Source: Parietichytrium sp. I65-24A (taxonomy: Eukaryota > Sar > Bigyra > Thraustochytrida > Thraustochytriidae). Taken from it: a stretch of 64,000 nucleotides of DNA. The stretch is from NCBI GenBank assembly GCA_012862575.1, contig BLSF01000094.1, positions 49,197 through 113,196 on the forward strand. The letters are read 5' to 3'. The notes beneath the pieces were generated by a model. It saw only the letters and a program-made list of their open reading frames with translations. It did no database searches and was not told where the DNA came from. Positions 1 through 64,000 of this stretch are shown here, one piece after another (positions within the stretch are counted from its first letter, which is position 1; each line of letters begins with the position of its first letter). A program made the translations under genes and the position numbers.

Positions 1-1350
1 ATCAGAATAATTAGTTCAGAACTTGAGAGTTCACAGTCAGTACTCGCAACAGCAAAAGCGACGCTCGGTCAATAACGAAGTGGCAAACAACATCGTGGAG
101 ATGTCAAGTATTTCGAGTATCTGTAGCGCCGGTCCATCGGTGTGCGACTTCGAAGCAAGCAAGGTTTGAAGAGTGGAATTTGGAGCCGTCGGCGCTGGCA
201 AGAGATGGAGAGAGCTGGCAAGAGCACTTGCTCTCTGTCATGCTGTCCCTGGCTTGGTCAAGATTGCATTGCCTGCCACGGTACCACTTTGTGCAACGGG
301 GGGAATAGTGTCTGGCCACCTTTATTCATAGTATTTATAGGCTGGCGCACGGAGGACTTTGTCCCGTGGCAAAGCCATGGCGTAGAAGGTAAACGCGCTC
401 GAGAGAGAGGGCGTTGCGTGGATTGCATTGATTTTGCACTGCCTGGTAATGCCTGGGACCTCAGCTTGGGTTCCGCTCCGTTTGAGCCGGTGTTTGTCCT
501 ACCAAGAAAGAGTCTGTTCTGCTGAGCCGGCGCGATTGATCTCTTGTTCTCTCTTCTTCAAGCTTAACAGCGGAACTAGTACTGAGTACGGTCGATTTTC
601 GGTTATCATCGAAAGCCGAGGCAAAGAAAGAAAGAAAGAAAGAAAAGGGTGAAGGACACTTCGGCGAGGGATGGCGCACGAGCTTAAAATATCGATTGAT
701 TTTAACATACTTTTGGACGTGGACTTGTGCCCGGGGGTCCCGGGGGTCCCGGGGGGGAGGGGGGTTATTGTTTAAATCTGCTTTTCTTCTTGTTTTTGTC
801 GTTGCATATCTGATTTCACTGTTAACAGCGAAAAGGCACGGATCTGACTTCGCTTTTTGAGTGTGCGTTTGTAAGGGGGAAAGCGCACTTGGAGTCCGTG
901 GCTCTTGGATTCAAGCGCTAGTCACTGACTCCGAAGTGTGCTCATTTCACGTCCCTCGAACGGCATTGCATCCGTACACGATACGCGCAGCGTGGACGGC
1001 GATAGAGTATGGTGAGGAAGCAGAGAAGGGGGAGGGGTGGAACATCAGATTTCAGAATTCAGGTTCAGATTTCGTGTTTGTCGAGGCAATTGTTTTTATC
1101 TCGTCTGCTCTACTCTGGTTTCTCTTTTTAATTTGCCTTCATTCTAAGATTTCAGTTTTACTAACTTGTTTTAATTAAAAGAAACGAGATCGACGAGGTG
1201 ATCAAGTTGCAGATGCAATGAGTGAGCTTCTGTCGAAGGCAAGCGCAACTTTCAAGGACAAAGAAGACCGCCGAAGACAGGCGCACTTTGGCTTGCTCGG
1301 AATAAATAAAGCGACTGCGAGGAGGCCAGGTGCCCTCCCGTTCTAGCCCG
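1..1350. other. gene-free stretch
   Basis: I see no convincing gene on either strand. The stretch holds a purine run of GAAA units near 624-647 and a very G-rich block at about 731-764, made of repeated GGGGGTCCC words followed by G7 and G6 runs. The short open frames here begin at non-AUG codons or are low in complexity. Confidence 0.5.
731..764 (+). repeat. G-rich tract with repeated CCCGGGGGT words
   Basis: Three CCCGGGGGT-type units run directly into G7 and G6 runs. Several G-runs lie within about 35 bases, so a G-quadruplex could form on the + strand. No function is implied by position: no gene start lies nearby. Confidence 0.6.
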
Positions 1351-2079
1351 TTAGACCTTGGCTTCGATCTCGAATTGCGCCAAGCCAGACTCATTCCACC
1401 GTCTCATGAGCTCGTTCTTGGCGTAAATTAGTCTCCGCTGGATGTCTTTGGCCCTGATCTTGTCTTCCAAGACCTTCTTTGAAGACTCGCGGAGGATTTT
1501 GGCCTCTTCTTCCCGCGCCTTTTCGGCCTCTGCCTTGCGGTGCTTTTCTTCTATGAGGCGCAACTTGGTCTTCTTCGCCAGCACCTGCATGGCGATCGAG
1601 TCATCTCTCTTCTCGCTCTGAGGCGACTTGTACGTGCTGTACGCAGATGAATTAATATTCTTGTTGTTCGAGGTGTCCTCCTGCGAGTCCTGTGCAACTT
1701 TCTTTGCGCTCAGGGACGTGACGATGTTGCCTCTGCGAACGCGCTGCTTAGTGACCGATGAAGATGTACGCGGCCTCTTCCCGCTTTGCCTCAGAGGACC
1801 TTTCTCGCTTGGCAGACTGTCCGCAGAATTCCGGCGCTGAGCGGAATCCTCTTTCAAAATGGTGCTCTCTGGCGCATCTTCCGAGGCGAGCGCCGGAAAG
1901 GTCTTGCTGCGCTTTGCCCTCCCCGACTTTCTGCGCAGCAACCCGGTCGTGGTGCTCGGTCTCCTGCTGAGCACACCCGCGTTCGGCTTGACCGGGGTTA
2001 AAGCTTCAATCGTCATCGTCTTGGCCGAGAGCGCGTCTTGCAGCATGCCTGCCTTGTTTGGGCGCACCTTGGTTGCCAT
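1351..2079 (-). CDS. basic protein with C-terminal coiled coil, unknown function
   Basis: I do not recognise the family. From the ATG at 2079 (AAG-ATG-G context) the protein has 242 residues. The N-terminal two thirds is rich in Ser, Lys and Arg with many basic clusters, looks disordered and could hold nuclear localisation signals. The last 80 or so residues form a charged helix (repeated EEKHRKAEAEK and REEEAKILRE-type stretches) predicted to be a coiled coil, ending in a hydrophobic-acidic tail. The frame stays open upstream to 2271 but contains no ATG there, only a TTG at 2226, so either M is at 2079 or a 5' exon was missed. A chromatin or cytoskeletal adaptor would fit but is not shown. 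Confidence 0.6.
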   Translation of the reverse strand: MATKVRPNKAGMLQDALSAKTMTIEALTPVKPNAGVLSRRPSTTTGLLRRKSGRAKRSKTFPALASEDAPESTILKEDSAQRRNSADSLPSEKGPLRQSGKRPRTSSSVTKQRVRRGNIVTSLSAKKVAQDSQEDTSNNKNINSSAYSTYKSPQSEKRDDSIAMQVLAKKTKLRLIEEKHRKAEAEKAREEEAKILRESSKKVLEDKIRAKDIQRRLIYAKNELMRRWNESGLAQFEIEAKV

Positions 2080-3056
2080 CTTGGTTAGGCGCGCTGCCAC
2101 AACCGCCCGACGTATTCTTTGCTGACTTTTGCGCCCAAGACCTTTGCGCGTCTCAAAGCATCGCACTTCCGAGCCCGTCTCGGAGACAGCACAGGCCTCA
2201 ATGACAGCCACAATCGATTCTGTCAATCTCTCTTGCTTCCAAGATGGTTGAGCCTTCCTTCCACTGGCTGGTTATGCTCAACGTGTAACTTTCGTCTTTC
2301 ACAACACCCACATATGCCGTCGCGGCGGGGATGCCGCGACAGCATATATCCCTTACGAGGAGCAAGTAGCTTCCGATCCCTTGGCGTGGCGCAGGATTTA
2401 CACCTTGCTAGGACAGAGATATAAGAACACCAGCCCAACTGTGCGGGGGGAAGTCACTGCGCGCGGAAGCCACCAGCCATGTACCGGCAGAGCTACTTGG
2501 GAGGGTAGAGATCTCCCGCGGGCTCTCCACATCGTCGCTGATGATGAGTGTGTTTGTAACGCGGCCTATTCCAAGAAGGCAAAGCCAGTCGAAAAGCTAA
2601 AGAAGGGCCGTAAGCAGTCGAGGGAGGTAGGCCTAGGAACAGTCGTGCATGCACTGCGCGTGTGAAAGCTGTGCGAGCGGCTCTCGGTAGTCTTTTCCGA
2701 CGGAGAAAATGCCGCCCAACAACTAACAGTTTCGCTTTCGCCAAAGTCGACCTTTTTCCTTCGCCACCGCAGCAGCTCGAGAACAAAGTATCAAACACAT
2801 TAGCTCTTCCCCGTTGGCGCGTGAATCGACTCCCATAGTTGCCACGCACGCACCACACCAATTCAAAGCTGCCTGATGCACAGCTCCTTCAAAAAGCTGC
2901 ACATTCAGGGGTCACATGAAAATAAAAACCCACTCCTGTTTTGTTTTTGCGTTTTGCGCAGCTTTCGTTTTCATTTTCATTCCCATTTCGAAACCATCTT
3001 TCAATTAAAATAAACCAGTCTTGCCTCGCAGTCATTGTGTATCATTTCTCTCACCA
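2080..3056. other. intergenic stretch
   Basis: This is the upstream region of the minus-strand coiled-coil gene. No gene is supported. Around 2926-2935 and 3008-3014 there are A-rich words resembling polyadenylation signals (AATAAA, AAAATAAA), so a transcript may end here, but no matching reading frame was found. Confidence 0.4.
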
Positions 3057-3376
3057 TGTTTGACAGTGACTATTCATCCGTTGCCGGACACCTTAGGATG
3101 TTTTAGCGATTTCCTCTAAGAGGCAGTGCAAGCCAAACATTGGAGCTCATGTGCGAAACACATGTTCAACTAACGATGGATGTTTCATTTTGAAACCTCC
3201 ATAGCTCTATGGTTGATGCTGGGCGGCGTTTCTCGTTCGCGCACGCTGATGAATGTGGCAAATTGACGGTGATGGTGAACTCGGCAATGGGCTTGACAAT
3301 CTTGGAAAAGAAAGTCAAAGCCTCGCCCGGCTCGTTGTTCGTTGAAACTTGGTGGTATTACTACCTATTTAACTAA
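3057..3376 (+). pseudogene. possible decayed coding fragment
   Basis: Three short coding-like segments follow each other in different frames. A frame opens with ATG at 3057 (MFDSDYSSVAGHLR) and stops after 16 codons. A Cys-containing segment at about 3124-3204 ends at TAG. A 55-codon frame runs from the ATG at 3209 to TAA at 3376 (MVDAGRRFSFAHADECGK onward). No GT-AG pair joins them well, so frameshift decay is the simplest reading. The family is not recognised. Confidence 0.3.
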
Positions 3377-3423
3377 ATTCACATAAGATATCTTGATTGA
3401 AGGTTTTAATTTATCTTCTTCAC

Positions 3424-3812
3424 ATGGCATCAGAGAAGGAAGGGAGGAAATATAAGTATGGATATGTGACATTGATGGACGGACGCACGAAAGCAGACTC
3501 AGAACATTCCGCGCAAGTTCGCGAACGTACCACAGACACACTAGTAGCAACACTACCCAATGACATATCTCCAGCGGTAGCGAACCTCGCACTCGCAGCG
3601 TTCCCCGATTGTTCCAGCACGGAAATCCCAGTGACCTGCAATTTTCCTGGCCGTAAGTTTAGTTTCCTGAATTATTCTGAATCTCCAGTGTGTTCCTGTG
3701 TCCTGTTTCCTGTGGCCACAAATGCAGCAAAAACGGAGAAGGAGTTCAAGATGTCATGTCTGCTATGTTTGACTACAGCCAAGAGTGGTCTTGTCTAAGA
3801 GCGCAGAGATAA
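3424..3812 (+). CDS. possible small two-exon gene
   Basis: Exon 1 would start at ATG 3424 and encode about 76 residues, followed by a strong donor (GTAAGT at 3653). Several acceptors are possible. Using AG at 3727 keeps the same frame and stops at 3798. Using AG at 3738 or 3741 gives a more protein-like second exon ending at TAA 3812. The intron would be 75-90 nt, similar to the confident 83-nt intron elsewhere in the window. The product is not recognised and has no visible signal peptide or membrane segment. Four copies of GATAATGT follow directly. This could equally be a non-coding stretch with a chance donor. Confidence 0.35.
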
Positions 3813-3822
3813 TCACGGCATG

Positions 3823-3854
3823 AGATAATGTGATAATGTGATAATGTGATAATG
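3823..3854 (+). repeat. 8-bp tandem repeat, 4 copies
   Basis: Four perfect copies of GATAATGT lie in the 5' flank of the RBR ligase gene, about 300 bases before its ATG. Confidence 0.85.
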
Positions 3855-4146
3855 TGGTTGTCAGTCGGCTTTACAGTTGATACGAGCGTTCAGCAATGTT
3901 CAGCAATTGTTGCTTGTTGTTGGTTGCTTGTTGTTCGTAGAACGTAGATCGTAGATCGCGTGCAGCACAGAGAACTTGAACTCGTCCAACCCGGACCAGA
4001 CTCGAAATACTGTGATTGCCAGTGCACTTTGTCTTGTGTTGTATTCTATTCTATTGTATTCTATTGGAGAGAGAAAGCGAGCTGTCGTTCTGCGATAGTT
4101 CGAGTGACTGGAAAGAGAGCGGCACAAGTCTCGGGGCTCTTGTAGG

Positions 4147-5643
4147 ATGATGGCAGCTGCGGAGGCAGACGCTGGTGCGGAATGTTTCGCAAAGACCCTC
4201 CCGGAGAATGAGAATGACAACGAGAACCGCGGTGCCCAGGATGATGAGATTGTGGCGCTGGAGAGCATTTTGGATGAGAACTTTCGAGTCGTGCGTGGGA
4301 AGCGACGAGACGGAGTGGAGTTGGAGCTCCGAGTGGAGTTGGCTTTGCAAGGAAGCGTCAGAGTGCGGTTCGCGCAACCCGAGTTGCATGAGGATGAGCA
4401 AACTGAGACGGTGGATCAGCTGCCAGAGATGCGGCTCAAGGTCTTCCTTCCTAATGGCTACCCAACAGATTGCCCGCCGGCTATTGAGAGCGTTGATTGC
4501 TTCTGGAGTCACGACGGGAGTATGGCCTGGCTCAAAAGCAGACTTTACGAGATGTTTGAAGCCGGGGTGCCCGTCCTCTTCAGTTGGTACGAGTTTGCCA
4601 AATACGAATATGCTGGGGAGCTGCAAAACAACGTAGTGGCTTTGGACGAGCTTGTGACACGAGATTGGTTTCTGGGGCTTTCAGCAGAGCTGCAAGAATC
4701 AGCGTTCCTGAGAGATTTCCACGACTGTGGGATCTGCTTCGACACGTTTCCCGGGAAAGAGATGGTCAGGCTTCCGTGCGAGCACAACTATTGCAGAGGT
4801 TGCAGCGAGGCGTTCGCTGAAATAGCTGTGAGGGAAGGAGCAGTGAAGAAACTAATCTGCCCTGAGCCAGGCTGCGGCTGTGTATTTCCTCCCCACATCG
4901 TGCACGAGCTGTGTGGCCCAGATCTTGTTGACAAATACGAACGGTTCATGCTCGAGGCAGCCTTGCTCGACATGGGCGACATCAAATACTGCCCTCGGTG
5001 CCAGTCTGTTTGCGTCGCGGACGATGCTGATTTGGCGCAATGTGTACAATGCATGTTTGCTTTCTGCCCTGGTTGCAGTCTGGGATTTCACCCAAATAGG
5101 ACGTGCGCCGAAGAGCTGAGTTATCTCAAGCGACGAATGGGTGAAAAGCCAAAGCAATCGACGGCTAACCGAGCGGCCAATCTGCTCGCGGAGCTGGAAA
5201 CCATGCGCGCATTGCAGCTCAGTAATATGCGTCAGTGCCCAGGCTGCAAAACGTTCACAATCCGCGAAGACGGATGCTCGAAAATGACTTGTAGGTGCGG
5301 TGTGATCTGGTGTTACAGGTGCTGCGTAGATATCTCTGTTGAAAGGTACGATCACTTTAGAAAAGGACAATGCAAGGGGGCTTTGTGGACCGATGAATTC
5401 TCCAACAAAGCCCGAAGGACGATTGAGTTGGCCCAGCGGAAGGCTGGTCTTGTAATCCAGCAGAAACTGGGCAACGCTGTGACAAACTGCCCTTGTTGCG
5501 CCCAGTCGAATGTCAAAGTCAACAAAAACAATCACATCAATTGCAAATACTGCAAGACGTCATACTGCTATACTTGTCGCAAAAGAATCACTTCTTTGGA
5601 GCATTTTCGCGCACCGTCAGAGTGCAAGCAGCATAGTATTTGA
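4147..5643 (+). CDS. RWD-RBR E3 ubiquitin ligase, RNF14/ARA54 type
   Basis: This 498-residue protein is a RING-between-RING ubiquitin ligase, a class that passes ubiquitin from an E2 to a catalytic Cys in RING2 and then to substrate. An RWD-like domain occupies about residues 32-165 (EIVALESIL near its start). RING1 starts with CGICFDTF at about 193. The IBR lies at about 281-316 (YCPRCQSVC, then CxxC). RING2 starts at CPGCKTF near 364, with the predicted catalytic Cys377 in DGCSKMTC. A further Cys module at about 448-470 (CPCCAQ, then NNHINCKYC) and a terminal GCKQH-like CKQH match, from memory, the plant members of the RNF14 family, not the human protein. In animals RNF14 acts with GCN1 on stalled ribosomes; the same role here is inference. 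Single exon; ATGATGG start. Confidence 0.93.
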   Translation: MMAAAEADAGAECFAKTLPENENDNENRGAQDDEIVALESILDENFRVVRGKRRDGVELELRVELALQGSVRVRFAQPELHEDEQTETVDQLPEMRLKVFLPNGYPTDCPPAIESVDCFWSHDGSMAWLKSRLYEMFEAGVPVLFSWYEFAKYEYAGELQNNVVALDELVTRDWFLGLSAELQESAFLRDFHDCGICFDTFPGKEMVRLPCEHNYCRGCSEAFAEIAVREGAVKKLICPEPGCGCVFPPHIVHELCGPDLVDKYERFMLEAALLDMGDIKYCPRCQSVCVADDADLAQCVQCMFAFCPGCSLGFHPNRTCAEELSYLKRRMGEKPKQSTANRAANLLAELETMRALQLSNMRQCPGCKTFTIREDGCSKMTCRCGVIWCYRCCVDISVERYDHFRKGQCKGALWTDEFSNKARRTIELAQRKAGLVIQQKLGNAVTNCPCCAQSNVKVNKNNHINCKYCKTSYCYTCRKRITSLEHFRAPSECKQHSI

Positions 5644-5667
5644 CACCCTCTACTCCGAGCTTTCACA

Positions 5668-5673
5668 AATAAA
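5668..5673 (+). terminator. AATAAA polyadenylation signal of the RBR gene
   Basis: A canonical AATAAA lies 25 nt after the stop codon. On the other strand, AATAAA at 5700-5695 could serve the convergent SET gene, so the two 3' ends probably overlap. An A16 run lies at about 5758-5774. Confidence 0.7.
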
Positions 5674-5808
5674 AATTGTACACTATGTCAGTGATTTATT
5701 TTTCTCTCCTTTTCCCGCCATTAAGAGACAGCATTGTGAGAAGAAGGCAGTTCATGGAAAAAAAAAAAAAAAAAGAGGAAAAGGTGGGTGGGTCCAGCAG
5801 ACCTTATG

Positions 5809-8800
5809 TTAAGATTCTTTCCAAAACTTAAATGTTGACGGGGGTGGAGTATGCATCTTCGCATGGTATTGCATGTCCTTTAGCACTCTCATTGTGTTGA
5901 GGCTGAGTGGGTCGACAGCAACGTCAAACCACGGGCTACCGTAGACTTTTTGTTTGTTCTTGAAAGACCAATGAGTTCCTGTAGGCCAAAGCACAGAGGG
6001 AGTATTTTCGATTCTCTCCATGATCTGTTGCCTGTCAGAATACTTTATTGAACCAAAACAACTCTCCACGTCCGGTAGCGACAAGGAGCCTCGCCGCTCG
6101 GCACTGAGAGAGGCGTCCGGGGCCGCCACAGTCTGCTTAAACCAGCCGCACATCTGGCCCCACACAAACCCACTTTGATACTTTTTGGTAAAGAGTTTTG
6201 CCTTGTCCTTGTCGTCAGTGGAATAGACCGGTGCGAGCGGGTCCAACGCGCGCTGAAATTTGTCCGCCTGATAATCTCTCCGCTTGCTCCCAGCCGCCGC
6301 GACCTTTTTAAACTCGACTTGCGCCATGAAATCTAGCGGGAACGCGAAAAAACTCAATGGCTTGTGCTCGTGATCCATTGCATGAATGGCTTTTGTGCCA
6401 GGGAACTCGGCATCAAATGAGTAAATCAGCCCATCGAGCTTCCAAACGTCCCCTCCAATCGGCCGAAAAGGCTCTCGAGCAGAGATTCTATACGCATTGT
6501 TTGAACTTTTGAAGATGTAGAGCGGCACGAGACCTGGCATAGGCCTCTGAAACACCACAAAAAGTGACGACTTCACGCCAGGAGGAGGAGGGTCACTTTT
6601 AATCCCCTGGTAGCTGTGAAGGGTGATCAACCCGGACAATGCGAGCTCAAATAGCACGAGGGCCTCCGGGCCAGTGTTAGACAGTTCAAGGGTGCCTCTG
6701 CTACCGTCAAAGTCGAACCAGTAAGGAAGCTGAGGAGCCGCACGGCTTGACTGCTGTGAGACCTCCAAATCGCCTTCCACTTTCGTTTGCAGTTGATCTT
6801 CCTCGTCAGCGACGGGCTCTTCAAGAAGGGCCTCCCCAGAATTGAGTTTGCGAGACTTTCTTACTTTTCCACCTCCTGTTGCTGGACGAGCACCAGCGTT
6901 TTTCTTTGCAGCAGGTTTCTTTGGAGGAGATTTCGAGGAACCCCCGCGCACAGACTCGATGACAGACCCGTCTCGCCCAATGTCAACGTTGCGAACCACG
7001 ACGGGCGGCGACTTTAACCCGACATACGCAGTCGACCTGAAGTAAGTGTCTGTGTAAAGATGCCACGTAAGCAGATCGCCAACTGCGGTAAAGTTTGCCG
7101 CACTACTCTTTGACTTTGCGGTCCAAAACAAGTCTCGCAATGCACGAAGCGCGCCTCTGGCGCCTTCGAGGTTAATCTTGGCGCTTGACTTTCGAAGTTT
7201 GTCCAACTTTCGAAAATACTCAACCTCTGACTCAGATGCGCACGCGCTCAGACCCTTTTGAAGGGCAATGGCAGCAATAGACTCTTCGCCGCTCCACAAA
7301 TATTCGGCCATTTGCTGCTCCGAAAGAACTGTGACTGGGGAAGCTACGTGTTCAAGGTTTTGGAACATATCCATAGCCTTCCCATCGCGCTCAGCTGTCA
7401 GAAAGTAGCGCAACTTGTTAAGCGTGATCACGACATTTTGCTTCCTGTTCTCGAAGACTCCGCGCGCCTCAACAGATGCGCCTTCCAAGTCATAAGCGAG
7501 GCTCCCGTTTGGTAAAACCTGTAGGCAAAGCCTATGAGCAAGTTCTTCCTGCTCGAATTCGGCGTATTCAAGGACTAGACTTGTCCATTTCTTCAGCCAC
7601 AGCGGAAGCTGATGAAGCGCCGCATGTTTGATTCCATGCCGGGCAAGCCTTTCAGTGTCACGAGGAGTCAACTCAGGCTTGGCACAGGCTTTGACGATGA
7701 GAGCATTTCTATCGTTAAACAAATGAAAGTCGTTCAAGACCTCTGCAAACGCTCCAGTACCGGCATAGTACAAGAACGATCCTCGGCAACCAACGGATCC
7801 ACACAAGCAAGTAGCAGCGCGAAACTCGTTTTCGTCTTCGGTTACAGACGAATAGTCAAACGTGAGCTCCTCTCCGAACGAAATTTCTCTCAGGGTGTAC
7901 ACAGTGAGTACATACTTGTTATTTGCGACCATCACAACTGTTGCACAGTTGGGTTCGCAGCTGTGAGACAACCTCGAAGCGTAATTTCCTCGCACAATGG
8001 GATCCACGTATGCAATATCATAGCCATCCTCGTCGTCGTCATGGCGTTCCAATTGCATGTTGTAAAAGTCAGGTAAAATGGGCTTAAAATTCGTCGATCG
8101 TTGCACATTTTTGATTGCATCCGTCTTCTCGAACCAGCGCCAGCAAGGATAAAGCTCTCCAAAATAATCGGTGATAAAGGTGCCCGACTTGAGACCATCC
8201 TTTTCGATGCACTGCACGCCAACACCTTTCGGATGCAGTCTGAAGGAGTCAAGACCCCAGTTGCGCACTGCAAACAGCACTGCGCCGCAGACGTCACGAA
8301 TGTTTTCGCGTGTGAGAAATTCGTCGCCGAGGCCGAGGACGTGACTCAAGATCTCACGAACACGAAGTTCCACATTCGAGTCTTCGGGCTGAGCATAGTC
8401 TTCGTCAGTTTCAGCAAACAGCCCGACGAACCCATTGGGGTCGCCTCCTGCGGAAGATTGCCGTCCCTTCTTGCCCTTCGCGCTGCTCTTCGAGGAGGAG
8501 GAGGATCGCCTAGCTAGCTCCTCGGCGGAGGGCTTCCCACAAGCTTTCAAAATAGACCGGAGGGAATAAATAATGTTGTGCGCGCGGTAGGTGGGCTGTG
8601 AGCCAACCACGGGCATGATGAGCTGTTGCAAGAAACGGCGCTGAGTTTCTTCGGAGTGTATGTCGCACACCAACTCCAGAACACTAGAGATATTCTTTCG
8701 AGTATAACAATCTAAGCCCCAGGTGTTTGCCTCCTGGACGGACGTGCCGATTTCTAGCCGCTGCTTTCGCGCAAGTGCAGATCTTGCACATGCCACCTTC

Positions 8801-10731
8801 CTCGATTTGCATTTCAAGTCTGTGTCAAATGTGTTTTTCAAGAGGCTGAAAGGCACTTGTTTCTCACATGCGTCAGTTTCACCACACAGGGGCTCTTTCT
8901 TAGTGTCCAATATTTGCACGAGCTCGCTTCGGTGAAGTTGTTCGATCCCCTCTGCAACGACGTAGTGATCAAGCGGCTCATAAGGTCTTTTAGGGTAAGG
9001 AGAGCGGTTCCAGTTCCCGGACAGATACGGCTCACTCCTCGCATTTTCATCCAGTGCGTGGCGCACTTTGGTCATCCGCAAGTATATTGCGTGATTTTGG
9101 AGTGTTCCCGGTTCGCCAAAGTCTTCGCCAATTTCAGGCTGGAAAGTTCCCTCAGAGCCCTTCTTTTTCCCCTTCTCTTTCCCGTTCGCGGCCGCTTTCT
9201 TACTGGCAAAGAGCTGCTTCTTTCGGGCTCCATCTGCGGCTGCGTAGGTGGGCAGTTCCGCGGCGGCATTGCTAACAACGACAACTTGCTCGTCAGCGAA
9301 TTCGCGATCACGCATAGCCTCTCGATTCGCTCTCGTCTCACGAGCGTGAGCGGCCATCTCCTCAACGTTCTTCACCGCCACTCGAACGATAGACTGGCAG
9401 ACCTGACAAGCCAACGGGGTCGGCCCCATTTCTTTCGCGACTTGCCGAACTAATTTCGGCACGTCAACAAATAATTGCGCAGAATCCCTCAGGCCAAAAA
9501 GAACGCGTCGCTGAAAACGAGCTAGTGCCACCGCGTTGCGCAAGGACGCCTCGTCTTCAGCGCCAGTTTCATCAGCTCCAGACTGAGCGCCAACTTTCAC
9601 TGCCCGAACCTCCGATTCTCGTTCTTTCGAAATTACCTCGCCAAGGGCTCTATTAACGGCGGCTGGGAAAGACTTCCCTTGGGCCAGCTTGTCCAAAGCC
9701 GCGAGGACTCGCGACAAATCCGCGTCGGATTTCTCTCCAGGAACCTGCGCCAGCGCCGCCAAAACAGGCAGAAGCCTAGGATCTGCCCTGCCTTCGAGAT
9801 GCTCCAAATACGTCGCCAAAGCTGCTGTTGGGGGCCTGTCAAATTCCCCGGAGACTAGCCGCTGCTGCAAGGCATCAAGGCCAGCCTCCGTCTTATCAGC
9901 CAAACTTTTCCTGATGGCGGACACGAACCAAATCCTCTGCCGGGCAATCTCGTGTTTGAGCTCGCACCGCGGACACCTTGACGCGCTATACCCGCTGCCA
10001 TAGCCCCGCGCCGCAGCACAAAAACCGTGAAACGTCTCCGTACACTCGACCGCACCATCTCCGGGAGCCCTGCCATTCCCCATTTCAGCATTCTCAGCAT
10101 CTTGAACAGCTTCAACATCGACGCTCTGCAAAAGTGCCGGTCCAGAATACCCTCTGCACACCGTGGCGTTGGTCATCCCACACAGCTGACACGCCACATC
10201 GTTAAAGATCGCAACATCTGCAACATCTGCCACATCATCAGCCTTTTCCAAACTCTCCAAACTCTCCATACTCTCCATACTCTCCGCCGCACAATCTTCG
10301 TCAGCATTGCCAATCTCTCCAATCTTGTCAATCTTGCCATTGTCAATCTCTCCAATCTTGTCAATCGTGCCAATCTTGCCATTGTCAATCTCTCCAATCT
10401 TGTCAATCTTATCAATCTTGTCAATCTTGTCAATCTCTCCAATCTTGTCAACTTTGTCAATTTTGTCAATCTTGTTTCCAATCTTGTCAACATTGAGCAC
10501 ATTGATAACATTGATCACGCACGCATCGTGCACCCACGTCCCCGCCACTCCTCTCCCCGCAGCTGGCGCGCCCATCCCCGCATGACACATCCCACAGCAG
10601 CGGCTTTGGGCCAACGCCTTCGCGCCCCTCTGCGTCCCTTTCCCACAGCTCGCAGCTGCGGGGACACCGCACTCTGCGTGGGCCGCGCCGTCCCCGCTCC
10701 ATGCCCGCAGACACACCCCGCAGAATGGCAT
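5809..10731 (-). CDS. SET-domain histone methyltransferase, ATXR3/SDG2-like, with extended PHD
   Basis: This 1640-residue single-exon protein is a predicted histone H3K4 methyltransferase. The SET domain (about 790-985) has the cofactor/catalytic motif SHSCEPNC near 920, GEELTFDYSSVTE and a post-SET CLCGSVGCRG near 975. The wording around these motifs and the conserved stretch that follows (GTGAFAEVL, then LP-W-W) match plant ATXR3/SDG2 rather than ATX1/2 or SET1, as I recall the family. N-terminal Cys/His pairs (CCGMC, WVHDAC, then CQLCG, FHGFC and CPRC) read as an extended PHD. Its two halves are split by about 110 low-complexity residues (KID/KIGEID, MES and VAD repeats) encoded by a minisatellite. 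The last 600 residues are not assigned. It converges on the RBR gene with 165 bases between stops. Confidence 0.9.
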   Translation of the reverse strand: MPFCGVCLRAWSGDGAAHAECGVPAAASCGKGTQRGAKALAQSRCCGMCHAGMGAPAAGRGVAGTWVHDACVINVINVLNVDKIGNKIDKIDKVDKIGEIDKIDKIDKIDKIGEIDNGKIGTIDKIGEIDNGKIDKIGEIGNADEDCAAESMESMESLESLEKADDVADVADVAIFNDVACQLCGMTNATVCRGYSGPALLQSVDVEAVQDAENAEMGNGRAPGDGAVECTETFHGFCAAARGYGSGYSASRCPRCELKHEIARQRIWFVSAIRKSLADKTEAGLDALQQRLVSGEFDRPPTAALATYLEHLEGRADPRLLPVLAALAQVPGEKSDADLSRVLAALDKLAQGKSFPAAVNRALGEVISKERESEVRAVKVGAQSGADETGAEDEASLRNAVALARFQRRVLFGLRDSAQLFVDVPKLVRQVAKEMGPTPLACQVCQSIVRVAVKNVEEMAAHARETRANREAMRDREFADEQVVVVSNAAAELPTYAAADGARKKQLFASKKAAANGKEKGKKKGSEGTFQPEIGEDFGEPGTLQNHAIYLRMTKVRHALDENARSEPYLSGNWNRSPYPKRPYEPLDHYVVAEGIEQLHRSELVQILDTKKEPLCGETDACEKQVPFSLLKNTFDTDLKCKSRKVACARSALARKQRLEIGTSVQEANTWGLDCYTRKNISSVLELVCDIHSEETQRRFLQQLIMPVVGSQPTYRAHNIIYSLRSILKACGKPSAEELARRSSSSSKSSAKGKKGRQSSAGGDPNGFVGLFAETDEDYAQPEDSNVELRVREILSHVLGLGDEFLTRENIRDVCGAVLFAVRNWGLDSFRLHPKGVGVQCIEKDGLKSGTFITDYFGELYPCWRWFEKTDAIKNVQRSTNFKPILPDFYNMQLERHDDDEDGYDIAYVDPIVRGNYASRLSHSCEPNCATVVMVANNKYVLTVYTLREISFGEELTFDYSSVTEDENEFRAATCLCGSVGCRGSFLYYAGTGAFAEVLNDFHLFNDRNALIVKACAKPELTPRDTERLARHGIKHAALHQLPLWLKKWTSLVLEYAEFEQEELAHRLCLQVLPNGSLAYDLEGASVEARGVFENRKQNVVITLNKLRYFLTAERDGKAMDMFQNLEHVASPVTVLSEQQMAEYLWSGEESIAAIALQKGLSACASESEVEYFRKLDKLRKSSAKINLEGARGALRALRDLFWTAKSKSSAANFTAVGDLLTWHLYTDTYFRSTAYVGLKSPPVVVRNVDIGRDGSVIESVRGGSSKSPPKKPAAKKNAGARPATGGGKVRKSRKLNSGEALLEEPVADEEDQLQTKVEGDLEVSQQSSRAAPQLPYWFDFDGSRGTLELSNTGPEALVLFELALSGLITLHSYQGIKSDPPPPGVKSSLFVVFQRPMPGLVPLYIFKSSNNAYRISAREPFRPIGGDVWKLDGLIYSFDAEFPGTKAIHAMDHEHKPLSFFAFPLDFMAQVEFKKVAAAGSKRRDYQADKFQRALDPLAPVYSTDDKDKAKLFTKKYQSGFVWGQMCGWFKQTVAAPDASLSAERRGSLSLPDVESCFGSIKYSDRQQIMERIENTPSVLWPTGTHWSFKNKQKVYGSPWFDVAVDPLSLNTMRVLKDMQYHAKMHTPPPSTFKFWKES
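10210..10520 (-). repeat. coding minisatellite inside the SET gene
   Basis: Imperfect 6-15 bp units read CAATCTTGT or CAATCTCTC on the + strand, flanked by CTCTCCATA and ATCTGCAAC units. The frame is preserved throughout and encodes KIDKIGEID-like, MESMESLES and DVADVADVA repeats. Length polymorphism between strains is likely. Confidence 0.9.
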
Positions 10732-11302
10732 GTCGTCCCGGCTGTCTGTCTACCTGTGGGGTGTGGGGCTGTGGGGCTGTGGGGTGGACTTGTGGGGGTG
10801 GGGGAAACAACTGTGGGAGGGGGAACCGATACCGTCGCTTACGTAGAGGGGTGGGTGTACGCGCGTACTCGGCTAGTACGCAGACACACGCGCGGGTTCT
10901 GGAGCCTTGGAAATCCTTGAAAGTCTAGACTCTGGGGGTGCTAGGAAAGGAGGTAGGAGAGGGGTACTGGGTGCAGGGAAGTGCTCTCTGTTCACGAGCA
11001 TTCCCTGGGTTTGAACTGTTTGAACGAGCAAATTTTTGAAATTTTAAAAATTTAAAAATTTGAAATTTCTGTTCTGGGAATTTGAGTTTTGAACTTTCGA
11101 ATTTTTGAGATTTGAATTTTATGATGAAATCGATGATGTGTCTGAGCTCCGGTGATGACATTGATGTGTTGGCAGCAGCAACGCGACGACCGTGTGACAT
11201 CGAATAGCGGCACTCACTGCACATCCAAGGTGTGAAGAGAGATGGTGGCTGTTCGAGTCTTTGGCTTTGGAGAGAGAAAATGGCTGCTTCTTTGGTTGCG
11301 CA
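10732..11302. promoter_or_regulatory. upstream region of the SET gene and 3' flank of the lipase-like gene
   Basis: At about 10745-10830 there are five or more TGTGGGG words, just upstream of the SET ATG. Similar G-rich words precede the A1 and A3 genes. At about 11030-11110 there is an A/T tract built of AAATTT words. No gene was seen here. The regulatory role is inferred from position only. Confidence 0.4.
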
Positions 11303-13117
11303 TCAAGCCATCCATGCTAGGATAGCCTTCGCAGCAGCTTTGTTCTCGGGCAATGCAAACGAGGCGCTGACTTCTCCGGCAACCCTGGGATAAACGTCCC
11401 AGACAACGTTTCCAATTCCAGTGTTGCTTTGAACGAAGACGCAATGCAAAGTCACTTGCCTTTCCTTGTCGATCCCAAATAGGGGCTGCTTCGCCAGCGT
11501 TGCACGAATGGTACCGTACTGAATGCGTTTCAGATGCTGAGCATCAGGAACGACCGCTATGTCTTGAAAGCTTTCCATCTGCTGCAGCGCCCAAGACTCG
11601 AGCTCCTGAAATATAGGAATTCTCGAGACGTCACTCCATCCCTCTACGACAGGCGTTTCGGGCCGAAACAGGCTCTGCACATCAAAGTACGAACCGGGCG
11701 CATTATTCTGAAAAAACACAAACTCCGAACGGTCAGGGTTTTGCGCAAGCTGCGCCATTGCAGAATTATCCACGTAACCACCATCGGCAAGGGTAAGGGT
11801 GCGACCATCTACAATCCGCTTGAGCAGATCGTCGCAATTGATTTGGTATTGCAAGTCCCGAGAAATCCGGGTTCCTACTTCGAACGCTTTGGAGGGGTCT
11901 TCCTCACTCGCAGAGATGTAAGTCGCGAAGTTGAGAAACGTTTTCAGCACTCGGGGAAACAGGGGGATATTTGCGTACTCTGTCGGAAAAATCGTCATCA
12001 ACGACACCACACGTGAGAGAAAGGAAGAAGAGGTGCTGACAGCATCAGCGAGGGACACCTCGTTTGAGCGAGTTTGCAAAGGGGTGTTGGAAAGGACGGG
12101 TTCGCTGATAGATTGAGTCTCCATGTCGACGCCTATGATTCCATAAAACAAGGGGACACTGACAGTAGTGTATGTTGCAAAGAGGTCTTCCGAGAGCGGC
12201 ACAAATTTCATCGGCGCATCCTTCTTGCTGTTTGCGAGGACGGTACTGAACGTAAGCGGCCAAGTATTTGGCATTTCCGCATGCGTGAGTGTCCGTCTCA
12301 AGCTATACATCGCAGAAGTGCTTGTGAATCTCGAGTCGTCAATCATGCACTCGCTCCAAAAGTAGCCATACGCTCTTTCTTTCCTGAACGGGGACACGAG
12401 TGCGCCTGCAATAGCCCACTCTTTCCCAGCCGCCCACTTCAAAACATTGTCGTTGTTCAAAGGCAAGCTCGCGTTGACATCGCCTGGAACTTCAATCATT
12501 CGATGGACGAGCTCTGTCCAGCTCAACGATGTCCTCCACATGTTTTCGATGAGAAGGAGGCTCCAGTCATCAACAAATTTCGTCACAGCGGCAATGAATT
12601 TGAAGATCTTGACTGCCACTGACCACACAGCATTTGAATTGATGCCATCGGTGCTCTCGGCGGAAGTGCCTCTCAAATTTGCGCCAAGTTGACTAGGCAT
12701 ATTTGTTTTCATGAGGAATGGCTGCATCCATTCGTTGTTGTAGACGACGGCGGCACTGGCAGTTGTAACGCGCCCTGCTTGCCCGATGCGGTGAATCATC
12801 TCGTTGAAGTTCTTGGAGAACAATAATTGGCTCGCAAACCAGCTGCCACCAGAGTTGGACCCAATGGCGTCGACATTCCCGAACATTTGCTTCATGCTTT
12901 CCTCACCGGACGACGCGGCGAGGTGCGCACTGAGGCCGCTAATCACCCCCGTGTGGACGGCATGAGCTCTGAAGCCTCCACCTGAGAAAGCTATGCCAAC
13001 TTTCTTTGTCTTTGCCGACTCGGCCAGCTTTTGTGCAATGGAGTCGTGCAAAGATGCCTCTCCGGACCTTGCTTGCGCCACGGCGAGAGCGACAAACAAC
13101 ACCGTAGCCAACCTCAT
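11303..13117 (-). CDS. secreted patatin/cPLA2-like hydrolase
   Basis: This 604-residue single-exon protein starts with a signal peptide (MRLATVLFVALAVAQA). An oxyanion-hole-like GIAFSGGGFRA lies at about 41-51. The serine nucleophile is probably Ser89 in GSNSGGSW, and the aspartate of the Ser-Asp dyad probably lies in DGGYVDNSAM at about 442-451. This arrangement is that of the patatin/cytosolic phospholipase A2 alpha-beta-alpha fold, whose members cleave acyl esters of membrane lipids. SNSGGSW is closer to the lysophospholipase/cPLA2 form than to plant patatin GTSTG. The signal peptide suggests secretion or a vacuolar/ER site. Substrate is not predictable. Start ATG is directly followed by the signal peptide, which supports it. 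Confidence 0.82.
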   Translation of the reverse strand: MRLATVLFVALAVAQARSGEASLHDSIAQKLAESAKTKKVGIAFSGGGFRAHAVHTGVISGLSAHLAASSGEESMKQMFGNVDAIGSNSGGSWFASQLLFSKNFNEMIHRIGQAGRVTTASAAVVYNNEWMQPFLMKTNMPSQLGANLRGTSAESTDGINSNAVWSVAVKIFKFIAAVTKFVDDWSLLLIENMWRTSLSWTELVHRMIEVPGDVNASLPLNNDNVLKWAAGKEWAIAGALVSPFRKERAYGYFWSECMIDDSRFTSTSAMYSLRRTLTHAEMPNTWPLTFSTVLANSKKDAPMKFVPLSEDLFATYTTVSVPLFYGIIGVDMETQSISEPVLSNTPLQTRSNEVSLADAVSTSSSFLSRVVSLMTIFPTEYANIPLFPRVLKTFLNFATYISASEEDPSKAFEVGTRISRDLQYQINCDDLLKRIVDGRTLTLADGGYVDNSAMAQLAQNPDRSEFVFFQNNAPGSYFDVQSLFRPETPVVEGWSDVSRIPIFQELESWALQQMESFQDIAVVPDAQHLKRIQYGTIRATLAKQPLFGIDKERQVTLHCVFVQSNTGIGNVVWDVYPRVAGEVSASFALPENKAAAKAILAWMA

Positions 13118-14945
13118 CGTGCGTCAGTAAATGGCTTTCTCTACTACTCAACTCGACCGAGCGATCCGCGCTCTCCTCTCGTTTCTGGTTTGCCGAGCTC
13201 ATGACTGAGCATGGAAGAGCTACTGTCTTCATTCGAGAGGATCCATTACACGCAAGGGAAGAAAAAGAAGTTCCAAGAGTAATCTTTGATTGCAATAGTG
13301 TACCGGTACTGGTGTGACGGAGGAACGGATGACGATCTTTTCGTGGCTGCGAGATTCGGCACGAATGTGTCTTATCGCTTGATGGGTCAGTTGCGACATT
13401 GTCGCAACCAATGGCTCCTGTCAATTAGTAGTCGTCTCTTGCATTTTTCTCTTGCAACTCGTATTGTGCATTGTACTTGATGTATGTGTTGTATGTGGGT
13501 CACCGTGTACTCCTCCTGGGACAGACGAAGTACGTCAAAGCTCAAAATCAGATTCAGGATTTACTTGGTAAGGAAATGAACGCATAAGTACTTTCCAGAA
13601 TTGCCAGTCGTTGACAATGAGACTCAAGATGACTCAAGACTGATTGACAGTGAGTGAGAGAGAGAGAGAGAGAGAGTTATATTCTACAGAGGTAATCAAT
13701 CATCCGCCTGGAGGTATTCGCCTGGCGATTGGATAGCAGGAATCATGAGAATCCCGACTTCCAATTAGAGCTCTGAATTCCTTCAATACATTCATTATGA
13801 TTTGTCTTGTGTTCTTAAGACCAACTGTTGAAAAAAGAAAAGAAAAAGATCTCTCTTCCAAGCTGCAGACACGGACAAGCAGCAGCAGCAGTAGCAGCCA
13901 AGTTCTGCTTTGAAAACTTTCGTTTGCTCCTCAAGATTGCCTGAATCGCAGAACAGAAATCTGTCCCAATGGATCCCAACGAAGTGTGGTTACCGTAAAA
14001 GCTTATTCCGGGCAGTAGAAGTCACATCGATTGTACGAAATTTGCGTCTTGGGATGTCTTGGGATGTCTTGGGACGCCTGAATGGGACGGTAGGAGTGAG
14101 TTACTTGTTCTCCAGACAACTTACGATCAAAGGCACACCTGTTCAACGCGATCATTTTCACTCCTCGTTTCCTAATTTCGCCTTTTTTTTCCTTTTTTTG
14201 TTCTCTTTTGAGATGGATTGTGAGCTCATTGAGTGCGCGATCTTGATCTATACAACATGCGGCCGACCGATTTGCCCCTGTGTCATTGGCGCCATTAAAA
14301 AAAAAAGGGGATGGTATGGCACTTGCTGTGATTGCGGTCTTGCGTTGCATCGACTCTAGTTTCCCTGAATGCAGCGACACCAGCTCAAGTTGGCCCGTCT
14401 CTAGCTGGCCTGCACGCTTGTGTCGCTCTCTGCGCGACCATAGGGTTGGAAATTGCTCTTGCGTTCCACATGGGTTCACCATCAGAATTGCAAGTTTCGA
14501 CGTGAGGAGTCTCTGGCTTCACCGATCCCTGGCATTTTTGCGTGGAATGTCATCTGATTTCTTGCGCGAAGGCTCATTCTCAAGTCTGTTCCTCCTTCAC
14601 TTTCGATCTTTGGTTGTCCGGGCTTAGAACCCTACCAGATGCGAATTGTCTCCAAAGGGCTCTAGGGTGAAGAGGAAAAAAACGGAACGAGGAAGAGCCA
14701 GCCAATGTGGCTGTATTTTGAGTGCCAAAGGGGAGCTGAAAACCAGTGCGAAAGCATTGCTTGAACGAAATCTAAAACACATTATGAATGTTAAATTTTT
14801 ACATGAAACTAACATCAGCAAAGGTATCTCGACGCCATCACACTGCACCGGAGCGAGAACCACATGGCCCAAGAATCGCACTCTGCCTGTGTGCGCGTAA
14901 CCCTGAAAAAATCAATATATAAGAACCAAATGCGAGCGCATGTTC
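13118..14945. other. intergenic stretch with small repeats
   Basis: No gene supported. It contains a GA run at about 13651-13676 and three copies of a 10-bp unit GTCTTGGGAT at 14046-14075. The open frames on both strands overlap each other and look random. Confidence 0.5.
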
Positions 14946-17627
14946 TTAGTAAGGCCCTAACTTGCGAACTTCGGATATCTCTTCCGAGTCCACGAACTGG
15001 CGGCAATAGAGACCACACATCCGCAGCAAGCAAAGGCACTGATTATTTGTCACCATTTTCGCATGCTCCTCAAAACTCTCCATGGGAGGAGCGTCTGACT
15101 GCCTGGCGAATAGATAAAAATTATCTGTCAATTTGAAGCAATTTGGCACATTTGGCCTGAGAATAAATTCCCTGTGCACGCGAATTTCCGGTGTGTTGCT
15201 GTCGTTACTGACAGAACTTTTTGCCAAGAATTTTTCAACTGTTCTGCTCGAAGGGCACGTGAAAAGACTTTTCCTTGCGCAGTTTTCGTCATCTTCTAGG
15301 TTGTGATTGTCGGCCGGCTGGTAAATTTCGTCGTGAGACGCTGCTATCTCTCGGATTGCAAATGTGCTGGGGTGCATCGCGGGCCCTGATATCAAAACAT
15401 TGATAATGTTTTCGCCATCTGAACTTTGGGTGTACCACCCAATAACAGACCGCTCGACGAGCATCGGCGTGTAGCTGCCGATGGGAACGGGAAGAGGCAC
15501 TCTATAAGGTAGCGCGGGTCCGCCCATATTCATAATGACAACCGGGTTCGCCACGAGAAGTTTCTTGCCCCTGATTGCAAAAGTCTTCAGTGTTAAGCGC
15601 AAATCAAGCCTCTTGAAAATTGCGGAAAAGAGCCTCCCGAAAAAAGACCCAAACGTCATCCCCGAAAGCGTTGCCCACATGTTAGTGATGGCCTTCTCAC
15701 GCAAGTCCTGATTCTCATCTATCTCAAGCCAAGGTCCCGAGATGTCCCACCCTGGCGGAGGGGGGCCATCGCCTTCTGCTTCTATCTGAAAATCTTCGCG
15801 CTGCTCTTGAATGATGCGGTTACATACCGCTCTACGGAACACTCCGCGCTTTAATAGCAAGAGGTCTTTCGCATATTCCTGCTGTTGCTCGAGACTTTGA
15901 AAAAAATTAGCGCGAGAGCCATAGTCCTGTTGCTCAAAGTTTTTCAAACTCCCATGAAGTTGGAGGTGGATAAATGCAGCTGCGCGAACGCTTGGCGGCA
16001 CCATACAATCAGGTGCAATGATGTGGTCGCGCGCTGCCAGCGCCATACATTGTGCGAAGCGGCCCGGTACCCAGCCTTTGGCCCGAAGCACAGACATCAC
16101 CAGGTCCCTGTACGACTGCCTCAACTCGGCAAATAAGCTGTTTTCCAGGCACGAGCCGTTCACTCTGAAAGTCTCCCACTCCCTCTCTGCGGACCAAGTC
16201 CAGTGGATATCCTCATTCTCGTACAAGACGTGCGCCTTTAGCTTGCGAAGTCCCTCGGCCGAAGACCAACGCTTCACGACTTTTGCGAGGGTCTCATCCT
16301 TGACGAGTGCCTGTGCTATGTCTTCGCCAAGCTCAATCAGGTCGTGCACCAGGCCTACGCCGTCCGGGAGCTCAGCCTCAATGGTTTTCCGAAGCTCTAA
16401 GAACCCTGGAAGGTGTTCTTCACTTGTGGTGGTGCCCGAACCCTTGCTCGACTTGCCGCTATCGCGACTAGCAGAGCCTGCTGCCTGCTGCCCGGGGGGA
16501 AGCTCTGGGACAGTTGCACTGCTACCAAAGTCTATCGTGCCGAAAAGCTTCATGTAGTCGTCCAAGTTACTCCGGCCCATGTTTCGGAGAGTCTCGAATC
16601 GTATGCTACTTGTCACCGTCGCTGATGATGAGGAGGAAGAGAAGGAAGAAGTGGAGGAACAACTTTCGCGAGTCGCGGGGGTATTTCTCTGCGAGGAGGC
16701 TGGTCGACTTGGCTGCTCTGTGACACGCACGCCGCCGAACTGGAAAATAAAGTTGCAGAGCCTGTCCAGTATCTTGTTGCGCTCGAGTGTTTCGGCAGAC
16801 CTGCTTGACTCCTCATCGAGCATGGTGGCTACGTAGGACGCCACGGAGGCGCAAGCGCGTTGAATCTCTGGAGGTATGTGCGCCTCATGGTCGCCCCCAC
16901 TCCCGACGTTTCCACCACCTTCGCTGCCAATACCGCCACCGTTGGGCTGGCTGAAACGCTCGCGTTTTGGCGCCCTGGGCCGTTCCAGCGTGCCAGGCGC
17001 GTGCTCGGGTCGCATGCGCTTGATACCCTTGGCATGCTCCTGCTGGGCAGCAATTTCGGCGTCAGAAGGCGGGTTCCCAGGTCTCATCCGGCGCCTGGAG
17101 AATAGCTTGAAAGGCGTGGAGTCAAGATGGCTCACGTACACCATCGCGTTCTCCTCTGCGTTGCGCACGAAAAAGTGCGCCCTGAAGACGTGGTCCATCT
17201 CGCACGTGTGTTTATTTGAAACCCATCCATAGTGGAACCCCACCAGCTGCTTGTTGAACGACACGTGGACCTTTCCATCAATGCCGTGCATGCTCTCCAC
17301 TTCGCCGTCAATGTAAGGCAGCATCGGCCGTTCCCTGCTGCGCACATCCGCTTCCACCAATCGCACATCATATCTCTCTCCCTCCACGAACCTCGACTCA
17401 TCCTCCAACAAACAAAACTCGGCCACCGCCCGCACCTTGTGCTGCGGCGACGCCAGCGCCAGTCCCCGCAGCCAGCACCCCACAGCGTGCCCGCAGAACC
17501 CCGAATTCGTGTGCCCCGTCGCGTTACAGTGCGGGAAACACCGCAGGTTCTTCTGCCCGCTCCCTTTGTTATTGCGCTGGTACTCGAAGTGGAACTGCAC
17601 GTCAAACTGCCCCTCCAGGAGACCCAT
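14946..17627 (-). CDS. family A protein A1 (zinc-module, SRRR, DxxGxW architecture)
   Basis: I do not recognise this 893-residue protein, but it has two paralogues in the window (29944-32511 and 34163-36816). Shared blocks in order: YQRNNK...GQKN near residue 16, leading into CFPHCNATGHTNSGFC (C-x3-C-x4-H-x5-C, invariant in all three). A second block has FNKQLVGFHYGW and KHTC, and the N-terminal domain closes at PFKLFSRRR. After a low-complexity Ser-rich linker comes a helical middle (WSSAEGLRKLKA, then IHLQLHGSLKNF and the basic helix ending IIQEQRE). The C-terminal part begins DISGPW. The architecture suggests a nuclear, perhaps nucleic-acid-binding protein with a ligand-binding-like C-terminus, but this is inference. 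The frame extends to a GTG at 17645; the ATG at 17627 was chosen. Stop TAA. Confidence 0.85.
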   Translation of the reverse strand: MGLLEGQFDVQFHFEYQRNNKGSGQKNLRCFPHCNATGHTNSGFCGHAVGCWLRGLALASPQHKVRAVAEFCLLEDESRFVEGERYDVRLVEADVRSRERPMLPYIDGEVESMHGIDGKVHVSFNKQLVGFHYGWVSNKHTCEMDHVFRAHFFVRNAEENAMVYVSHLDSTPFKLFSRRRMRPGNPPSDAEIAAQQEHAKGIKRMRPEHAPGTLERPRAPKRERFSQPNGGGIGSEGGGNVGSGGDHEAHIPPEIQRACASVASYVATMLDEESSRSAETLERNKILDRLCNFIFQFGGVRVTEQPSRPASSQRNTPATRESCSSTSSFSSSSSSATVTSSIRFETLRNMGRSNLDDYMKLFGTIDFGSSATVPELPPGQQAAGSASRDSGKSSKGSGTTTSEEHLPGFLELRKTIEAELPDGVGLVHDLIELGEDIAQALVKDETLAKVVKRWSSAEGLRKLKAHVLYENEDIHWTWSAEREWETFRVNGSCLENSLFAELRQSYRDLVMSVLRAKGWVPGRFAQCMALAARDHIIAPDCMVPPSVRAAAFIHLQLHGSLKNFEQQDYGSRANFFQSLEQQQEYAKDLLLLKRGVFRRAVCNRIIQEQREDFQIEAEGDGPPPPGWDISGPWLEIDENQDLREKAITNMWATLSGMTFGSFFGRLFSAIFKRLDLRLTLKTFAIRGKKLLVANPVVIMNMGGPALPYRVPLPVPIGSYTPMLVERSVIGWYTQSSDGENIINVLISGPAMHPSTFAIREIAASHDEIYQPADNHNLEDDENCARKSLFTCPSSRTVEKFLAKSSVSNDSNTPEIRVHREFILRPNVPNCFKLTDNFYLFARQSDAPPMESFEEHAKMVTNNQCLCLLRMCGLYCRQFVDSEEISEVRKLGPY

Positions 17628-19873
17628 GCCCGCTGCTCCTCCCACCGCCTCCTACGGCACCTGTGGGGCACCTGTGGGGGACTTGAGGGGACGCCCTTTT
17701 CCCCCTCCACTATCTTGGTGCCGCTTGAACGCCGCTGTGTGCAGAGTGAAACAAAAAGAAACAAAAAGAAACAAAAAGAGAGGAAGCAAAGAACCGAAAA
17801 ACCGAAGAACCAGAGAACCGAAGAACCGGGAGAGGGATGGCTTTGACTGCGCGGTGGTGCGTCTTGCAAACAGCTTCTTCTCTTTCATCTCTTCATCTTG
17901 GTTTGGTTTGCATGTCTCTTCTTCTCCTTCCAAATTTCCACTCTTTCAGAGTCAATGTCAGTTTACCTTTCCCCAACTATCCCCAACGCTAGCCTAGGCG
18001 CTCTCTATCCCAGAGGCTAGCGGAAAGTTTCAGTTCAATTGTTTCCATCATACCTTTACTATTATGCATACTTTAGTAGCTAGTACTTGGATCCGTGTCC
18101 TATGCTTTGCCTTATCCGAAGTCGTACCTTTTTTGCTTCCTCTTGCTTTCCATTTCCCTTCTTCCTGTTGGTTGCACGTTGTCGCTCACTAATAAAATCA
18201 GTAGCTACCTTTAGCTAATTGGATAGCAGATTCGAAAGGTGCTAGTGTTGCTGAAGGCACTACTAGTATAGCTAATTGGGCTAATAGATACTATACTATA
18301 GTCTAGCTACTAGTAGAGATATGAGCTGGAGTCAGCAAGTTAGAGGAAGACCCTACAGCCTCAATTATCGGTTTTTGTTTGGCCAATGACTTGACTCTCC
18401 TATCGTTTAATCTACTCGCGAACATAGGACTTCTGTGTCTTACGATTTACTAGTGTCTATTGCAATGAACGAGGAAATCGTTTGAAGGTGTGCAGTCAAG
18501 GGAAAAGGGTACGATAGCTTACTGAGCAGCTGTTTTTGCTTCTTTATTTTGGTTTTGCCAGCTGGTGTTAGCGGAGCGTTATCCCATTCCTAACGGGAGG
18601 AGGTAGGAAGTGTCCTTCTCTTCATGTATACTTGGCTGTCCTACAGCGTATATAATAACACTACGATAACTAGTAGCTAACTTGCGCGTAAGAGCGTAAC
18701 ATTTGTGGATCCAAGAAAAAAGTGGATCTAAAAATTCTTACTTCATTTTTTGTTCAAAAACATTTTCGAACTACATCTTCAGAAAGAAAATAAGAGAGAT
18801 AATCACTCTGTAAGTCTGTCCGGCAAAAGCGCTTCTGTCACGGTTGAGAGAAACAAGCAAGTTATGAGAAGGAGGAGAGAACGTGTAATGAACAATGAGT
18901 GGCGTTCACATCGATCGTTGTCCTTCCCTCACTCGGCTTTTGATCCAGATGAAGTGTGAAAGTAAAAGTACATCTATTCGCACAAACTGCCTTTTTTGAT
19001 TTCAACTATTTTCGATTTCAATTTCGATTTTTATTTCACTTTCAGTTTCGGCTTCAGTTTCCATTTCAATTTCAAGTCTGATTTGATCAAGATAAACTGA
19101 AAAAGAGTAAACTGTGAACCTCAAACAACGATACAACGATAGACACTCACTGTGAGCACGCGCAAAGCCGATGTTAGACTCCTGCCGCGAAGCTTCGAAT
19201 GGTGGGAATGAAGTTCCAAGCTTTAGGAGCCAAGGCTTCGAGCAACTGTGAGAACCAATCACGGACAACGAGCATGGGTCTCGCCGGATGTGCTGGATGT
19301 GCTGGACGTTGGAGATACACACCAGAACGTATGCGGGCCCTGTAATTTGTGAGCAATTTCTTCTCGAGATCTACGACGCGTATGGGACGCCGACATTACA
19401 GCGAGAGCGCGAAGGTTAGGCTGGATGACGCCGGCGGATGCTGGTCTTTCCAGCAACGGCTGGCCTTCAAATCACCGTGTGCACGCGTGTGAATCTGATC
19501 TCAAGCTTGAAGTGCATTCCCCTTTTCCCGTCGAGAGTATCGAGAGAGTTGTACTGGAACGCTGCCCAAGGCTGAGCAATCCATTCGCCTAGAAAGGAAC
19601 TGCTTTCAGACTGCAGAGCTGATTCACGTGTGCTTCGTGCTGTTTGGCGCGTGGGACGCAATGTTGGTGTTTGCCGTCACTGACCACGGAGTTCACACCT
19701 GAGCAAGTAACGCTGACAGTCTCTGTGCGAGGGCTGGGAGCAGAGCGCTTTTAAAGAGCAGACAGAACAAAGTGGGCTATCAACTGGAGCGTAATCGCCT
19801 GTGAAAAGATACTGTGACTTGGGAGTTCATATACTACGAGACCCTTCTTATTCTTTATCGTGTCACGATGCAC
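17628..19873. other. intergenic stretch upstream of A1 and downstream of the helicase
   Basis: Next to A1 lie G-rich words (CACCTGTGGGG, GTGGGGGACTTGAGGGG at about 17660-17695). They are followed by three GAAACAAAAA units (17749-17779) and imperfect GAACCGAA units (17791-17828). From 18000 to 18700 the DNA is rich in CTAG and TAGCTA words. At about 19010-19080 there is a run of ATTTC-containing units. No gene is supported. Confidence 0.5.
17791..17828 (+). repeat. GAACCGAA-type short tandem repeat
   Basis: Imperfect 9-bp units GAACCGAAA/GAACCGAAG. A cleaner copy of the same repeat sits at 52897-52925, 35 kb away. Confidence 0.7.
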
Positions 19874-21874
19874 TCAGGTCTGAATTTCACCCTGAGGCTT
19901 AGCCATTGGGTGAGCGGAGAGCTCCCGAGGTATGGTGGAGTCAGTCGACTTTAGATACTGAACCAAGTCTGCGAAAACCGCAGAGTCCGACTCCGTTAGA
20001 AGAGTAGACGCGAGCCCTGATTTGCCAGCACGTCCTGTTCTACCGATGCGATGCGTGTAGCGATCAATATCTGACGCCATCTCATAGTTGATGACGTGAG
20101 CGACATCATTGATGTCCAGCCCACGACCCGCAACATCAGTGGCGAGGAGAATGTCGTAGGCGCCGCTCTTAAAGCCAGCCAAATTTGCTTCGCGGACGCT
20201 CTGAAGTTTGCCTCCATGTAGAACCGAGCACTTCTCGCCATTGTCCACCAGGAATCTTCCCACCAAATCGCAACCACGCTTGCTGTTGGCGAACACAATG
20301 ATGGGAGGCGGTGTTTCCCGCACAAGTCGTAAGAGCATATCTTTCTTCTTGGTCTCGTTAGGCACCAGGTATACCTTCTGCTTGATCCGCTTGTTCTTGC
20401 CAGTCTTTGCATCTCCGACTCTGACAGTGGCTGGAAAACGCATGTACTGCAGAGCCAAGCGCTCCACCGCTTGGGGCATGGTTGCCGAAAACATGATTGT
20501 CGTTCGGACATTTGCAAGGCCTTTTACGGCGTCCTGCTCCTGTTGAATTACCGTCTCCTCCGTGTCTGCCTTTTGCATTGCAGACATATTTTGCAAGACA
20601 GCCTCAACCTGTGGCTCGAAGCCCATGTCGATCATTCGATCTGCTTCGTCCAAGATAAGAAAGCAGCACTGGTTGAACACTACATATCGACTGTCAAGGC
20701 ACTCCAGCAAGCGACCTGGTGTAGCGACAACAATCTGCGCTCCGCCGCCCATTCTCATGGCGTTGATCTGGTCCTGCATATTGTTACCACCGGTGACAAC
20801 GGCAACTCGAACATCTGGCATCTTTGCTGAGAGCTTTTTGGCCTCATCCCCAATCTGCTGCACGAGCTCGCGGGTCGGCCCTAGAATGACCGCGAAAGGG
20901 CCCTCTTCGCTACAAGAGTGTAATTTTTCGGTGGACTGGCGCGACAGGAAGACCAGCAGTGGCACCAGAAAAGCGGCGGTCTTTCCGGAACCGGTCTCTG
21001 CCACACCGACGAGATCCCGCTGAAGAAGCCCGATCGGGATCGCCTGCATCTGGATGGGAGATGGCCGGGCGTATCCAGCTTCTCGAATCGTCTGTCGCAC
21101 AGATTCGGGAAGATCAAGCTCGTCCCAGCTCCTTGCAGGATTTGGTATTCTGGGGCCGCGAGTGATAATATCAAAGTCTTCGCGCACAATTCTCCAGTCA
21201 CGAATGCTCATCTCTTCGATCCGCTTTGAACTCCAATGCGCCGAGCTGCCCGACTCGCTCGCGCTCTTGTCACCATTCCTCTCCTCTACTTTCGGCCCTC
21301 GGCGAGGCCGAAACGCATCGAGCCCGTCGTCAGCTCTCTTGGCCGAGCTTGCAACGTAAAGTGGGTCCAAGTCATCTGTGGTGTCTTCTGTTGCCTCCCA
21401 ACCGAATCTGAACGAGGAGAACTTTCCTTTGGGTCCAGCTAGACTCTCATCTCGAGCAGCAGCCTCTTCTCTCCGCCGTCTCCGCCTTTCGGCCGGGTCC
21501 TCGGGAATGTACCGCGACTTGATCACTTGCGCCACCCTCGTATCCAGGGCGCCTTTCGTGTGATCCATGCGCTCGCGTTTTCTCGAAGCTTTTTCCTTCT
21601 CCTTTTCCCTGTCCTTTAACTGATCACTGGCGCCTTTTCGCGCCACCTCAGAGCCAGACTTGAGCTGCTGCTTCGACGGTGCAGATGAGACATTCCCCGT
21701 CTGCGTTGCATTCTGGCGCAGTTGCTCGCGCTGTTTCTTGCTGAGAAAGCGAACTGGCGCCGCGCCAGGAGCGGCCACCACATTTCCAGCGCGAAGTGCC
21801 GCTCTCCTTTCTGCGCGCTCGCCAATCTCCCTCAGACGCTGCATCTCGCGCTCATCGTGGTCCTGCGACGACAT
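19874..21874 (-). CDS. DEAD-box RNA helicase, Prp28/DDX23-like
   Basis: This 666-residue protein is a DEAD-box ATP-dependent RNA helicase. Motifs in order: Q-motif region SPIQMQAIPI, motif I AETGSGKTAA near 293, PTRELVQQI, TGGNN, ATPGRLLE, DEADRMIDMGFEP near 410, SAT, FANSKRGCD, TDVAGRGLDINDV and HRIGRTGRAG. DEADRMIDMGFEP and the charged Arg/Lys/Glu-rich N-terminus of about 230 residues point to Prp28 (DDX23 in humans), which displaces U1 snRNA from the 5' splice site so that U6 can pair, within the U5 or tri-snRNP. Size lies between yeast Prp28 (588) and human DDX23 (820). The frame extends upstream to a GTG at 21982; the ATG at 21874 (MSSQDHDERE) is preferred. Single exon. Confidence 0.92.
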   Translation of the reverse strand: MSSQDHDEREMQRLREIGERAERRAALRAGNVVAAPGAAPVRFLSKKQREQLRQNATQTGNVSSAPSKQQLKSGSEVARKGASDQLKDREKEKEKASRKRERMDHTKGALDTRVAQVIKSRYIPEDPAERRRRRREEAAARDESLAGPKGKFSSFRFGWEATEDTTDDLDPLYVASSAKRADDGLDAFRPRRGPKVEERNGDKSASESGSSAHWSSKRIEEMSIRDWRIVREDFDIITRGPRIPNPARSWDELDLPESVRQTIREAGYARPSPIQMQAIPIGLLQRDLVGVAETGSGKTAAFLVPLLVFLSRQSTEKLHSCSEEGPFAVILGPTRELVQQIGDEAKKLSAKMPDVRVAVVTGGNNMQDQINAMRMGGGAQIVVATPGRLLECLDSRYVVFNQCCFLILDEADRMIDMGFEPQVEAVLQNMSAMQKADTEETVIQQEQDAVKGLANVRTTIMFSATMPQAVERLALQYMRFPATVRVGDAKTGKNKRIKQKVYLVPNETKKKDMLLRLVRETPPPIIVFANSKRGCDLVGRFLVDNGEKCSVLHGGKLQSVREANLAGFKSGAYDILLATDVAGRGLDINDVAHVINYEMASDIDRYTHRIGRTGRAGKSGLASTLLTESDSAVFADLVQYLKSTDSTIPRELSAHPMAKPQGEIQT

Positions 21875-24800
21875 GATCGTTCGAAACTGCCACACTATCA
21901 CACTGTGAGACTGTGAAATTGTGTCACGTTCAGAGCTGCTGTTGCTTTTGCTTTTGCTGCTTGCCGCCACCGATATTTGCACTTTCTTCTGCTCTACTTT
22001 CGCCGTTCCCCTTGTTGCTCCTGACCTTCCTTTTTCTTTTTATTCTATTCTATAACAGACTCTTGCCAGGACCTGTCAATCAAAAATGAATCATGAGAAA
22101 TGAAATAACGAAATATAATATCCCGCAGCTGCCCGCCCAGTGCTCTCTTTCGCGCAAAAACGAATGCTCTGAGCTTTCACACACAACAACTAAAACGATC
22201 TCTCTCTCTCTCTTCCGAAGAGAGTAGTTTCCAGCGGGCTGGGACGCGACCCTGGGACAGTTGATTCCCCGCAAGTCGGAAGGTGGTGGGGATCCCAGTG
22301 GCTCAGCTGCGAGGACGCGCAGCCGTTTGCGCTGGCGCTCTCAGGAAAGTCAAGGGGGTTCAAGGGGGTTCAAGGGGGTTCAAGGGAGTTCAAGGGAGTT
22401 CAAGGGAGTTCAAGGGAGTTCAAGGGAGAAGAGTTCGTTCATTCGCTATAAGGTGGCTGTATTTGTGGCTATGTTAGGTCAGGTTGGTCGGGTCGGGTTA
22501 GGTTTGAGAGCGCTTGTCACGGAGTGGCGGCGAGTACACTCGTGTTTTCATATTTTGGGTACTCGTAAAAGGGATACTGAGTACCGATGCGGTGAAAATG
22601 GCCGGAATTCAGAACAGAATAGAAGGAACTCACTGTCAGAATAATATTAATTCAGAACAGAATTCACTGTCAGAACATTTTGAACATACATTTGGGAAAC
22701 TTATCGACGCAGATGGACAATTCAATGATCGTGATCATCGTGATCGCGCCGCAAGCCTCACGTGTTTCAATGATACAGTGGTACGTATGGGAGATGCTTG
22801 CATCATGATGAACATTCTCCGAACGACTCTCAGCCTGAGAGTGAACAAACGTGGCACGGTTTTACCATGCTCAGTTTGCCGAGGTTAGGGAGGCGACACA
22901 TTCCTGAATTCCGAATTCTGAACTCTGAATTCTAAATTCTAAATGTAGCGCACGAGCGAAGTTTGAGCTGCGGAATGCGTGCCATGGCTGCCATGTCGTC
23001 AAATGCACTCAATTCTTCCTCCAAAGAAATACATCAAAGTCTTCTGTCCGCGTTCGTGTGAAACACATGTGCTGCAGCAAGTGGATTGCTTTCGACAGGC
23101 TCCGAGGGTCTGAGAGGGCTTTTGCGGGTGGAGACCGTGAGCCCAGAGAGTACTGCTCATGGAAAAGCGATTCGGAAGCGCTCGGGAGTATTGACGACAG
23201 CCCTTGACCGATCTGCCGCGCGAGAGGACTATGCTCTGCTCGCAGAAACATCAGCAGAAATAGCAGAACAGAAATAGCAGGATTCAGAAGAAATAGCAGA
23301 AATAGCAGAAACGCGGCTTTCATGCCATTGTACTGACCACGGACTGACATTGCGCAACCACATGCCCTTCATCAACGAGTTAGTCACGGTATGTACACGA
23401 ACTCACAGTCAGTACTCAGTGTCAGTACTCAGTACCGGTGCCCACCGTCGCAGTGTGGCCATGGATGGCACTCAAAAAGTTTTGAAGCGAGAAGACAACA
23501 GAGCAAGACCGCAAACTCTGTCCATACCTCTGTGACAGACAGTCGTCTCACGATGCTTGCTTGCTACACTCTTGGCAGTCGCTCTCACAAGACACGAACG
23601 AAGACTTCTCTCCCACTTGCCACCATTGCCACCTTTTCAAAATTTAACAAGAACAAATCATGAACCAATTTTCGCGGCGAAATCTCCTACCTTCTGCCGG
23701 AACTGTGGCCCGAGGATTGCCTCTCACGTTATTCGCTAGAAACCCGCGGTAAGACGCTCGGAAAATAAAAACGCCGGAGTCAGTGTTTGTGAATGTTTGT
23801 GAATGGGATGAGTGGAGGACTGGAGGACTGGAGGGAGTTTCCTCACATGTCAGTACCAGTACAAGTACACCAAGTCCAGAGCTCATGTTGCAGTCGCCTG
23901 CAGGAGCTCGAAAAGTTGGACTCGGAGGAGGAAAAAAAAAGAGGAAGCGTAAGTTTACTCACCGTCAGTGTACGTAAGTTAGTACTGGAAGAGATGAAAA
24001 GAGTAAAAGAGCAAGTTTTTTTTTGGAACGGAAGGAAGGGCAGAAAAGTGGTTCTGACTTCTCCCACGCCTGTCTCGGAAAACTCTCATCGATGAGTTAG
24101 CGTTTTCTTTATATGAATTGCAACGTTAATTGCCGCTTGCGATAGAGAGGAAGGGTGGCAAAGGACGGAAGGAGAGACTCTTTCCCTCCTTCGATCCTTT
24201 TCATGTTCAGTTCTGTCGATTTTAATGATTTACGGTGAACTCAATAAAGTGTTCTTTAAAATTAGAGAGGAAACGGTATGAATGATAATACCCAAAGAAG
24301 CAAAAATTCTTCCCGCTTTTCCGAATTTGAGTGGAAGTACTTATCGAAACTGTCCTTGCAGGCGAAACTCTTATTGGAGTGCTGCATTACGTCTGTTCTG
24401 AGCCTCTCGGGAAGTTAACTCTTTTCCGCTGGTGGACCTGTCACCCCTTTAATTCACCGACCAGGCGCACGAAATGACTCTTTTCCAGCAGCAGTGTCGG
24501 CCTCGATGCGCTTTGATCATCTTTGATCAACAAGTAAAGAGCCTTTTCGATTGACAGTGAGTTTCAGAGAACCAGGGACCGGTACCAGTACCAGCACTCA
24601 GTGCTCTCCATTCTCTCCGGTTGCAGTGCTCGCTCAATAAGACTTAGAGTGGACACTTGTGGTATCAGAATTCAGAATGCGGGTATCAGGTATCAGGTAC
24701 CAGTACTCGGCACTCGGCACTGCAGTGTGGCTTGTGGGCAAAAGGCTTGAACACTTGAGCTCTAGCAAGCGTGTCTGAACTTCGATGAGAACTGCGCCGA

Positions 24801-25134
24801 GTCGTCTTCACTGTGTAACACCCGAAGTTCTCATTCCAGTTTCATTCGCTACTAGCAGGCAAAGGACATGAACTATTGTTACAAGTTGCTCGTGTCGTCC
24901 ATCACGTCAATCCTTTCTTTCCAAAGATGGTGCCTCTTTTGGGATGTGCGGAAAGTCGTGGAGTGCCCAGTACTCTGTCAGTATCGTAAACGAAGGCAAG
25001 TTACTATCGATAGCTCCTGGACTTTGAGAGAACGAAGTCACCGAATCTTCACAGAGTTTCATGTTATGAGAACTTGTGCGAATCAAGTTCCGCTGCACAA
25101 AGGACTTTTTAAAATCTCTTCATGACTGGTCACA
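21875..25134. other. gene-poor stretch, part 1
   Basis: No gene is supported. It holds the 10-bp tandem repeat at 22351-22428, a stretch of GAATTC/GAATTCTGAA words at about 22600-22945, and AGCAGAAATAGCAG units near 23255-23310. Repeated CAGTACTC and GGTACC words occur at 23400-23440, 24580-24610 and 24690-24720. A minus-strand frame at 23009-23350 has a hydrophobic segment, but it comes from the AGCAGAAAT simple sequence. Confidence 0.5.
22351..22428 (+). repeat. 10-bp tandem repeat, about 8 copies
   Basis: Three copies of CAAGGGGGTT followed by five of CAAGGGAGTT (the last one cut short). The clean switch from GGGGG to GGGAG type indicates expansion of two variant units in blocks. Confidence 0.9.
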
Positions 25135-25281
25135 ATGCGCAAGTTTCCCACTTTAAAGAACAGCGTACGTCGAACGAGGCAAGCAAAATTGATGTATAGG
25201 CGGCCCGAGATGCCCTTGTCACGAGATTGGAGAATTTCCAACCCGAATGAATACGGTCACGAGAGCCATCCTATCTATTAA
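25135..25281 (+). CDS. possible small basic protein or exon, 48 codons
   Basis: An ATG-started frame encodes 48 residues beginning MRKFPTLKNSVRRTRQAK and ending with NEYGHESHPIY. It is strongly basic at the N-terminus, and its residue mix looks coding rather than random. No neighbour supports it and no family is recognised. It could be a small nuclear or ribosomal-type protein, an exon, or chance. Confidence 0.25.
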   Translation: MRKFPTLKNSVRRTRQAKLMYRRPEMPLSRDWRISNPNEYGHESHPIY

Positions 25282-27303
25282 GAAGGACAAGCGAACGGCT
25301 CCGACCCCAGACTCTACCCATTGTTTTGACAGTGGATATCTTGCTTCTGAACTCTTTTGCAAACATCTCATGGAAAGCCGTCAATCAGGACAGTCAGAAG
25401 TACCGGTACCGAAACACGAAACACAAAGAACGAAGAACAATGATCTCCCAGTTGGGAGATGTTGGGAGTGAAGTTGGTGTGACGAGCAGGACATGAGGGC
25501 TGAACTTGCAAAGGTTTCGAGATGTTTCGAGTGCTGAAATGCAATCAGTCGATCAAGAAAATAGCACATTTCTCTGTCAGTTACGATTGGAATTGAAATG
25601 ACCTCGTGTGTCGTTCCAGAGCCTACTCATACCTTGCAATCTCGGCATTTGCAGAGGCTCGCTGTGATTGGGTGATATTCTCCCTGTCGCATGCAGGTGT
25701 ACTACTACGAGTACCACGCCGACTCAAAGGCTCCAACAGATTCCCTCAGGCTGGCTGCTGCTGCGCTAGTACGATGCGACACATGATAAATTACATGGAG
25801 AAGTCAACGATGCTCGTAAACCGTCAGAAAGCACATCGTATGCACACCAGGAAGGAGGGAAATCAGCCTCCCAGCTCGTCGACATACAACTCGTGCGAGC
25901 TGCATTGGAAAAAGGACACAGTAATATTCAATTTCCACAGAGACTGAATGAAGCACATAACTGGTGCATCGTCACACTCACACCGAGTGACTCGCTCGCT
26001 GGCACCTGGCACCTGGCACCTCGCATTTGTATATGAGATACCGCGCGACCCCAAAGGTTGACGAGCAATCAATTGAAGTTAAACTCCGGAGTGCTTAATT
26101 TTCAATTTAAGAAAACTATCTCTTGGTGTCTTGGTGTTTCTTTTTTCTGCCATCGTTCTTTGACTCGACTCGCGTGGAGTGTGCAATGCGCTTCTCATTT
26201 CTTTCTCGTACAAGCTGTACAGATTATAATCTGAAGTCCGAAATTTTTTCTCTTGTTTTTAATTTCCAACTCCGATTCCCTGCTCATCCCTGCTCTCTGC
26301 TCTCCCTGCTCATGAAAAAAATTTTCACGAAAAATATGGAATTGGAATAAAGGATCCGGCATCATTTCCGCAACGAAAATTTCTAGTCTTCCATAGAATG
26401 CAAATTTTACTTATGCCTGCACACTAGAACACACTACATGCACGCCGTACCTACTGCATAGGATCGCTCTATAGCACGTCGGGAGAAAGGTGCAAATAGG
26501 ATAAACTAGGTTATCCGTTAGTTAATTTACCGTACTTCTCTCAAGGTTCCTTCCTTCTCCCGTAGCAGAAGACTTTGCTGCTAGCGGGGGACTAGTCTAG
26601 AGAAGGCTCCGCATTGCCACAGCTGCGCAGTCTATCGTTTGGAGTAGGTGAGTGGTATATCGGAACTCTTTGCAAGACACCGGTGTGGACGGCAGAAAAA
26701 AGGTGAAAGTCGATCCTTCAGAGACCCGAGATTCTCGGTCGCTGGGTTTTTCTTTTCCTTGTCCATCTTTCTCAATTCTAAATTTTCTTTACTTGAATAA
26801 TTAGTTTTCAAAGACTTGACACAAAAAGGACGTTGTGTTTTGTTTTGTTTTGTTTTGTTTTGCTTACAACTTATTTCGTTATGCGTTGTTCTATTTCGTT
26901 GTGCTTTGTTTGTTTGGTCATTGAACAATGAGGTTAACTCGTGGTTTTACTAAAAGATGATGAACGAGTGAAAATGAATCGCAGCTTACATTGCCGGAAT
27001 TGCCGGAGCCTGAACATTCCTTCTCTCCTCTGCTCTTCCGCGCTTTCGCGACTTTGGCAAGAAGGTGAGGTCAGGAGAGAGATTGCTATCCTCCTTGTCC
27101 TTCGTCTTGGTAACATTGGGTGAAAGAAACTCGTGAACGATCCACCCTTCGCGCCGCGGATACCGGTATGTAAACTGTGGGCGTAGCACAGCGACCAGGA
27201 TGCGGACAAAGGAATGCCAAAAGGTCGCAGCACAGGCATTTCCCCGCAAGCCTTTCCTCGCACCGTTATTGACTATCCCGAGCTCTTGTCTTCTTTCTGA
27301 CAG
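25282..27303. other. gene-poor stretch, part 2
   Basis: No gene supported. It contains a TTTTG pentanucleotide run at about 26835-26862 and an ATGGAATTGGAATAAAGG word near 26335 that resembles a polyadenylation signal without an attached reading frame. Confidence 0.45.
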
Positions 27304-27553
27304 CGATAGCTTTCCCTCCGTGCTTGACACTCCGCCCACGCGAAAGAATGGAAGCTGTGTGGGCAAGGTGCTTGTGGGTCACGGACTCACATTTTCGTCG
27401 CGGCTCACACTCGACGCGAATACTCTCGCGGTTGCTATCAATCAAAAGGTTGTGCCTGTAGTCGAGTCCCGAGTCCTTGCCGGTTTGGCAATGCAGTTCC
27501 AAAGTCAATGGAAGCTTGGAGCTTTGAGTTTGCACCCAAGCAAAGCAGCCTAG
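27304..27553 (+). pseudogene. possible terminal exon or relic of a beta-barrel (Tom40/porin-like) protein
   Basis: A good 3' splice-like site (pyrimidine run then ACAG, ending 27303) is followed by about 83 codons ending at TAG 27553. The last 50 residues alternate polar and hydrophobic residues in a pattern I associate with the final strands of Tom40 and VDAC (SSRLTLDANTLAVAINQK, then WKLGALSL). Matching upstream exons of the expected 250 residues were not found. So this may be a relic, the end of a heavily split gene, or a chance match. Confidence 0.25.
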
Positions 27554-29419
27554 CGAAAGCCGCCCGCGCCAGACGAACAGAACAGAAAAAGGCAGGAAAA
27601 AACTCTGACAACGGAATGGTGGACACTCCGACATCCCCTGCCACAATCGCAGGCCCCACAAATTCCATTAGCTTGCACAATTTGAACTGCCTCAATACTC
27701 CAGCACTGGATGAAGCAGCTGGTGGGAGCAAACGGGAAGCGAACCCTCCGGTCCCAAACAAGAAATGCTAACGAGCCGCACAAGTCCTGACCGAAGATTC
27801 TAAAGCTGCCCAGCTCAGAGCCATTAAGCCCTCAAGCTTGCAGTGCAAGGCAGCAACCCAAAACCAAAGCCAAAAGGGCCAAAAGCTGAAAAGCTCAAAA
27901 GCCAGAATGATCACCTACACTATCCATTCTTTCCTTGAAAGCAAAATGGAAGCAAACTAGGTTTCGCGAGTTCCTGCACAACATGCTCTGGACATGCTCG
28001 ATAAGCTCAGGCCTAATGGATCTCCGATCGAACTTCATCCAAGTGATGCGCCCGGGAATCGGAAGCGCAGGACGGCTGCGATGGATCATGAAGATCATGA
28101 GTTGCGATGATGCAACTGAGGCAAAGCGACACGAATAAAACAACAGTTTCTTTCGCCCATGTCAACACATGCCAACACATACCAACTGCGCTGCCCATTC
28201 ATACAACTTGAGCCATTTCACATGCTCATGCTCATGCTCATCTTGCTCATCTTGCTTATCTTGTTGATGTCTCCTTCCCTCCTCCTTCCCCTCTGCATTG
28301 ACTTGAAGGGCAAATGTGTGCACTCTTCCACCTAGCGCGAACATAGAGGACGCTACACGGCGATGTACCCAAAGAAGCTGCATACTGACAGTACATAAGA
28401 AGAGTGGGCCAATGCATATGGTACTATGCGTATGTGTAAGCGCTAGCTAGTAGGGGCTTGTGTGTTGTGTGGAGATGGTATTTGATGATTGGGCCATCTC
28501 GGAAAGCTGTCGGATTTTGGTTGGTTTGCGCACTGAGAGGCAATGTATTACTCACATACCGGTCGAACAACGAGAAGGTGCCTCTGTTTTATGCATTTTA
28601 ATTTTATTTCTAATTCTTAATTTAAATTTTTATGAATTGGAATTGATTCACTTCACTGTCGAAAGGAATGAAAGTCTTCAAAGGGGGAACTACCAAATTA
28701 CTTGAAGGGCTACATGAGCCCCTCTCAGCTCTAGTAGCCTCGTAACATAAGAGGGACGTTTTCCGTACAAGTATTGACTAGCGAGAAAGACTCGAACCTT
28801 TGTGGCCGAACCATGTGCTACAGATTGGCTTATATGATCAAAGCAAGGGGCGCTATGGACTCTTCATCCTGTTACCAGCACCGTGGTATATATCAGTGTT
28901 TGCCGTAGCAGCCCTGTCTATCATTTCCGGGAAGCTCGGGGGAGAAGGAAGGAGAACCCGGGACATGTGTAGTGTTGTAAGTAGACCGAGCCTACTCCTC
29001 TCGTTCTCCTCTGGTTCTTTTGTGTAACTTTCCTCTCATCATTCTCCTCCTGGAATGAGGTGTGACTTTCACTTTCACTCTCACTTGCGCTGACTGAAAT
29101 GGAAATGGAGAAAAGGAAAAAAGGAAAAAAGGAAGAAAACAATAAAAAAATTAAAAAAATTGAAAAAGTGTCCGCAACTTGTCACAGCCTCGCAGCTGGT
29201 CCTCTTGGCCATACATAAGACCTCTTACGCAACTTCCATGCACGATAAATTGATACCGGGCATTCACTCCTTTCCTTAGCCTCCCCTTCCTCTTCCCTCG
29301 TCGCCAACCACAAAAGTCTTTCTGGCCCAACTCCTTCCTCCTCCCGCCCTCCTCCTCCGGCACTCCTACTGGCGCCTAGTCTTCGCGGAATCGGCCTCAT
29401 TCTCCGAGCTACTACCCCG
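27554..29419. other. gene-poor stretch, part 3
   Basis: No gene supported. An 87-codon ATG frame at 27508-27771 overlaps the preceding fragment in another frame and has no recognisable features. A/T-rich words occur near 28595-28640. Pyrimidine-rich DNA begins at about 29270. Confidence 0.45.
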
Positions 29420-29441
29420 TCCCACCGCAAACCCTAGCACC
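29420..29441 (+). promoter_or_regulatory. telo-box-containing 22-mer, copy 1
   Basis: TCCCACCG-C-AAACCCTAGCACC contains the telo-box AAACCCTA. It recurs with one mismatch at 40631-40652. Both lie roughly 520-560 bases upstream of a gene start (A2 here, the EcsC-like gene there). In plants telo-boxes are promoter elements of growth-related genes; the same role here is inferred. Confidence 0.45.
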
Positions 29442-29570
29442 GCCTCCCTCCTCCCCCCCCTTCCTTCTCCCTAGCCTCCCCCTCCCTCTCCTACCCTCCT
29501 CTACCGCGCCTAGTCCCACCTACCCGCCCCTACCCGCTACCCCCAACTACCCCAACGCGTGGGACAACCG
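29440..29570 (+). promoter_or_regulatory. C-rich polypyrimidine tract upstream of A2
   Basis: About 130 bases consist mainly of CCT, CCC and TACCC words, including a C9 run. It lies 370-500 bases before the A2 start. A promoter or replication-related role is possible but not shown. Confidence 0.4.
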
Positions 29571-29675
29571 CTAACACCGCAGGTAGACGGAAAGGTAGCC
29601 GGCCGGAGGTGGAGCCAATGCGACGGCAGTCTCGTAACTCAACGTTGTCCAAGCAGTCCAAGTGGACGGACGAGT

Positions 29676-29676
29676 G

Positions 29677-29707
<31 letters not shown>

Positions 29708-29925
29708 GAGGGAATGCCATGCGGCGCGTGAGAGAGGCGGCCATTGCGGAGTGATCGTTTATAGAAGACAGACGACGAGGAGAGCTGGTTGCACAAGTTG
29801 CATAGTGTTCTTGTTGTTGTTGTTGTTGTTGTCAGTGCCTGAGTGTTTGAGTGATTGAGTGTTTGAGTGTTTGAGTGATTGAGTGTTTGTTCATTCAATT
29901 GAGAGAGAGAGAGAGAGAGAGAGAG
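29676..29925 (+). repeat. cluster of microsatellites in the A2 5' flank
   Basis: GATA/GACA units (29676-29708), GTT units (29807-29832), TGAGTGTT-like units (29837-29889) and a GA run (29900-29925) lie in a row, ending about 20 bases before the A2 ATG. They are probably transcribed as 5' UTR. Confidence 0.85.
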
Positions 29926-29943
29926 AAGGAAGAAGAGAAGGAA

Positions 29944-32511
29944 ATGGTGATTCAAACTGCGCCGGGCGGCGGGAAGACCGTGTCGGGGTGCAAGCTGAGC
30001 AAAATGCAGGGGGGTTTTACGTCAAGCTTCAAGACGCGGTATCAGAGGAATAACAAACGCACGGGGCAGAAGAACATCAGATGCTTTCCCGATTGCGCCG
30101 ACCGAGGACATCAGTCCTCGGGGTTTTGCGGACGCTTTTTGACCGCTAAAGTCTCGGGCGTGCGCGCATTGGGCCCTAATGAGTCAGTGCGGTGTTGGGG
30201 AACGTTCATACAATGCGGCAGTGACGAAGACAGACTTCCAGGCCAGACGTTCTCTCTGCAGGAGGCCACCGCCAAGGAGCGCTCGAGGTCCATGCCTCTG
30301 CGGCCATGGATGCGCGGAGAGGTGTCTCCTGGAGGCGATGGCGAAGGGTCCTACGACATCGTATTCAACCGTCAGCTGCTGGGCTGGCACTACGACTGGA
30401 CGTCCACCAAGCACACGTGCGACGCATTTCACACCTTTAAAGCAAGCATATTCGTCCTGAACCAGGCCACCGGGATGGTGTCCTTTGTGGCGAGCATCTT
30501 CTCCCCAGAGTTTCAGCTCTATAGCCGGAGAAGACAACACCAGATGCATGAGCAGCAACTTGCAGAAGAAGCCGCCGCATCAGCCTCCGTGAAGCAGTCT
30601 CACGATGGCGTTAGCACACCGGGGTCCACCGATCACATGCACACCAGCGACGCCAACTCCAGTCAGGGGTGGAGCCACAGCAATGGCCCGCAAGTTCCCA
30701 TCGCCGTGAAGCGGTCCGCTGATGAGATGTCGCCTGACCAAAACAAACCGAAGATTCTACGATTGCGAAAAAAGCTCATCACTGACTCCACACAAATTCT
30801 CAAGAGACGGGAGAGGAATCTTATTTTGGACCGACTTTTAAGGTTCCTGCTTTCCAGCGGGGGCTCGCCGAACGGGATCATAATGCCACCCCAGAGAAGT
30901 GCACCTCCTCCTTCTTCGCAAAACGTGCCCGAAATGGACTGCATGGACGACTTCAACATGCTTATGTCTTTCATGTCCGACACGGATGCCAACTACGATA
31001 TGCCAATGTCGGACATGGATGTCCTTGTTGAAAACACCATTCAAAACATCCCTCCTCCAGATACGCCGTGCGACCTTTCGTCCGGATCGTCTGAGCGCAG
31101 CCTGGATGACTTTAACGAGGACGATGGCAAAGATTTGGTAGGCCAGCTGGAGAGGCTCATCGAACTCAAGGGCTCGAGCTCCTTGAAAGGAAAGATGAAC
31201 ATCATCATCGGCACCCTCAAACGTCTTCCGGACGCAATTGTGGGGATAAGTAGCAATCGTAGAGACTTCGCCAACTTTTTTGCAAAGTGGAGCTGCACTG
31301 AGGGCATCCAGTCCCTCAAGGCGCAGTTTGACTTGGAGAAGGGAAGCACGCGCAGGATCGAGGGGTTTGTAAATGCAGATGAGGAGGATGAGAACACAGG
31401 GTACCAGTCTGCTCAGACAACTGTATCGGTGTACGCATCTATGCGCAATCTCTTCCGCAACGTCATTGTCGAAAGCCTCAGCGGCTTGGCTGCCGACTTG
31501 GATGAGTTCAAAGAGCCAATGGAAATGGCTGCCAAGTACCGTCTGCTGAACGCCGACCCATATTTCCCTCCAAGCAAAAGGGTTGCCGCTATTACCCACA
31601 TTCAGTTGTACGGTAACCTCGATCGCTTTGCGCGCCAAGACTTTGGGTGCAGAAAAGGCAAGTTCCGCGACGAAGATGAGAGGCTTGATTGGGTGAATGC
31701 ATACTGGCGTGTTCGTAGAAAGGTGTTCCGCCATCTTTTGATCAATCGCATCATCGAGGAGCGCCGCTCACAAGCCATCACTTTGCCAGTGAATAATCTG
31801 ATGGTGGATCCAAGGCTTGACTTTACGGGCACATGGTACAACTGCTCTGCGTACGCCTACTCGTCTCTTGTGATTAAATTAGCGCGAGTTTTGGGCAACT
31901 CAATGGGGGATCTCTCCGCAAGGCTTCTGGAGCACATGTGGCGGCGTATGTCCATCACAATGAACAGAGAAGCCATGTTCATGGAGGGCGACAAGGTATT
32001 ATTTGCAAATCCCGCGGACCTCCTGCTCCTGGACGGAACTGCCCATCCCATTAAATTACACTACCCGCTTCCAGTCGCTGCTTGGAACCTCGATAGATCG
32101 TACATCGCGTGGTATGGCATGACTGAGGGCAGGTACTGCGTGCACGTCGTGCAAGGCGGAGACACTCGCGCTGAGTTTCTCAATCGTTATCTGAACTCGA
32201 CGGCTCTTCAGTCAGATTCTACGTTTGAGGAAGCCCAGGACATTGCCCGTAGGGTCGAGCAGATCAAGGGGAGCGCTCAGATCCGTATTGCGCGATCCTA
32301 CTATCTCGCAGACGACCGCGAGACCTTGTTTCTCATCACACGGATACACTTCTTTGACAACATTGCCGCACCCCCTCTAAGCACCGTCCAGAGTGTTCAA
32401 AACTTGGTCTTGGAGAACTTGCCGTCAGAAGTGGGTATGTGTCAATCAAAATATATTCGTGTCTACGACGAGACTATACCGGCGGCTGATGCAGCGGACT
32501 TTCCCATTTAG
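29944..32511 (+). CDS. family A protein A2
   Basis: This 855-residue single-exon protein is a paralogue of A1 and A3. It shows RYQRNNKRTGQKN near residue 32 and then CFPDCADRGHQSSGFC, the invariant C-x3-C-x4-H-x5-C module. Next come FNRQLLGWHYDW with KHTC, FQLYSRRRQ at the end of the N-terminal domain, WSCTEGIQSLKA, HIQLYGNLDRFARQDFG, and a C-terminal domain opening DFTGTW. The DFTGTW start followed by alternating strands recalls START-like or lipocalin-like ligand-binding domains of protists, but I cannot confirm a family. The frame runs on upstream through the GA microsatellite to a GTG at 29875; the ATG at 29944 follows the repeat and fits the paralogues. A3 lies 1.65 kb downstream in the same orientation. 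Confidence 0.87.
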   Translation: MVIQTAPGGGKTVSGCKLSKMQGGFTSSFKTRYQRNNKRTGQKNIRCFPDCADRGHQSSGFCGRFLTAKVSGVRALGPNESVRCWGTFIQCGSDEDRLPGQTFSLQEATAKERSRSMPLRPWMRGEVSPGGDGEGSYDIVFNRQLLGWHYDWTSTKHTCDAFHTFKASIFVLNQATGMVSFVASIFSPEFQLYSRRRQHQMHEQQLAEEAAASASVKQSHDGVSTPGSTDHMHTSDANSSQGWSHSNGPQVPIAVKRSADEMSPDQNKPKILRLRKKLITDSTQILKRRERNLILDRLLRFLLSSGGSPNGIIMPPQRSAPPPSSQNVPEMDCMDDFNMLMSFMSDTDANYDMPMSDMDVLVENTIQNIPPPDTPCDLSSGSSERSLDDFNEDDGKDLVGQLERLIELKGSSSLKGKMNIIIGTLKRLPDAIVGISSNRRDFANFFAKWSCTEGIQSLKAQFDLEKGSTRRIEGFVNADEEDENTGYQSAQTTVSVYASMRNLFRNVIVESLSGLAADLDEFKEPMEMAAKYRLLNADPYFPPSKRVAAITHIQLYGNLDRFARQDFGCRKGKFRDEDERLDWVNAYWRVRRKVFRHLLINRIIEERRSQAITLPVNNLMVDPRLDFTGTWYNCSAYAYSSLVIKLARVLGNSMGDLSARLLEHMWRRMSITMNREAMFMEGDKVLFANPADLLLLDGTAHPIKLHYPLPVAAWNLDRSYIAWYGMTEGRYCVHVVQGGDTRAEFLNRYLNSTALQSDSTFEEAQDIARRVEQIKGSAQIRIARSYYLADDRETLFLITRIHFFDNIAAPPLSTVQSVQNLVLENLPSEVGMCQSKYIRVYDETIPAADAADFPI

Positions 32512-34162
32512 GTCCCCCCCTATTTCCTCAAACTCTGCCTTGCGCACCATGTGCACCTGTACAGGGACGGGTGTTGCTCGTTCCGGTGTGTCTTCTGGCG
32601 GGGTTTTATTTTGCGCTTTCTTTTTATCTATTTTGCTTCTTGAATTTGACCTGACAGCGCCACAGCGCTGCTTTTGATCGATGCGCTTGATTCACATTTG
32701 TGCTTCTACCCATCAAATAGTTGCCTTTCTCTCTTTGTTAGTCCTCCGGAGTTTTGTTGTAATAGATGTATCGGCGAGGCTGACTTTTGCGCAAAATAGA
32801 TGACCATAATAACACTATCGCAGACTTTCATCTGATGGCTTTTCTTTGTCTTCTTCAGCAGCTTGCTTTCTCTCGCGAGCCTGTGCCCTGGCGCTTGGTG
32901 CATCCGCACACAGCCACACAGCAACTTCGCTGCGATCAAAGCTGGCCAGGGATACACGAATGCATGGAGACACGGCAGTCACCCTTCATACTCTGCGATT
33001 TTCAGAACTTGAGAAATAAAGGATGCCCTGCCACGATTTCGTTTGCTCAGACAACGTCGTAAATCCAACGTCACAAATCGCACACCGGAACGGCATTCGG
33101 AAACACTCCGCGCATAGCTGCGTTCCTTGTCGATTGCGAACTTCTGCCATCGATTATTCCAGAACGTGCAATGTGCATAGTGCATAGTGCATCTTGGCTT
33201 CACTGCCTGCTTACATACGCCACCATCGCACAAGCCTCTTCAGCCTTTGATGCCTTCCCTGCCAAACTCCACACGCGTGTGTTTCCTTTTCAATCAATCA
33301 ATGAGCATCAATCAGCAAAAAATGAATAAATTTTATATCAGTTCATTCAATGAACATCAATCTCTCTCAAATTTCGTCCATACACAACACAAATACAAAA
33401 CATCAATCGATCAATGACACAATTCTTTTCCAATGCGATGCGTCAACTTGCCGCGTAGGAACACTTACTCCTTGTTAGTCGACGACGGTCCCAAACTACG
33501 CCCTGCTAATGGCTCCTAAACTACCCAGTCAATTAGCAGCATACTATTGATCTAGCTATACACACATGGTACCATTCCTTAGCACACCACGCATTGCCCT
33601 CAGCTACCGTTTAAGCTACTACTTGCGCGGACGAGTGAGAGGAGTAATGCACACGTAGCCAACTGGTAAGAGTCCGAGGCTTACCGTAAGTGCTAGTGAA
33701 TGTTACAGGTGGCTTGGAAGAAAGAGACGGAAAGAGAAGAGTGAGGGGCAGGAAAAGGAAGGAGGGAAAGAAGGTGGAGGCGTTACCGTACCATACCATA
33801 CCCCTCAATTGCACAAAGAGGAAACGCTCCGGCAGGTGTGGGGGACACTTTTTTTTTCTCTTTGGTCTTTGGTCTTTTGTCTTTGGTTTGCTGTGGGGGA
33901 CGCCCGCGGCACTTGAGGGGGACAGGAAAAGAAAAGGCGGGATCGATCGACGGCCCGGCAACGAGGCAGGTGCGGGGACGGCGCTGAGCTCACAGGCTGT
34001 GTCGTCTATTAGTGGGCCATATATCTTTCGTTTTTCATTTTGCAATTTGTATTTTGCACTTTGCACTTTGAACTTTGTGCACTCTGCATTTTCCATTTTC
34101 CATTTTCCAATTTGTCTTGGCAGAACTCTTTGGAGGATCGGCCTGGCGCAGCATTCGGAGGC
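32512..34162. other. spacer between A2 and A3
   Basis: No gene supported. GAAATAAAGG near 33013 and T-rich DNA after A2 could hold 3' processing signals. At 33828-33930, upstream of A3, words GTGTGGGGGACAC, CTGTGGGGGACGCCC and CACTTGAGGGGGAC resemble those upstream of A1. A run of GTCTTTGGTCTTT units lies at about 33855-33893. Confidence 0.45.
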
Positions 34163-36816
34163 ATGGCGGACGGGCATCGGGCGCTGTCGGGAAAGTTTTT
34201 GGAGCCGTTTGAAGAGAGGTATCACAGGAATAACAAAAAGTTTGGGCAGAAGAATGTACGATGCTTTCCACAGTGTAGCGAAGACGGGCATCTGGGAACA
34301 GGGTTTTGCGGGAGGCCCGTTACTTGTAGATTGACGGGCCTGCTTCCGACTGACAGATTGGACAGTTTGCGAGCCTGGGCCGAGTTTGGGGAATCGAGCT
34401 CCAGTGAAGATATGACGGTGGGGCAAACAATTCGTGCCGATGAGATCAAAAGTACAGAGCGATCCAAAGATAAGCTGGCGTTTCCCGGGGAGATAAATTT
34501 GCATTCTGCTTCTTCAGAGGACGGTTTAGAGATCACATTTAATCGGCAACTGCTGGGGTGGAGCTACTCCTGGAAGAGCAACAAACACACATGTGACGCT
34601 TATCATGTCTTCAAGGTACACCTGTTCATGCAGAGCACGGACGGAGAGAGCCTCGTATATTTGGGTCACGTGAGTAGCCCAAGGTTTCAGCTATTCAGCC
34701 GCAGGAGGCAAAATAAGTTTGAGACAGGGGCAACCCGTGCAGCTAAAAGGTCTGCCTCGTCTGAGAACGAATGTACCAAAAGTGGCCCAAACACAACCAG
34801 CGCGGAAACCTCCAAACGACCAGCTTTGTCTCCCGCACCCGCAGACAAAGTTGCACAAGCTGGCTTAAGCTCGTCCAAGAAACGGGAGTATCCTTTCGCT
34901 GCCGATCCTGCAGAGCCGCGGAGCATTGCTCTTCCGCAGCGAGCCTATATCGCAATCAACCCGAAGGAGGTGGACAAGGACATTGTGGAGCTAGACATTC
35001 TCTTAGCAGAGAAAAACGCAGAAATGGAAGAGAATAGGTGCATGGACAGGCTGCTGCTGCTTTTGTTCCAGCACGGGCCAGGCTCCGCAGCCAAAACCCG
35101 TTCGAAGGAGCCAACCAACTCTGCTGACTTGTTTGCTGCCTCGGCAACAGCCCCCCCCGCGCCGAACATTTTCAACGTCAACGCGAACACTGAGCTGGAA
35201 TGGAATGATGATTCTTTGGAGTTTGGCGACATGTCGGTGGATATGTTCTTTGATGATGGCCAGTTTGGTATAGTTTACGACGAAGATGAATCGGAGCCGG
35301 AGGGGCTCAATCCAGTTCGCACCTGCTTGAATGCCTCAAACAAATTTTCCAAGGAGGAGGCTCAGTCGATTATTAATGACCTTTCCAATGTCACCAATTC
35401 GCTTGCGTCTCTCGCCTGCGAGACGGGGGGCTTTCAAAAAGTAGTCAATAAATACTCGACTCCGTCCGGGCTTGCCAAGCTCAAACACCAGATTTCAATG
35501 GAGAAGAGTGACACAAATTTTGAGTGGACGCGGGAGCGTGAGGACGAAAGCTTTGACGAAATTAACCCTGAAAACAACGTGGAAAACTCGCTTTTTGCTG
35601 AGATCAAGCACGAGATGCGAAAAATAATTCGGAAAGCCCTCGAACGCAACCGTGTGCCAATGGAAAAACTAGTCCCTGCTCTGGAATTATGCGCGGAAAA
35701 GGGGCTTTTATATCCAGATGCATACTGCCCGCCAAAGGTGCGAGCAGCTGCTATGATGCATATCCAACTTCATGGGTCTGTGGAGAAATTCACAGAAGAA
35801 GATTATGGCTCGCAGGCGAACGCATTTAAAGATTCCGCGCAACAGAAGCGCTACGCACGAGACATGCTTATTATTAAGCGTGGAATGATTCGACGGCAGC
35901 TATGTAGCTGCATAATACAGCAGCAGAGAATGAAACGGACCAGTGAGAGCATGGCTAACTTTGTGCACCCAAGGTGGGATGTGAATGGTTCGTGGGTGAA
36001 TGCAACTTACCGTGAACGCAATGAACCGAACTATTTCGGCAGGGGTGAGAGCATGAGCGTGGTGTTCAAGATCGTGGGGCTCCCGTTTGGCCAGTTTGCG
36101 CAAGATCTTTTCGACTCGATGTTTCAACAGTTGGACATCAAAATCAACGAGGTTCGGCTGGAGATGCGTGGCCAACAGGTGCTTTTGGCAAGCCCGGAAC
36201 TGTGCATTCCTTTCACCGGCAAGGCGCAAACATTCCGACCTGCGGCCCCACTCCCACTCAAGCTCTTCCTGGAGGAAAAATCTGTGATTGGGTGGTTGGA
36301 CTACAATCCCAGCGGGGCTCCATGTATATACATCGTTATCGGCTCTGAAGGGTTGCTAAAAGATTTTCCGCACCTTTTTTCGAATATGGTAAGTTTTGCT
36401 CTATACTTTTGTTCGCAACGTTCACTTCGCTAATGAACCTGTTTTGCGACCTTTTTTTTTTTAAATATTAGGCGAGCGATGCCGAGGCCAAGCCGTCCGC
36501 AATTCGTACAAAAGTGCAAAAGTTTGTGGAGGATAACGCTGCGACCAAATCGGAAGTGGAAGTGCGAATTGTGCAGCGCATCGACATACCGCACACAACT
36601 GGATCAAAGGAAGCTTTCACAATGAATCATTTCTTTTACATCCTGGCTAGAAAAGAGTGCACGCCTTCAATGGATGATCGCTCGGCTTTGGCGCGCTTTG
36701 TAAAGGTAGAAGCTCACAACAATCCTCATTGCCTTGAGGTGTACTCGTTTCAAGAGAAATTCGTGCGCAATTATTTGAATGCTCGGGACAGTGATTATGT
36801 TTTGAATCTACTCTAA
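34163..36816 (+). CDS. family A protein A3, two exons
   Basis: Exon 1 (34163-36388) and exon 2 (36472-36816) join in phase 0 to encode 856 residues, matching the lengths of A1 and A2. Shared blocks: RYHRNNKKFGQKN near residue 20, CFPQCSEDGHLGTGFC (C-x3-C-x4-H-x5-C), FNRQLLGWSYSW with KHTC, FQLFSRRRQ, an acidic/low-complexity linker, HIQLHGSVEKFTEEDYG, and a C-terminal domain opening with DVNGSW. Without splicing the frame would end 15 codons into the intron, and the C-terminal strands present in A1 and A2 would be lost. The ATG at 34163 (GGC-ATG-GCG) is preferred over an upstream TTG. A3 converges on the EcsC-like gene. Function unknown, as for A1. Confidence 0.87.
36389..36471 (+). other. 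spliceosomal intron of A3 (83 nt)
   Basis: A perfect GTAAGT donor, a CTAAT branch-point-like word at about 36430, a T12-like pyrimidine tract and an AG acceptor are all present. The intron lies between complete codons. A1 and A2 are uninterrupted at the corresponding place, so it was gained in A3 or lost in the others. Confidence 0.9.
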
Positions 36817-37094
36817 GAAGAATCAGCCACAAGAGCAAGGATGTCAATATAAAGATGTTTTTTTTTGGAAACTGCACACGAATTGTTTTTCGCACCATCA
36901 ACTTTCCGGGGGCTCTTTCGTTTCCGCCTCCGTTTTGCTTTCACTCCCTTGAGGAATGTCAGTCTCCACGATCTTAGTATTTACATGGTGTCCAGTCTCG
37001 CTTGGTCGGCCCCTAAACCAGCGAAACCAGCCATCTTGAGGCTTCTCGGAGACCTCCCCGTTGTTTGGCTCTTGGTCAGTTTGAGCATCGTTGA

Positions 37095-40076
37095 CTACAT
37101 TTTGGATAGATTCTGCTCTTCGCAGTCGCTCCTCTCTTCTTCGCGAGTAACACAGGCAGATGTAACCATTTCGGCGTCTACTAAAGTCGCAGGTTCGTCA
37201 CCAACGCTCAAAGACCCAAACGTCTCGACACTGTTCGAGGATTCGGTTTCTCGATTGCGACCATTCCACCACTTCTTCCACCAGGGCTGTTCGATGCTCT
37301 TCGCAGAAGGAAGTTCTTGATCATTTGTCACTGGGGTTTTGGGTACTTCCTCTGCACCTTGTTGCGGCCCTTCAAAGTTTGTTTGAGAAGGGGGAGGCGC
37401 TTGTGGTGGCCAAGATGGAATTAGAGACTGCCCCTCCTCAGCGGTTGGAGCAGCCTCCTCCGCTTGAGCTACACACTCCTCTTGAGCGTCTTTTGACTGC
37501 CACCACCACGCCTTGATTCTCTGAAAACGAGTTATGTTCAGCTGTCCGTCTGAATCGGCGCTGATGTCGCACTCCACAATCTCTTGCTCGGCATAAACAT
37601 GCTCAGCACAAGTAGAGTCAACGGTGTCGGCGCCGCCTTTTGCAGTTGCATCGCAACTTGAAGTTACTGAAGACACGGAATCATGTTCAGCGGGGCTAGC
37701 GGAGAATTGGGGGGTTTGGCCAACTCTCGTACGCTTCCAGAACATCCATCCAGAACCATCGTTTGTTGTTGACTGTGAAGCAGAACTTCGTTCCCCCTGA
37801 ATGGGTTGAGCGATGGCATCAGCGATGTCACCAGGTCCTGGTGCCAACTTGGGCTCGTCACCTTCCATCACGCTTGACGCCAAAGACTCTGGTTGCTCGC
37901 CAGCGTTGCTCCACCAACCTCTAAATCTTCCAAACCAACCGTCTTCTGGCGCTGTTGCCGTGGTAAGGTCTTCGCCACAAGCCCCAGAGTCGTCCAATTG
38001 AGTTGCGCTTTGGGCAGTCGGAACGGGCTCTAATGTCTCGTAGCCAAGGCGCGACCAAAACCAGGCCCGGAACCCAACAGGACGGCTGGCCGAGACTTCT
38101 TCAAGATCAAAGCTGTGCTCTTTAATGAGGCAAAACTCCTTTTGCTCGGACTTTGTGAATGTGGATGACACCCATTCCTTCACTTTGACGAAGGGCGAGG
38201 TGAGATTCATCGGTCCCGAGATGGCAAAATCGTATGACTCAAAGAAACCCACCGCGAAGGAAATTTTGCCACGAAGATCAGAATCGATCTCTGGGAGTAG
38301 AAATAAGAGGCGGTGACGCAACTTGAGAGCATTTGACCACACGAGTGCTTCGTGAGGAGGGGGAAGGGGCCGCTGCCAGAGAAGAAAGGGGATGGTGATG
38401 AGAATGGCGTAGCAACACAGAGCCACTTCCATAGGCGTCAGGATGCAAAAGTGGAGTACCAGACCGCTCGCAATGCCCAAAATAGTTACACATTGATTCA
38501 TCGAGACCAGGGCCCAGGATATGGCAAAGGGCGGGGATGCTCGATCGAGCCATGAGAGAACAGACTGCGGATTTGAGACGACATTTCCGAGGGATCGAGC
38601 CGCGAAAAACATGTAATCCACGATCTTTTTTGGGCCTAGAGCTGTCATGACGATCTCGGGTTTCCGAACTTCCTCCAAGAGGACCAAAAGGGCGGTGGAG
38701 CATGCGGCATCAATTGCGTCTTTCAGTCTCGCCGCTGCAAAGCCGGTGGACAAAAGCTCCTCGTACACGTTTTCAAAATCAACCAGCGCTTGGACAGCGC
38801 TTTGCTCGGTAGAATTCCAGTCTGACAGCAAGTAAGGAATGTAAGCATCCGCGTACACGTAAACATACATGGCAGCATTGAGGAGAATCCACAGCAATAG
38901 CGAAGGTACCACTACATACGTAAATGGCCGAAGGCTTTTAAACCTCCTTGTGGCGATGCTGAACAGACCAACAAATGCGCGGTGAGCGTGATACGCTGCA
39001 TCTGTGGAGATTCCGCTCGTCACAGCAAGTCCTAGGGATATCGCCGTGTTCCGAGCAGAAAGGAAGCGAAGACCAGAGCGCACTGCCAGGGCAAGCGATG
39101 TCACTATCCAGGGCATTGTCCGCGCAAGATGCTTGGCGGCACGATAGAGTGAGCTCACAACGGCAAGTGCGATTGCAATTTTGAACATTGGAAAGAGCAT
39201 GTCGTGAACAAGGCCAGCAGGTAGTTGTTCCAAAAATGGCAAGAGCAGCTTTGCCGATACAATCGCGTGGGCCGCGTGTTTGGCCAGCAAGGAAAAGCAA
39301 GAGTCCAGGACACGGCTGTAAATACTCCAGGCCCTGGAGCCATTTACCAAGACTAAAGGAACGAACCAGACAGCAAAAGCGGCGATGGCGACTGTGAGCC
39401 CAGGGCGCTCCTCACGCTTAAAGTGCTGCTTACCGCGATCCATGAGTGCCTTTGTGCGCTCCGCAATCTGCGCCTGATTATGGCCTGCCCAGATTATTCC
39501 GTAGAGTGCCTCAACTGCCTCGGGCACAATGCCCACTATAAGTGTCCTCATAATAGTGCGCACACCACCGCGCACGATAAGTTGCTTGGAGACGATTTTC
39601 GCAGCCAAGTGTACCCCGGACTTGACTCCACTGCGATACACCGCCTCCATGGCCATGGCGCCTTGGGTTTTCCGAATATTGTCATCTAGCAGACATAGAA
39701 TTATTTGAAGCTGCGTGGCATCGTCCTTCAGGTCATGTCCGTAGATTGTCGCTGTGAGTGCCACAAATCGGAGCTGCCTCCAAATGGACTCAAACTTGGG
39801 GTATAACAAAGCTGCCGCCGTCCCCACCACCGGTACCTGCCCAACAATGAGAATCGCCGCGCTGCGCAGTACGGGCGTGGACCACTCTCTCTTCTTCACA
39901 AAGATCTCAAATGCCGCAAGAGCCACCGCAGCGTCGCACTCCCCGGCACACTCTTCTACCAGTCGCCTTGATTCGCTCTCCAGCGGCTGCTCGATGTAGC
40001 CACCTTTACCATCGGGGATGCCTTCCACGACCTTGTTCATCAACACCACCAGCACTCGCTCGATCTCCGCCTCCAT
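37095..40076 (-). CDS. membrane protein with EcsC-like domain and Trp-rich tail
   Basis: This 993-residue protein has an N-terminal region (about 80-220) resembling the EcsC family: VPVVGTAAALLY, ALTATIYGHDLKDDATQLQI, then small-residue helices. Several hydrophobic segments follow between about 230 and 600 (for example LTVAIAAFAVWFVPLVLV and YVVVPSLLLWILLNAAMY), so it is a multi-pass membrane protein. The last 330 residues are acidic, Ser/Glu-rich and probably disordered, but carry five short Trp/aromatic-plus-basic motifs: FRAWFWSRLG (about 667), GRFRGWWS (about 715), WMFWKRTR (about 774), RIKAWWWQS (about 851) and PWWKKWWNG (about 928). EcsC function is poorly known even in bacteria. The frame opens at a TTG at 40133; the ATG at 40076 was chosen. 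Single exon. Confidence 0.8.
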   Translation of the reverse strand: MEAEIERVLVVLMNKVVEGIPDGKGGYIEQPLESESRRLVEECAGECDAAVALAAFEIFVKKREWSTPVLRSAAILIVGQVPVVGTAAALLYPKFESIWRQLRFVALTATIYGHDLKDDATQLQIILCLLDDNIRKTQGAMAMEAVYRSGVKSGVHLAAKIVSKQLIVRGGVRTIMRTLIVGIVPEAVEALYGIIWAGHNQAQIAERTKALMDRGKQHFKREERPGLTVAIAAFAVWFVPLVLVNGSRAWSIYSRVLDSCFSLLAKHAAHAIVSAKLLLPFLEQLPAGLVHDMLFPMFKIAIALAVVSSLYRAAKHLARTMPWIVTSLALAVRSGLRFLSARNTAISLGLAVTSGISTDAAYHAHRAFVGLFSIATRRFKSLRPFTYVVVPSLLLWILLNAAMYVYVYADAYIPYLLSDWNSTEQSAVQALVDFENVYEELLSTGFAAARLKDAIDAACSTALLVLLEEVRKPEIVMTALGPKKIVDYMFFAARSLGNVVSNPQSVLSWLDRASPPFAISWALVSMNQCVTILGIASGLVLHFCILTPMEVALCCYAILITIPFLLWQRPLPPPHEALVWSNALKLRHRLLFLLPEIDSDLRGKISFAVGFFESYDFAISGPMNLTSPFVKVKEWVSSTFTKSEQKEFCLIKEHSFDLEEVSASRPVGFRAWFWSRLGYETLEPVPTAQSATQLDDSGACGEDLTTATAPEDGWFGRFRGWWSNAGEQPESLASSVMEGDEPKLAPGPGDIADAIAQPIQGERSSASQSTTNDGSGWMFWKRTRVGQTPQFSASPAEHDSVSSVTSSCDATAKGGADTVDSTCAEHVYAEQEIVECDISADSDGQLNITRFQRIKAWWWQSKDAQEECVAQAEEAAPTAEEGQSLIPSWPPQAPPPSQTNFEGPQQGAEEVPKTPVTNDQELPSAKSIEQPWWKKWWNGRNRETESSNSVETFGSLSVGDEPATLVDAEMVTSACVTREEERSDCEEQNLSKM

Positions 40077-40438
40077 CTTGCAGACTTTGAATCGACGCCC
40101 GCGCCAAATGCTTTGGCCGGGGCCAAGTGCCAAACGTCAGGCTGGACCGTACGCAATGCACACACACAACCAAGCCTGCGCACAAATCGGCAAGCCAAAG
40201 GTAAGAGAACATTCCACTCAGCGACATTTACACAAACGCAAAGCAGTGCACCACCTAAAAACCAACCAGCCAACCAACCAACCAACCACATCCCCCACAT
40301 CCCACTTCCGCGACGACAAACAGCTCGCCATGAACACGTCCACCATTCACATACAGTTCACAATTCACGGTTCACAGCCCACTCTCCATACATCTCCATA
40401 CACTTGACGAATATATTCACGAAGGCGGCACATTCAAA

Positions 40439-40495
40439 TTCCACATTCCACATTCCACATTCCACATTCCACATTCCACATTCCACATTCCACAC
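40439..40495 (+). repeat. 7-bp tandem repeat, about 8 copies
   Basis: Perfect head-to-tail copies of CCACATT, 360-420 bases upstream of the EcsC-like gene start. Confidence 0.9.
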
Positions 40496-40630
40496 TTTGT
40501 CAACGCACCGATATATGTGGAGTTTTCCAATCAAGCAACAACACACTGTTCCCGAACAACAAACAGCAAAGAAACCTGCGAGGCCTTACCTTCCTGCCTT
40601 CCGCTGCAACGCGCTGCGCGATATACGCCC

Positions 40631-40652
40631 TCCCACCGTAAACCCTAGCACC
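40631..40652 (+). promoter_or_regulatory. telo-box-containing 22-mer, copy 2
   Basis: TCCCACCG-T-AAACCCTAGCACC matches the 29420 copy at 21 of 22 positions. It is about 555 bases upstream of the EcsC-like ATG. Confidence 0.45.
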
Positions 40653-40927
40653 TTCACGGACAGGGCGCCTGGCGGGTGTCCTCGCTTTTCAAACAAGGCT
40701 CCCCGGCTTAGAAGTCCCTACTGTTTAACTAGATAATTGCTGGAGTCGCGCGCTGAGTAATGTTTGTATTAATGTTATCCTAGCGAGCTAAATGACCGGC
40801 GTACGCGAAAGTGTCCTCGATTGCACGTTGAGCCTGGATTTTTCATAGCCTCTTGTCTGCTTCACCCGTCGCCAGGTCACCCAGTAAGGCGAGGTAAGGC
40901 CGCGCACTCTACTGTTTACGGTGTGAG

Positions 40928-41442
40928 GCACTGTACGATCTCATCGACAAAGTATTGGAGAACAAGGATCTGTTCTTTGGCCGAGGAAAAGTCCGCGATG
41001 ATGGTTCTATCGAAAAAGGTAGATGGTCTCACCGAATGTAATATCTGTGTTGTACATACAGTCTTGCAAGAGGACTTCTTCGTTCTGACTGAATCTCGCG
41101 GAAGAGGAGATGCACCGTGAAGCACAAGCACAAACGAAAGTATATTGTGCGCGAACTCGCCATGTATCCGCGAATTGAAAGCCCGGGTATTGTTGATTTG
41201 GTTGGAGTTTGCATCACTTTGACTGGCGTAGGTTTGGTGGGGAAAATTGCTGAGTTCCTTCTCGCTTTTAGCGACGGACGATTTCATGTCTTTTTGTAAT
41301 AAAATGGTCTTGCAGCAACAGCGAATCTAGCGCTGAAGGAGCCTCAGCGGTTGCTCGCTCATTGGAGAAGAACAATGCACCGACTACATTGGGGTACGGT
41401 GGCTTTGACACAAATTTGGCGAATACCCTAGTCCTTTGCTAA
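40928..41442 (+). CDS. likely spliced small gene (three visible exons), 5' end unresolved
   Basis: Three segments join in frame: exon a 40928-41018, a 43-nt intron GTAGAT...ACATACAG, exon b 41062-41116, a 199-nt intron GTGAAG...TCTTGCAG, and exon c 41316-41442 ending in TAA. The reading phases fit at both junctions (G|TC and CC|C), which is unlikely by chance. The product starts ALYDLIDKVLENKDLFFGRG and continues through a Ser/Ala-rich part to LGYGGFDTNLANTLVLC. A candidate acceptor AG at 40926-40927 suggests at least one more 5' exon that I could not place. No family recognised. The gene is divergent from the EcsC-like gene. Confidence 0.5.
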
Positions 41443-41587
41443 ATTCTCCGGATACTTTAAGCGACTGCGACCTTGCTTTTAAGCTTCCCGTTCTTTGTTT
41501 CTGTCGAATTTATGTTTGTTGTTTTGATGAACCTGACCAACACGCCCGTTTTGGCCCTTGTTCAGTCTACTTGGAAGAAAGTATTTA

Positions 41588-42052
41588 ATTCTTGCCTGCT
41601 ACCGACAGAAGGCAACGCCACCAAGTACCACCAACAAGGATCATTTTTACAGAGGCATGAGTGTAGTACGTACGCACGAACGAAGAGTCGGGTAATTCAA
41701 TCTGGCCAAAGGTGCTCCACATGACATCAGGCGGGAACCCATGCGCAATGGTCGGGATGACAGTTTCTATTTCCAGCACATCGTCCAAGGCTGTTGAGAC
41801 TGCTCGCGCACACCGTGACTCAGTAAGAGCGGTGAAAAAGGGCAGTATAGTTCCATCGAACTGGTGATTGTGATTGCTAACTCGACTGTCGAACCACTCT
41901 CCCTTTGGCTCATTCGCTGTCAACTCTCTATCATATTCTTTTCCGGAGATGAAAAATGATCCTTCCCAGGGGCCAACTTGAATTGATTCGCTATAACGAA
42001 TTTATCGTAAACAATAAGAGTTGGCATAATCTATATAGCCTTGGCTCGTCAT
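41588..42052 (-). pseudogene. coding-like frame with one in-frame TAA
   Basis: From ATG 42052 (CATACCATGA context) the frame reads 16 codons, meets TAA at about 42004, then stays open for about 138 codons to a stop at 41585-41587. The part after the stop has a convincing protein composition (IQVGPWEGSFFISGKEYD, FDGTILPFFTALTESR, WSTFGQIELPDSSFVRTYY). Either a nonsense mutation disables a single-exon gene, or the real gene is spliced near 42000. GTAAAA near 41652 could also be a donor. The family is not recognised. Confidence 0.4.
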
Positions 42053-42445
42053 GGTATGTTGTGTGTTGATGAATTAGTCATAGCAAAAAGGTAAGACGAG
42101 TGAGGCAGAGACAGACAGATACACAGAGGAACACAGCACCTACGGGCGCCTTGAGACGGTGCACTCACAGTCGGGACCCTGCACCGCTGTCGACGCTCGA
42201 CAGTCGACATTCGATAATCGACGCTACGAACGAAGGCCAAGGGCCAGCGACACGTCAGCCAAAGTCGGCTCTGCAGTTGTAGAAGGTTGAAGCTTTGGAG
42301 CTCTTTGTTCCATAGGTTGTGGGGAGGTTGGGCCGCTGGGGGTTGGAGCCTTTGCCGGGTTTTGATTCAATAGACTCTCTGAGTCTCAAAGTTGGGAGCT
42401 GGGAGCTGGGAGTTGGTGGCTGGTGCCCTTGAAGAGTTTCGAGAA

Positions 42446-43366
42446 ATGTCTTTGGCCAAAGCAGTATTCGACCAGGCGGCGGCGGACCGCGAGGAGCAGG
42501 CGCACATCATGGGGATACTTGGAGACGACACGCTAAGCTGCCTTCCTTTGGGCCTCGAAGGCAGGCTGTGGACTTTGAAAGATTCGCTGGGTCTCGGCAC
42601 GAGTGAAGGTTGCGGCAGTGACGAAGCTGCAAAGTCTTTTGATGTCGGCATCGCAAAGCCCAGACATGACCGGGCTTGGCTAGCCCTGCGGTGGGAATCT
42701 GAGACGCCAAATCCATTGCAGGTGACTGTGAATGGAGACTGGTGGGCTGGGGTGGTCGCAGAACGCGGGTTAGAAAAGAAAGGTATGGAGTGGACGGTAT
42801 TTGGGCCGCTTTCTATGCCGAATGACGATTTGAGAACCCTGGAGATCCACCCTGTCAGCGGTTCTTGGCCTGCTGTAGATCAAATCGCATTGGTGCCGGT
42901 GCGGCAAGATGTGAACCCCCTTGGGGGCCCTCCTCCGGCGGACAAATTTCGAGCTGTGCTGGATCAGAGTCTAGGTGACCCAAACTCCTTTGTTCGGTCC
43001 AAGCCATCTCATTGCACACGGAATTTTCAGCGTGCATTCTACGATCAGTATGGCCTCGTCGTGATGGATGGGCCTGTGGGATGGTTCGAATTCAATTTCC
43101 CAGGTAGATTTGCAAATTTCTACCTTGACATATCATACGCTTCGAACGAAGTGCGCCCCATGACGGTGTTTTTGAATGGAGAAGAGCTAGGCAGAGTCTG
43201 TGAAGAGCAAACCGGGGGTTGGTATCTGTCCAGCCTTCAAACAAAACGGTATGGACCTTTTCGTTGCTCGAAGGATGACTACATCATGTACACTTTGCAT
43301 TTCAAGACCAACAGCGGCTTCTTTCCGCACGTGCAGAGTGTTCAGATGGTTGACGCTGATCAGTAA
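42446..43366 (+). CDS. protein with two galactose-binding-like (CBM6/35-type) domains
   Basis: This 306-residue protein has two beta-rich segments, about residues 30-150 and 185-303. The second has features of carbohydrate-binding modules of the CBM6/CBM35 kind: FYLDISYASNEVRPMTVFLN, then TGGW, and a closing GFFPHVQSVQMVD that resembles their calcium- or ligand-site strand. The first segment (WLALRWESE, QVTVNGDWW, LRTLEIHP) has the same layout but is more divergent. No signal peptide or membrane segment is visible, so an intracellular lectin-like or scaffolding role is possible. The frame opens at a TTG at 42392; the ATG at 42446 (AGAAATGTC) is used. G-rich words (TTGTGGGGAGG, GCTGGGGGTTGG) lie about 100 bases upstream. 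Confidence 0.72.
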   Translation: MSLAKAVFDQAAADREEQAHIMGILGDDTLSCLPLGLEGRLWTLKDSLGLGTSEGCGSDEAAKSFDVGIAKPRHDRAWLALRWESETPNPLQVTVNGDWWAGVVAERGLEKKGMEWTVFGPLSMPNDDLRTLEIHPVSGSWPAVDQIALVPVRQDVNPLGGPPPADKFRAVLDQSLGDPNSFVRSKPSHCTRNFQRAFYDQYGLVVMDGPVGWFEFNFPGRFANFYLDISYASNEVRPMTVFLNGEELGRVCEEQTGGWYLSSLQTKRYGPFRCSKDDYIMYTLHFKTNSGFFPHVQSVQMVDADQ

Positions 43367-43776
43367 ATCCACAGCCACATTAATTTCCTTGTTTTTTTGT
43401 TTGTGTGTTTTCTTTTGATTCGCTTAACCTTTGCACAAGCTGGGAGCACATTCCGCTCACTATCCCTGTCCGGCAAGGTGAGAAGATAAGGCAGGGAGGT
43501 ACTGCACGAGCCGAAGAGTGTAGAAGAAAATCTCGCGTTATTTTTTCGTATTTCCCTGTTCAGTGAACAGTGAGGGAATGTAGTTCTACAAGGGGTCCTT
43601 GAGCCGTATTTCCTGCACCTTTCAGGGAGACGGTCAACGCCTCCCACATGACGCAGTTGAGTATCGAGGTTGTTGTATTCCCAAGTTGTAAGTCTGGAAC
43701 GCGACTGCGGGGGATATGCGGTCACACGCCGGACGTATTTGTTAATAAATATCATCAATCCAATGAAAAGCAATGT
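43367..43776. other. spacer between convergent genes
   Basis: T-rich DNA follows the lectin-like gene; no AATAAA in the first 60 bases. GTTAATAAATATC near 43740 could supply signals. Nothing else seen. Confidence 0.5.
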
Positions 43777-44259
43777 TCATCGGTAGGAATCGTTCTCTAC
43801 AGCAGAGCAGCTCTCGCAACTCTCGGAGTGAAGCTCAATACAGTCCGGGCACATGAGCCCGATTCCACAATCGGGCGCGCCGAGACAGTCTTCGGCGCAC
43901 GGCCGGCAGAAGGGGGCGTACTCGCTGCACGAGTCGCAGGTCTGACAGCAGTCCAGGCACACGAATTTGCCGCACCCCACGGCCAGGTCTCCACCGCACA
44001 GGAATCCCGACTCCTGTTCCAGCATCTTGTAACACTGGCAGCAAATTGCCTGTCCAGGCATCACGGCGCTCATCTTCTGGTCCAATAGAGCCTGCAAGGG
44101 CTTGAGCTCCGCTTCTTGCTGCGCCTCTAGCTTCTTCCTCTCCAGTCTGTGCTTCTCCTTGAGAGCCTTCTTCTGAAGCTCATGACGCTCTGCTGCTGCA
44201 CGTAGAGCCAGCTGGGCTTCCCGCACGTCATCTTCGAACGCTGGTGCGCTCGTCGCCAT
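43777..44259 (-). CDS. coiled-coil plus Cys-rich zinc-binding protein
   Basis: This 160-residue protein has an N-terminal charged helix of about 50 residues (EAQLALRAAAERHELQKK, KEKHRLERKKLEAQQE), predicted coiled coil. A C-terminal domain of about 80 residues has roughly 20 cysteines, many in CxxC pairs: CCQCYK, CGKFVCLDCCQTCDSC, FCRPCAEDC, MCPDC and CESC. The spacing would bind three or four zinc ions. It resembles RING, B-box or ZZ-type folds in style but does not match one I can name. ATG at 44259 in a GCC-ATG-GCG context. It converges with the lectin-like gene. Confidence 0.72.
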   Translation of the reverse strand: MATSAPAFEDDVREAQLALRAAAERHELQKKALKEKHRLERKKLEAQQEAELKPLQALLDQKMSAVMPGQAICCQCYKMLEQESGFLCGGDLAVGCGKFVCLDCCQTCDSCSEYAPFCRPCAEDCLGAPDCGIGLMCPDCIELHSESCESCSAVENDSYR

Positions 44260-45160
44260 CGCAGCTCGAGGGCAAGCCCCGCACTAGCAGGTCTCGTTTG
44301 ATACTTTTTCAACCGCAACGCGACTAGCTTGGCAGACAACCAGAGCAAAATACGCTGGTATCTACCCCTCCGCAGCACTAATGAAGACCTGGGAGGAGCC
44401 CTGGAAACTGGGACGCGAGATCCGTTCTCTCGAGGCCCAATTAAAGCTTCCGAGCTCGTCGCATAGGGCGAATACTGAGGACTGAAGACTGATGACTGAA
44501 GACTGAAGACTGGCTGGTGAGCTCGTCCCGAGAAACCTTGTTGAAGCGAAAAACCCTCCGATCCTTTCCGCTGCCAACCTGCCTGTCACGGTCTTTCTCG
44601 ATTCCTCTTCCCTCTTGCCTCTCCACCGCAACGTAGCACTCCTGGGCCACAGTTCTCGCTGAGTCCCCAACAATGCAGATCGCTGACCTGCGGAGGGTGC
44701 GCGGGGACCTTTAGTACCGACTAGTATCTCGCGATAGATAGAAGGTGCATTCCTGGTGGGTACTAGCTACGATTGTAAAGAAAGTTCACTGTCAATTCAA
44801 AGGTGCAAGAGGTGCGAAAGTGCGAAAGTGCACTGCGCTCGAAAGGATTGAGAACAAGGGAACACAGCTCGGAGTTCAAAAATGCGCACAGGGATCCTAG
44901 GCGGAGTAACTCCTCCGTGTCAGGGAGTTGCGCTGGGCTGTGGCTGTGGAGCACCAGTCCTCTCTCGAGTGACAAGGGTTGAAAGAAACAAAATGTACAG
45001 AAGCGAACGGCGGGAAAAAATACTTGGTTTACTTCACCTGTGATGGCATTGTTCTCATTCTCTCTTCGAGGGAAGATGGTCTTGGCCCATTGGTTACTCG
45101 ATGACCAGTTGCGGTTCGGCATTGAAACGAACGCTTCTGGACTCCCTGGGCATTTTGCCC
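44260..45160. other. intergenic stretch
   Basis: No gene supported. A run of GACTGAAGACTGATGACTGA units lies near 44476-44511. Sequence similarity to the B2 3' flank begins only at about 45150. Confidence 0.5.
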
Positions 45161-46165
45161 TTACACCTTCTTGTAACAGCGGGCTTGATTCATCCAATCG
45201 CTTGGTGTCACAGCCTGGGCGATTGGAGCACAGCCAGGATTTGGGCCTCCGCCGGAGCTCTTAGCAACATCGCCACTTGGCTTGGCGCCAAGGTCGTAAA
45301 AGCAGCGGCAAGTGCCAGTGTTGGTGTCTTTGTTGTGACCCTCCACCAAGTAGCCAACCGCGTTTCCGAAGCAGTGTTGTGGGCAAGTGCTGGAGGTGAA
45401 TCCAACGCCTCCGTTGAAGTCTGCTGCCAGGAATCCGTGCCAGGTCAAGATATCGCCCGCGGAGTCCGCACAGAACCCGACGCCGACGAATTTGTAAGCC
45501 TTCCTGGAGCAATTGCCTCCTTTATTGGTGTTGGTGTTTACGATTGGCAGAGCACCAGCGAAGTGGTATGCATCGTCGACAGCGCTCGAGTCGCTCGCGT
45601 CGTAGAGGCACTCGCAGAATCCGATGGTGGTGCTGCCCACGGGACGGTAGTGGAATCCGATGGCCAAGCCGCCGTTCACGTCGTAGCCGCTGCACTTGGC
45701 ATCGCATTGCGCAAGGGACATGTCCACATTCTTGAACTCTTTCCTCGTGAAGATCTGGTTAGCACCATCGAGGCACCATCCGCGACCAACCAGCTCAACG
45801 GCAGGCGTGTCGATCTGGTAGCAGCTCAGCCCGTACGTAGGGCTGACGAGGTTGGCGATCGGTCCGGTGCCAGACTTTCCCCATCCATCGAACGGAGATG
45901 GGCGGGTGTCGTACAGGCAGGTGCAGATGGACTCCGTGGTGGATCCGGTTGGGCGGAAGTCAAAGCCGATTGCGAGGCCGCCGTTGAGATCGGTGTCCGT
46001 GCACTGCGCGTAGCACGCATCCTCGGTCTCGATGGTGTTCTTGTACTCCTTCCGGGAGAAGATGTTGCTATTTGCGTCTCCGCATCGTCCATAGCCGAGC
46101 TTGGTGTACGCAGCGGACGTGGTAGCGACAGCGGTCGCCACCGCAGCCAGAGCGATGACTCTCAT
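45161..46165 (-). CDS. family B secreted Cys-rich repeat protein B1
   Basis: This 334-residue protein starts with a signal peptide (MRVIALAAVATAVATTSAA). Three repeats of about 95-105 residues follow, each opening with G-x-G-x-C-x-D (GYGRCGD, GRGWCLD, GVGFCAD). Each then has a Cys before the midpoint, a CxC or CxCxY pair (CTCLYD, CECLYD, CRCFYD) and a closing Cys near the repeat end. The layout resembles WSC or PAN/Apple-like modules of secreted carbohydrate- or protein-binding proteins of protists; I cannot place it in one family. It is likely extracellular or on the cell surface. An in-frame ATG at 46270 would bury the signal peptide behind 35 polar residues, so M at 46165 is preferred, as in B2. 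B2 and B3 follow on the same strand. Confidence 0.85.
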   Translation of the reverse strand: MRVIALAAVATAVATTSAAYTKLGYGRCGDANSNIFSRKEYKNTIETEDACYAQCTDTDLNGGLAIGFDFRPTGSTTESICTCLYDTRPSPFDGWGKSGTGPIANLVSPTYGLSCYQIDTPAVELVGRGWCLDGANQIFTRKEFKNVDMSLAQCDAKCSGYDVNGGLAIGFHYRPVGSTTIGFCECLYDASDSSAVDDAYHFAGALPIVNTNTNKGGNCSRKAYKFVGVGFCADSAGDILTWHGFLAADFNGGVGFTSSTCPQHCFGNAVGYLVEGHNKDTNTGTCRCFYDLGAKPSGDVAKSSGGGPNPGCAPIAQAVTPSDWMNQARCYKKV

Positions 46166-46272
46166 CTTGGTTGGTCGGTTTCTTGTTTCCTTTGTCAAGC
46201 TTTGCTCTCTTCGAGTTTCAGTTTGGGGTTTGCTGACACGCGGCCATCGGTGCCATGCCTCCTCTTTCATCT

Positions 46273-46310
<38 letters not shown>

Positions 46311-46886
46311 CTCTCTTTCTGCAATGCATCCTCCTCTCTGCCTCGTCTTGTAATCATATCATTCTGATTGCTCGTGCTCATTGTGTTTCTCTGTTGACTG
46401 TGAATGACTGAAAATAAATGCTTTATTTTGATGAGGTCAGTCAACGCGGTACTGACTGTGAGTACCAGCAGATGCGAGAGAGGCAGATAGTTTGCGTACG
46501 TCGAAAGTGGAAAGTCGATCTTTTGTGATCTTGATGGTTGGCATGTTCCATGAGCATTGAATTGTGCAGATTCGAAGCTCTGCACACGTTGTGTTGACGA
46601 TTCGGGTAGAGAGCTCAGACGCAAGCTGCATATCTCTTCGTTTTCCTTTTGTTTGTCGTTTAGTCTTTTTCGCCGCATCTACCATTGCTTCCCTTTCACT
46701 TTGGCACATTAAAGAGTGACCGAGCACAACACAAGCTAGTGCAACCTGAAAACCTGAGAACACTTGTTGGCGGAGAGGCCGGAAACGCGGCGTCCTGCTG
46801 TCCACATCCTCTTGGTGGCAGGGCGGAAACGACACAAAACCTATTATTTTACTAGCTGTGAAAGTATTATTACAAAGAATAAGAAA
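46166..46886. other. 5' flank of B1
   Basis: The first 45 or so bases upstream of the B1 ATG match B2 almost perfectly, and patchy similarity continues to about 46255. A CT run follows (46279-46307). No gene supported beyond this. Confidence 0.5.
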
Positions 46887-47207
46887 ATGTTGGAACAGCA
46901 AGAGGGTTGTAGGATTTCGTTGTGGCCGACTGTGAAGGGTGAACACCAAACACTAGATGCGCTCCTCGCACACGTGCGTGCGTGGCTTTTCAAGAAGGCA
47001 TTTTCACATACAAGTGCGATAGTCTCCGCCGCAAATGCCGATGTCTTGATTCGTTATCAAGCGACATGTCGCTTGCATAAAGCAATGCTTTTTCCGGAAT
47101 CGCTTCTCTTCGTCGTAAAGTCACGGGGGCATGTGCGCCTCAAAGCGTTCAACGCAGGAAGACAGAATTCAGGAAGATGCTCTTCTTCTTGCCACACCTT
47201 TCTTTGA
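46887..47207 (+). CDS. possible small protein, 106 residues
   Basis: An ATG frame (MLEQQEGCRISLWPTVKGEH onward) has a mid-section of plausible helices (LDALLAHVRAWLFKKAF) but no recognised motif, signal peptide or neighbour support. It may be an exon, a relic or chance. Confidence 0.22.
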   Translation: MLEQQEGCRISLWPTVKGEHQTLDALLAHVRAWLFKKAFSHTSAIVSAANADVLIRYQATCRLHKAMLFPESLLFVVKSRGHVRLKAFNAGRQNSGRCSSSCHTFL

Positions 47208-49128
47208 TGTAGCAAAAAACTTGGATCTGTCCCCCTCCCCTCTCACAGTTCTCACAGTCAGTCATGCATTGTTGTCGGCTCGTCGGTGTTACACTGATTC
47301 TTTCACTACTTTTGCTCTAGCCGATCCTCTCGAATTGCGTAAAGCAGACATACCTGTCGGCGCTTTTGGGCGCAGATCGGAGGTAGTGTCACACAGCAAC
47401 TATGGTTTACTATGAAACACTTTTCCTCTCACTTTGTTCTCTCTTCTCTTCTCTTCCCTTCTATTTTTCTTCTCTTCTTCTTCTTTTCCCTCTTCTTTTG
47501 TTTCCTTCTCCTCTTGCACGGAAAAGGCTGTCAAGTCTTGCTCGTTGCAACTCCACGATGATGCCTGTTGCACATTGCGCATTTTATGACCCCTTTCTGT
47601 TTACTGTAAAGTCTAAAATTAATTTAAAATCGAAATAGATTGCAATGCAAATGACATGAGCATCAGAGAACAGCAGAGACCAGCTCGAAATGCGGAGACT
47701 CAACAACAAGTCAAGATTGGCACAGTAGCACTACACCGGTGCCCTCGTGCCCTCTTGGCAAAGTGTTGATCCCTTGAAACGATAAACTTGGCGTGGTGCT
47801 CTTCTTCTGCACTTGCAAATCACGAGCAACACGAGCAACACACGCGCGACACACGAGCCACACACGTTCTTCTAAAGATAGCTCTATTCGGGATCTATCC
47901 TAGCTAGAGTATAGTACNCGATATAGCCTAGCTAGAGTATAGTACCCACCATTTCTCACTGTAAATTAGAACAAGGTTAGATTTGCTTGGACAGTCATTG
48001 TGAGCAGCGTCAATCAATGAACATGTTCAATCATGATCATGTTCAATCAGAATTTGCAAATACGCCCGCTACCAAGCGCCTTGCCACTCTAGTAGTCAGA
48101 GTATACGAGGCCATAGCATTTCGTCGAACAAGCGAGAAGAGGAAGAAGAGGGATGAAGAGGGTCAGGACTACCGAAGAGAAGAGAATCTGGCACGATGTA
48201 AGTGGATTGATTCACTGAAAACAACTTTGCGTTATGATAAACAGGAAAATAAAAAAGAGGATTGAGGGAAAAGAAAGTAGAGACAGTCTCACCGTCGTGC
48301 AGCCTTGTCTCTTCAAATGCGTTTCCACTGAGACTTGCTGAGATCAGAGATGTTCAGAGACACACGCATGCGGCGAAAACTGGCAGATCTCTTCTATCAG
48401 GATGGAGCTGTCGGCACGGAGGTACTTTTGAGAACCCAACTCACTGTCAAGTCCTGGGTGCTTTCTGGAATCAATTTTTTTCAGAAGGTTAAAAGATCAG
48501 CACAAGTCCAGAAGCTTGCAGTCAAATGGCTAAAGAGAGAACGGGTCGTGAGAAAAGCAGTTGTCAGCTGTCAGCCAAACGTGAGCGCACGCTGGACACG
48601 ATGTTTCCCAGCTCGAGCACCGCGCTATTCTGGCGCGCAAATTTGCATCGCGAGAACTCTCCGGTTGGATGGAGCGACAACCATGTAGCGGTGCTTTGCA
48701 TCTCGAAAACAGTTTACTATGGATTTGCAGTCGAAAAGGAGCCATGGGCAGAAGGTTTTGGAGAAGTTCCAGTTGCGCGCACTCGACTGGCGTGAATTGG
48801 GCTCGAATTGTGGCTTTTGATTTTTTATAACAGAAAATGATTAGAAGCGCGCGAATGAAAGATTTAGCTTCTCCGGGGCGCGAGGAGAGAACGGCGTAGA
48901 GTTCAGCTGGAAGACCTTTTTTTTCAGAGTCAAATTCTTCATTGAACATGAACAAACAAATTTTTCATCATGATTTACTGGCATTAGAATATTGCTGTTA
49001 GTTTTCATTTCCTCCCTTATTTACCTCCGCTTCAACATGATGTCGGATGCTTTTTCAGAGGGACAGAGAATTTTTCATTACTTTGGCGATCGAAGAGGAT
49101 CTGAATCAACTATCTGGGCGTCTTGCCC
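47208..49128. other. spacer between B1 and B2
   Basis: Unrelated to the duplicated unit. It contains pyrimidine-rich DNA (47430-47510), an N at 47918 with flanking 19-bp repeats, and an 89-codon ATG frame at 48526-48795 with a coding-like second half (SPVGWSDNHVAVLCISKT) but no family. No gene is firmly supported. Confidence 0.4.
47899..47945 (+). other. collapsed assembly gap with duplicated flanks
   Basis: A single N at 47918 is preceded by CCTAGCTAGAGTATAGTAC (47899-47917), and the identical 19-mer occurs again at 47927-47945. This is the pattern left when overlapping contig ends are joined without merging. Confidence 0.7.
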
Positions 49129-50133
49129 CTACACCTTCTTGTAGCAGCGGGCTTGTTTCATCCAATTGCTCGGCATCACAGCCTGGACAATTGGAGCAGA
49201 TCCAGGATTTGGGCCTCCGCCGGAGCTCTTAGCAACATTGCCGCTTGGCTTGGCGCCAAGGTCATAAAAGCAGCGGCAAGTGCCAGTGCTGGTTTCTTTG
49301 TTGTGACCCTCCACCAAGTAGCCAACCGCGTTTCCGAAGCAGTGTTGTGGGCAAGTGCTGGAGGTGAATCCAACGCCTCCGTTGAAGTCCTTTGCCAAGA
49401 ATCCGTGCCAGGTCAAGATATCGCCCGCGGAGTCCGCGCAGAACCCGACGCCAACGAATTTGTAAGCCTTCCTGTAGCAATTGCCTCCTTTACTGGTGTC
49501 GGTTTTTACGATTGGCAGAGCACCAGAGAAGTGGTATGCATCGTCGACAGCGCTCGAGTCGCTCGCGTCGTAGAGGCACTCGCAGAATCCGATGGTGGTG
49601 CTGCCCACGGGACGGTAGTGGAATCCGATGGCCAAGCCGCCGTTCACGTCGTAGCCGCTGCACTTGGCATCGCATTCCGCAAGGGATATGTCCACATTCT
49701 TGAACTCTTTCCTCGTGAAGATCTGGTTAGCACCATCGAGGCACCATCCGCGACCAACCAGCTCAACGGCAGGCGTGTCGATCTGGTAGCAGCTCAGCCC
49801 GTACGTAGGGCTGACGAGGTTGGCGATCGGTCCGGTGCCAGACTTTCCCCATCCATCGAACGGAGATGGGCGGGTGTCGTACAGGCAGGTGCAGATAGGT
49901 ACCGTGGTGGATCCCCTTGGGCGGAAGTCAAAGCCGATTGCGAGGCCGCCGTTGAGATCGGTGTCCGTGCACTGCGCGTAGCACGCATCCTCGGTCTCGA
50001 TGGTGTTCTTGTACTCCTTCCGGGAGAAGATGTTGCTATTTGCGTCTCCGCATCGTCCATAGCCGAGCTTGGTGTACGCAGCGGACGTGGTAGCGACAGC
50101 GGTCGCCACCGCAGCCAGAGCGATGACTCTCAT
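49129..50133 (-). CDS. family B secreted Cys-rich repeat protein B2
   Basis: This is a 334-residue near-copy of B1 (about 97 percent identical in DNA over 1005 bases) with the same signal peptide, three Cys-rich repeats and all cysteines except one (Cys to Ser near the C-terminus). Differences cluster in the C-terminal 40 percent, plus a few in the first repeat; the signal peptide and most of repeats 1 and 2 are identical. The frame opens with a TTG upstream, so the ATG at 50133 is the only sensible start, which also settles the start of B1. It is separated from B1 by 3 kb of unrelated DNA in the same orientation, as expected for a dispersed local duplication followed by gene conversion. Confidence 0.87.
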   Translation of the reverse strand: MRVIALAAVATAVATTSAAYTKLGYGRCGDANSNIFSRKEYKNTIETEDACYAQCTDTDLNGGLAIGFDFRPRGSTTVPICTCLYDTRPSPFDGWGKSGTGPIANLVSPTYGLSCYQIDTPAVELVGRGWCLDGANQIFTRKEFKNVDISLAECDAKCSGYDVNGGLAIGFHYRPVGSTTIGFCECLYDASDSSAVDDAYHFSGALPIVKTDTSKGGNCYRKAYKFVGVGFCADSAGDILTWHGFLAKDFNGGVGFTSSTCPQHCFGNAVGYLVEGHNKETSTGTCRCFYDLGAKPSGNVAKSSGGGPNPGSAPIVQAVMPSNWMKQARCYKKV

Positions 50134-52199
50134 CTTGGTTGGTCGGTTTCTTGTTTCCTTTGTCAAGCTTTGCTCTCTCCCGAGTTTGGCTTGAGATCAG
50201 TTTGGGGTTTGCCGACTTCCATCCATCGGAACACACCCATAACATCCCATAACTTACTTTCTCTGTTGCTATTGACTCTCTCTTTTCCGAGTTCCTTCGC
50301 TCACTCTGTCTCTACTGATCTCTTCTAACTCAGGCTCTCTCTTCTCTTTGGCTGATCGTGTGTAAAATGTGTGGCAGTAAGCGGTAAGTGCCATTAGCCT
50401 CCGCGGTATGGTGAAACGTGTGCAGCGTTCGGGAGAACGCCTGTGAGTGGATGTCTGCCTCGGGTGTAACGAGGCAACGCATGAAACCGAAAGGTCCTGC
50501 CAACCCGACACGTGTTGTTCTTGTTCCTCTCACGTTTCATGGGCTGTTCCGTTCGAATGAATTACTATTCTGAATTCTGAACGGAACAGGACTTTTAGAG
50601 CGCAAGAAGCGCAAGTTCAGAACAACTCGCATGGGTCAATACTCACATCACTCTTGTTCACTCGAAATATAAACTGAAGTAGTACTGAAACGATAGGAAA
50701 TTGCTCTAATGAGCAGCTCACGTACAGCGTGTGTAGTGAGACCATTTTTGTTTTTTGATTCGCAGCCACTAGGTCTCCCCAGAGACATGTAAATTGAATG
50801 ACAAGTTTTATCTCAAGTTTCTAAATCTTACGATATTTAAAAATTCAGCGACGCGCGATGGCTTTCTACGACACTCGGGAAAAGCCAGCAGCGTCAAACC
50901 GGCGTCGTACGTCGGCAGACGCGAAGGTAAGGAGGGAGCGTAGCAGAGACTTCTTAAAACATGCGAATCAGCAACAAAATTGTTCGACACCACCTTTTCC
51001 TCTGAGACTCATGCCGTGTTGAAAAGGGAGCGTGGCCGATCACTCGATAACTAATAACCGATTGTCTCTTCAGTATACTTGTTCAGATTCTTGTGAAGCC
51101 AATTATCGTGTCCATTCATTCCATTCCCTCGCTCTCTACGCCAATTGATAACGAGACCGCATGCAAGCTCCTAGCTAGAGTCCATTTCAGAGTTGTGCAT
51201 TCGTAAGCGTGTGCGGTAGGTCACTTTAAGGCTAGGCTAGCTAGCTCCAGCAAGTAGCTGAGGTGTTCATCGAGTAAAAAAAGGTAGCATAAGAGGGGTT
51301 CGTAAGGCGCAAGAAGCGCAAGAAGAGAATGTGGCGGTTCTGCTTACATTCTTTACATTCACCGACTTGAGCAGTACAGACAGCTCTCAGGTTCATAGTC
51401 TCTCTTCATTCCAATTCGTATCGAAGCAATAGCCAGCCTTACAGCCGCGCTGACCTTGCAGATGTGTGCATCGGGTGAAGTTGGACTTCCGGGAATTCCG
51501 GGAGTGCTGCAAAATTTCGGGACTAGTTTAGATTAGCCAAACTTACTAGGACAGGACTTTTCAGCCTTGTAAATTCTAAATTTCTGATGCTGAAAAATTC
51601 TGAATTCTGATTGAATTCGTTCTAGTAAACAGGCGTGCGCGCCACAACCGCAACAGCTTGTGGCAAATTTGTTTACTACAACATGCTGGTTTGAATCGAC
51701 AGAGATCAAGAGAGAAAATTGATTTCAGGGTTACAAGTAAAAACGAGTGGATGAGGGTCCAAACACTAAAACGCAAGGTGTCAAACTGTAAGCTCATTGC
51801 AGGGAGCGTATACCGGTTTTAGCTGCACTCGTTCTGCTCTAATTGTGGCTGTGAGTCCGCCTCAGTGAAGCCACGAAGTGAGAGCGTAAACAAACCCTAT
51901 CGGAAGGTGGGGTGAGTCCGCCTTAGATCGGCGAAAAAACAAGTCTTGAGGACAAGTACTAGTGTGGTGGCATGTGTTCTCAATTACCTAGTAGCTAGCC
52001 TAGTAGCTCTAGGCCTAACCTAAAAGTTCTAGGGCCTGGTATTACGAAGAGCGTTGACTAGGGCTAGTAGCTTCAGCTAGTGTAAGGTGATAGCCGTTGT
52101 TAACGAGCACAGCCTGAGGTTAGTTCAACTGTTCAACTTGAACTTGAAGTGGCGCGGCCGACATGTGCAAGCCCGTGGGCAAATTGTGACATCCATGTC
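50134..52199. other. 5' flank of B2 and gene-poor stretch
   Basis: Similarity to the B1 upstream region fades by about 50215. GCAAGAAGCGCAAG words occur at 50606 and 51309. CTAG-rich DNA lies at 51170-51260 and 51975-52085. A 40-bp dispersed element occupies 52151-52190. No gene supported. Confidence 0.5.
52151..52190 (-). repeat. dispersed 40-bp element, copy 1 (coding-like on -)
   Basis: About 35 of 40 bases match 56826-56866. Read on the minus strand in one frame, both copies encode NLPTGLHMSAAP. Four of the five differences inside that frame are synonymous, which suggests shared descent from a protein-coding sequence. Confidence 0.55.
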
Positions 52200-52493
52200 A
52201 TGGGCATACCTATCAAGGGGAGTAGCCCACAAAGAGTCACTGCATTAATATGCAATCACTTTGGCTGCCATCAATTGACGCCTTTCATGTGGGTGGGTGC
52301 ATGCAACTGTTTGTTTCATACAGGAGATTTACACGATCACGATGCTTTGGCCATCTTTGACGAAGTCAAGAAGTGTTCAGCTCGGGGCCAAAACCTCCAT
52401 GTAGACTATTGGAACCGAGAGTGCATGGGGAATCTCCGCTGTTGCAGGGTCGTACTACTGGGTGCACACCGGAACTCATTCACTCCGAAGTGA
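52200..52493 (+). CDS. possible small Cys/His-rich protein, 97 residues
   Basis: An ATG frame (TCATGGGC) encodes a protein with scattered Cys and His (ICNHFGCH, LFHTGDLHDHDALAIFDE, MGNLRCCRVV). The composition is protein-like, but no family is recognised and the opposite strand at its start carries the dispersed 40-bp element. It could be an exon or a relic. Confidence 0.28.
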   Translation: MGIPIKGSSPQRVTALICNHFGCHQLTPFMWVGACNCLFHTGDLHDHDALAIFDEVKKCSARGQNLHVDYWNRECMGNLRCCRVVLLGAHRNSFTPK

Positions 52494-53448
52494 AGCCGTA
52501 TGGTACCAGGGAAGCGCTGGTGACGGGCTTTTTTAATTTGCTGTTAATTTTAATTTTGGTTTAATTTTTTGAGAATTTGAAAAAGACACAGTCAAGCCAA
52601 AGCAAGCTTGCTCGTTGCATTTGGAGTTCAGGACATTCACAGACATTCACAGGAGTGCAGGGGTGAGCCGGACTCTGGTGTATAGCTCTAATTCTCTCTA
52701 AAGAACTGAGCGTGCAATGTAATGGATGTGCTTTTCTCCATAAACTCAAGACCCTTTCTTTTAGTATGGCCGTGTTGGCCAAAAACATAAATCGCTAGAC
52801 TAGAGATCTCCCGACCGCAAAGCATATAAAACGCTTCGTTCATGATTCTTTGGAGCCTATCGAACGAAAGGAATGCACTGACTAGACCCAACCAAGGAAC
52901 CGAAGAACCGAAGAACCGAAGAACCAAAGACAAAGAACCGAGCTTCATTCCACAACGCACAAAAACCAATGGCATTCGGTGGCAAGTGTCGCGCAGGAGA
53001 TGCAAACCTCGAATATGCCACGGCCAGAGAAAAACAATAACAATCCACGGTGAAATTTGCAGGAGCGCGACATCAGTTGAACTCATAATAGCTCTTTGTT
53101 GCGCGTTTTGCAGATTCAAAAGCAAAGTCAAAGTGAACGCAAGATGTTAATACAATACAGACCCCCATGCGTTTCTTTCCTTTGTTTGACAAACTTCTTC
53201 CTATGAGTGAATCAGAACACACCAACAGAGAGCCGGGCTTTGGCTCTGACTCTCACTTTGATATGGGCTCGCTGAGCGGGAGCGCGAGAGATTCAGCGAA
53301 GAGCACGACGAGAGCTAGTGAAGTGGGAATGGTGAACGAAGAGCCAAGAGACTCGTTCGATGATCTTTAGGCTAGCGGCGGAGAGGATCTTGCAGCTATA
53401 GCTGTCTGCTCGGACTGGGCTACTATCCTGCTGCAATTGCCCGTGTAG
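52494..53448. other. intergenic stretch
   Basis: No gene supported. It includes three GAACCGAAG units at 52897-52925. A 67-codon ATG frame at 53167-53370 is Ser/acid-rich and without recognisable features. Confidence 0.45.
52897..52925 (+). repeat. 9-bp tandem repeat GAACCGAAG, about 3 copies
   Basis: This is the same unit as in the degenerate array at 17791-17828. Confidence 0.8.
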
Positions 53449-53889
53449 GTGAAGGAAAAGAACACACGAGGAGCTGCAATGTTGGAAGTGTTGGTGAGGC
53501 AGATGGAAGTGGTGACGTCCTCGCCGGGTTCAGCCGAAAAAGAAGAGGCAGAAGATTTCTCACTTTCCTCCATCCACTTGGAAGCTCTTGTTGAAAATGT
53601 TTTCACTCTACAGCCATTCCGAGCGAGCGAGAAGGGCATCGAGCTCCGGCCATAGCGCGCTCTCGAATGCCTCATCGAGCCAAATATTGCTGAGAGAGTG
53701 GGCAATGAAGAAGTGCTCTCCAGCAGTTCGCGGAGGAGTATGGAGCAACAAAGTGCTCGGAGGATTTTGTTGAATTGCAACGCTGTCAGTCCAGATGTGG
53801 AGGATGTCGAGAGCGTCACACTCCTGAGGACAGAACTATTCCGCTGTGCGCACACGGAGCAGCGGACGAGTCAGAGCCTGGGTTCATGA
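53449..53889 (+). pseudogene. possible histidine-kinase relic with in-frame TAG
   Basis: One continuous frame of about 147 codons is interrupted only by TAG at 53653. Before the stop it reads FSLSSIHLEALVENV...RASEKGIEL, close to the segment between the HisKA and HATPase domains of sensor kinases (F-x-L-x-x-L-V-x-x-V...KGIEL). After the stop SARRILLNCNAVS resembles the HATPase N-box (R-x-x-I-L-x-N-x-x-N-A-V). A plausible acceptor (CCGTGTAG) precedes 53449. No catalytic His or G-boxes were found, so any kinase here is dead or incomplete. Confidence 0.3.
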
Positions 53890-54278
53890 AGCGCATCGTA
53901 GACCTTGCTATGGAGAGGCTCTCTCACTGGCGGTACTTGACGCTGGCGCGACGTTTCGAATCACTGTTGCGGGAGTGGGGTGGGAGATTGATAAAAAGTC
54001 GGGAGGGGAAGAAGGACCATGATAGCAGTCCACCACATTTGGCGCTACAGACGACCCTGGCGCGCTGCGTAAAACTTTAGTTATCATTCAATAGAAAAAA
54101 CACCTTCAAGATATGCAACTGACTGTGAATTCTGAAGTAGGAAGACTCGTGTTAAAGCCTTGGCCGTGGCCGCATTAGAAGGTTGCTATCTTTTCCAAAA
54201 GCTAATCAATCATACCAAGGTGTCATTTTGCTTTTTATTTGCGGTTCAGAACAGAGTCTCGTACTTTTGCTACTTTGC
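53890..54278. other. intergenic stretch downstream of B3
   Basis: No gene seen. A minus-strand TTTATT at about 54235 would give an AATAAA signal roughly 40 bases after the B3 stop. Confidence 0.45.
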
Positions 54279-55259
54279 TCAGTAAATCTTCTTATAGCAT
54301 GAAACGCCCGCCCATCCGCCGGATGGATCTGCTTGGGTCAGTGGCGCAACGCCACCTGTTCCTAGGCCTCCTGCAGATTGTTCAGTGCCAGGAATAGAGG
54401 GGTCAGAGGAAGAGTCGTAGTAGCATATGCATCTTCCGGTCGGGTTGGTGCCGAAACCAACGGCCTTGCCCGGGCATCTGGCGGAACACGTGTCTGGGGT
54501 GAAAGGAAAGTTGTTGTTATAATCCTCGGCATCATAGCGATCCCATCCGAAAATACGACCCTCTGCATCTGTGCACTGGCCTTGGCCAATGTACACGTAG
54601 TTCATTCTGTAACAGGTCAGATCTGACTCCAACACGGATGTGTCGAGCGAGCCATCACCAAGAGATTCGTATCCCACAAAGTCGCTGGGCTTTGCCGTAT
54701 CGTACAAGCATGCGCAAGTTCCAATGTTTGTTGCGCTAGGGGCGCGGTGGTTGAACGCGATTGCTGCTCCGTTATTGAGACTAGAATCGCTGCACATGGT
54801 ATAGCACTCGCTCGCTGTAATGTCTACGTTCCGAAACTCTTTTTTGGAGTACTTGTTTCCCGAGGTATCCTGGCACTCCCCGCTACCAATGAAGCGGTAC
54901 GGCTCTCCAAATTGATAGCAATACATTCCGTACGTTGGAGAAAAGGGCGTACCCATAGGGCCTTTCCCGGCTTTTCCCCAGCCGTCGAAGGGACTTGGCT
55001 TGTACTCGTTATACTGGCAAGTGCAGATGTGGTTCAGGTTGCGGTACTCCATCCCGATCGCCATGCCATCATTCAGCGGGCCCGTGCAGCGAGAGTAGCA
55101 GTCATCTGCAGACGTGATCTCAGGGTCGTCGTTGAACTGCTTTCTCGAGAAGATCTCTCCGTCAACATCCGCGCACCGGCCAGACCCAAGATTGACGTAA
55201 GCTGCCTGGCTCTCGGCGATCCCGGCAGCGACCACCGCAAGCAGTACCTGGGCCTTCAT
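54279..55259 (-). CDS. family B secreted Cys-rich repeat protein B3
   Basis: This 326-residue diverged paralogue of B1/B2 has signal peptide MKAQVLLAVVAAGIAESQA. Three repeats open GSGRCAD, GSGECQD and GQGQCTD, with CTCQYN, CACLYD and CICYYD pairs. The SPFDGWGK and SPTYG words are shared with B1/B2 in repeat 1, and the C-terminus SCYKK is common to all three. The conserved cysteine spacing with low overall identity shows an older duplication than that of B1 and B2. Likely secreted or on the cell surface; ligand unknown. The ATG is directly followed by the signal peptide. Confidence 0.83.
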   Translation of the reverse strand: MKAQVLLAVVAAGIAESQAAYVNLGSGRCADVDGEIFSRKQFNDDPEITSADDCYSRCTGPLNDGMAIGMEYRNLNHICTCQYNEYKPSPFDGWGKAGKGPMGTPFSPTYGMYCYQFGEPYRFIGSGECQDTSGNKYSKKEFRNVDITASECYTMCSDSSLNNGAAIAFNHRAPSATNIGTCACLYDTAKPSDFVGYESLGDGSLDTSVLESDLTCYRMNYVYIGQGQCTDAEGRIFGWDRYDAEDYNNNFPFTPDTCSARCPGKAVGFGTNPTGRCICYYDSSSDPSIPGTEQSAGGLGTGGVAPLTQADPSGGWAGVSCYKKIY

Positions 55260-56808
55260 CTTTGCAATCTATCTCAAGCAGCGCTGCCACCCACTCTTTG
55301 CCCAAATCCGTAGCTCGTGCAGGGACCCGTGCGTTTGGGGACTGCGGCGTTCCACCACAAAGCTCTCACTTTTGAGGTGTCTTGCATCTCTTTTCCTCTG
55401 GTCACTCATACGCCAACCTCTACAACCACTCACTACTCCTCTTCGCGCCGCTAGCTCGTTCCATAGGCACGCCTTACCTCCGCGTATAATCGAGCAGTAG
55501 CCTCCGCCTTGCTTCTTAGTTGGGCTCACCGCGGCGACTCACAGTCAATCGTCGAAATTGTGCACACTTTTTCTACGAGCTGACGAGCTCTTACGCGGCC
55601 GACTAAAGGAACTCTATGGGTGCAGCGCGAAGAGAGCGTGGAGACGAAAAATGTGAGCACTGTTCATCTGTGAAAGAAGGACTAGTTGGTGGACTTGCAC
55701 AGATCAAAGTGACAGTGCGAGCCTCTGAGAGCTGAACGCGAAAGCTATCACGTCTCTGTAATCTGTGTGATGTCTCTGGCGCAGCGTCGGTGCCTCTCAC
55801 CAAGTGCACAATCTTTGCTCCTGGCAGCATGTAGGTTTTGGATTTAACATTGCTCGTACCGCGACTAGCTGAAGCAGACCGACCACGAGGGCAAATACAC
55901 AATTCACAACTCACAATTTGCAATACACAATTCGGCGAGTGACGAACGGGAGAGGGCCAAGAGCTGCAAATTCCCGCCAAAATCAACTTGCTCACTCATT
56001 GCCAGTACAAGTACTCGTACCCGGCTAGACTACAAGCAATCTGACAGCCACACACAGGTCACTCACTCATTAATCGCTGGCCACTCAGACTTAATGTGCC
56101 GCACCCGTGCTGCTCATCCACTTTTTTCTGTATTGTTTTTGGACGACCAAAAGTCCAAGCATGTCGTCGATCCGAAGTTGACCAACTCGCTCCACTCTCT
56201 CGTATACATTACATAAGTTGCTTTTGGCTCTTATAAAAGTTATCCGTTCTTTTCTTGTTTCCTTTTGTTGGCAGAACAATCATTCATTGAACAATGACGT
56301 GTGTATGCATTACTCAACTAACCCACAGCAAATCTAAACTCTAAGATTCAAGGTAGGCGATGGATTACACTTGCCGTATGTGTGGCCCTACTCGAGAGCA
56401 TATGTAGATCGGTCTCTTTACAGGAAAAAATTTTCAGTGAGTTTTTTCAGAACGATGATGGTTTAAATCTGGCAAGTACCTCCGAGTTTACTCGCATTCT
56501 CTCACATTTATTGCACATTTATTGGCGCCTGTGGTATCCTGCGGCGCGAGACAAACTTGGTGTTCAAGTATTGGTACCATAAGTGGAAAATAGTTGGCTG
56601 AAAAGTTCCGTTGTGGCACCGGGTCACTGTGGCACTGGCACTAGCTAGCATAGTATTCTACGTCGACTACTAGAGAGAGAGTATGCACTCAAGCGCTACG
56701 AGATGTGGAGACTGTGGAGCAAGCCATCAATCGCTGGCGCGGAGCATCAGTTGTAATTTGAAAATTTGATTAAAAATTTATCTATAGAGAGACTGATCTA
56801 CGAGCCCT
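55260..56808. other. intergenic stretch
   Basis: No gene supported. It holds ACAATTCAC/ACAATTTGC words near 55900-55935 and several CAGTACAAGTACTC words near 56000. Confidence 0.5.
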
Positions 56809-57013
56809 TCAAACAAGCACAAGGGGCGCAGCCGACATGTGCAAGCCCGTAGGCAAGTTGTAATCGAGCAGAAGAAGGTTGCCATGCGGGTGACGTGATG
56901 GATCGAGACCTGATGTCGATTGCGGATCTGCTTCGAAACCGTTTGTCAAAATGAAGACCCAGCGCCGACTGGGCTCGCGTCGAATATCGCACAATTTGCA
57001 AGTTGGGCACAGC
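56809..57013 (-). pseudogene. terminal-exon-like relic containing the dispersed element
   Basis: On the minus strand an acceptor-like TTTTTTCAG (at about 57014) is followed by about 67 codons. They include CPTCKLC, SRRWVFILTNGFEADP, HGNLLLLDYNLPTGLHMSAA and the stop TGA at 56809. The composition is protein-like, and the last part is shared with the relic at 52151-52190. No upstream exon was found. Family unknown. Confidence 0.33.
56826..56866 (-). repeat. dispersed 40-bp element, copy 2
   Basis: Partner of 52151-52190. It lies at the end of a longer coding-like frame, so this copy is probably nearer the ancestral state. Confidence 0.55.
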
Positions 57014-57113
57014 TGAAAAAATGTTCTCAAGAGCTACGCGAGCAAGGAAAAACTTCAAGCGTCTCATCTCTCATGTGGCCGAGTACTCAGAAGGCAGAAC
57101 GCTCTCTCTGTCC

Positions 57114-57174
57114 GAGGCGTAGCCTATTTAGCATAGTATCAGCTTATGAGGCGTAGCCTATTTAGCATAGTATC
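57114..57174 (+). repeat. 27-bp direct repeat, 2 copies, 7-bp spacer
   Basis: GAGGCGTAGCCTATTTAGCA plus TAGTATC occurs at 57114-57140 and again, without change, at 57148-57174. Confidence 0.9.
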
Positions 57175-57369
57175 GTAGGAGTAGAGCGCACTTATGACTT
57201 AGTTTTGGGTACTTGGTGGGTACCGGTACGTTTTAATACGCAGCTTCATGGGTCGGCCTGGTTGTCATCGAAGCGCAATCTCCGAGCTGAGACGCCAAAG
57301 AAGAAAATATATGTAAGCGCCGGACGAAAGAATCTTCATGAGATTGAAAATGAACAGTCTTAAGAGAGC

Positions 57370-57429
57370 ATTTCAGAGATGCGGGAAACCATTTCAGAGA
57401 TGCGGGAAACCATTCAGAGATGCGAGAAA
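57370..57429 (+). repeat. 20-21 bp tandem repeat, 3 copies
   Basis: Two copies of ATTTCAGAGATGCGGGAAACC and a third diverged copy (ATTCAGAGATGCGAGAAAGG). Confidence 0.85.
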
Positions 57430-58072
57430 GGTTGATAAGCGAGACCGTAGACGACGTCCTCTTTCAAGTGCCTGCGATCAGAGACAGACTGGTTCTGTTC
57501 GAGAGAGAAAGTCGAGAGTACTGGCGCCGTTTCGGTGTTGGCCATGAAAGCAATTTTGACTTCGACAACCCAGAGGTCCGGATGTGGCGTAACACCGATG
57601 GCGCCTAGGCGCCGCATATGACACCTATCGCCACGTCGAGCGAATAGAACACGCTCGATCTCTACAGGGTGCAGTCCAGCGCTGCACTTCTACCGTTTCA
57701 GCCCGCTTGGAAGTATTAGTCTCTCGAGAGAAGCCAGAACGGGCTCTAGACGGTCAAGTGAACTCGTGCAGCTGTAGTAATCAGGTGTCTTCCGTCGACA
57801 AGAGACCGAAGAGACCGAGCCGTCGTGCTATTTAGCTATTCATGCGATCAAGAACTCAAACATTTTTTTGTTGTTAATTTTGATAAAACTCTGATTCTTT
57901 TTCTTGATGAGAGGCTGCGCAATTTCTTCTCGGTACTTTTTGAAAATTTAAAGACGGGGCAGGGTGGGAGCGGTTCGTGGAATGGAGCTGCTATCGAGCC
58001 CTGCCCGCGCCCCTCCCCCCCCTCTTACCCTTCGATCTTCGAGACACGTATTTACGTTATGATCAGCCTGAG

Positions 58073-58843
58073 CTAGAATCCCATGGACAGAAAAAGAGCG
58101 ACAACTGGCGCGATGTAAGAGGCAAATGGAACATTGACTCGATGGGCTGAACTCCCTTGTAGTCTATTTACTGATAGTGCCATGAGCTCATGCAAAGTGA
58201 AAGTAATGAGCACATATGAATCATATTCAACCAAGCACCTGCTTGGACCGGCAACTGGTTCTCCCTCACAATTTGAACTGTCATATAAACTCAAATCCCC
58301 TTGTCCATGCTTAAAACCCCCACCCCAATTGTTACAATCCATGTCAAAAAAATATGGATCAAAGCTAGCCGGCATCTTTCTCATTGCTTCCGATACCCCT
58401 ATAATGTCAGATACATCTGAAGATTGGCAAAAGGATGGCAGGGATACATTTTCCTTGAGGCGCCCAAGATACGCATCGACCGCCATCACAATACTCTCAG
58501 ATTCGAAGTTGACAACAGAGACGTTCTCACCGTAACGATCACGACGAATTTTTCGGATCGAATAATTCCTGAGCTGTTCCAAGATTTCATCGTCCTTGCA
58601 TTCTGGCTCATCATAAAACTCTCTCTTGAGAGCAATAGAAGTTTGATTCTCTTCCACAATTTGATACTCTGCAAATCTGCCGAACACTGGATGAAAATGG
58701 CAAACGTTCAAGGGATAGTAAAATCGAATTGACTCCTCGTAATCAAATACCTCTCGTTTCATCACTTGAATGGGTACTCCATTCGTCACAGTCAGTGAGA
58801 GAAGGCTCGCTAGAGCAAGAAAGATACGCGCTGCTGCTCTCAT
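58073..58843 (-). CDS. secreted, probably GPI-anchored glycoprotein, unknown family
   Basis: This 256-residue protein begins with a signal peptide (MRAAARIFLALASLLSLTVT) and ends with a hydrophobic tail without following charges (FASYIAPVVALFLSMGF) preceded by small polar residues (GSSAH). That is the usual pattern of a GPI-anchor signal. Several N-glycosylation sequons are present (NQT, NYS, NVS twice), along with about six cysteines in the mature part (including NVCHF, FCQSS and DCNNWGGG). Single exon with ATG at 58843. No family recognised; a cell-surface protein is the safest reading. An N (assembly gap) lies 50 bases upstream. Confidence 0.7.
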   Translation of the reverse strand: MRAAARIFLALASLLSLTVTNGVPIQVMKREVFDYEESIRFYYPLNVCHFHPVFGRFAEYQIVEENQTSIALKREFYDEPECKDDEILEQLRNYSIRKIRRDRYGENVSVVNFESESIVMAVDAYLGRLKENVSLPSFCQSSDVSDIIGVSEAMRKMPASFDPYFFDMDCNNWGGGFKHGQGDLSLYDSSNCEGEPVAGPSRCLVEYDSYVLITFTLHELMALSVNRLQGSSAHRVNVPFASYIAPVVALFLSMGF

Positions 58844-59606
58844 CTTCTTTGCCGTTTTCTCCGTTGGGGGTCTGCTCGACCAAACTTTTTAANGACACTT
58901 GAGCCCCATTGAAGCTGCGCGCATTTGCGAAGCTCTCCCGTCGCCGTCGTCTGTACTGACATTTTTATTGCTTGCTGCTTGTGTGTTAATTGAGCCTTTT
59001 CGGGAATTGGTGTTTGAGATCAGAAAGTTGTACTGGCATCTAGCAATTCTTCCGAAGCTCTTCCACTCAGATGCTGATTGCTGGTGGCACTTTGTTTGCA
59101 TTTCTGTCCCAGTTTTATTTGCTGTCCATCACCTTTACTGATCCTGTCTTTCAAGCTGCTCTTGAGATGACTTAAGTAACGTGAATTGAAGGGTTGATTG
59201 GAAAGTTATGGATGTTCTTGTTCGCTCGCGCGTCTTGCTTGCTTTGTCCTGTTTCGGGTCTGCTGCAGCTCTGTGGCTGATCAGGTCTGTCTGTTGTTCT
59301 TCAACGGACTTGATAAGTTCCGTCAGTCTTTATGTCTTCGTCAACGGAACGCGGAGTGACATGGAAATCCGCGTTGTTCGTGAATTCATGAATAGTTCAA
59401 TGGTACTTCACAAATGTGCGCTTTTTTGAAAAAGGAATGGGCATCGAGGGCATAGGGCATGGTCCGGTTGCGGCAACAATCCCCTACTAGGCCTAGGCTT
59501 TGGCCGCATAGTGGCCGCACAGTACTCGAGTACACTGATTTTCACCGTAGGGCACCAGTCGGGCCGGGGTGAAAAGAAAGCAAGTGAAGAGCTAGCTAGC
59601 TAGCTA
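58844..59606. other. spacer with N and a small signal-peptide-like frame
   Basis: An N lies at 58893. An ATG frame at 59208-59429 (73 residues) starts with a hydrophobic segment (VLLALSCFGSAAALWLI) and has two NxS/T sequons. It may be a small secreted protein or a truncated copy of a surface gene, but support is weak. Confidence 0.35.
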
Positions 59607-59609
59607 GAG

Positions 59610-60160
59610 TCAATTGATAAAGTTGAGTATCTCGGAGCCCTCGTAAATTCCGACAGCTTGCGGAGGTTCGCTCGACAGCACCGCTTCGATGCCGCAGTTT
59701 TCCATGACCTTGCCAAGCAAGCTAATTTGGAATGAGCGGAAGCAGTTCGGCAGAATAAAGTCGAGCTTAGGCATGAACCACTGAGCAAAGCCTGGTGTGT
59801 TTGTGTTACCTGTAAGGGTCGCGGGGCGAACGAGAGATACATTTTGAAATCCCATGTTCGAAACGTTTTCTTCTAAATTCTTCTACATTTGCCTTTCAGA
59901 TGCAGGTGCAATCAGCCTCCAGCTGCAGTTTCAGTGAATCTGGAAGATGTCAAGTTCACGCCCGCCCCAGCAGAAGTTAGAAGCGAGACATTTCGTGACC
60001 CACCGAGCTTCACCGCTGCGCAAACTCCGTGGGCAAGGTTACATCTGCCAGCTCGAGCTCTTCCTTGCTCGTCTTGCTAGGTGCGCCAACACCCATCGTG
60101 ATGTAGACTACATCGCACACACACTGAATGAAAGTACGTCTCCATTCTCCATTACACACA
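59610..60160 (-). pseudogene. atypical SDR (HTATIP2/FMP52-like) pseudogene
   Basis: Minus-strand segments in three frames reproduce, in order, an NAD(P)-binding atypical short-chain dehydrogenase. They are CDVVYITMGVGAPS with DVTLPTEFAQ, then VKLGGSRNVSLLTSAGA, then LKGK, and GFQNVSLVRPATLTG to a stop at 59610. Lesions seen: a 1-nt deletion near 60015-60020, an in-frame TGA at 59912-59914, and a roughly 10-bp duplication (TAGAAGAATT-like) with frame change near 59868-59887. The N-terminal Rossmann GxxGxxG part is missing upstream, where a GA microsatellite and the divergent small gene start. No GT-AG pair repairs these breaks. This is a truncated, multiply disabled copy. Confidence 0.72.
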
Positions 60161-60199
60161 GAAACACGGAGAACGAGACAAGGCAAGACGAGAGCGGTC

Positions 60200-60228
60200 A
60201 CAGTGGAGAGAGAGAGAGAGAGAGAGAC
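60200..60228 (+). repeat. GA microsatellite
   Basis: About 12 GA units lie between the SDR pseudogene and the small + strand gene. Confidence 0.85.
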
Positions 60229-60311
60229 GCTTTGCTGCCAGCATCAAATCGCGCGCAGGGGAGAGCTCAGGACACACACAAGCACACAGGCACGCAAGCA
60301 AGCAAGCACTC

Positions 60312-60560
60312 ATGGCGGACCAAGATGAACACCTGGAGCAACTGAAAACGATTGGCGTCGGGTTTGTGGCAAGTATGGTCGGGATTATCACCACCAGCGC
60401 CGCTCGCATGATAAACAACTACATCCAACGTTGCGAAGATGCCGATAAAATCAAGCGATTGAATGATCAGTTAAGGCGTCTGGAGGAGAATCGCGACAGA
60501 GCCGACCCCGTGCACGCAAGTTCTATTCAAAAAGAGGACGGTGGTCTCGATATTCTTTAA
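60312..60560 (+). CDS. small membrane/coiled-coil protein, 82 residues
   Basis: ATG in a CTC-ATG-GCG context. The protein has an acidic start, a moderately hydrophobic helix (TIGVGFVASMVGIITTSAA) and a charged helix likely to form a short coiled coil (DKIKRLNDQLRRLEENRDRA). It stops 26 bases before the stop of the convergent kinase gene, with A/T-rich DNA between. This is a tail-to-tail arrangement like the RBR/SET pair and supports it as a real gene. It resembles small organelle-membrane proteins in layout but no family is recognised. Confidence 0.5.
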   Translation: MADQDEHLEQLKTIGVGFVASMVGIITTSAARMINNYIQRCEDADKIKRLNDQLRRLEENRDRADPVHASSIQKEDGGLDIL

Positions 60561-60586
60561 ATTTTCACATTTTATAATTTTTTTTT

Positions 60587-61993
60587 TCAACTGTGTTTCT
60601 GATAAATCTTGTTAGCTATTTGACTTGCTCCCATGTACATATAAACACATCTTTTCAGTGGCTCACTGGACCCATTTGCATCCAAAACATTCCATTGTGA
60701 GACATCTTGGAAATACTGGAGAGCAAATGCAAGTCCGTGGCCTGCATTTTTTGTTGATAAAAAATCCTCCATCCGCAAGTATTCGCGAAAGCACTCTGGT
60801 ATCAATTTCATTACCCTGGAGGCATACATTATCAGCGCCGAATCCGGATCACCAGTTTTCCTCGAGAGTGCACCGCGCTGCGACGTTGTTGAAATAAAAC
60901 TGTACAAGTCCTCAAGTGGATTTCCCACACGGATGACACCCAAGTCTACAAAGGCGACAGTATTGTCATCGTCATTCAGCATGATGTTATGCGCCCAAGG
61001 ATCGCCATGCACTAACAACAACGGTTTGATACATTCCACAAAGCACGCAGCAATACTATCAGCATTTTCCTCCAACAAGTCTCCAGCGATAGCATCTGTT
61101 GTACATCTTCTGATTTCGTCAACGTTTTGCATCAATGTAGCTTTGTACGCGTTCAACGCCGCCGCCGACTTTTTCGGATCATCGTCGTCGTTGTTGAAAA
61201 GCTCCAGTGTCTTTTGCAATGCCTCCTCGTAATTCAATCTGTGACGAATGTGCCACAACCCCGCGTGGAAATCCGCCAGTGCCCGGCCAACATGTAAGCT
61301 CGCTTTTATACTGATGGTGTTCTTGTAATGTGTCGTTGCAAATCCGCGCGCCCCGAGATCTTCAAATACAAGGATAGTCGGGGACATCTCTTCAGCACGA
61401 ACCGCGTCTTTAGTCAACAACACGCTTTCAAGTTCAATCAATTTCGGTATCACAAGCGGCGAATCATCCGGGAGCACAATTTCACCTTCAGCAACACCTT
61501 TCCACCACTGCCTGATGTTGTGCCTTTCTCTTTTCAATTGTTCAGAAGGGTCCATGATCTCCGGTAGCACGAGCTCCTCCACGGCCTGGTCCCCAGCAGC
61601 TTGAATGTCTTCTTCCGATTTCCCCAAAGTTCGAGCAACGTGCTCGGCTTGATCACGGACTTGGTCGCGCTGCGCCTTGCGCAACATTTCTGCATCCCAG
61701 AACGGCACCATCTTTATGAACGCCCCTTTGCCCCACCTGCTGCCACGCACTGTAAAGGAGAGCGACTGCATCCCGAACGGCTGCTCTATGCGTTGTAAGA
61801 CATCCTCGCTGTGTGTTGTGACCTCGAGCAGTGTACGCAACCTGTCTTCTGCCGTGCGATTGTAGTCGTGTATTTGCGCGTCGTCTGTGATTGTGTCTGT
61901 TGCTGCTGAAGGTTGCTCTTGCTCTTGCGCTTGCGCTTGTTGTTGATCATCTCGCTCGCTCTTCGGAGATGAAGATGAAGCAGTTGTCCCCAT
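60587..61993 (-). CDS. APH/CHK-like kinase, probably N-myristoylated
   Basis: This 468-residue protein has the catalytic loop HGDPWAHNIML (about 326-336) and FVDLGVIRVGNPLEDL (about 346-361), with DLG in the metal-binding position. This is the pattern of aminoglycoside phosphotransferase/choline-kinase-like and insect CHK-type kinases that phosphorylate small hydroxyl substrates; the substrate is unknown. ILVFEDLGARGF matches the hinge region (L-V-x-E-D-L) of CHK-like proteins. The N-terminus MGTTASSSSPK fits the N-myristoylation rule (Gly2, Ser6), which would put the enzyme on a membrane. A QAQAQEQEQ low-complexity stretch follows. The frame opens upstream at a TTG at 62074; the ATG at 61993 gives the myristoylation signal. 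Single exon. Confidence 0.8.
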   Translation of the reverse strand: MGTTASSSSPKSERDDQQQAQAQEQEQPSAATDTITDDAQIHDYNRTAEDRLRTLLEVTTHSEDVLQRIEQPFGMQSLSFTVRGSRWGKGAFIKMVPFWDAEMLRKAQRDQVRDQAEHVARTLGKSEEDIQAAGDQAVEELVLPEIMDPSEQLKRERHNIRQWWKGVAEGEIVLPDDSPLVIPKLIELESVLLTKDAVRAEEMSPTILVFEDLGARGFATTHYKNTISIKASLHVGRALADFHAGLWHIRHRLNYEEALQKTLELFNNDDDDPKKSAAALNAYKATLMQNVDEIRRCTTDAIAGDLLEENADSIAACFVECIKPLLLVHGDPWAHNIMLNDDDNTVAFVDLGVIRVGNPLEDLYSFISTTSQRGALSRKTGDPDSALIMYASRVMKLIPECFREYLRMEDFLSTKNAGHGLAFALQYFQDVSQWNVLDANGSSEPLKRCVYMYMGASQIANKIYQKHS

Positions 61994-62929
61994 CTTCGTT
62001 TTCTCTTTCGCACGCACGCACCGAGAGTGAGAGCAAGCGAGCAGAGCAGGTCCGTGAAACTCAAGAGTGTTCAAGATTGTTTTGGAAGAGAATTAATTAC
62101 TCGGATTTGTGTTTGTGATTTCAGTTAGATGTCCAATTCACGCGCTGAACTATTAAGACTAGTTATCTTTATTATTATTGTTAAAAAAGAACAATATTAA
62201 TGTGAAAGTGTAGATGTATTAGTTGTCAATTTCGCGCGCTGAACTATAAGAATTAATGACGTACTTTTATAAGTTGTTTAATGAATATGACGTGATTATA
62301 GTAAATTATAGACAGACCGAATGTTTTTTTCGAGGATCGNGGAGAGCGACTGCATCCCGAACGGCTGCTCTATGCGTTGTAAGACATCCTCGCTGTGTGT
62401 TGTGACCTCGAGCAGTGTACGCAACCTGTCTTCTGCCGTGCGATTGTAGTCGTGTATTTGCACGTCGTCTGTGCTTGTGTCTGTTGCTGCTGAAGGTTGC
62501 TCTTGCTCTTGCGCTTGCGCTTGCGCTTGTTGTTGATCATCTCGCTCGCTCTTCGGAGATGAAGATGAAGCAGTTGTCCCCATCTTCGTTTTCTCTTTCG
62601 CACGCACGCACCGAGAGTGAGAGCAAGCGAGCAGAGCAGGTCCGTGAAACTCAAGAGTGTTCAAGATTGTTTTGGAAGAGAATTAATTACTCGGATTTGT
62701 GTTTGTGATTTCAGTTAGATGTCCAATTCACGCGCTGAACTATTAAGACTAGTTATCTTTATTATTATTGTTAAAAAAGAACAATATTAATGTGAAAGTG
62801 TAGATGTATTAGTTGTCAATTTCGCGCGCTGAACTATAAGAATTAATGACGTACTTTTATAAGTTGTTTAATGAATATGACGTGATTATAGTAAATTATA
62901 GACAGACCGAATGTTTTTTTCGAGGATCG
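61757..62929. other. duplicated segment across an N, probable assembly artefact
   Basis: 61757-62339 (583 nt) is repeated at 62341-62929 (589 nt) with only a few substitutions and one 6-nt (GCGCTT) length difference. The N at 62340 sits exactly between them. The second copy alone continues into new sequence. This is the pattern of two overlapping contig ends, probably from two haplotypes, placed side by side. Confidence 0.8.
62341..62583 (-). pseudogene. second copy of the kinase 5' end (81 codons, cut by N)
   Basis: It has the same ATG (62583), MGTTASSSSPK start and repeat tract as the kinase, but with one extra QA pair and two or three substitutions. The frame runs into the N at 62340. Most likely not a separate gene but the alternative allele of the kinase start. 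Confidence 0.7.
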
Positions 62930-63386
62930 TATAAGTAATGTATAAATGTCAAATTGATTAATTTAAATACAGTGACGTCATATATACATAGAGTAAGGCA
63001 GAATTTCATGCAACCAAGTCTCTGCTATGCCAAAATAGCCCCATGCATTTTCGAATCGAGTCTGGGTTTGGGTTGCAGACACTTTCGTCCGGTAACAGAA
63101 CGTCTCTACGCCTCTCATAGCTTTATGAATAAAACACGTGGTCTGAGTGGAGGCACCATCAACACCGTAGAGAGAATGCTACACAACTCTAATCTTATAC
63201 TACATCCACACTGACATTTCCTTAGCTGGATTTCTACATGGCTAGGCCCCCAGCATGCACTGGCAATTTGCGGTGTGAACGGATACAGCAACCACGAGAG
63301 TTAAAGTGCAGTGAGAAAGGAAGAAGAGAAAGGAGACAGTTGTGGCCAAGGACTTGACTCTTTGATTCTTTTTGCATGTCCTGCAG
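62930..63386. other. A/T-rich stretch
   Basis: No gene seen. An AAATAC/TATA-rich segment lies at 62935-62995. A good acceptor (TTTTTGCATGTCCTGCAG) ends at 63386, just before the Cys-rich locus. Confidence 0.45.
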
Positions 63387-64000
63387 ATGTCATGGGAAAC
63401 CCCACAGACGATACTACTGTCCAGACATGTCCAGACAACCCATGCCAATATTGCGGCACAGCATCTGGGCATCCGAGTACACGTTGCGAGTCCCGACCGA
63501 GGGGTACTTGCTTGCACAGCTCCGAGTTGGACTTGGGACAGCCACCTCTGGCTCATATTCCCTCGCGCTGTCCGCAACAGCTCTGTGCCCTTTGCAATAG
63601 GAGACACAGAGCAGGTGAGAGATGCGCACGAGTGAACGATGATGCTGTGCGCATAGACGCTGCAGCAAGTGGACATCCGTTAGAAGCATGGACAGCGTTG
63701 TCCTCGATGAAGATCCTTTTTGCGAACATTGCCGCGGATTAGACTTCGCCGCGCTCAGGATCGAACCTCCTGTTGCTCGGCACTTTAATTATCACTGCAA
63801 ACACCGGTTATGCGGCCATCGCAAAGGCTACCACCGTCTGAACAGGCCAAAAAAGTGTCACAACTGCGGCTCATGCCACAACGGATAGTGCCCCCAGCCC
63901 AGAGTTGAACAATTGACATTGGAGATGCTTGGTTTGTCCAGCTCTGAGCCTCCGATCCTGGAGCCAATCTCGAACGAGGAGCTGCGCGCTTGTGTGGACA
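63387..64000 (+). CDS. Cys/His-knuckle locus, incomplete at the window end
   Basis: From a good acceptor, a frame with ATG at 63392 encodes CQYCGTASGHPSTRC and CALCNRRHRAGERC, both close to CCHC zinc knuckles, and stops at TAG 63742. In another frame, ATG 63688 opens a second Cys/His-rich part (FCEHCRGLDF, then HCKHRLCGHRKGYH and KKCHNCGSCHNG) ending in TAG at 63886-63888. That same frame then stays open to the end of the window (CPQPRVEQLTLEML onward). It may be a spliced zinc-knuckle gene, a decayed retroelement-type capsid/nucleocapsid region, or two overlapping relics. No long terminal repeat or polymerase motif is visible in the window. Confidence 0.4.

Follow-up and report, generated by a model that had tools for sequence, protein, structure and literature searches.

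What do three related genes of a thraustochytrid encode, when their products share an ordered set of motifs and resist assignment to a described protein family? The genes in question, A1, A2 and A3, lie in a stretch of 64,000 nucleotides of the genome of Parietichytrium sp. I65-24A (contig BLSF01000094.1), referred to here as the window. In an earlier note on this DNA the three products were described as a family of three members with a conserved CCHC module and a fixed domain order, and a lineage-specific, ligand-responsive nuclear regulator was suggested for them. Here we describe the size of the family in the genome, the conservation of its N-terminal domain (N-domain), the variable parts behind it, and the readings that these features permit.

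The coordinates of the three genes are collected in Table 1. Translation from the first ATG confirmed the lengths previously given for the proteins, 893, 855 and 856 residues, the last after joining of the two exons of A3. In exon 2 the homologous protein carries on past the intron; the place of this intron is read through in one frame, with no intron, in the paralogue L003, and in the paralogue L001 a separate downstream open reading frame (ORF) resembles A3 exon 2. In BLASTP comparisons A1 and A2 share 24% identity over 878 aligned positions (E 3e-77), A1 and A3 29% over 786 (E 2e-96), and A2 and A3 26% over 762 (E 3e-83); judged by these alignments, the three are true paralogues. The motifs RNNK..GQKN, CCHC, FNxQLxG, WxSxKHTC, SRRR and DxxGxW all occupy invariant columns of the three-way alignment, and the window ORFs of at least 60 aa, 54,812 residues in all, contain the pattern C-x3-C-x2..4-H-x4..5-C three times, once each in A1, A2 and A3. 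The motif set and the module attributed to the three proteins are borne out by both kinds of comparison.

Table 1. Positions in the window of the genes A1, A2 and A3 and of their parts
Feature	Position	Strand	Remarks
A1	14946..17627	-	single-exon gene, 893 aa from first ATG
A1 N-domain, putative zinc-stabilised DNA-binding domain	17064..17624	-	limits as cut for alignment
A1 CCHC module CFPHCNATGHTNSGFC	17493..17540	-	
A1 C-terminal GxW domain and tail	14949..15800	-	
A2	29944..32511	+	single-exon gene, 855 aa
A2 N-domain	29998..30558	+	limits as cut for alignment
A2 CCHC module CFPDCADRGHQSSGFC	30082..30129	+	
A2 C-terminal GxW domain and tail	31780..32508	+	
A3 exon 1	34163..36388	+	742 codons
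A3 N-domain	34169..34723	+	limits as cut for alignment
A3 CCHC module CFPQCSEDGHLGTGFC	34262..34309	+	
A3 C-terminal GxW domain, exon 1 part	35951..36388	+	
A3 intron	36389..36471	+	gt..ag, 83 bp
A3 exon 2	36472..36816	+	114 codons plus stop

Other features of the window and of the genome were recorded along with these genes. Between the ORF of a DEAD-box helicase and A2 (window positions 22040-29529) there are about 7.5 kb for which the stop-to-stop list has no ORF as long as 150 aa; several short tandem repeats lie in this interval. A large ORF at window positions 5809-10749 (minus strand) carries SET and SDG2_C domains and encodes a histone methyltransferase of the SDG2 type known from plants. 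Elsewhere in the genome, a 5,583-aa open frame at G000:C66:8562-22499 has three matches to the later part of the PfaA model and four to the part around positions 176-516, which we take to be the ketosynthase part; this frame probably encodes a modular polyketide synthase, and PfaA itself was matched nowhere above the cut-off. Among further host markers, an elicitin search gave no match, a result of little weight as its control gave none either, and one 18S motif was absent.

The genome (42.5 Mb in 172 contigs) was searched with A1, the A3 N-domain and the family consensus as queries. These three queries gave 25 gene copies, all of which matched the family consensus at E 3e-9 or better, and a marginal match on contig C19 (L022, E 0.019) turned out, once its sequence was read, to belong to the family and to carry the module as well; an additional weak consensus match (C10:168712-168954, E 0.04) stands outside the resulting count of 26 copies. 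Two of the copies, at L004 (G000:C11:588800-594800), have gene starts 2,370 bp apart and identical 250-aa N-domain ORFs, and are due either to recent local duplication or to an artefact of the assembly; because of this identity the 26 copies correspond to 25 distinct genes. Copy numbers obtained by such a search are lower bounds, and the family thus has at least 25 different genes. The family seen in the window is confirmed, and it grows from three genes to at least 25 in this genome.

The history of the copies was approached with a maximum-likelihood tree of 24 N-domains (L022 left out), in which the bootstrap had not settled, 3 of the 21 inner branches reached the strong mark and most forks were weak. 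A3 is placed with L003 and L001, A2 with L004, and A1 beside A2 and L004. Since A1, A2 and A3 form no single group in this weakly supported tree, a recent tandem burst as the origin of the window trio is not supported.

Of all the parts of these proteins, only the N-domain was found in each of the 26 copies, the others being variable. It comprises about 170-190 residues, more where loops are inserted, and in the 23 aligned rows its identity to A2 falls as low as 24%. The C, C, H and C residues are retained in 25 of the 25 distinct genes, as had been claimed for the three proteins of the window; three residues separate the two cysteines in 24 genes and four in L010, L012 being readable in the latter way too, and over the family the spacing is C-x3/4-C-x3..6-H-x4/5-C. 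Such conservation of four putative ligands supports the proposed zinc module. Residues R17, K25, C29, F30, P31, C33 and C44 are invariant in 23/23 N-domain rows, and N18, N19, K20, N26 and R28 are kept in at least 90% of them, so that much of the strongest conservation of the domain falls in the RNNK..KN.RC segment. Two other features have a narrower distribution than the trio suggested. The domain end at SRRR is invariant in A1-A3, but family-wide RRR closes the N-domain in 17 of the 25 genes and is missing in 8; and the later cysteine of KHTC is absent in several members (L010, L012, L013, L016 and L018 among them), which makes it an unlikely metal ligand.

Behind the N-domain the members differ in their architecture. 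In an HMM scan of A1-A3 and 20 loci, with L021 and L022 outside the scan, the C-terminal GxW domain was found in 10 of the 23 genes, and the two HMMs used were built from the same ten rows that are counted as carriers. One group is formed by A1, A2, A3, L001, L002 and L003, the other by L007, L015, L017 and L019; a profile comparison relates the two with a probability of 91.6% (E 8e-7). Weak HMM matches, with full-sequence E-values from 0.005 to 1, came from L009, L010, L011, L013 and the downstream ORF of L001, and the match of L007 to the group-1 model falls in the same range; the middle and C-terminal part of L009 also resembles A2 (BLASTP E 3e-6). Two genome searches, each with a single group-2 domain, reached E 1e-7 or better in the four group-2 members only, and as these searches missed group 1 too, other distant GxW copies may exist. 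The count may also be low for another reason, namely that some ORFs perhaps continue in exons beyond those read. Different tails are seen in L008, where one ORF consists of the N-domain, a basic linker and an acidic-hydrophobic tail at the C-terminus, and in L021 and L022, where the tails are rich in Q, P and S. For 24 of the 25 genes, the ORFs read contain no hydrophobic segment (Kyte-Doolittle mean over 19 residues above 1.8) beyond the RNNK motif. The sole exception is L016 (G000:C2:116400-120300, minus strand), with two such segments within positions 732-885 of a 928-aa ORF, because of which it possibly encodes a membrane-anchored regulator that is released by proteolysis. The fixed domain order thus describes A1-A3, but not the family, given the distribution of the GxW domain.

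Comparison with described families gave nothing above threshold. Pfam-A returned 0 matches for A1 and, for A2 and A3, only matches below the curated cut-off; the sole match in NCBIfam was that of A2 to PRK13263.1 (urease accessory protein UreE), with E 0.0019 and 17.8 bits against a cut-off of 221. Among PDB sequences the best E-values were 0.39 for A1, 0.86 for the 23-row N-domain profile, 0.53 for the consensus, and 0.2 and 0.93 for the two GxW domain profiles. In viral contigs there were 73 short-pattern matches for the 23-row N-domain and 1 for a single paralogue, and in prokaryote genome contigs 16 matches to one short peptide pattern, with 0 confirmed relatives in each case. Within Pfam-A, NCBIfam and the PDB sequences the statement that no family can be named is supported, and the profile search that had been suggested as a check left the N-domain with no clear match to a named family, and with none to the known DNA-binding families, in Pfam-A and the PDB.

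AlphaFold models were made from window sequences only, and had a mean pLDDT of 39.6 (pTM 0.40) for the N-domain, modelled from three rows, and of 39.3 for the C-terminal GxW domain, modelled from four. The comparisons of these poor models with the PDB, in which the top Z was 3.5 (the PliI lysozyme inhibitor) for the former and 2.5 for the latter, were not used as evidence of fold. The N-domain model was also too poor to tell whether the four residues of the module lie near one another, the structural check proposed in the earlier note. Among the rows shown for the models there is no Rel or lipocalin chain, which is uninformative at such pLDDT, and the velvet chains VosA (Z 2.1) and VeA (Z 2.0) occupy ranks 22 and 25 of the N-domain comparison, tied with or below unrelated folds.

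The reading that we favour, with a probability of about 0.6, is that A1-A3 belong to a transcription-factor family that has expanded in this lineage, and in which the N-domain would be a zinc-stabilised DNA-binding domain. Transcription-factor families have a common DNA-binding domain and otherwise variable parts, and the presence of the N-domain in every copy, with the rest variable, argues for a family of this kind; the conserved basic and Asn-rich stretch joined to a putative metal site and the basic end of the domain argue in the same direction, all three being arguments from general knowledge. In the mechanism that we infer, YxRNNKxxGxKNxRCFPxC(x3-6)H(x4-5)C would form a basic loop that is held by a single Zn ion, with C, C, H and C as the ligands, and that packs on a beta-rich body ending in SPxFxL[FY][SC]RRR. 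The N-domain would be followed by a flexible linker, in which about half the members have predicted nuclear-import signals, and in some members an acidic-hydrophobic segment might be able to activate transcription. The variable C-terminal half ends, in A1-A3 and seven paralogues, in the family-specific GxW domain, for which a regulatory, dimerisation or sensing role may be envisaged.

Several features of the parts behind the N-domain bear on this reading. The NLS-type motif K[KR]x[KR] occurs within 150 aa behind the N-domain in 12 of 24 rows (L022 left out), against a mean of 2.07 rows (SD 1.3) and a maximum of 6 in 1,000 shuffles; this excess is motif-based only, and the other 12 rows, with A2 and A3 among them, do not have the motif. 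Strict acidic-hydrophobic windows of 39 aa (net charge of -9 or lower, at least 8 residues of W, F, Y and L) were present in 8 of the 25 genes and in none of 10 further ORFs of the window (Fisher P 0.073). The strict cut-off follows the model of published activation predictors and was picked after the first output had been seen, and the windows are only suggestive of activation segments; a looser cut-off (net charge -7, 6 such residues) was discarded as an activation signal, being unspecific (15/25 genes and 5/10 background ORFs, P 0.71). The tail types of L008, L021 and L022 and the lack of hydrophobic segments in 24 genes also speak for a transcription-factor family; against it stand the two segments of L016, the 8 genes with no RRR, the 12 rows with no NLS-type motif and the lack of any sequence match to a known DNA-binding family. 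The proposal of a nuclear regulator is plausible in view of the excess of NLS-type motifs, the basic domain end in most members and the modular tails, although A2 and A3 lack the motif. Its ligand-responsive C-terminus, in turn, is unsupported, the GxW domain having no recognisable relative in the profile searches.

Some of these features would also fit proteins of other kinds. A single small CCHC module with a basic tail suits RNA binding as well, and no known DNA-binding profile was matched; the N-domain might then bind RNA, or be a zinc-held protein-interaction module, and the family would be one of RNA regulators or nuclear scaffolds. We regard this as somewhat unlikely, given that the conserved unit has about 180 residues with one module and is not an array of zinc knuckles, and that activation-like tails, not significantly above background, are found in some members. 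The model with a pLDDT of 39.6, which does not establish a fold, leaves room for an enzymatic domain, and thus for a family of enzymes or effector-like proteins that has expanded and is targeted to the nucleus, in which the C and H residues would be catalytic, or structural with no metal; as no enzyme profile in Pfam or NCBIfam scored above cut-off, and the tails vary, some of them being short or of low complexity, we find this quite improbable. That the copies are many and dispersed, and that one local duplicate (L004) has identical ORFs, could recall domesticated or degenerate mobile-element proteins in which CCHC would be a zinc knuckle of the gag type, the spacing of which is C-x2-C-x4-H-x4-C. 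Such an origin appears very improbable: the first two cysteines of the family have the spacing C-x3-C and not C-x2-C, the copies have diverged, A1-A3 have no transposase or reverse transcriptase domain in Pfam-A, and window positions 22000-37500, the sole stretch tested, are free of direct and inverted repeats that reach 40 bp.

A doubt of another sort concerns novelty, since the family may already have a name among specialists, for example from a clade-specific annotation, that Pfam, NCBIfam and the PDB do not contain. The comparison covered these three resources and not the eukaryotic protein databases, and the literature searches were directed at protist and lineage-specific regulators and not at the motif itself, both of which favour this possibility. 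We hold it to be rather unlikely, as the titles and opening lines of abstracts in that literature name no such family; passages of a study that name regulator classes of one thraustochytrid (MYB, bZIP, C3H, WRKY and others) likewise contain nothing resembling the A1-A3 family (PMC10840233).

Catalogues of protist regulators commonly scan for described DNA-binding domains, so that a family like this one would be missed. If its members do bind DNA, as the transcription-factor reading holds, such catalogues would gain at least 25 regulators from one genome in a single step, and the origin of transcription factors could be traced with the help of a new zinc-stabilised domain.

Several known systems resemble the family in part. 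Nuclear receptors have two four-cysteine zinc fingers; in the layout drawn by the earlier note they share with A1-A3 a zinc module placed first and a possible sensing domain placed last, whereas the family has one C, C, H, C site in all 25 genes, and no Pfam match to a nuclear receptor profile was found in A1-A3 or in the 23 N-domains. Retroviral-type CCHC zinc knuckles have the same order of C, C, H and C, but the module of the family differs from them in its spacing and in lying inside a larger domain; the zinc knuckle profile of Pfam-A matched neither A1-A3 nor the 23 N-domains. The succession of a GxW strand, helices and beta-rich sequence in the C-terminal domain gave an impression of FABP and lipocalin barrels, and the assignment to an FABP-like domain was dropped in view of the PDB profile comparison, which gave no FABP or lipocalin match to the GxW domain up to E 10.

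The velvet domain (VosA, VelB, VeA) is a fungal DNA-binding domain similar to the Rel-N domain of NF-kB. The N-domain is like it in size and in having a putative basic loop near the N-terminus, and the last velvet strand, SxxFxV, lines up with SPxFxLFCRRR of the family in a profile comparison over 26 columns. This alignment has a score of 18.8 and a probability of 1.2% in hhalign, and 100 column shuffles gave a mean score of 11.6 and a maximum of 17.1. Unlike the N-domain, velvet has a signature RRPxDPPP, which finds no counterpart in the family alignment; in Pfam-A neither velvet nor Rel was matched, up to E 1 by the 23 N-domains and up to E 10 by two consensus sequences. Membership in the velvet family itself was dropped, the profile support being limited to the 26 columns. 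In VosA, loop A, between strands 1 and 2, is required for DNA binding (PMC3876986), and zinc is mentioned 0 times in that paper. Hypothetically, the RNNK...FCG stretch of the family could by its position correspond to the DNA-contact loop of velvet together with a zinc clamp. A more far-reaching proposal, unlikely in our estimation, is that the N-domain founds a new DNA-binding domain family, with a velvet/NF-kB-like beta-sandwich whose DNA-contact loop would be clamped by a single C-C-H-C zinc, present in at least 25 regulators of one protist lineage. Many of these regulators would end in a sensor domain specific to the family, and one, L016, would be membrane-anchored. If this were true, regulation of the Rel/velvet and nuclear-receptor kinds would have an independent counterpart in a protist.
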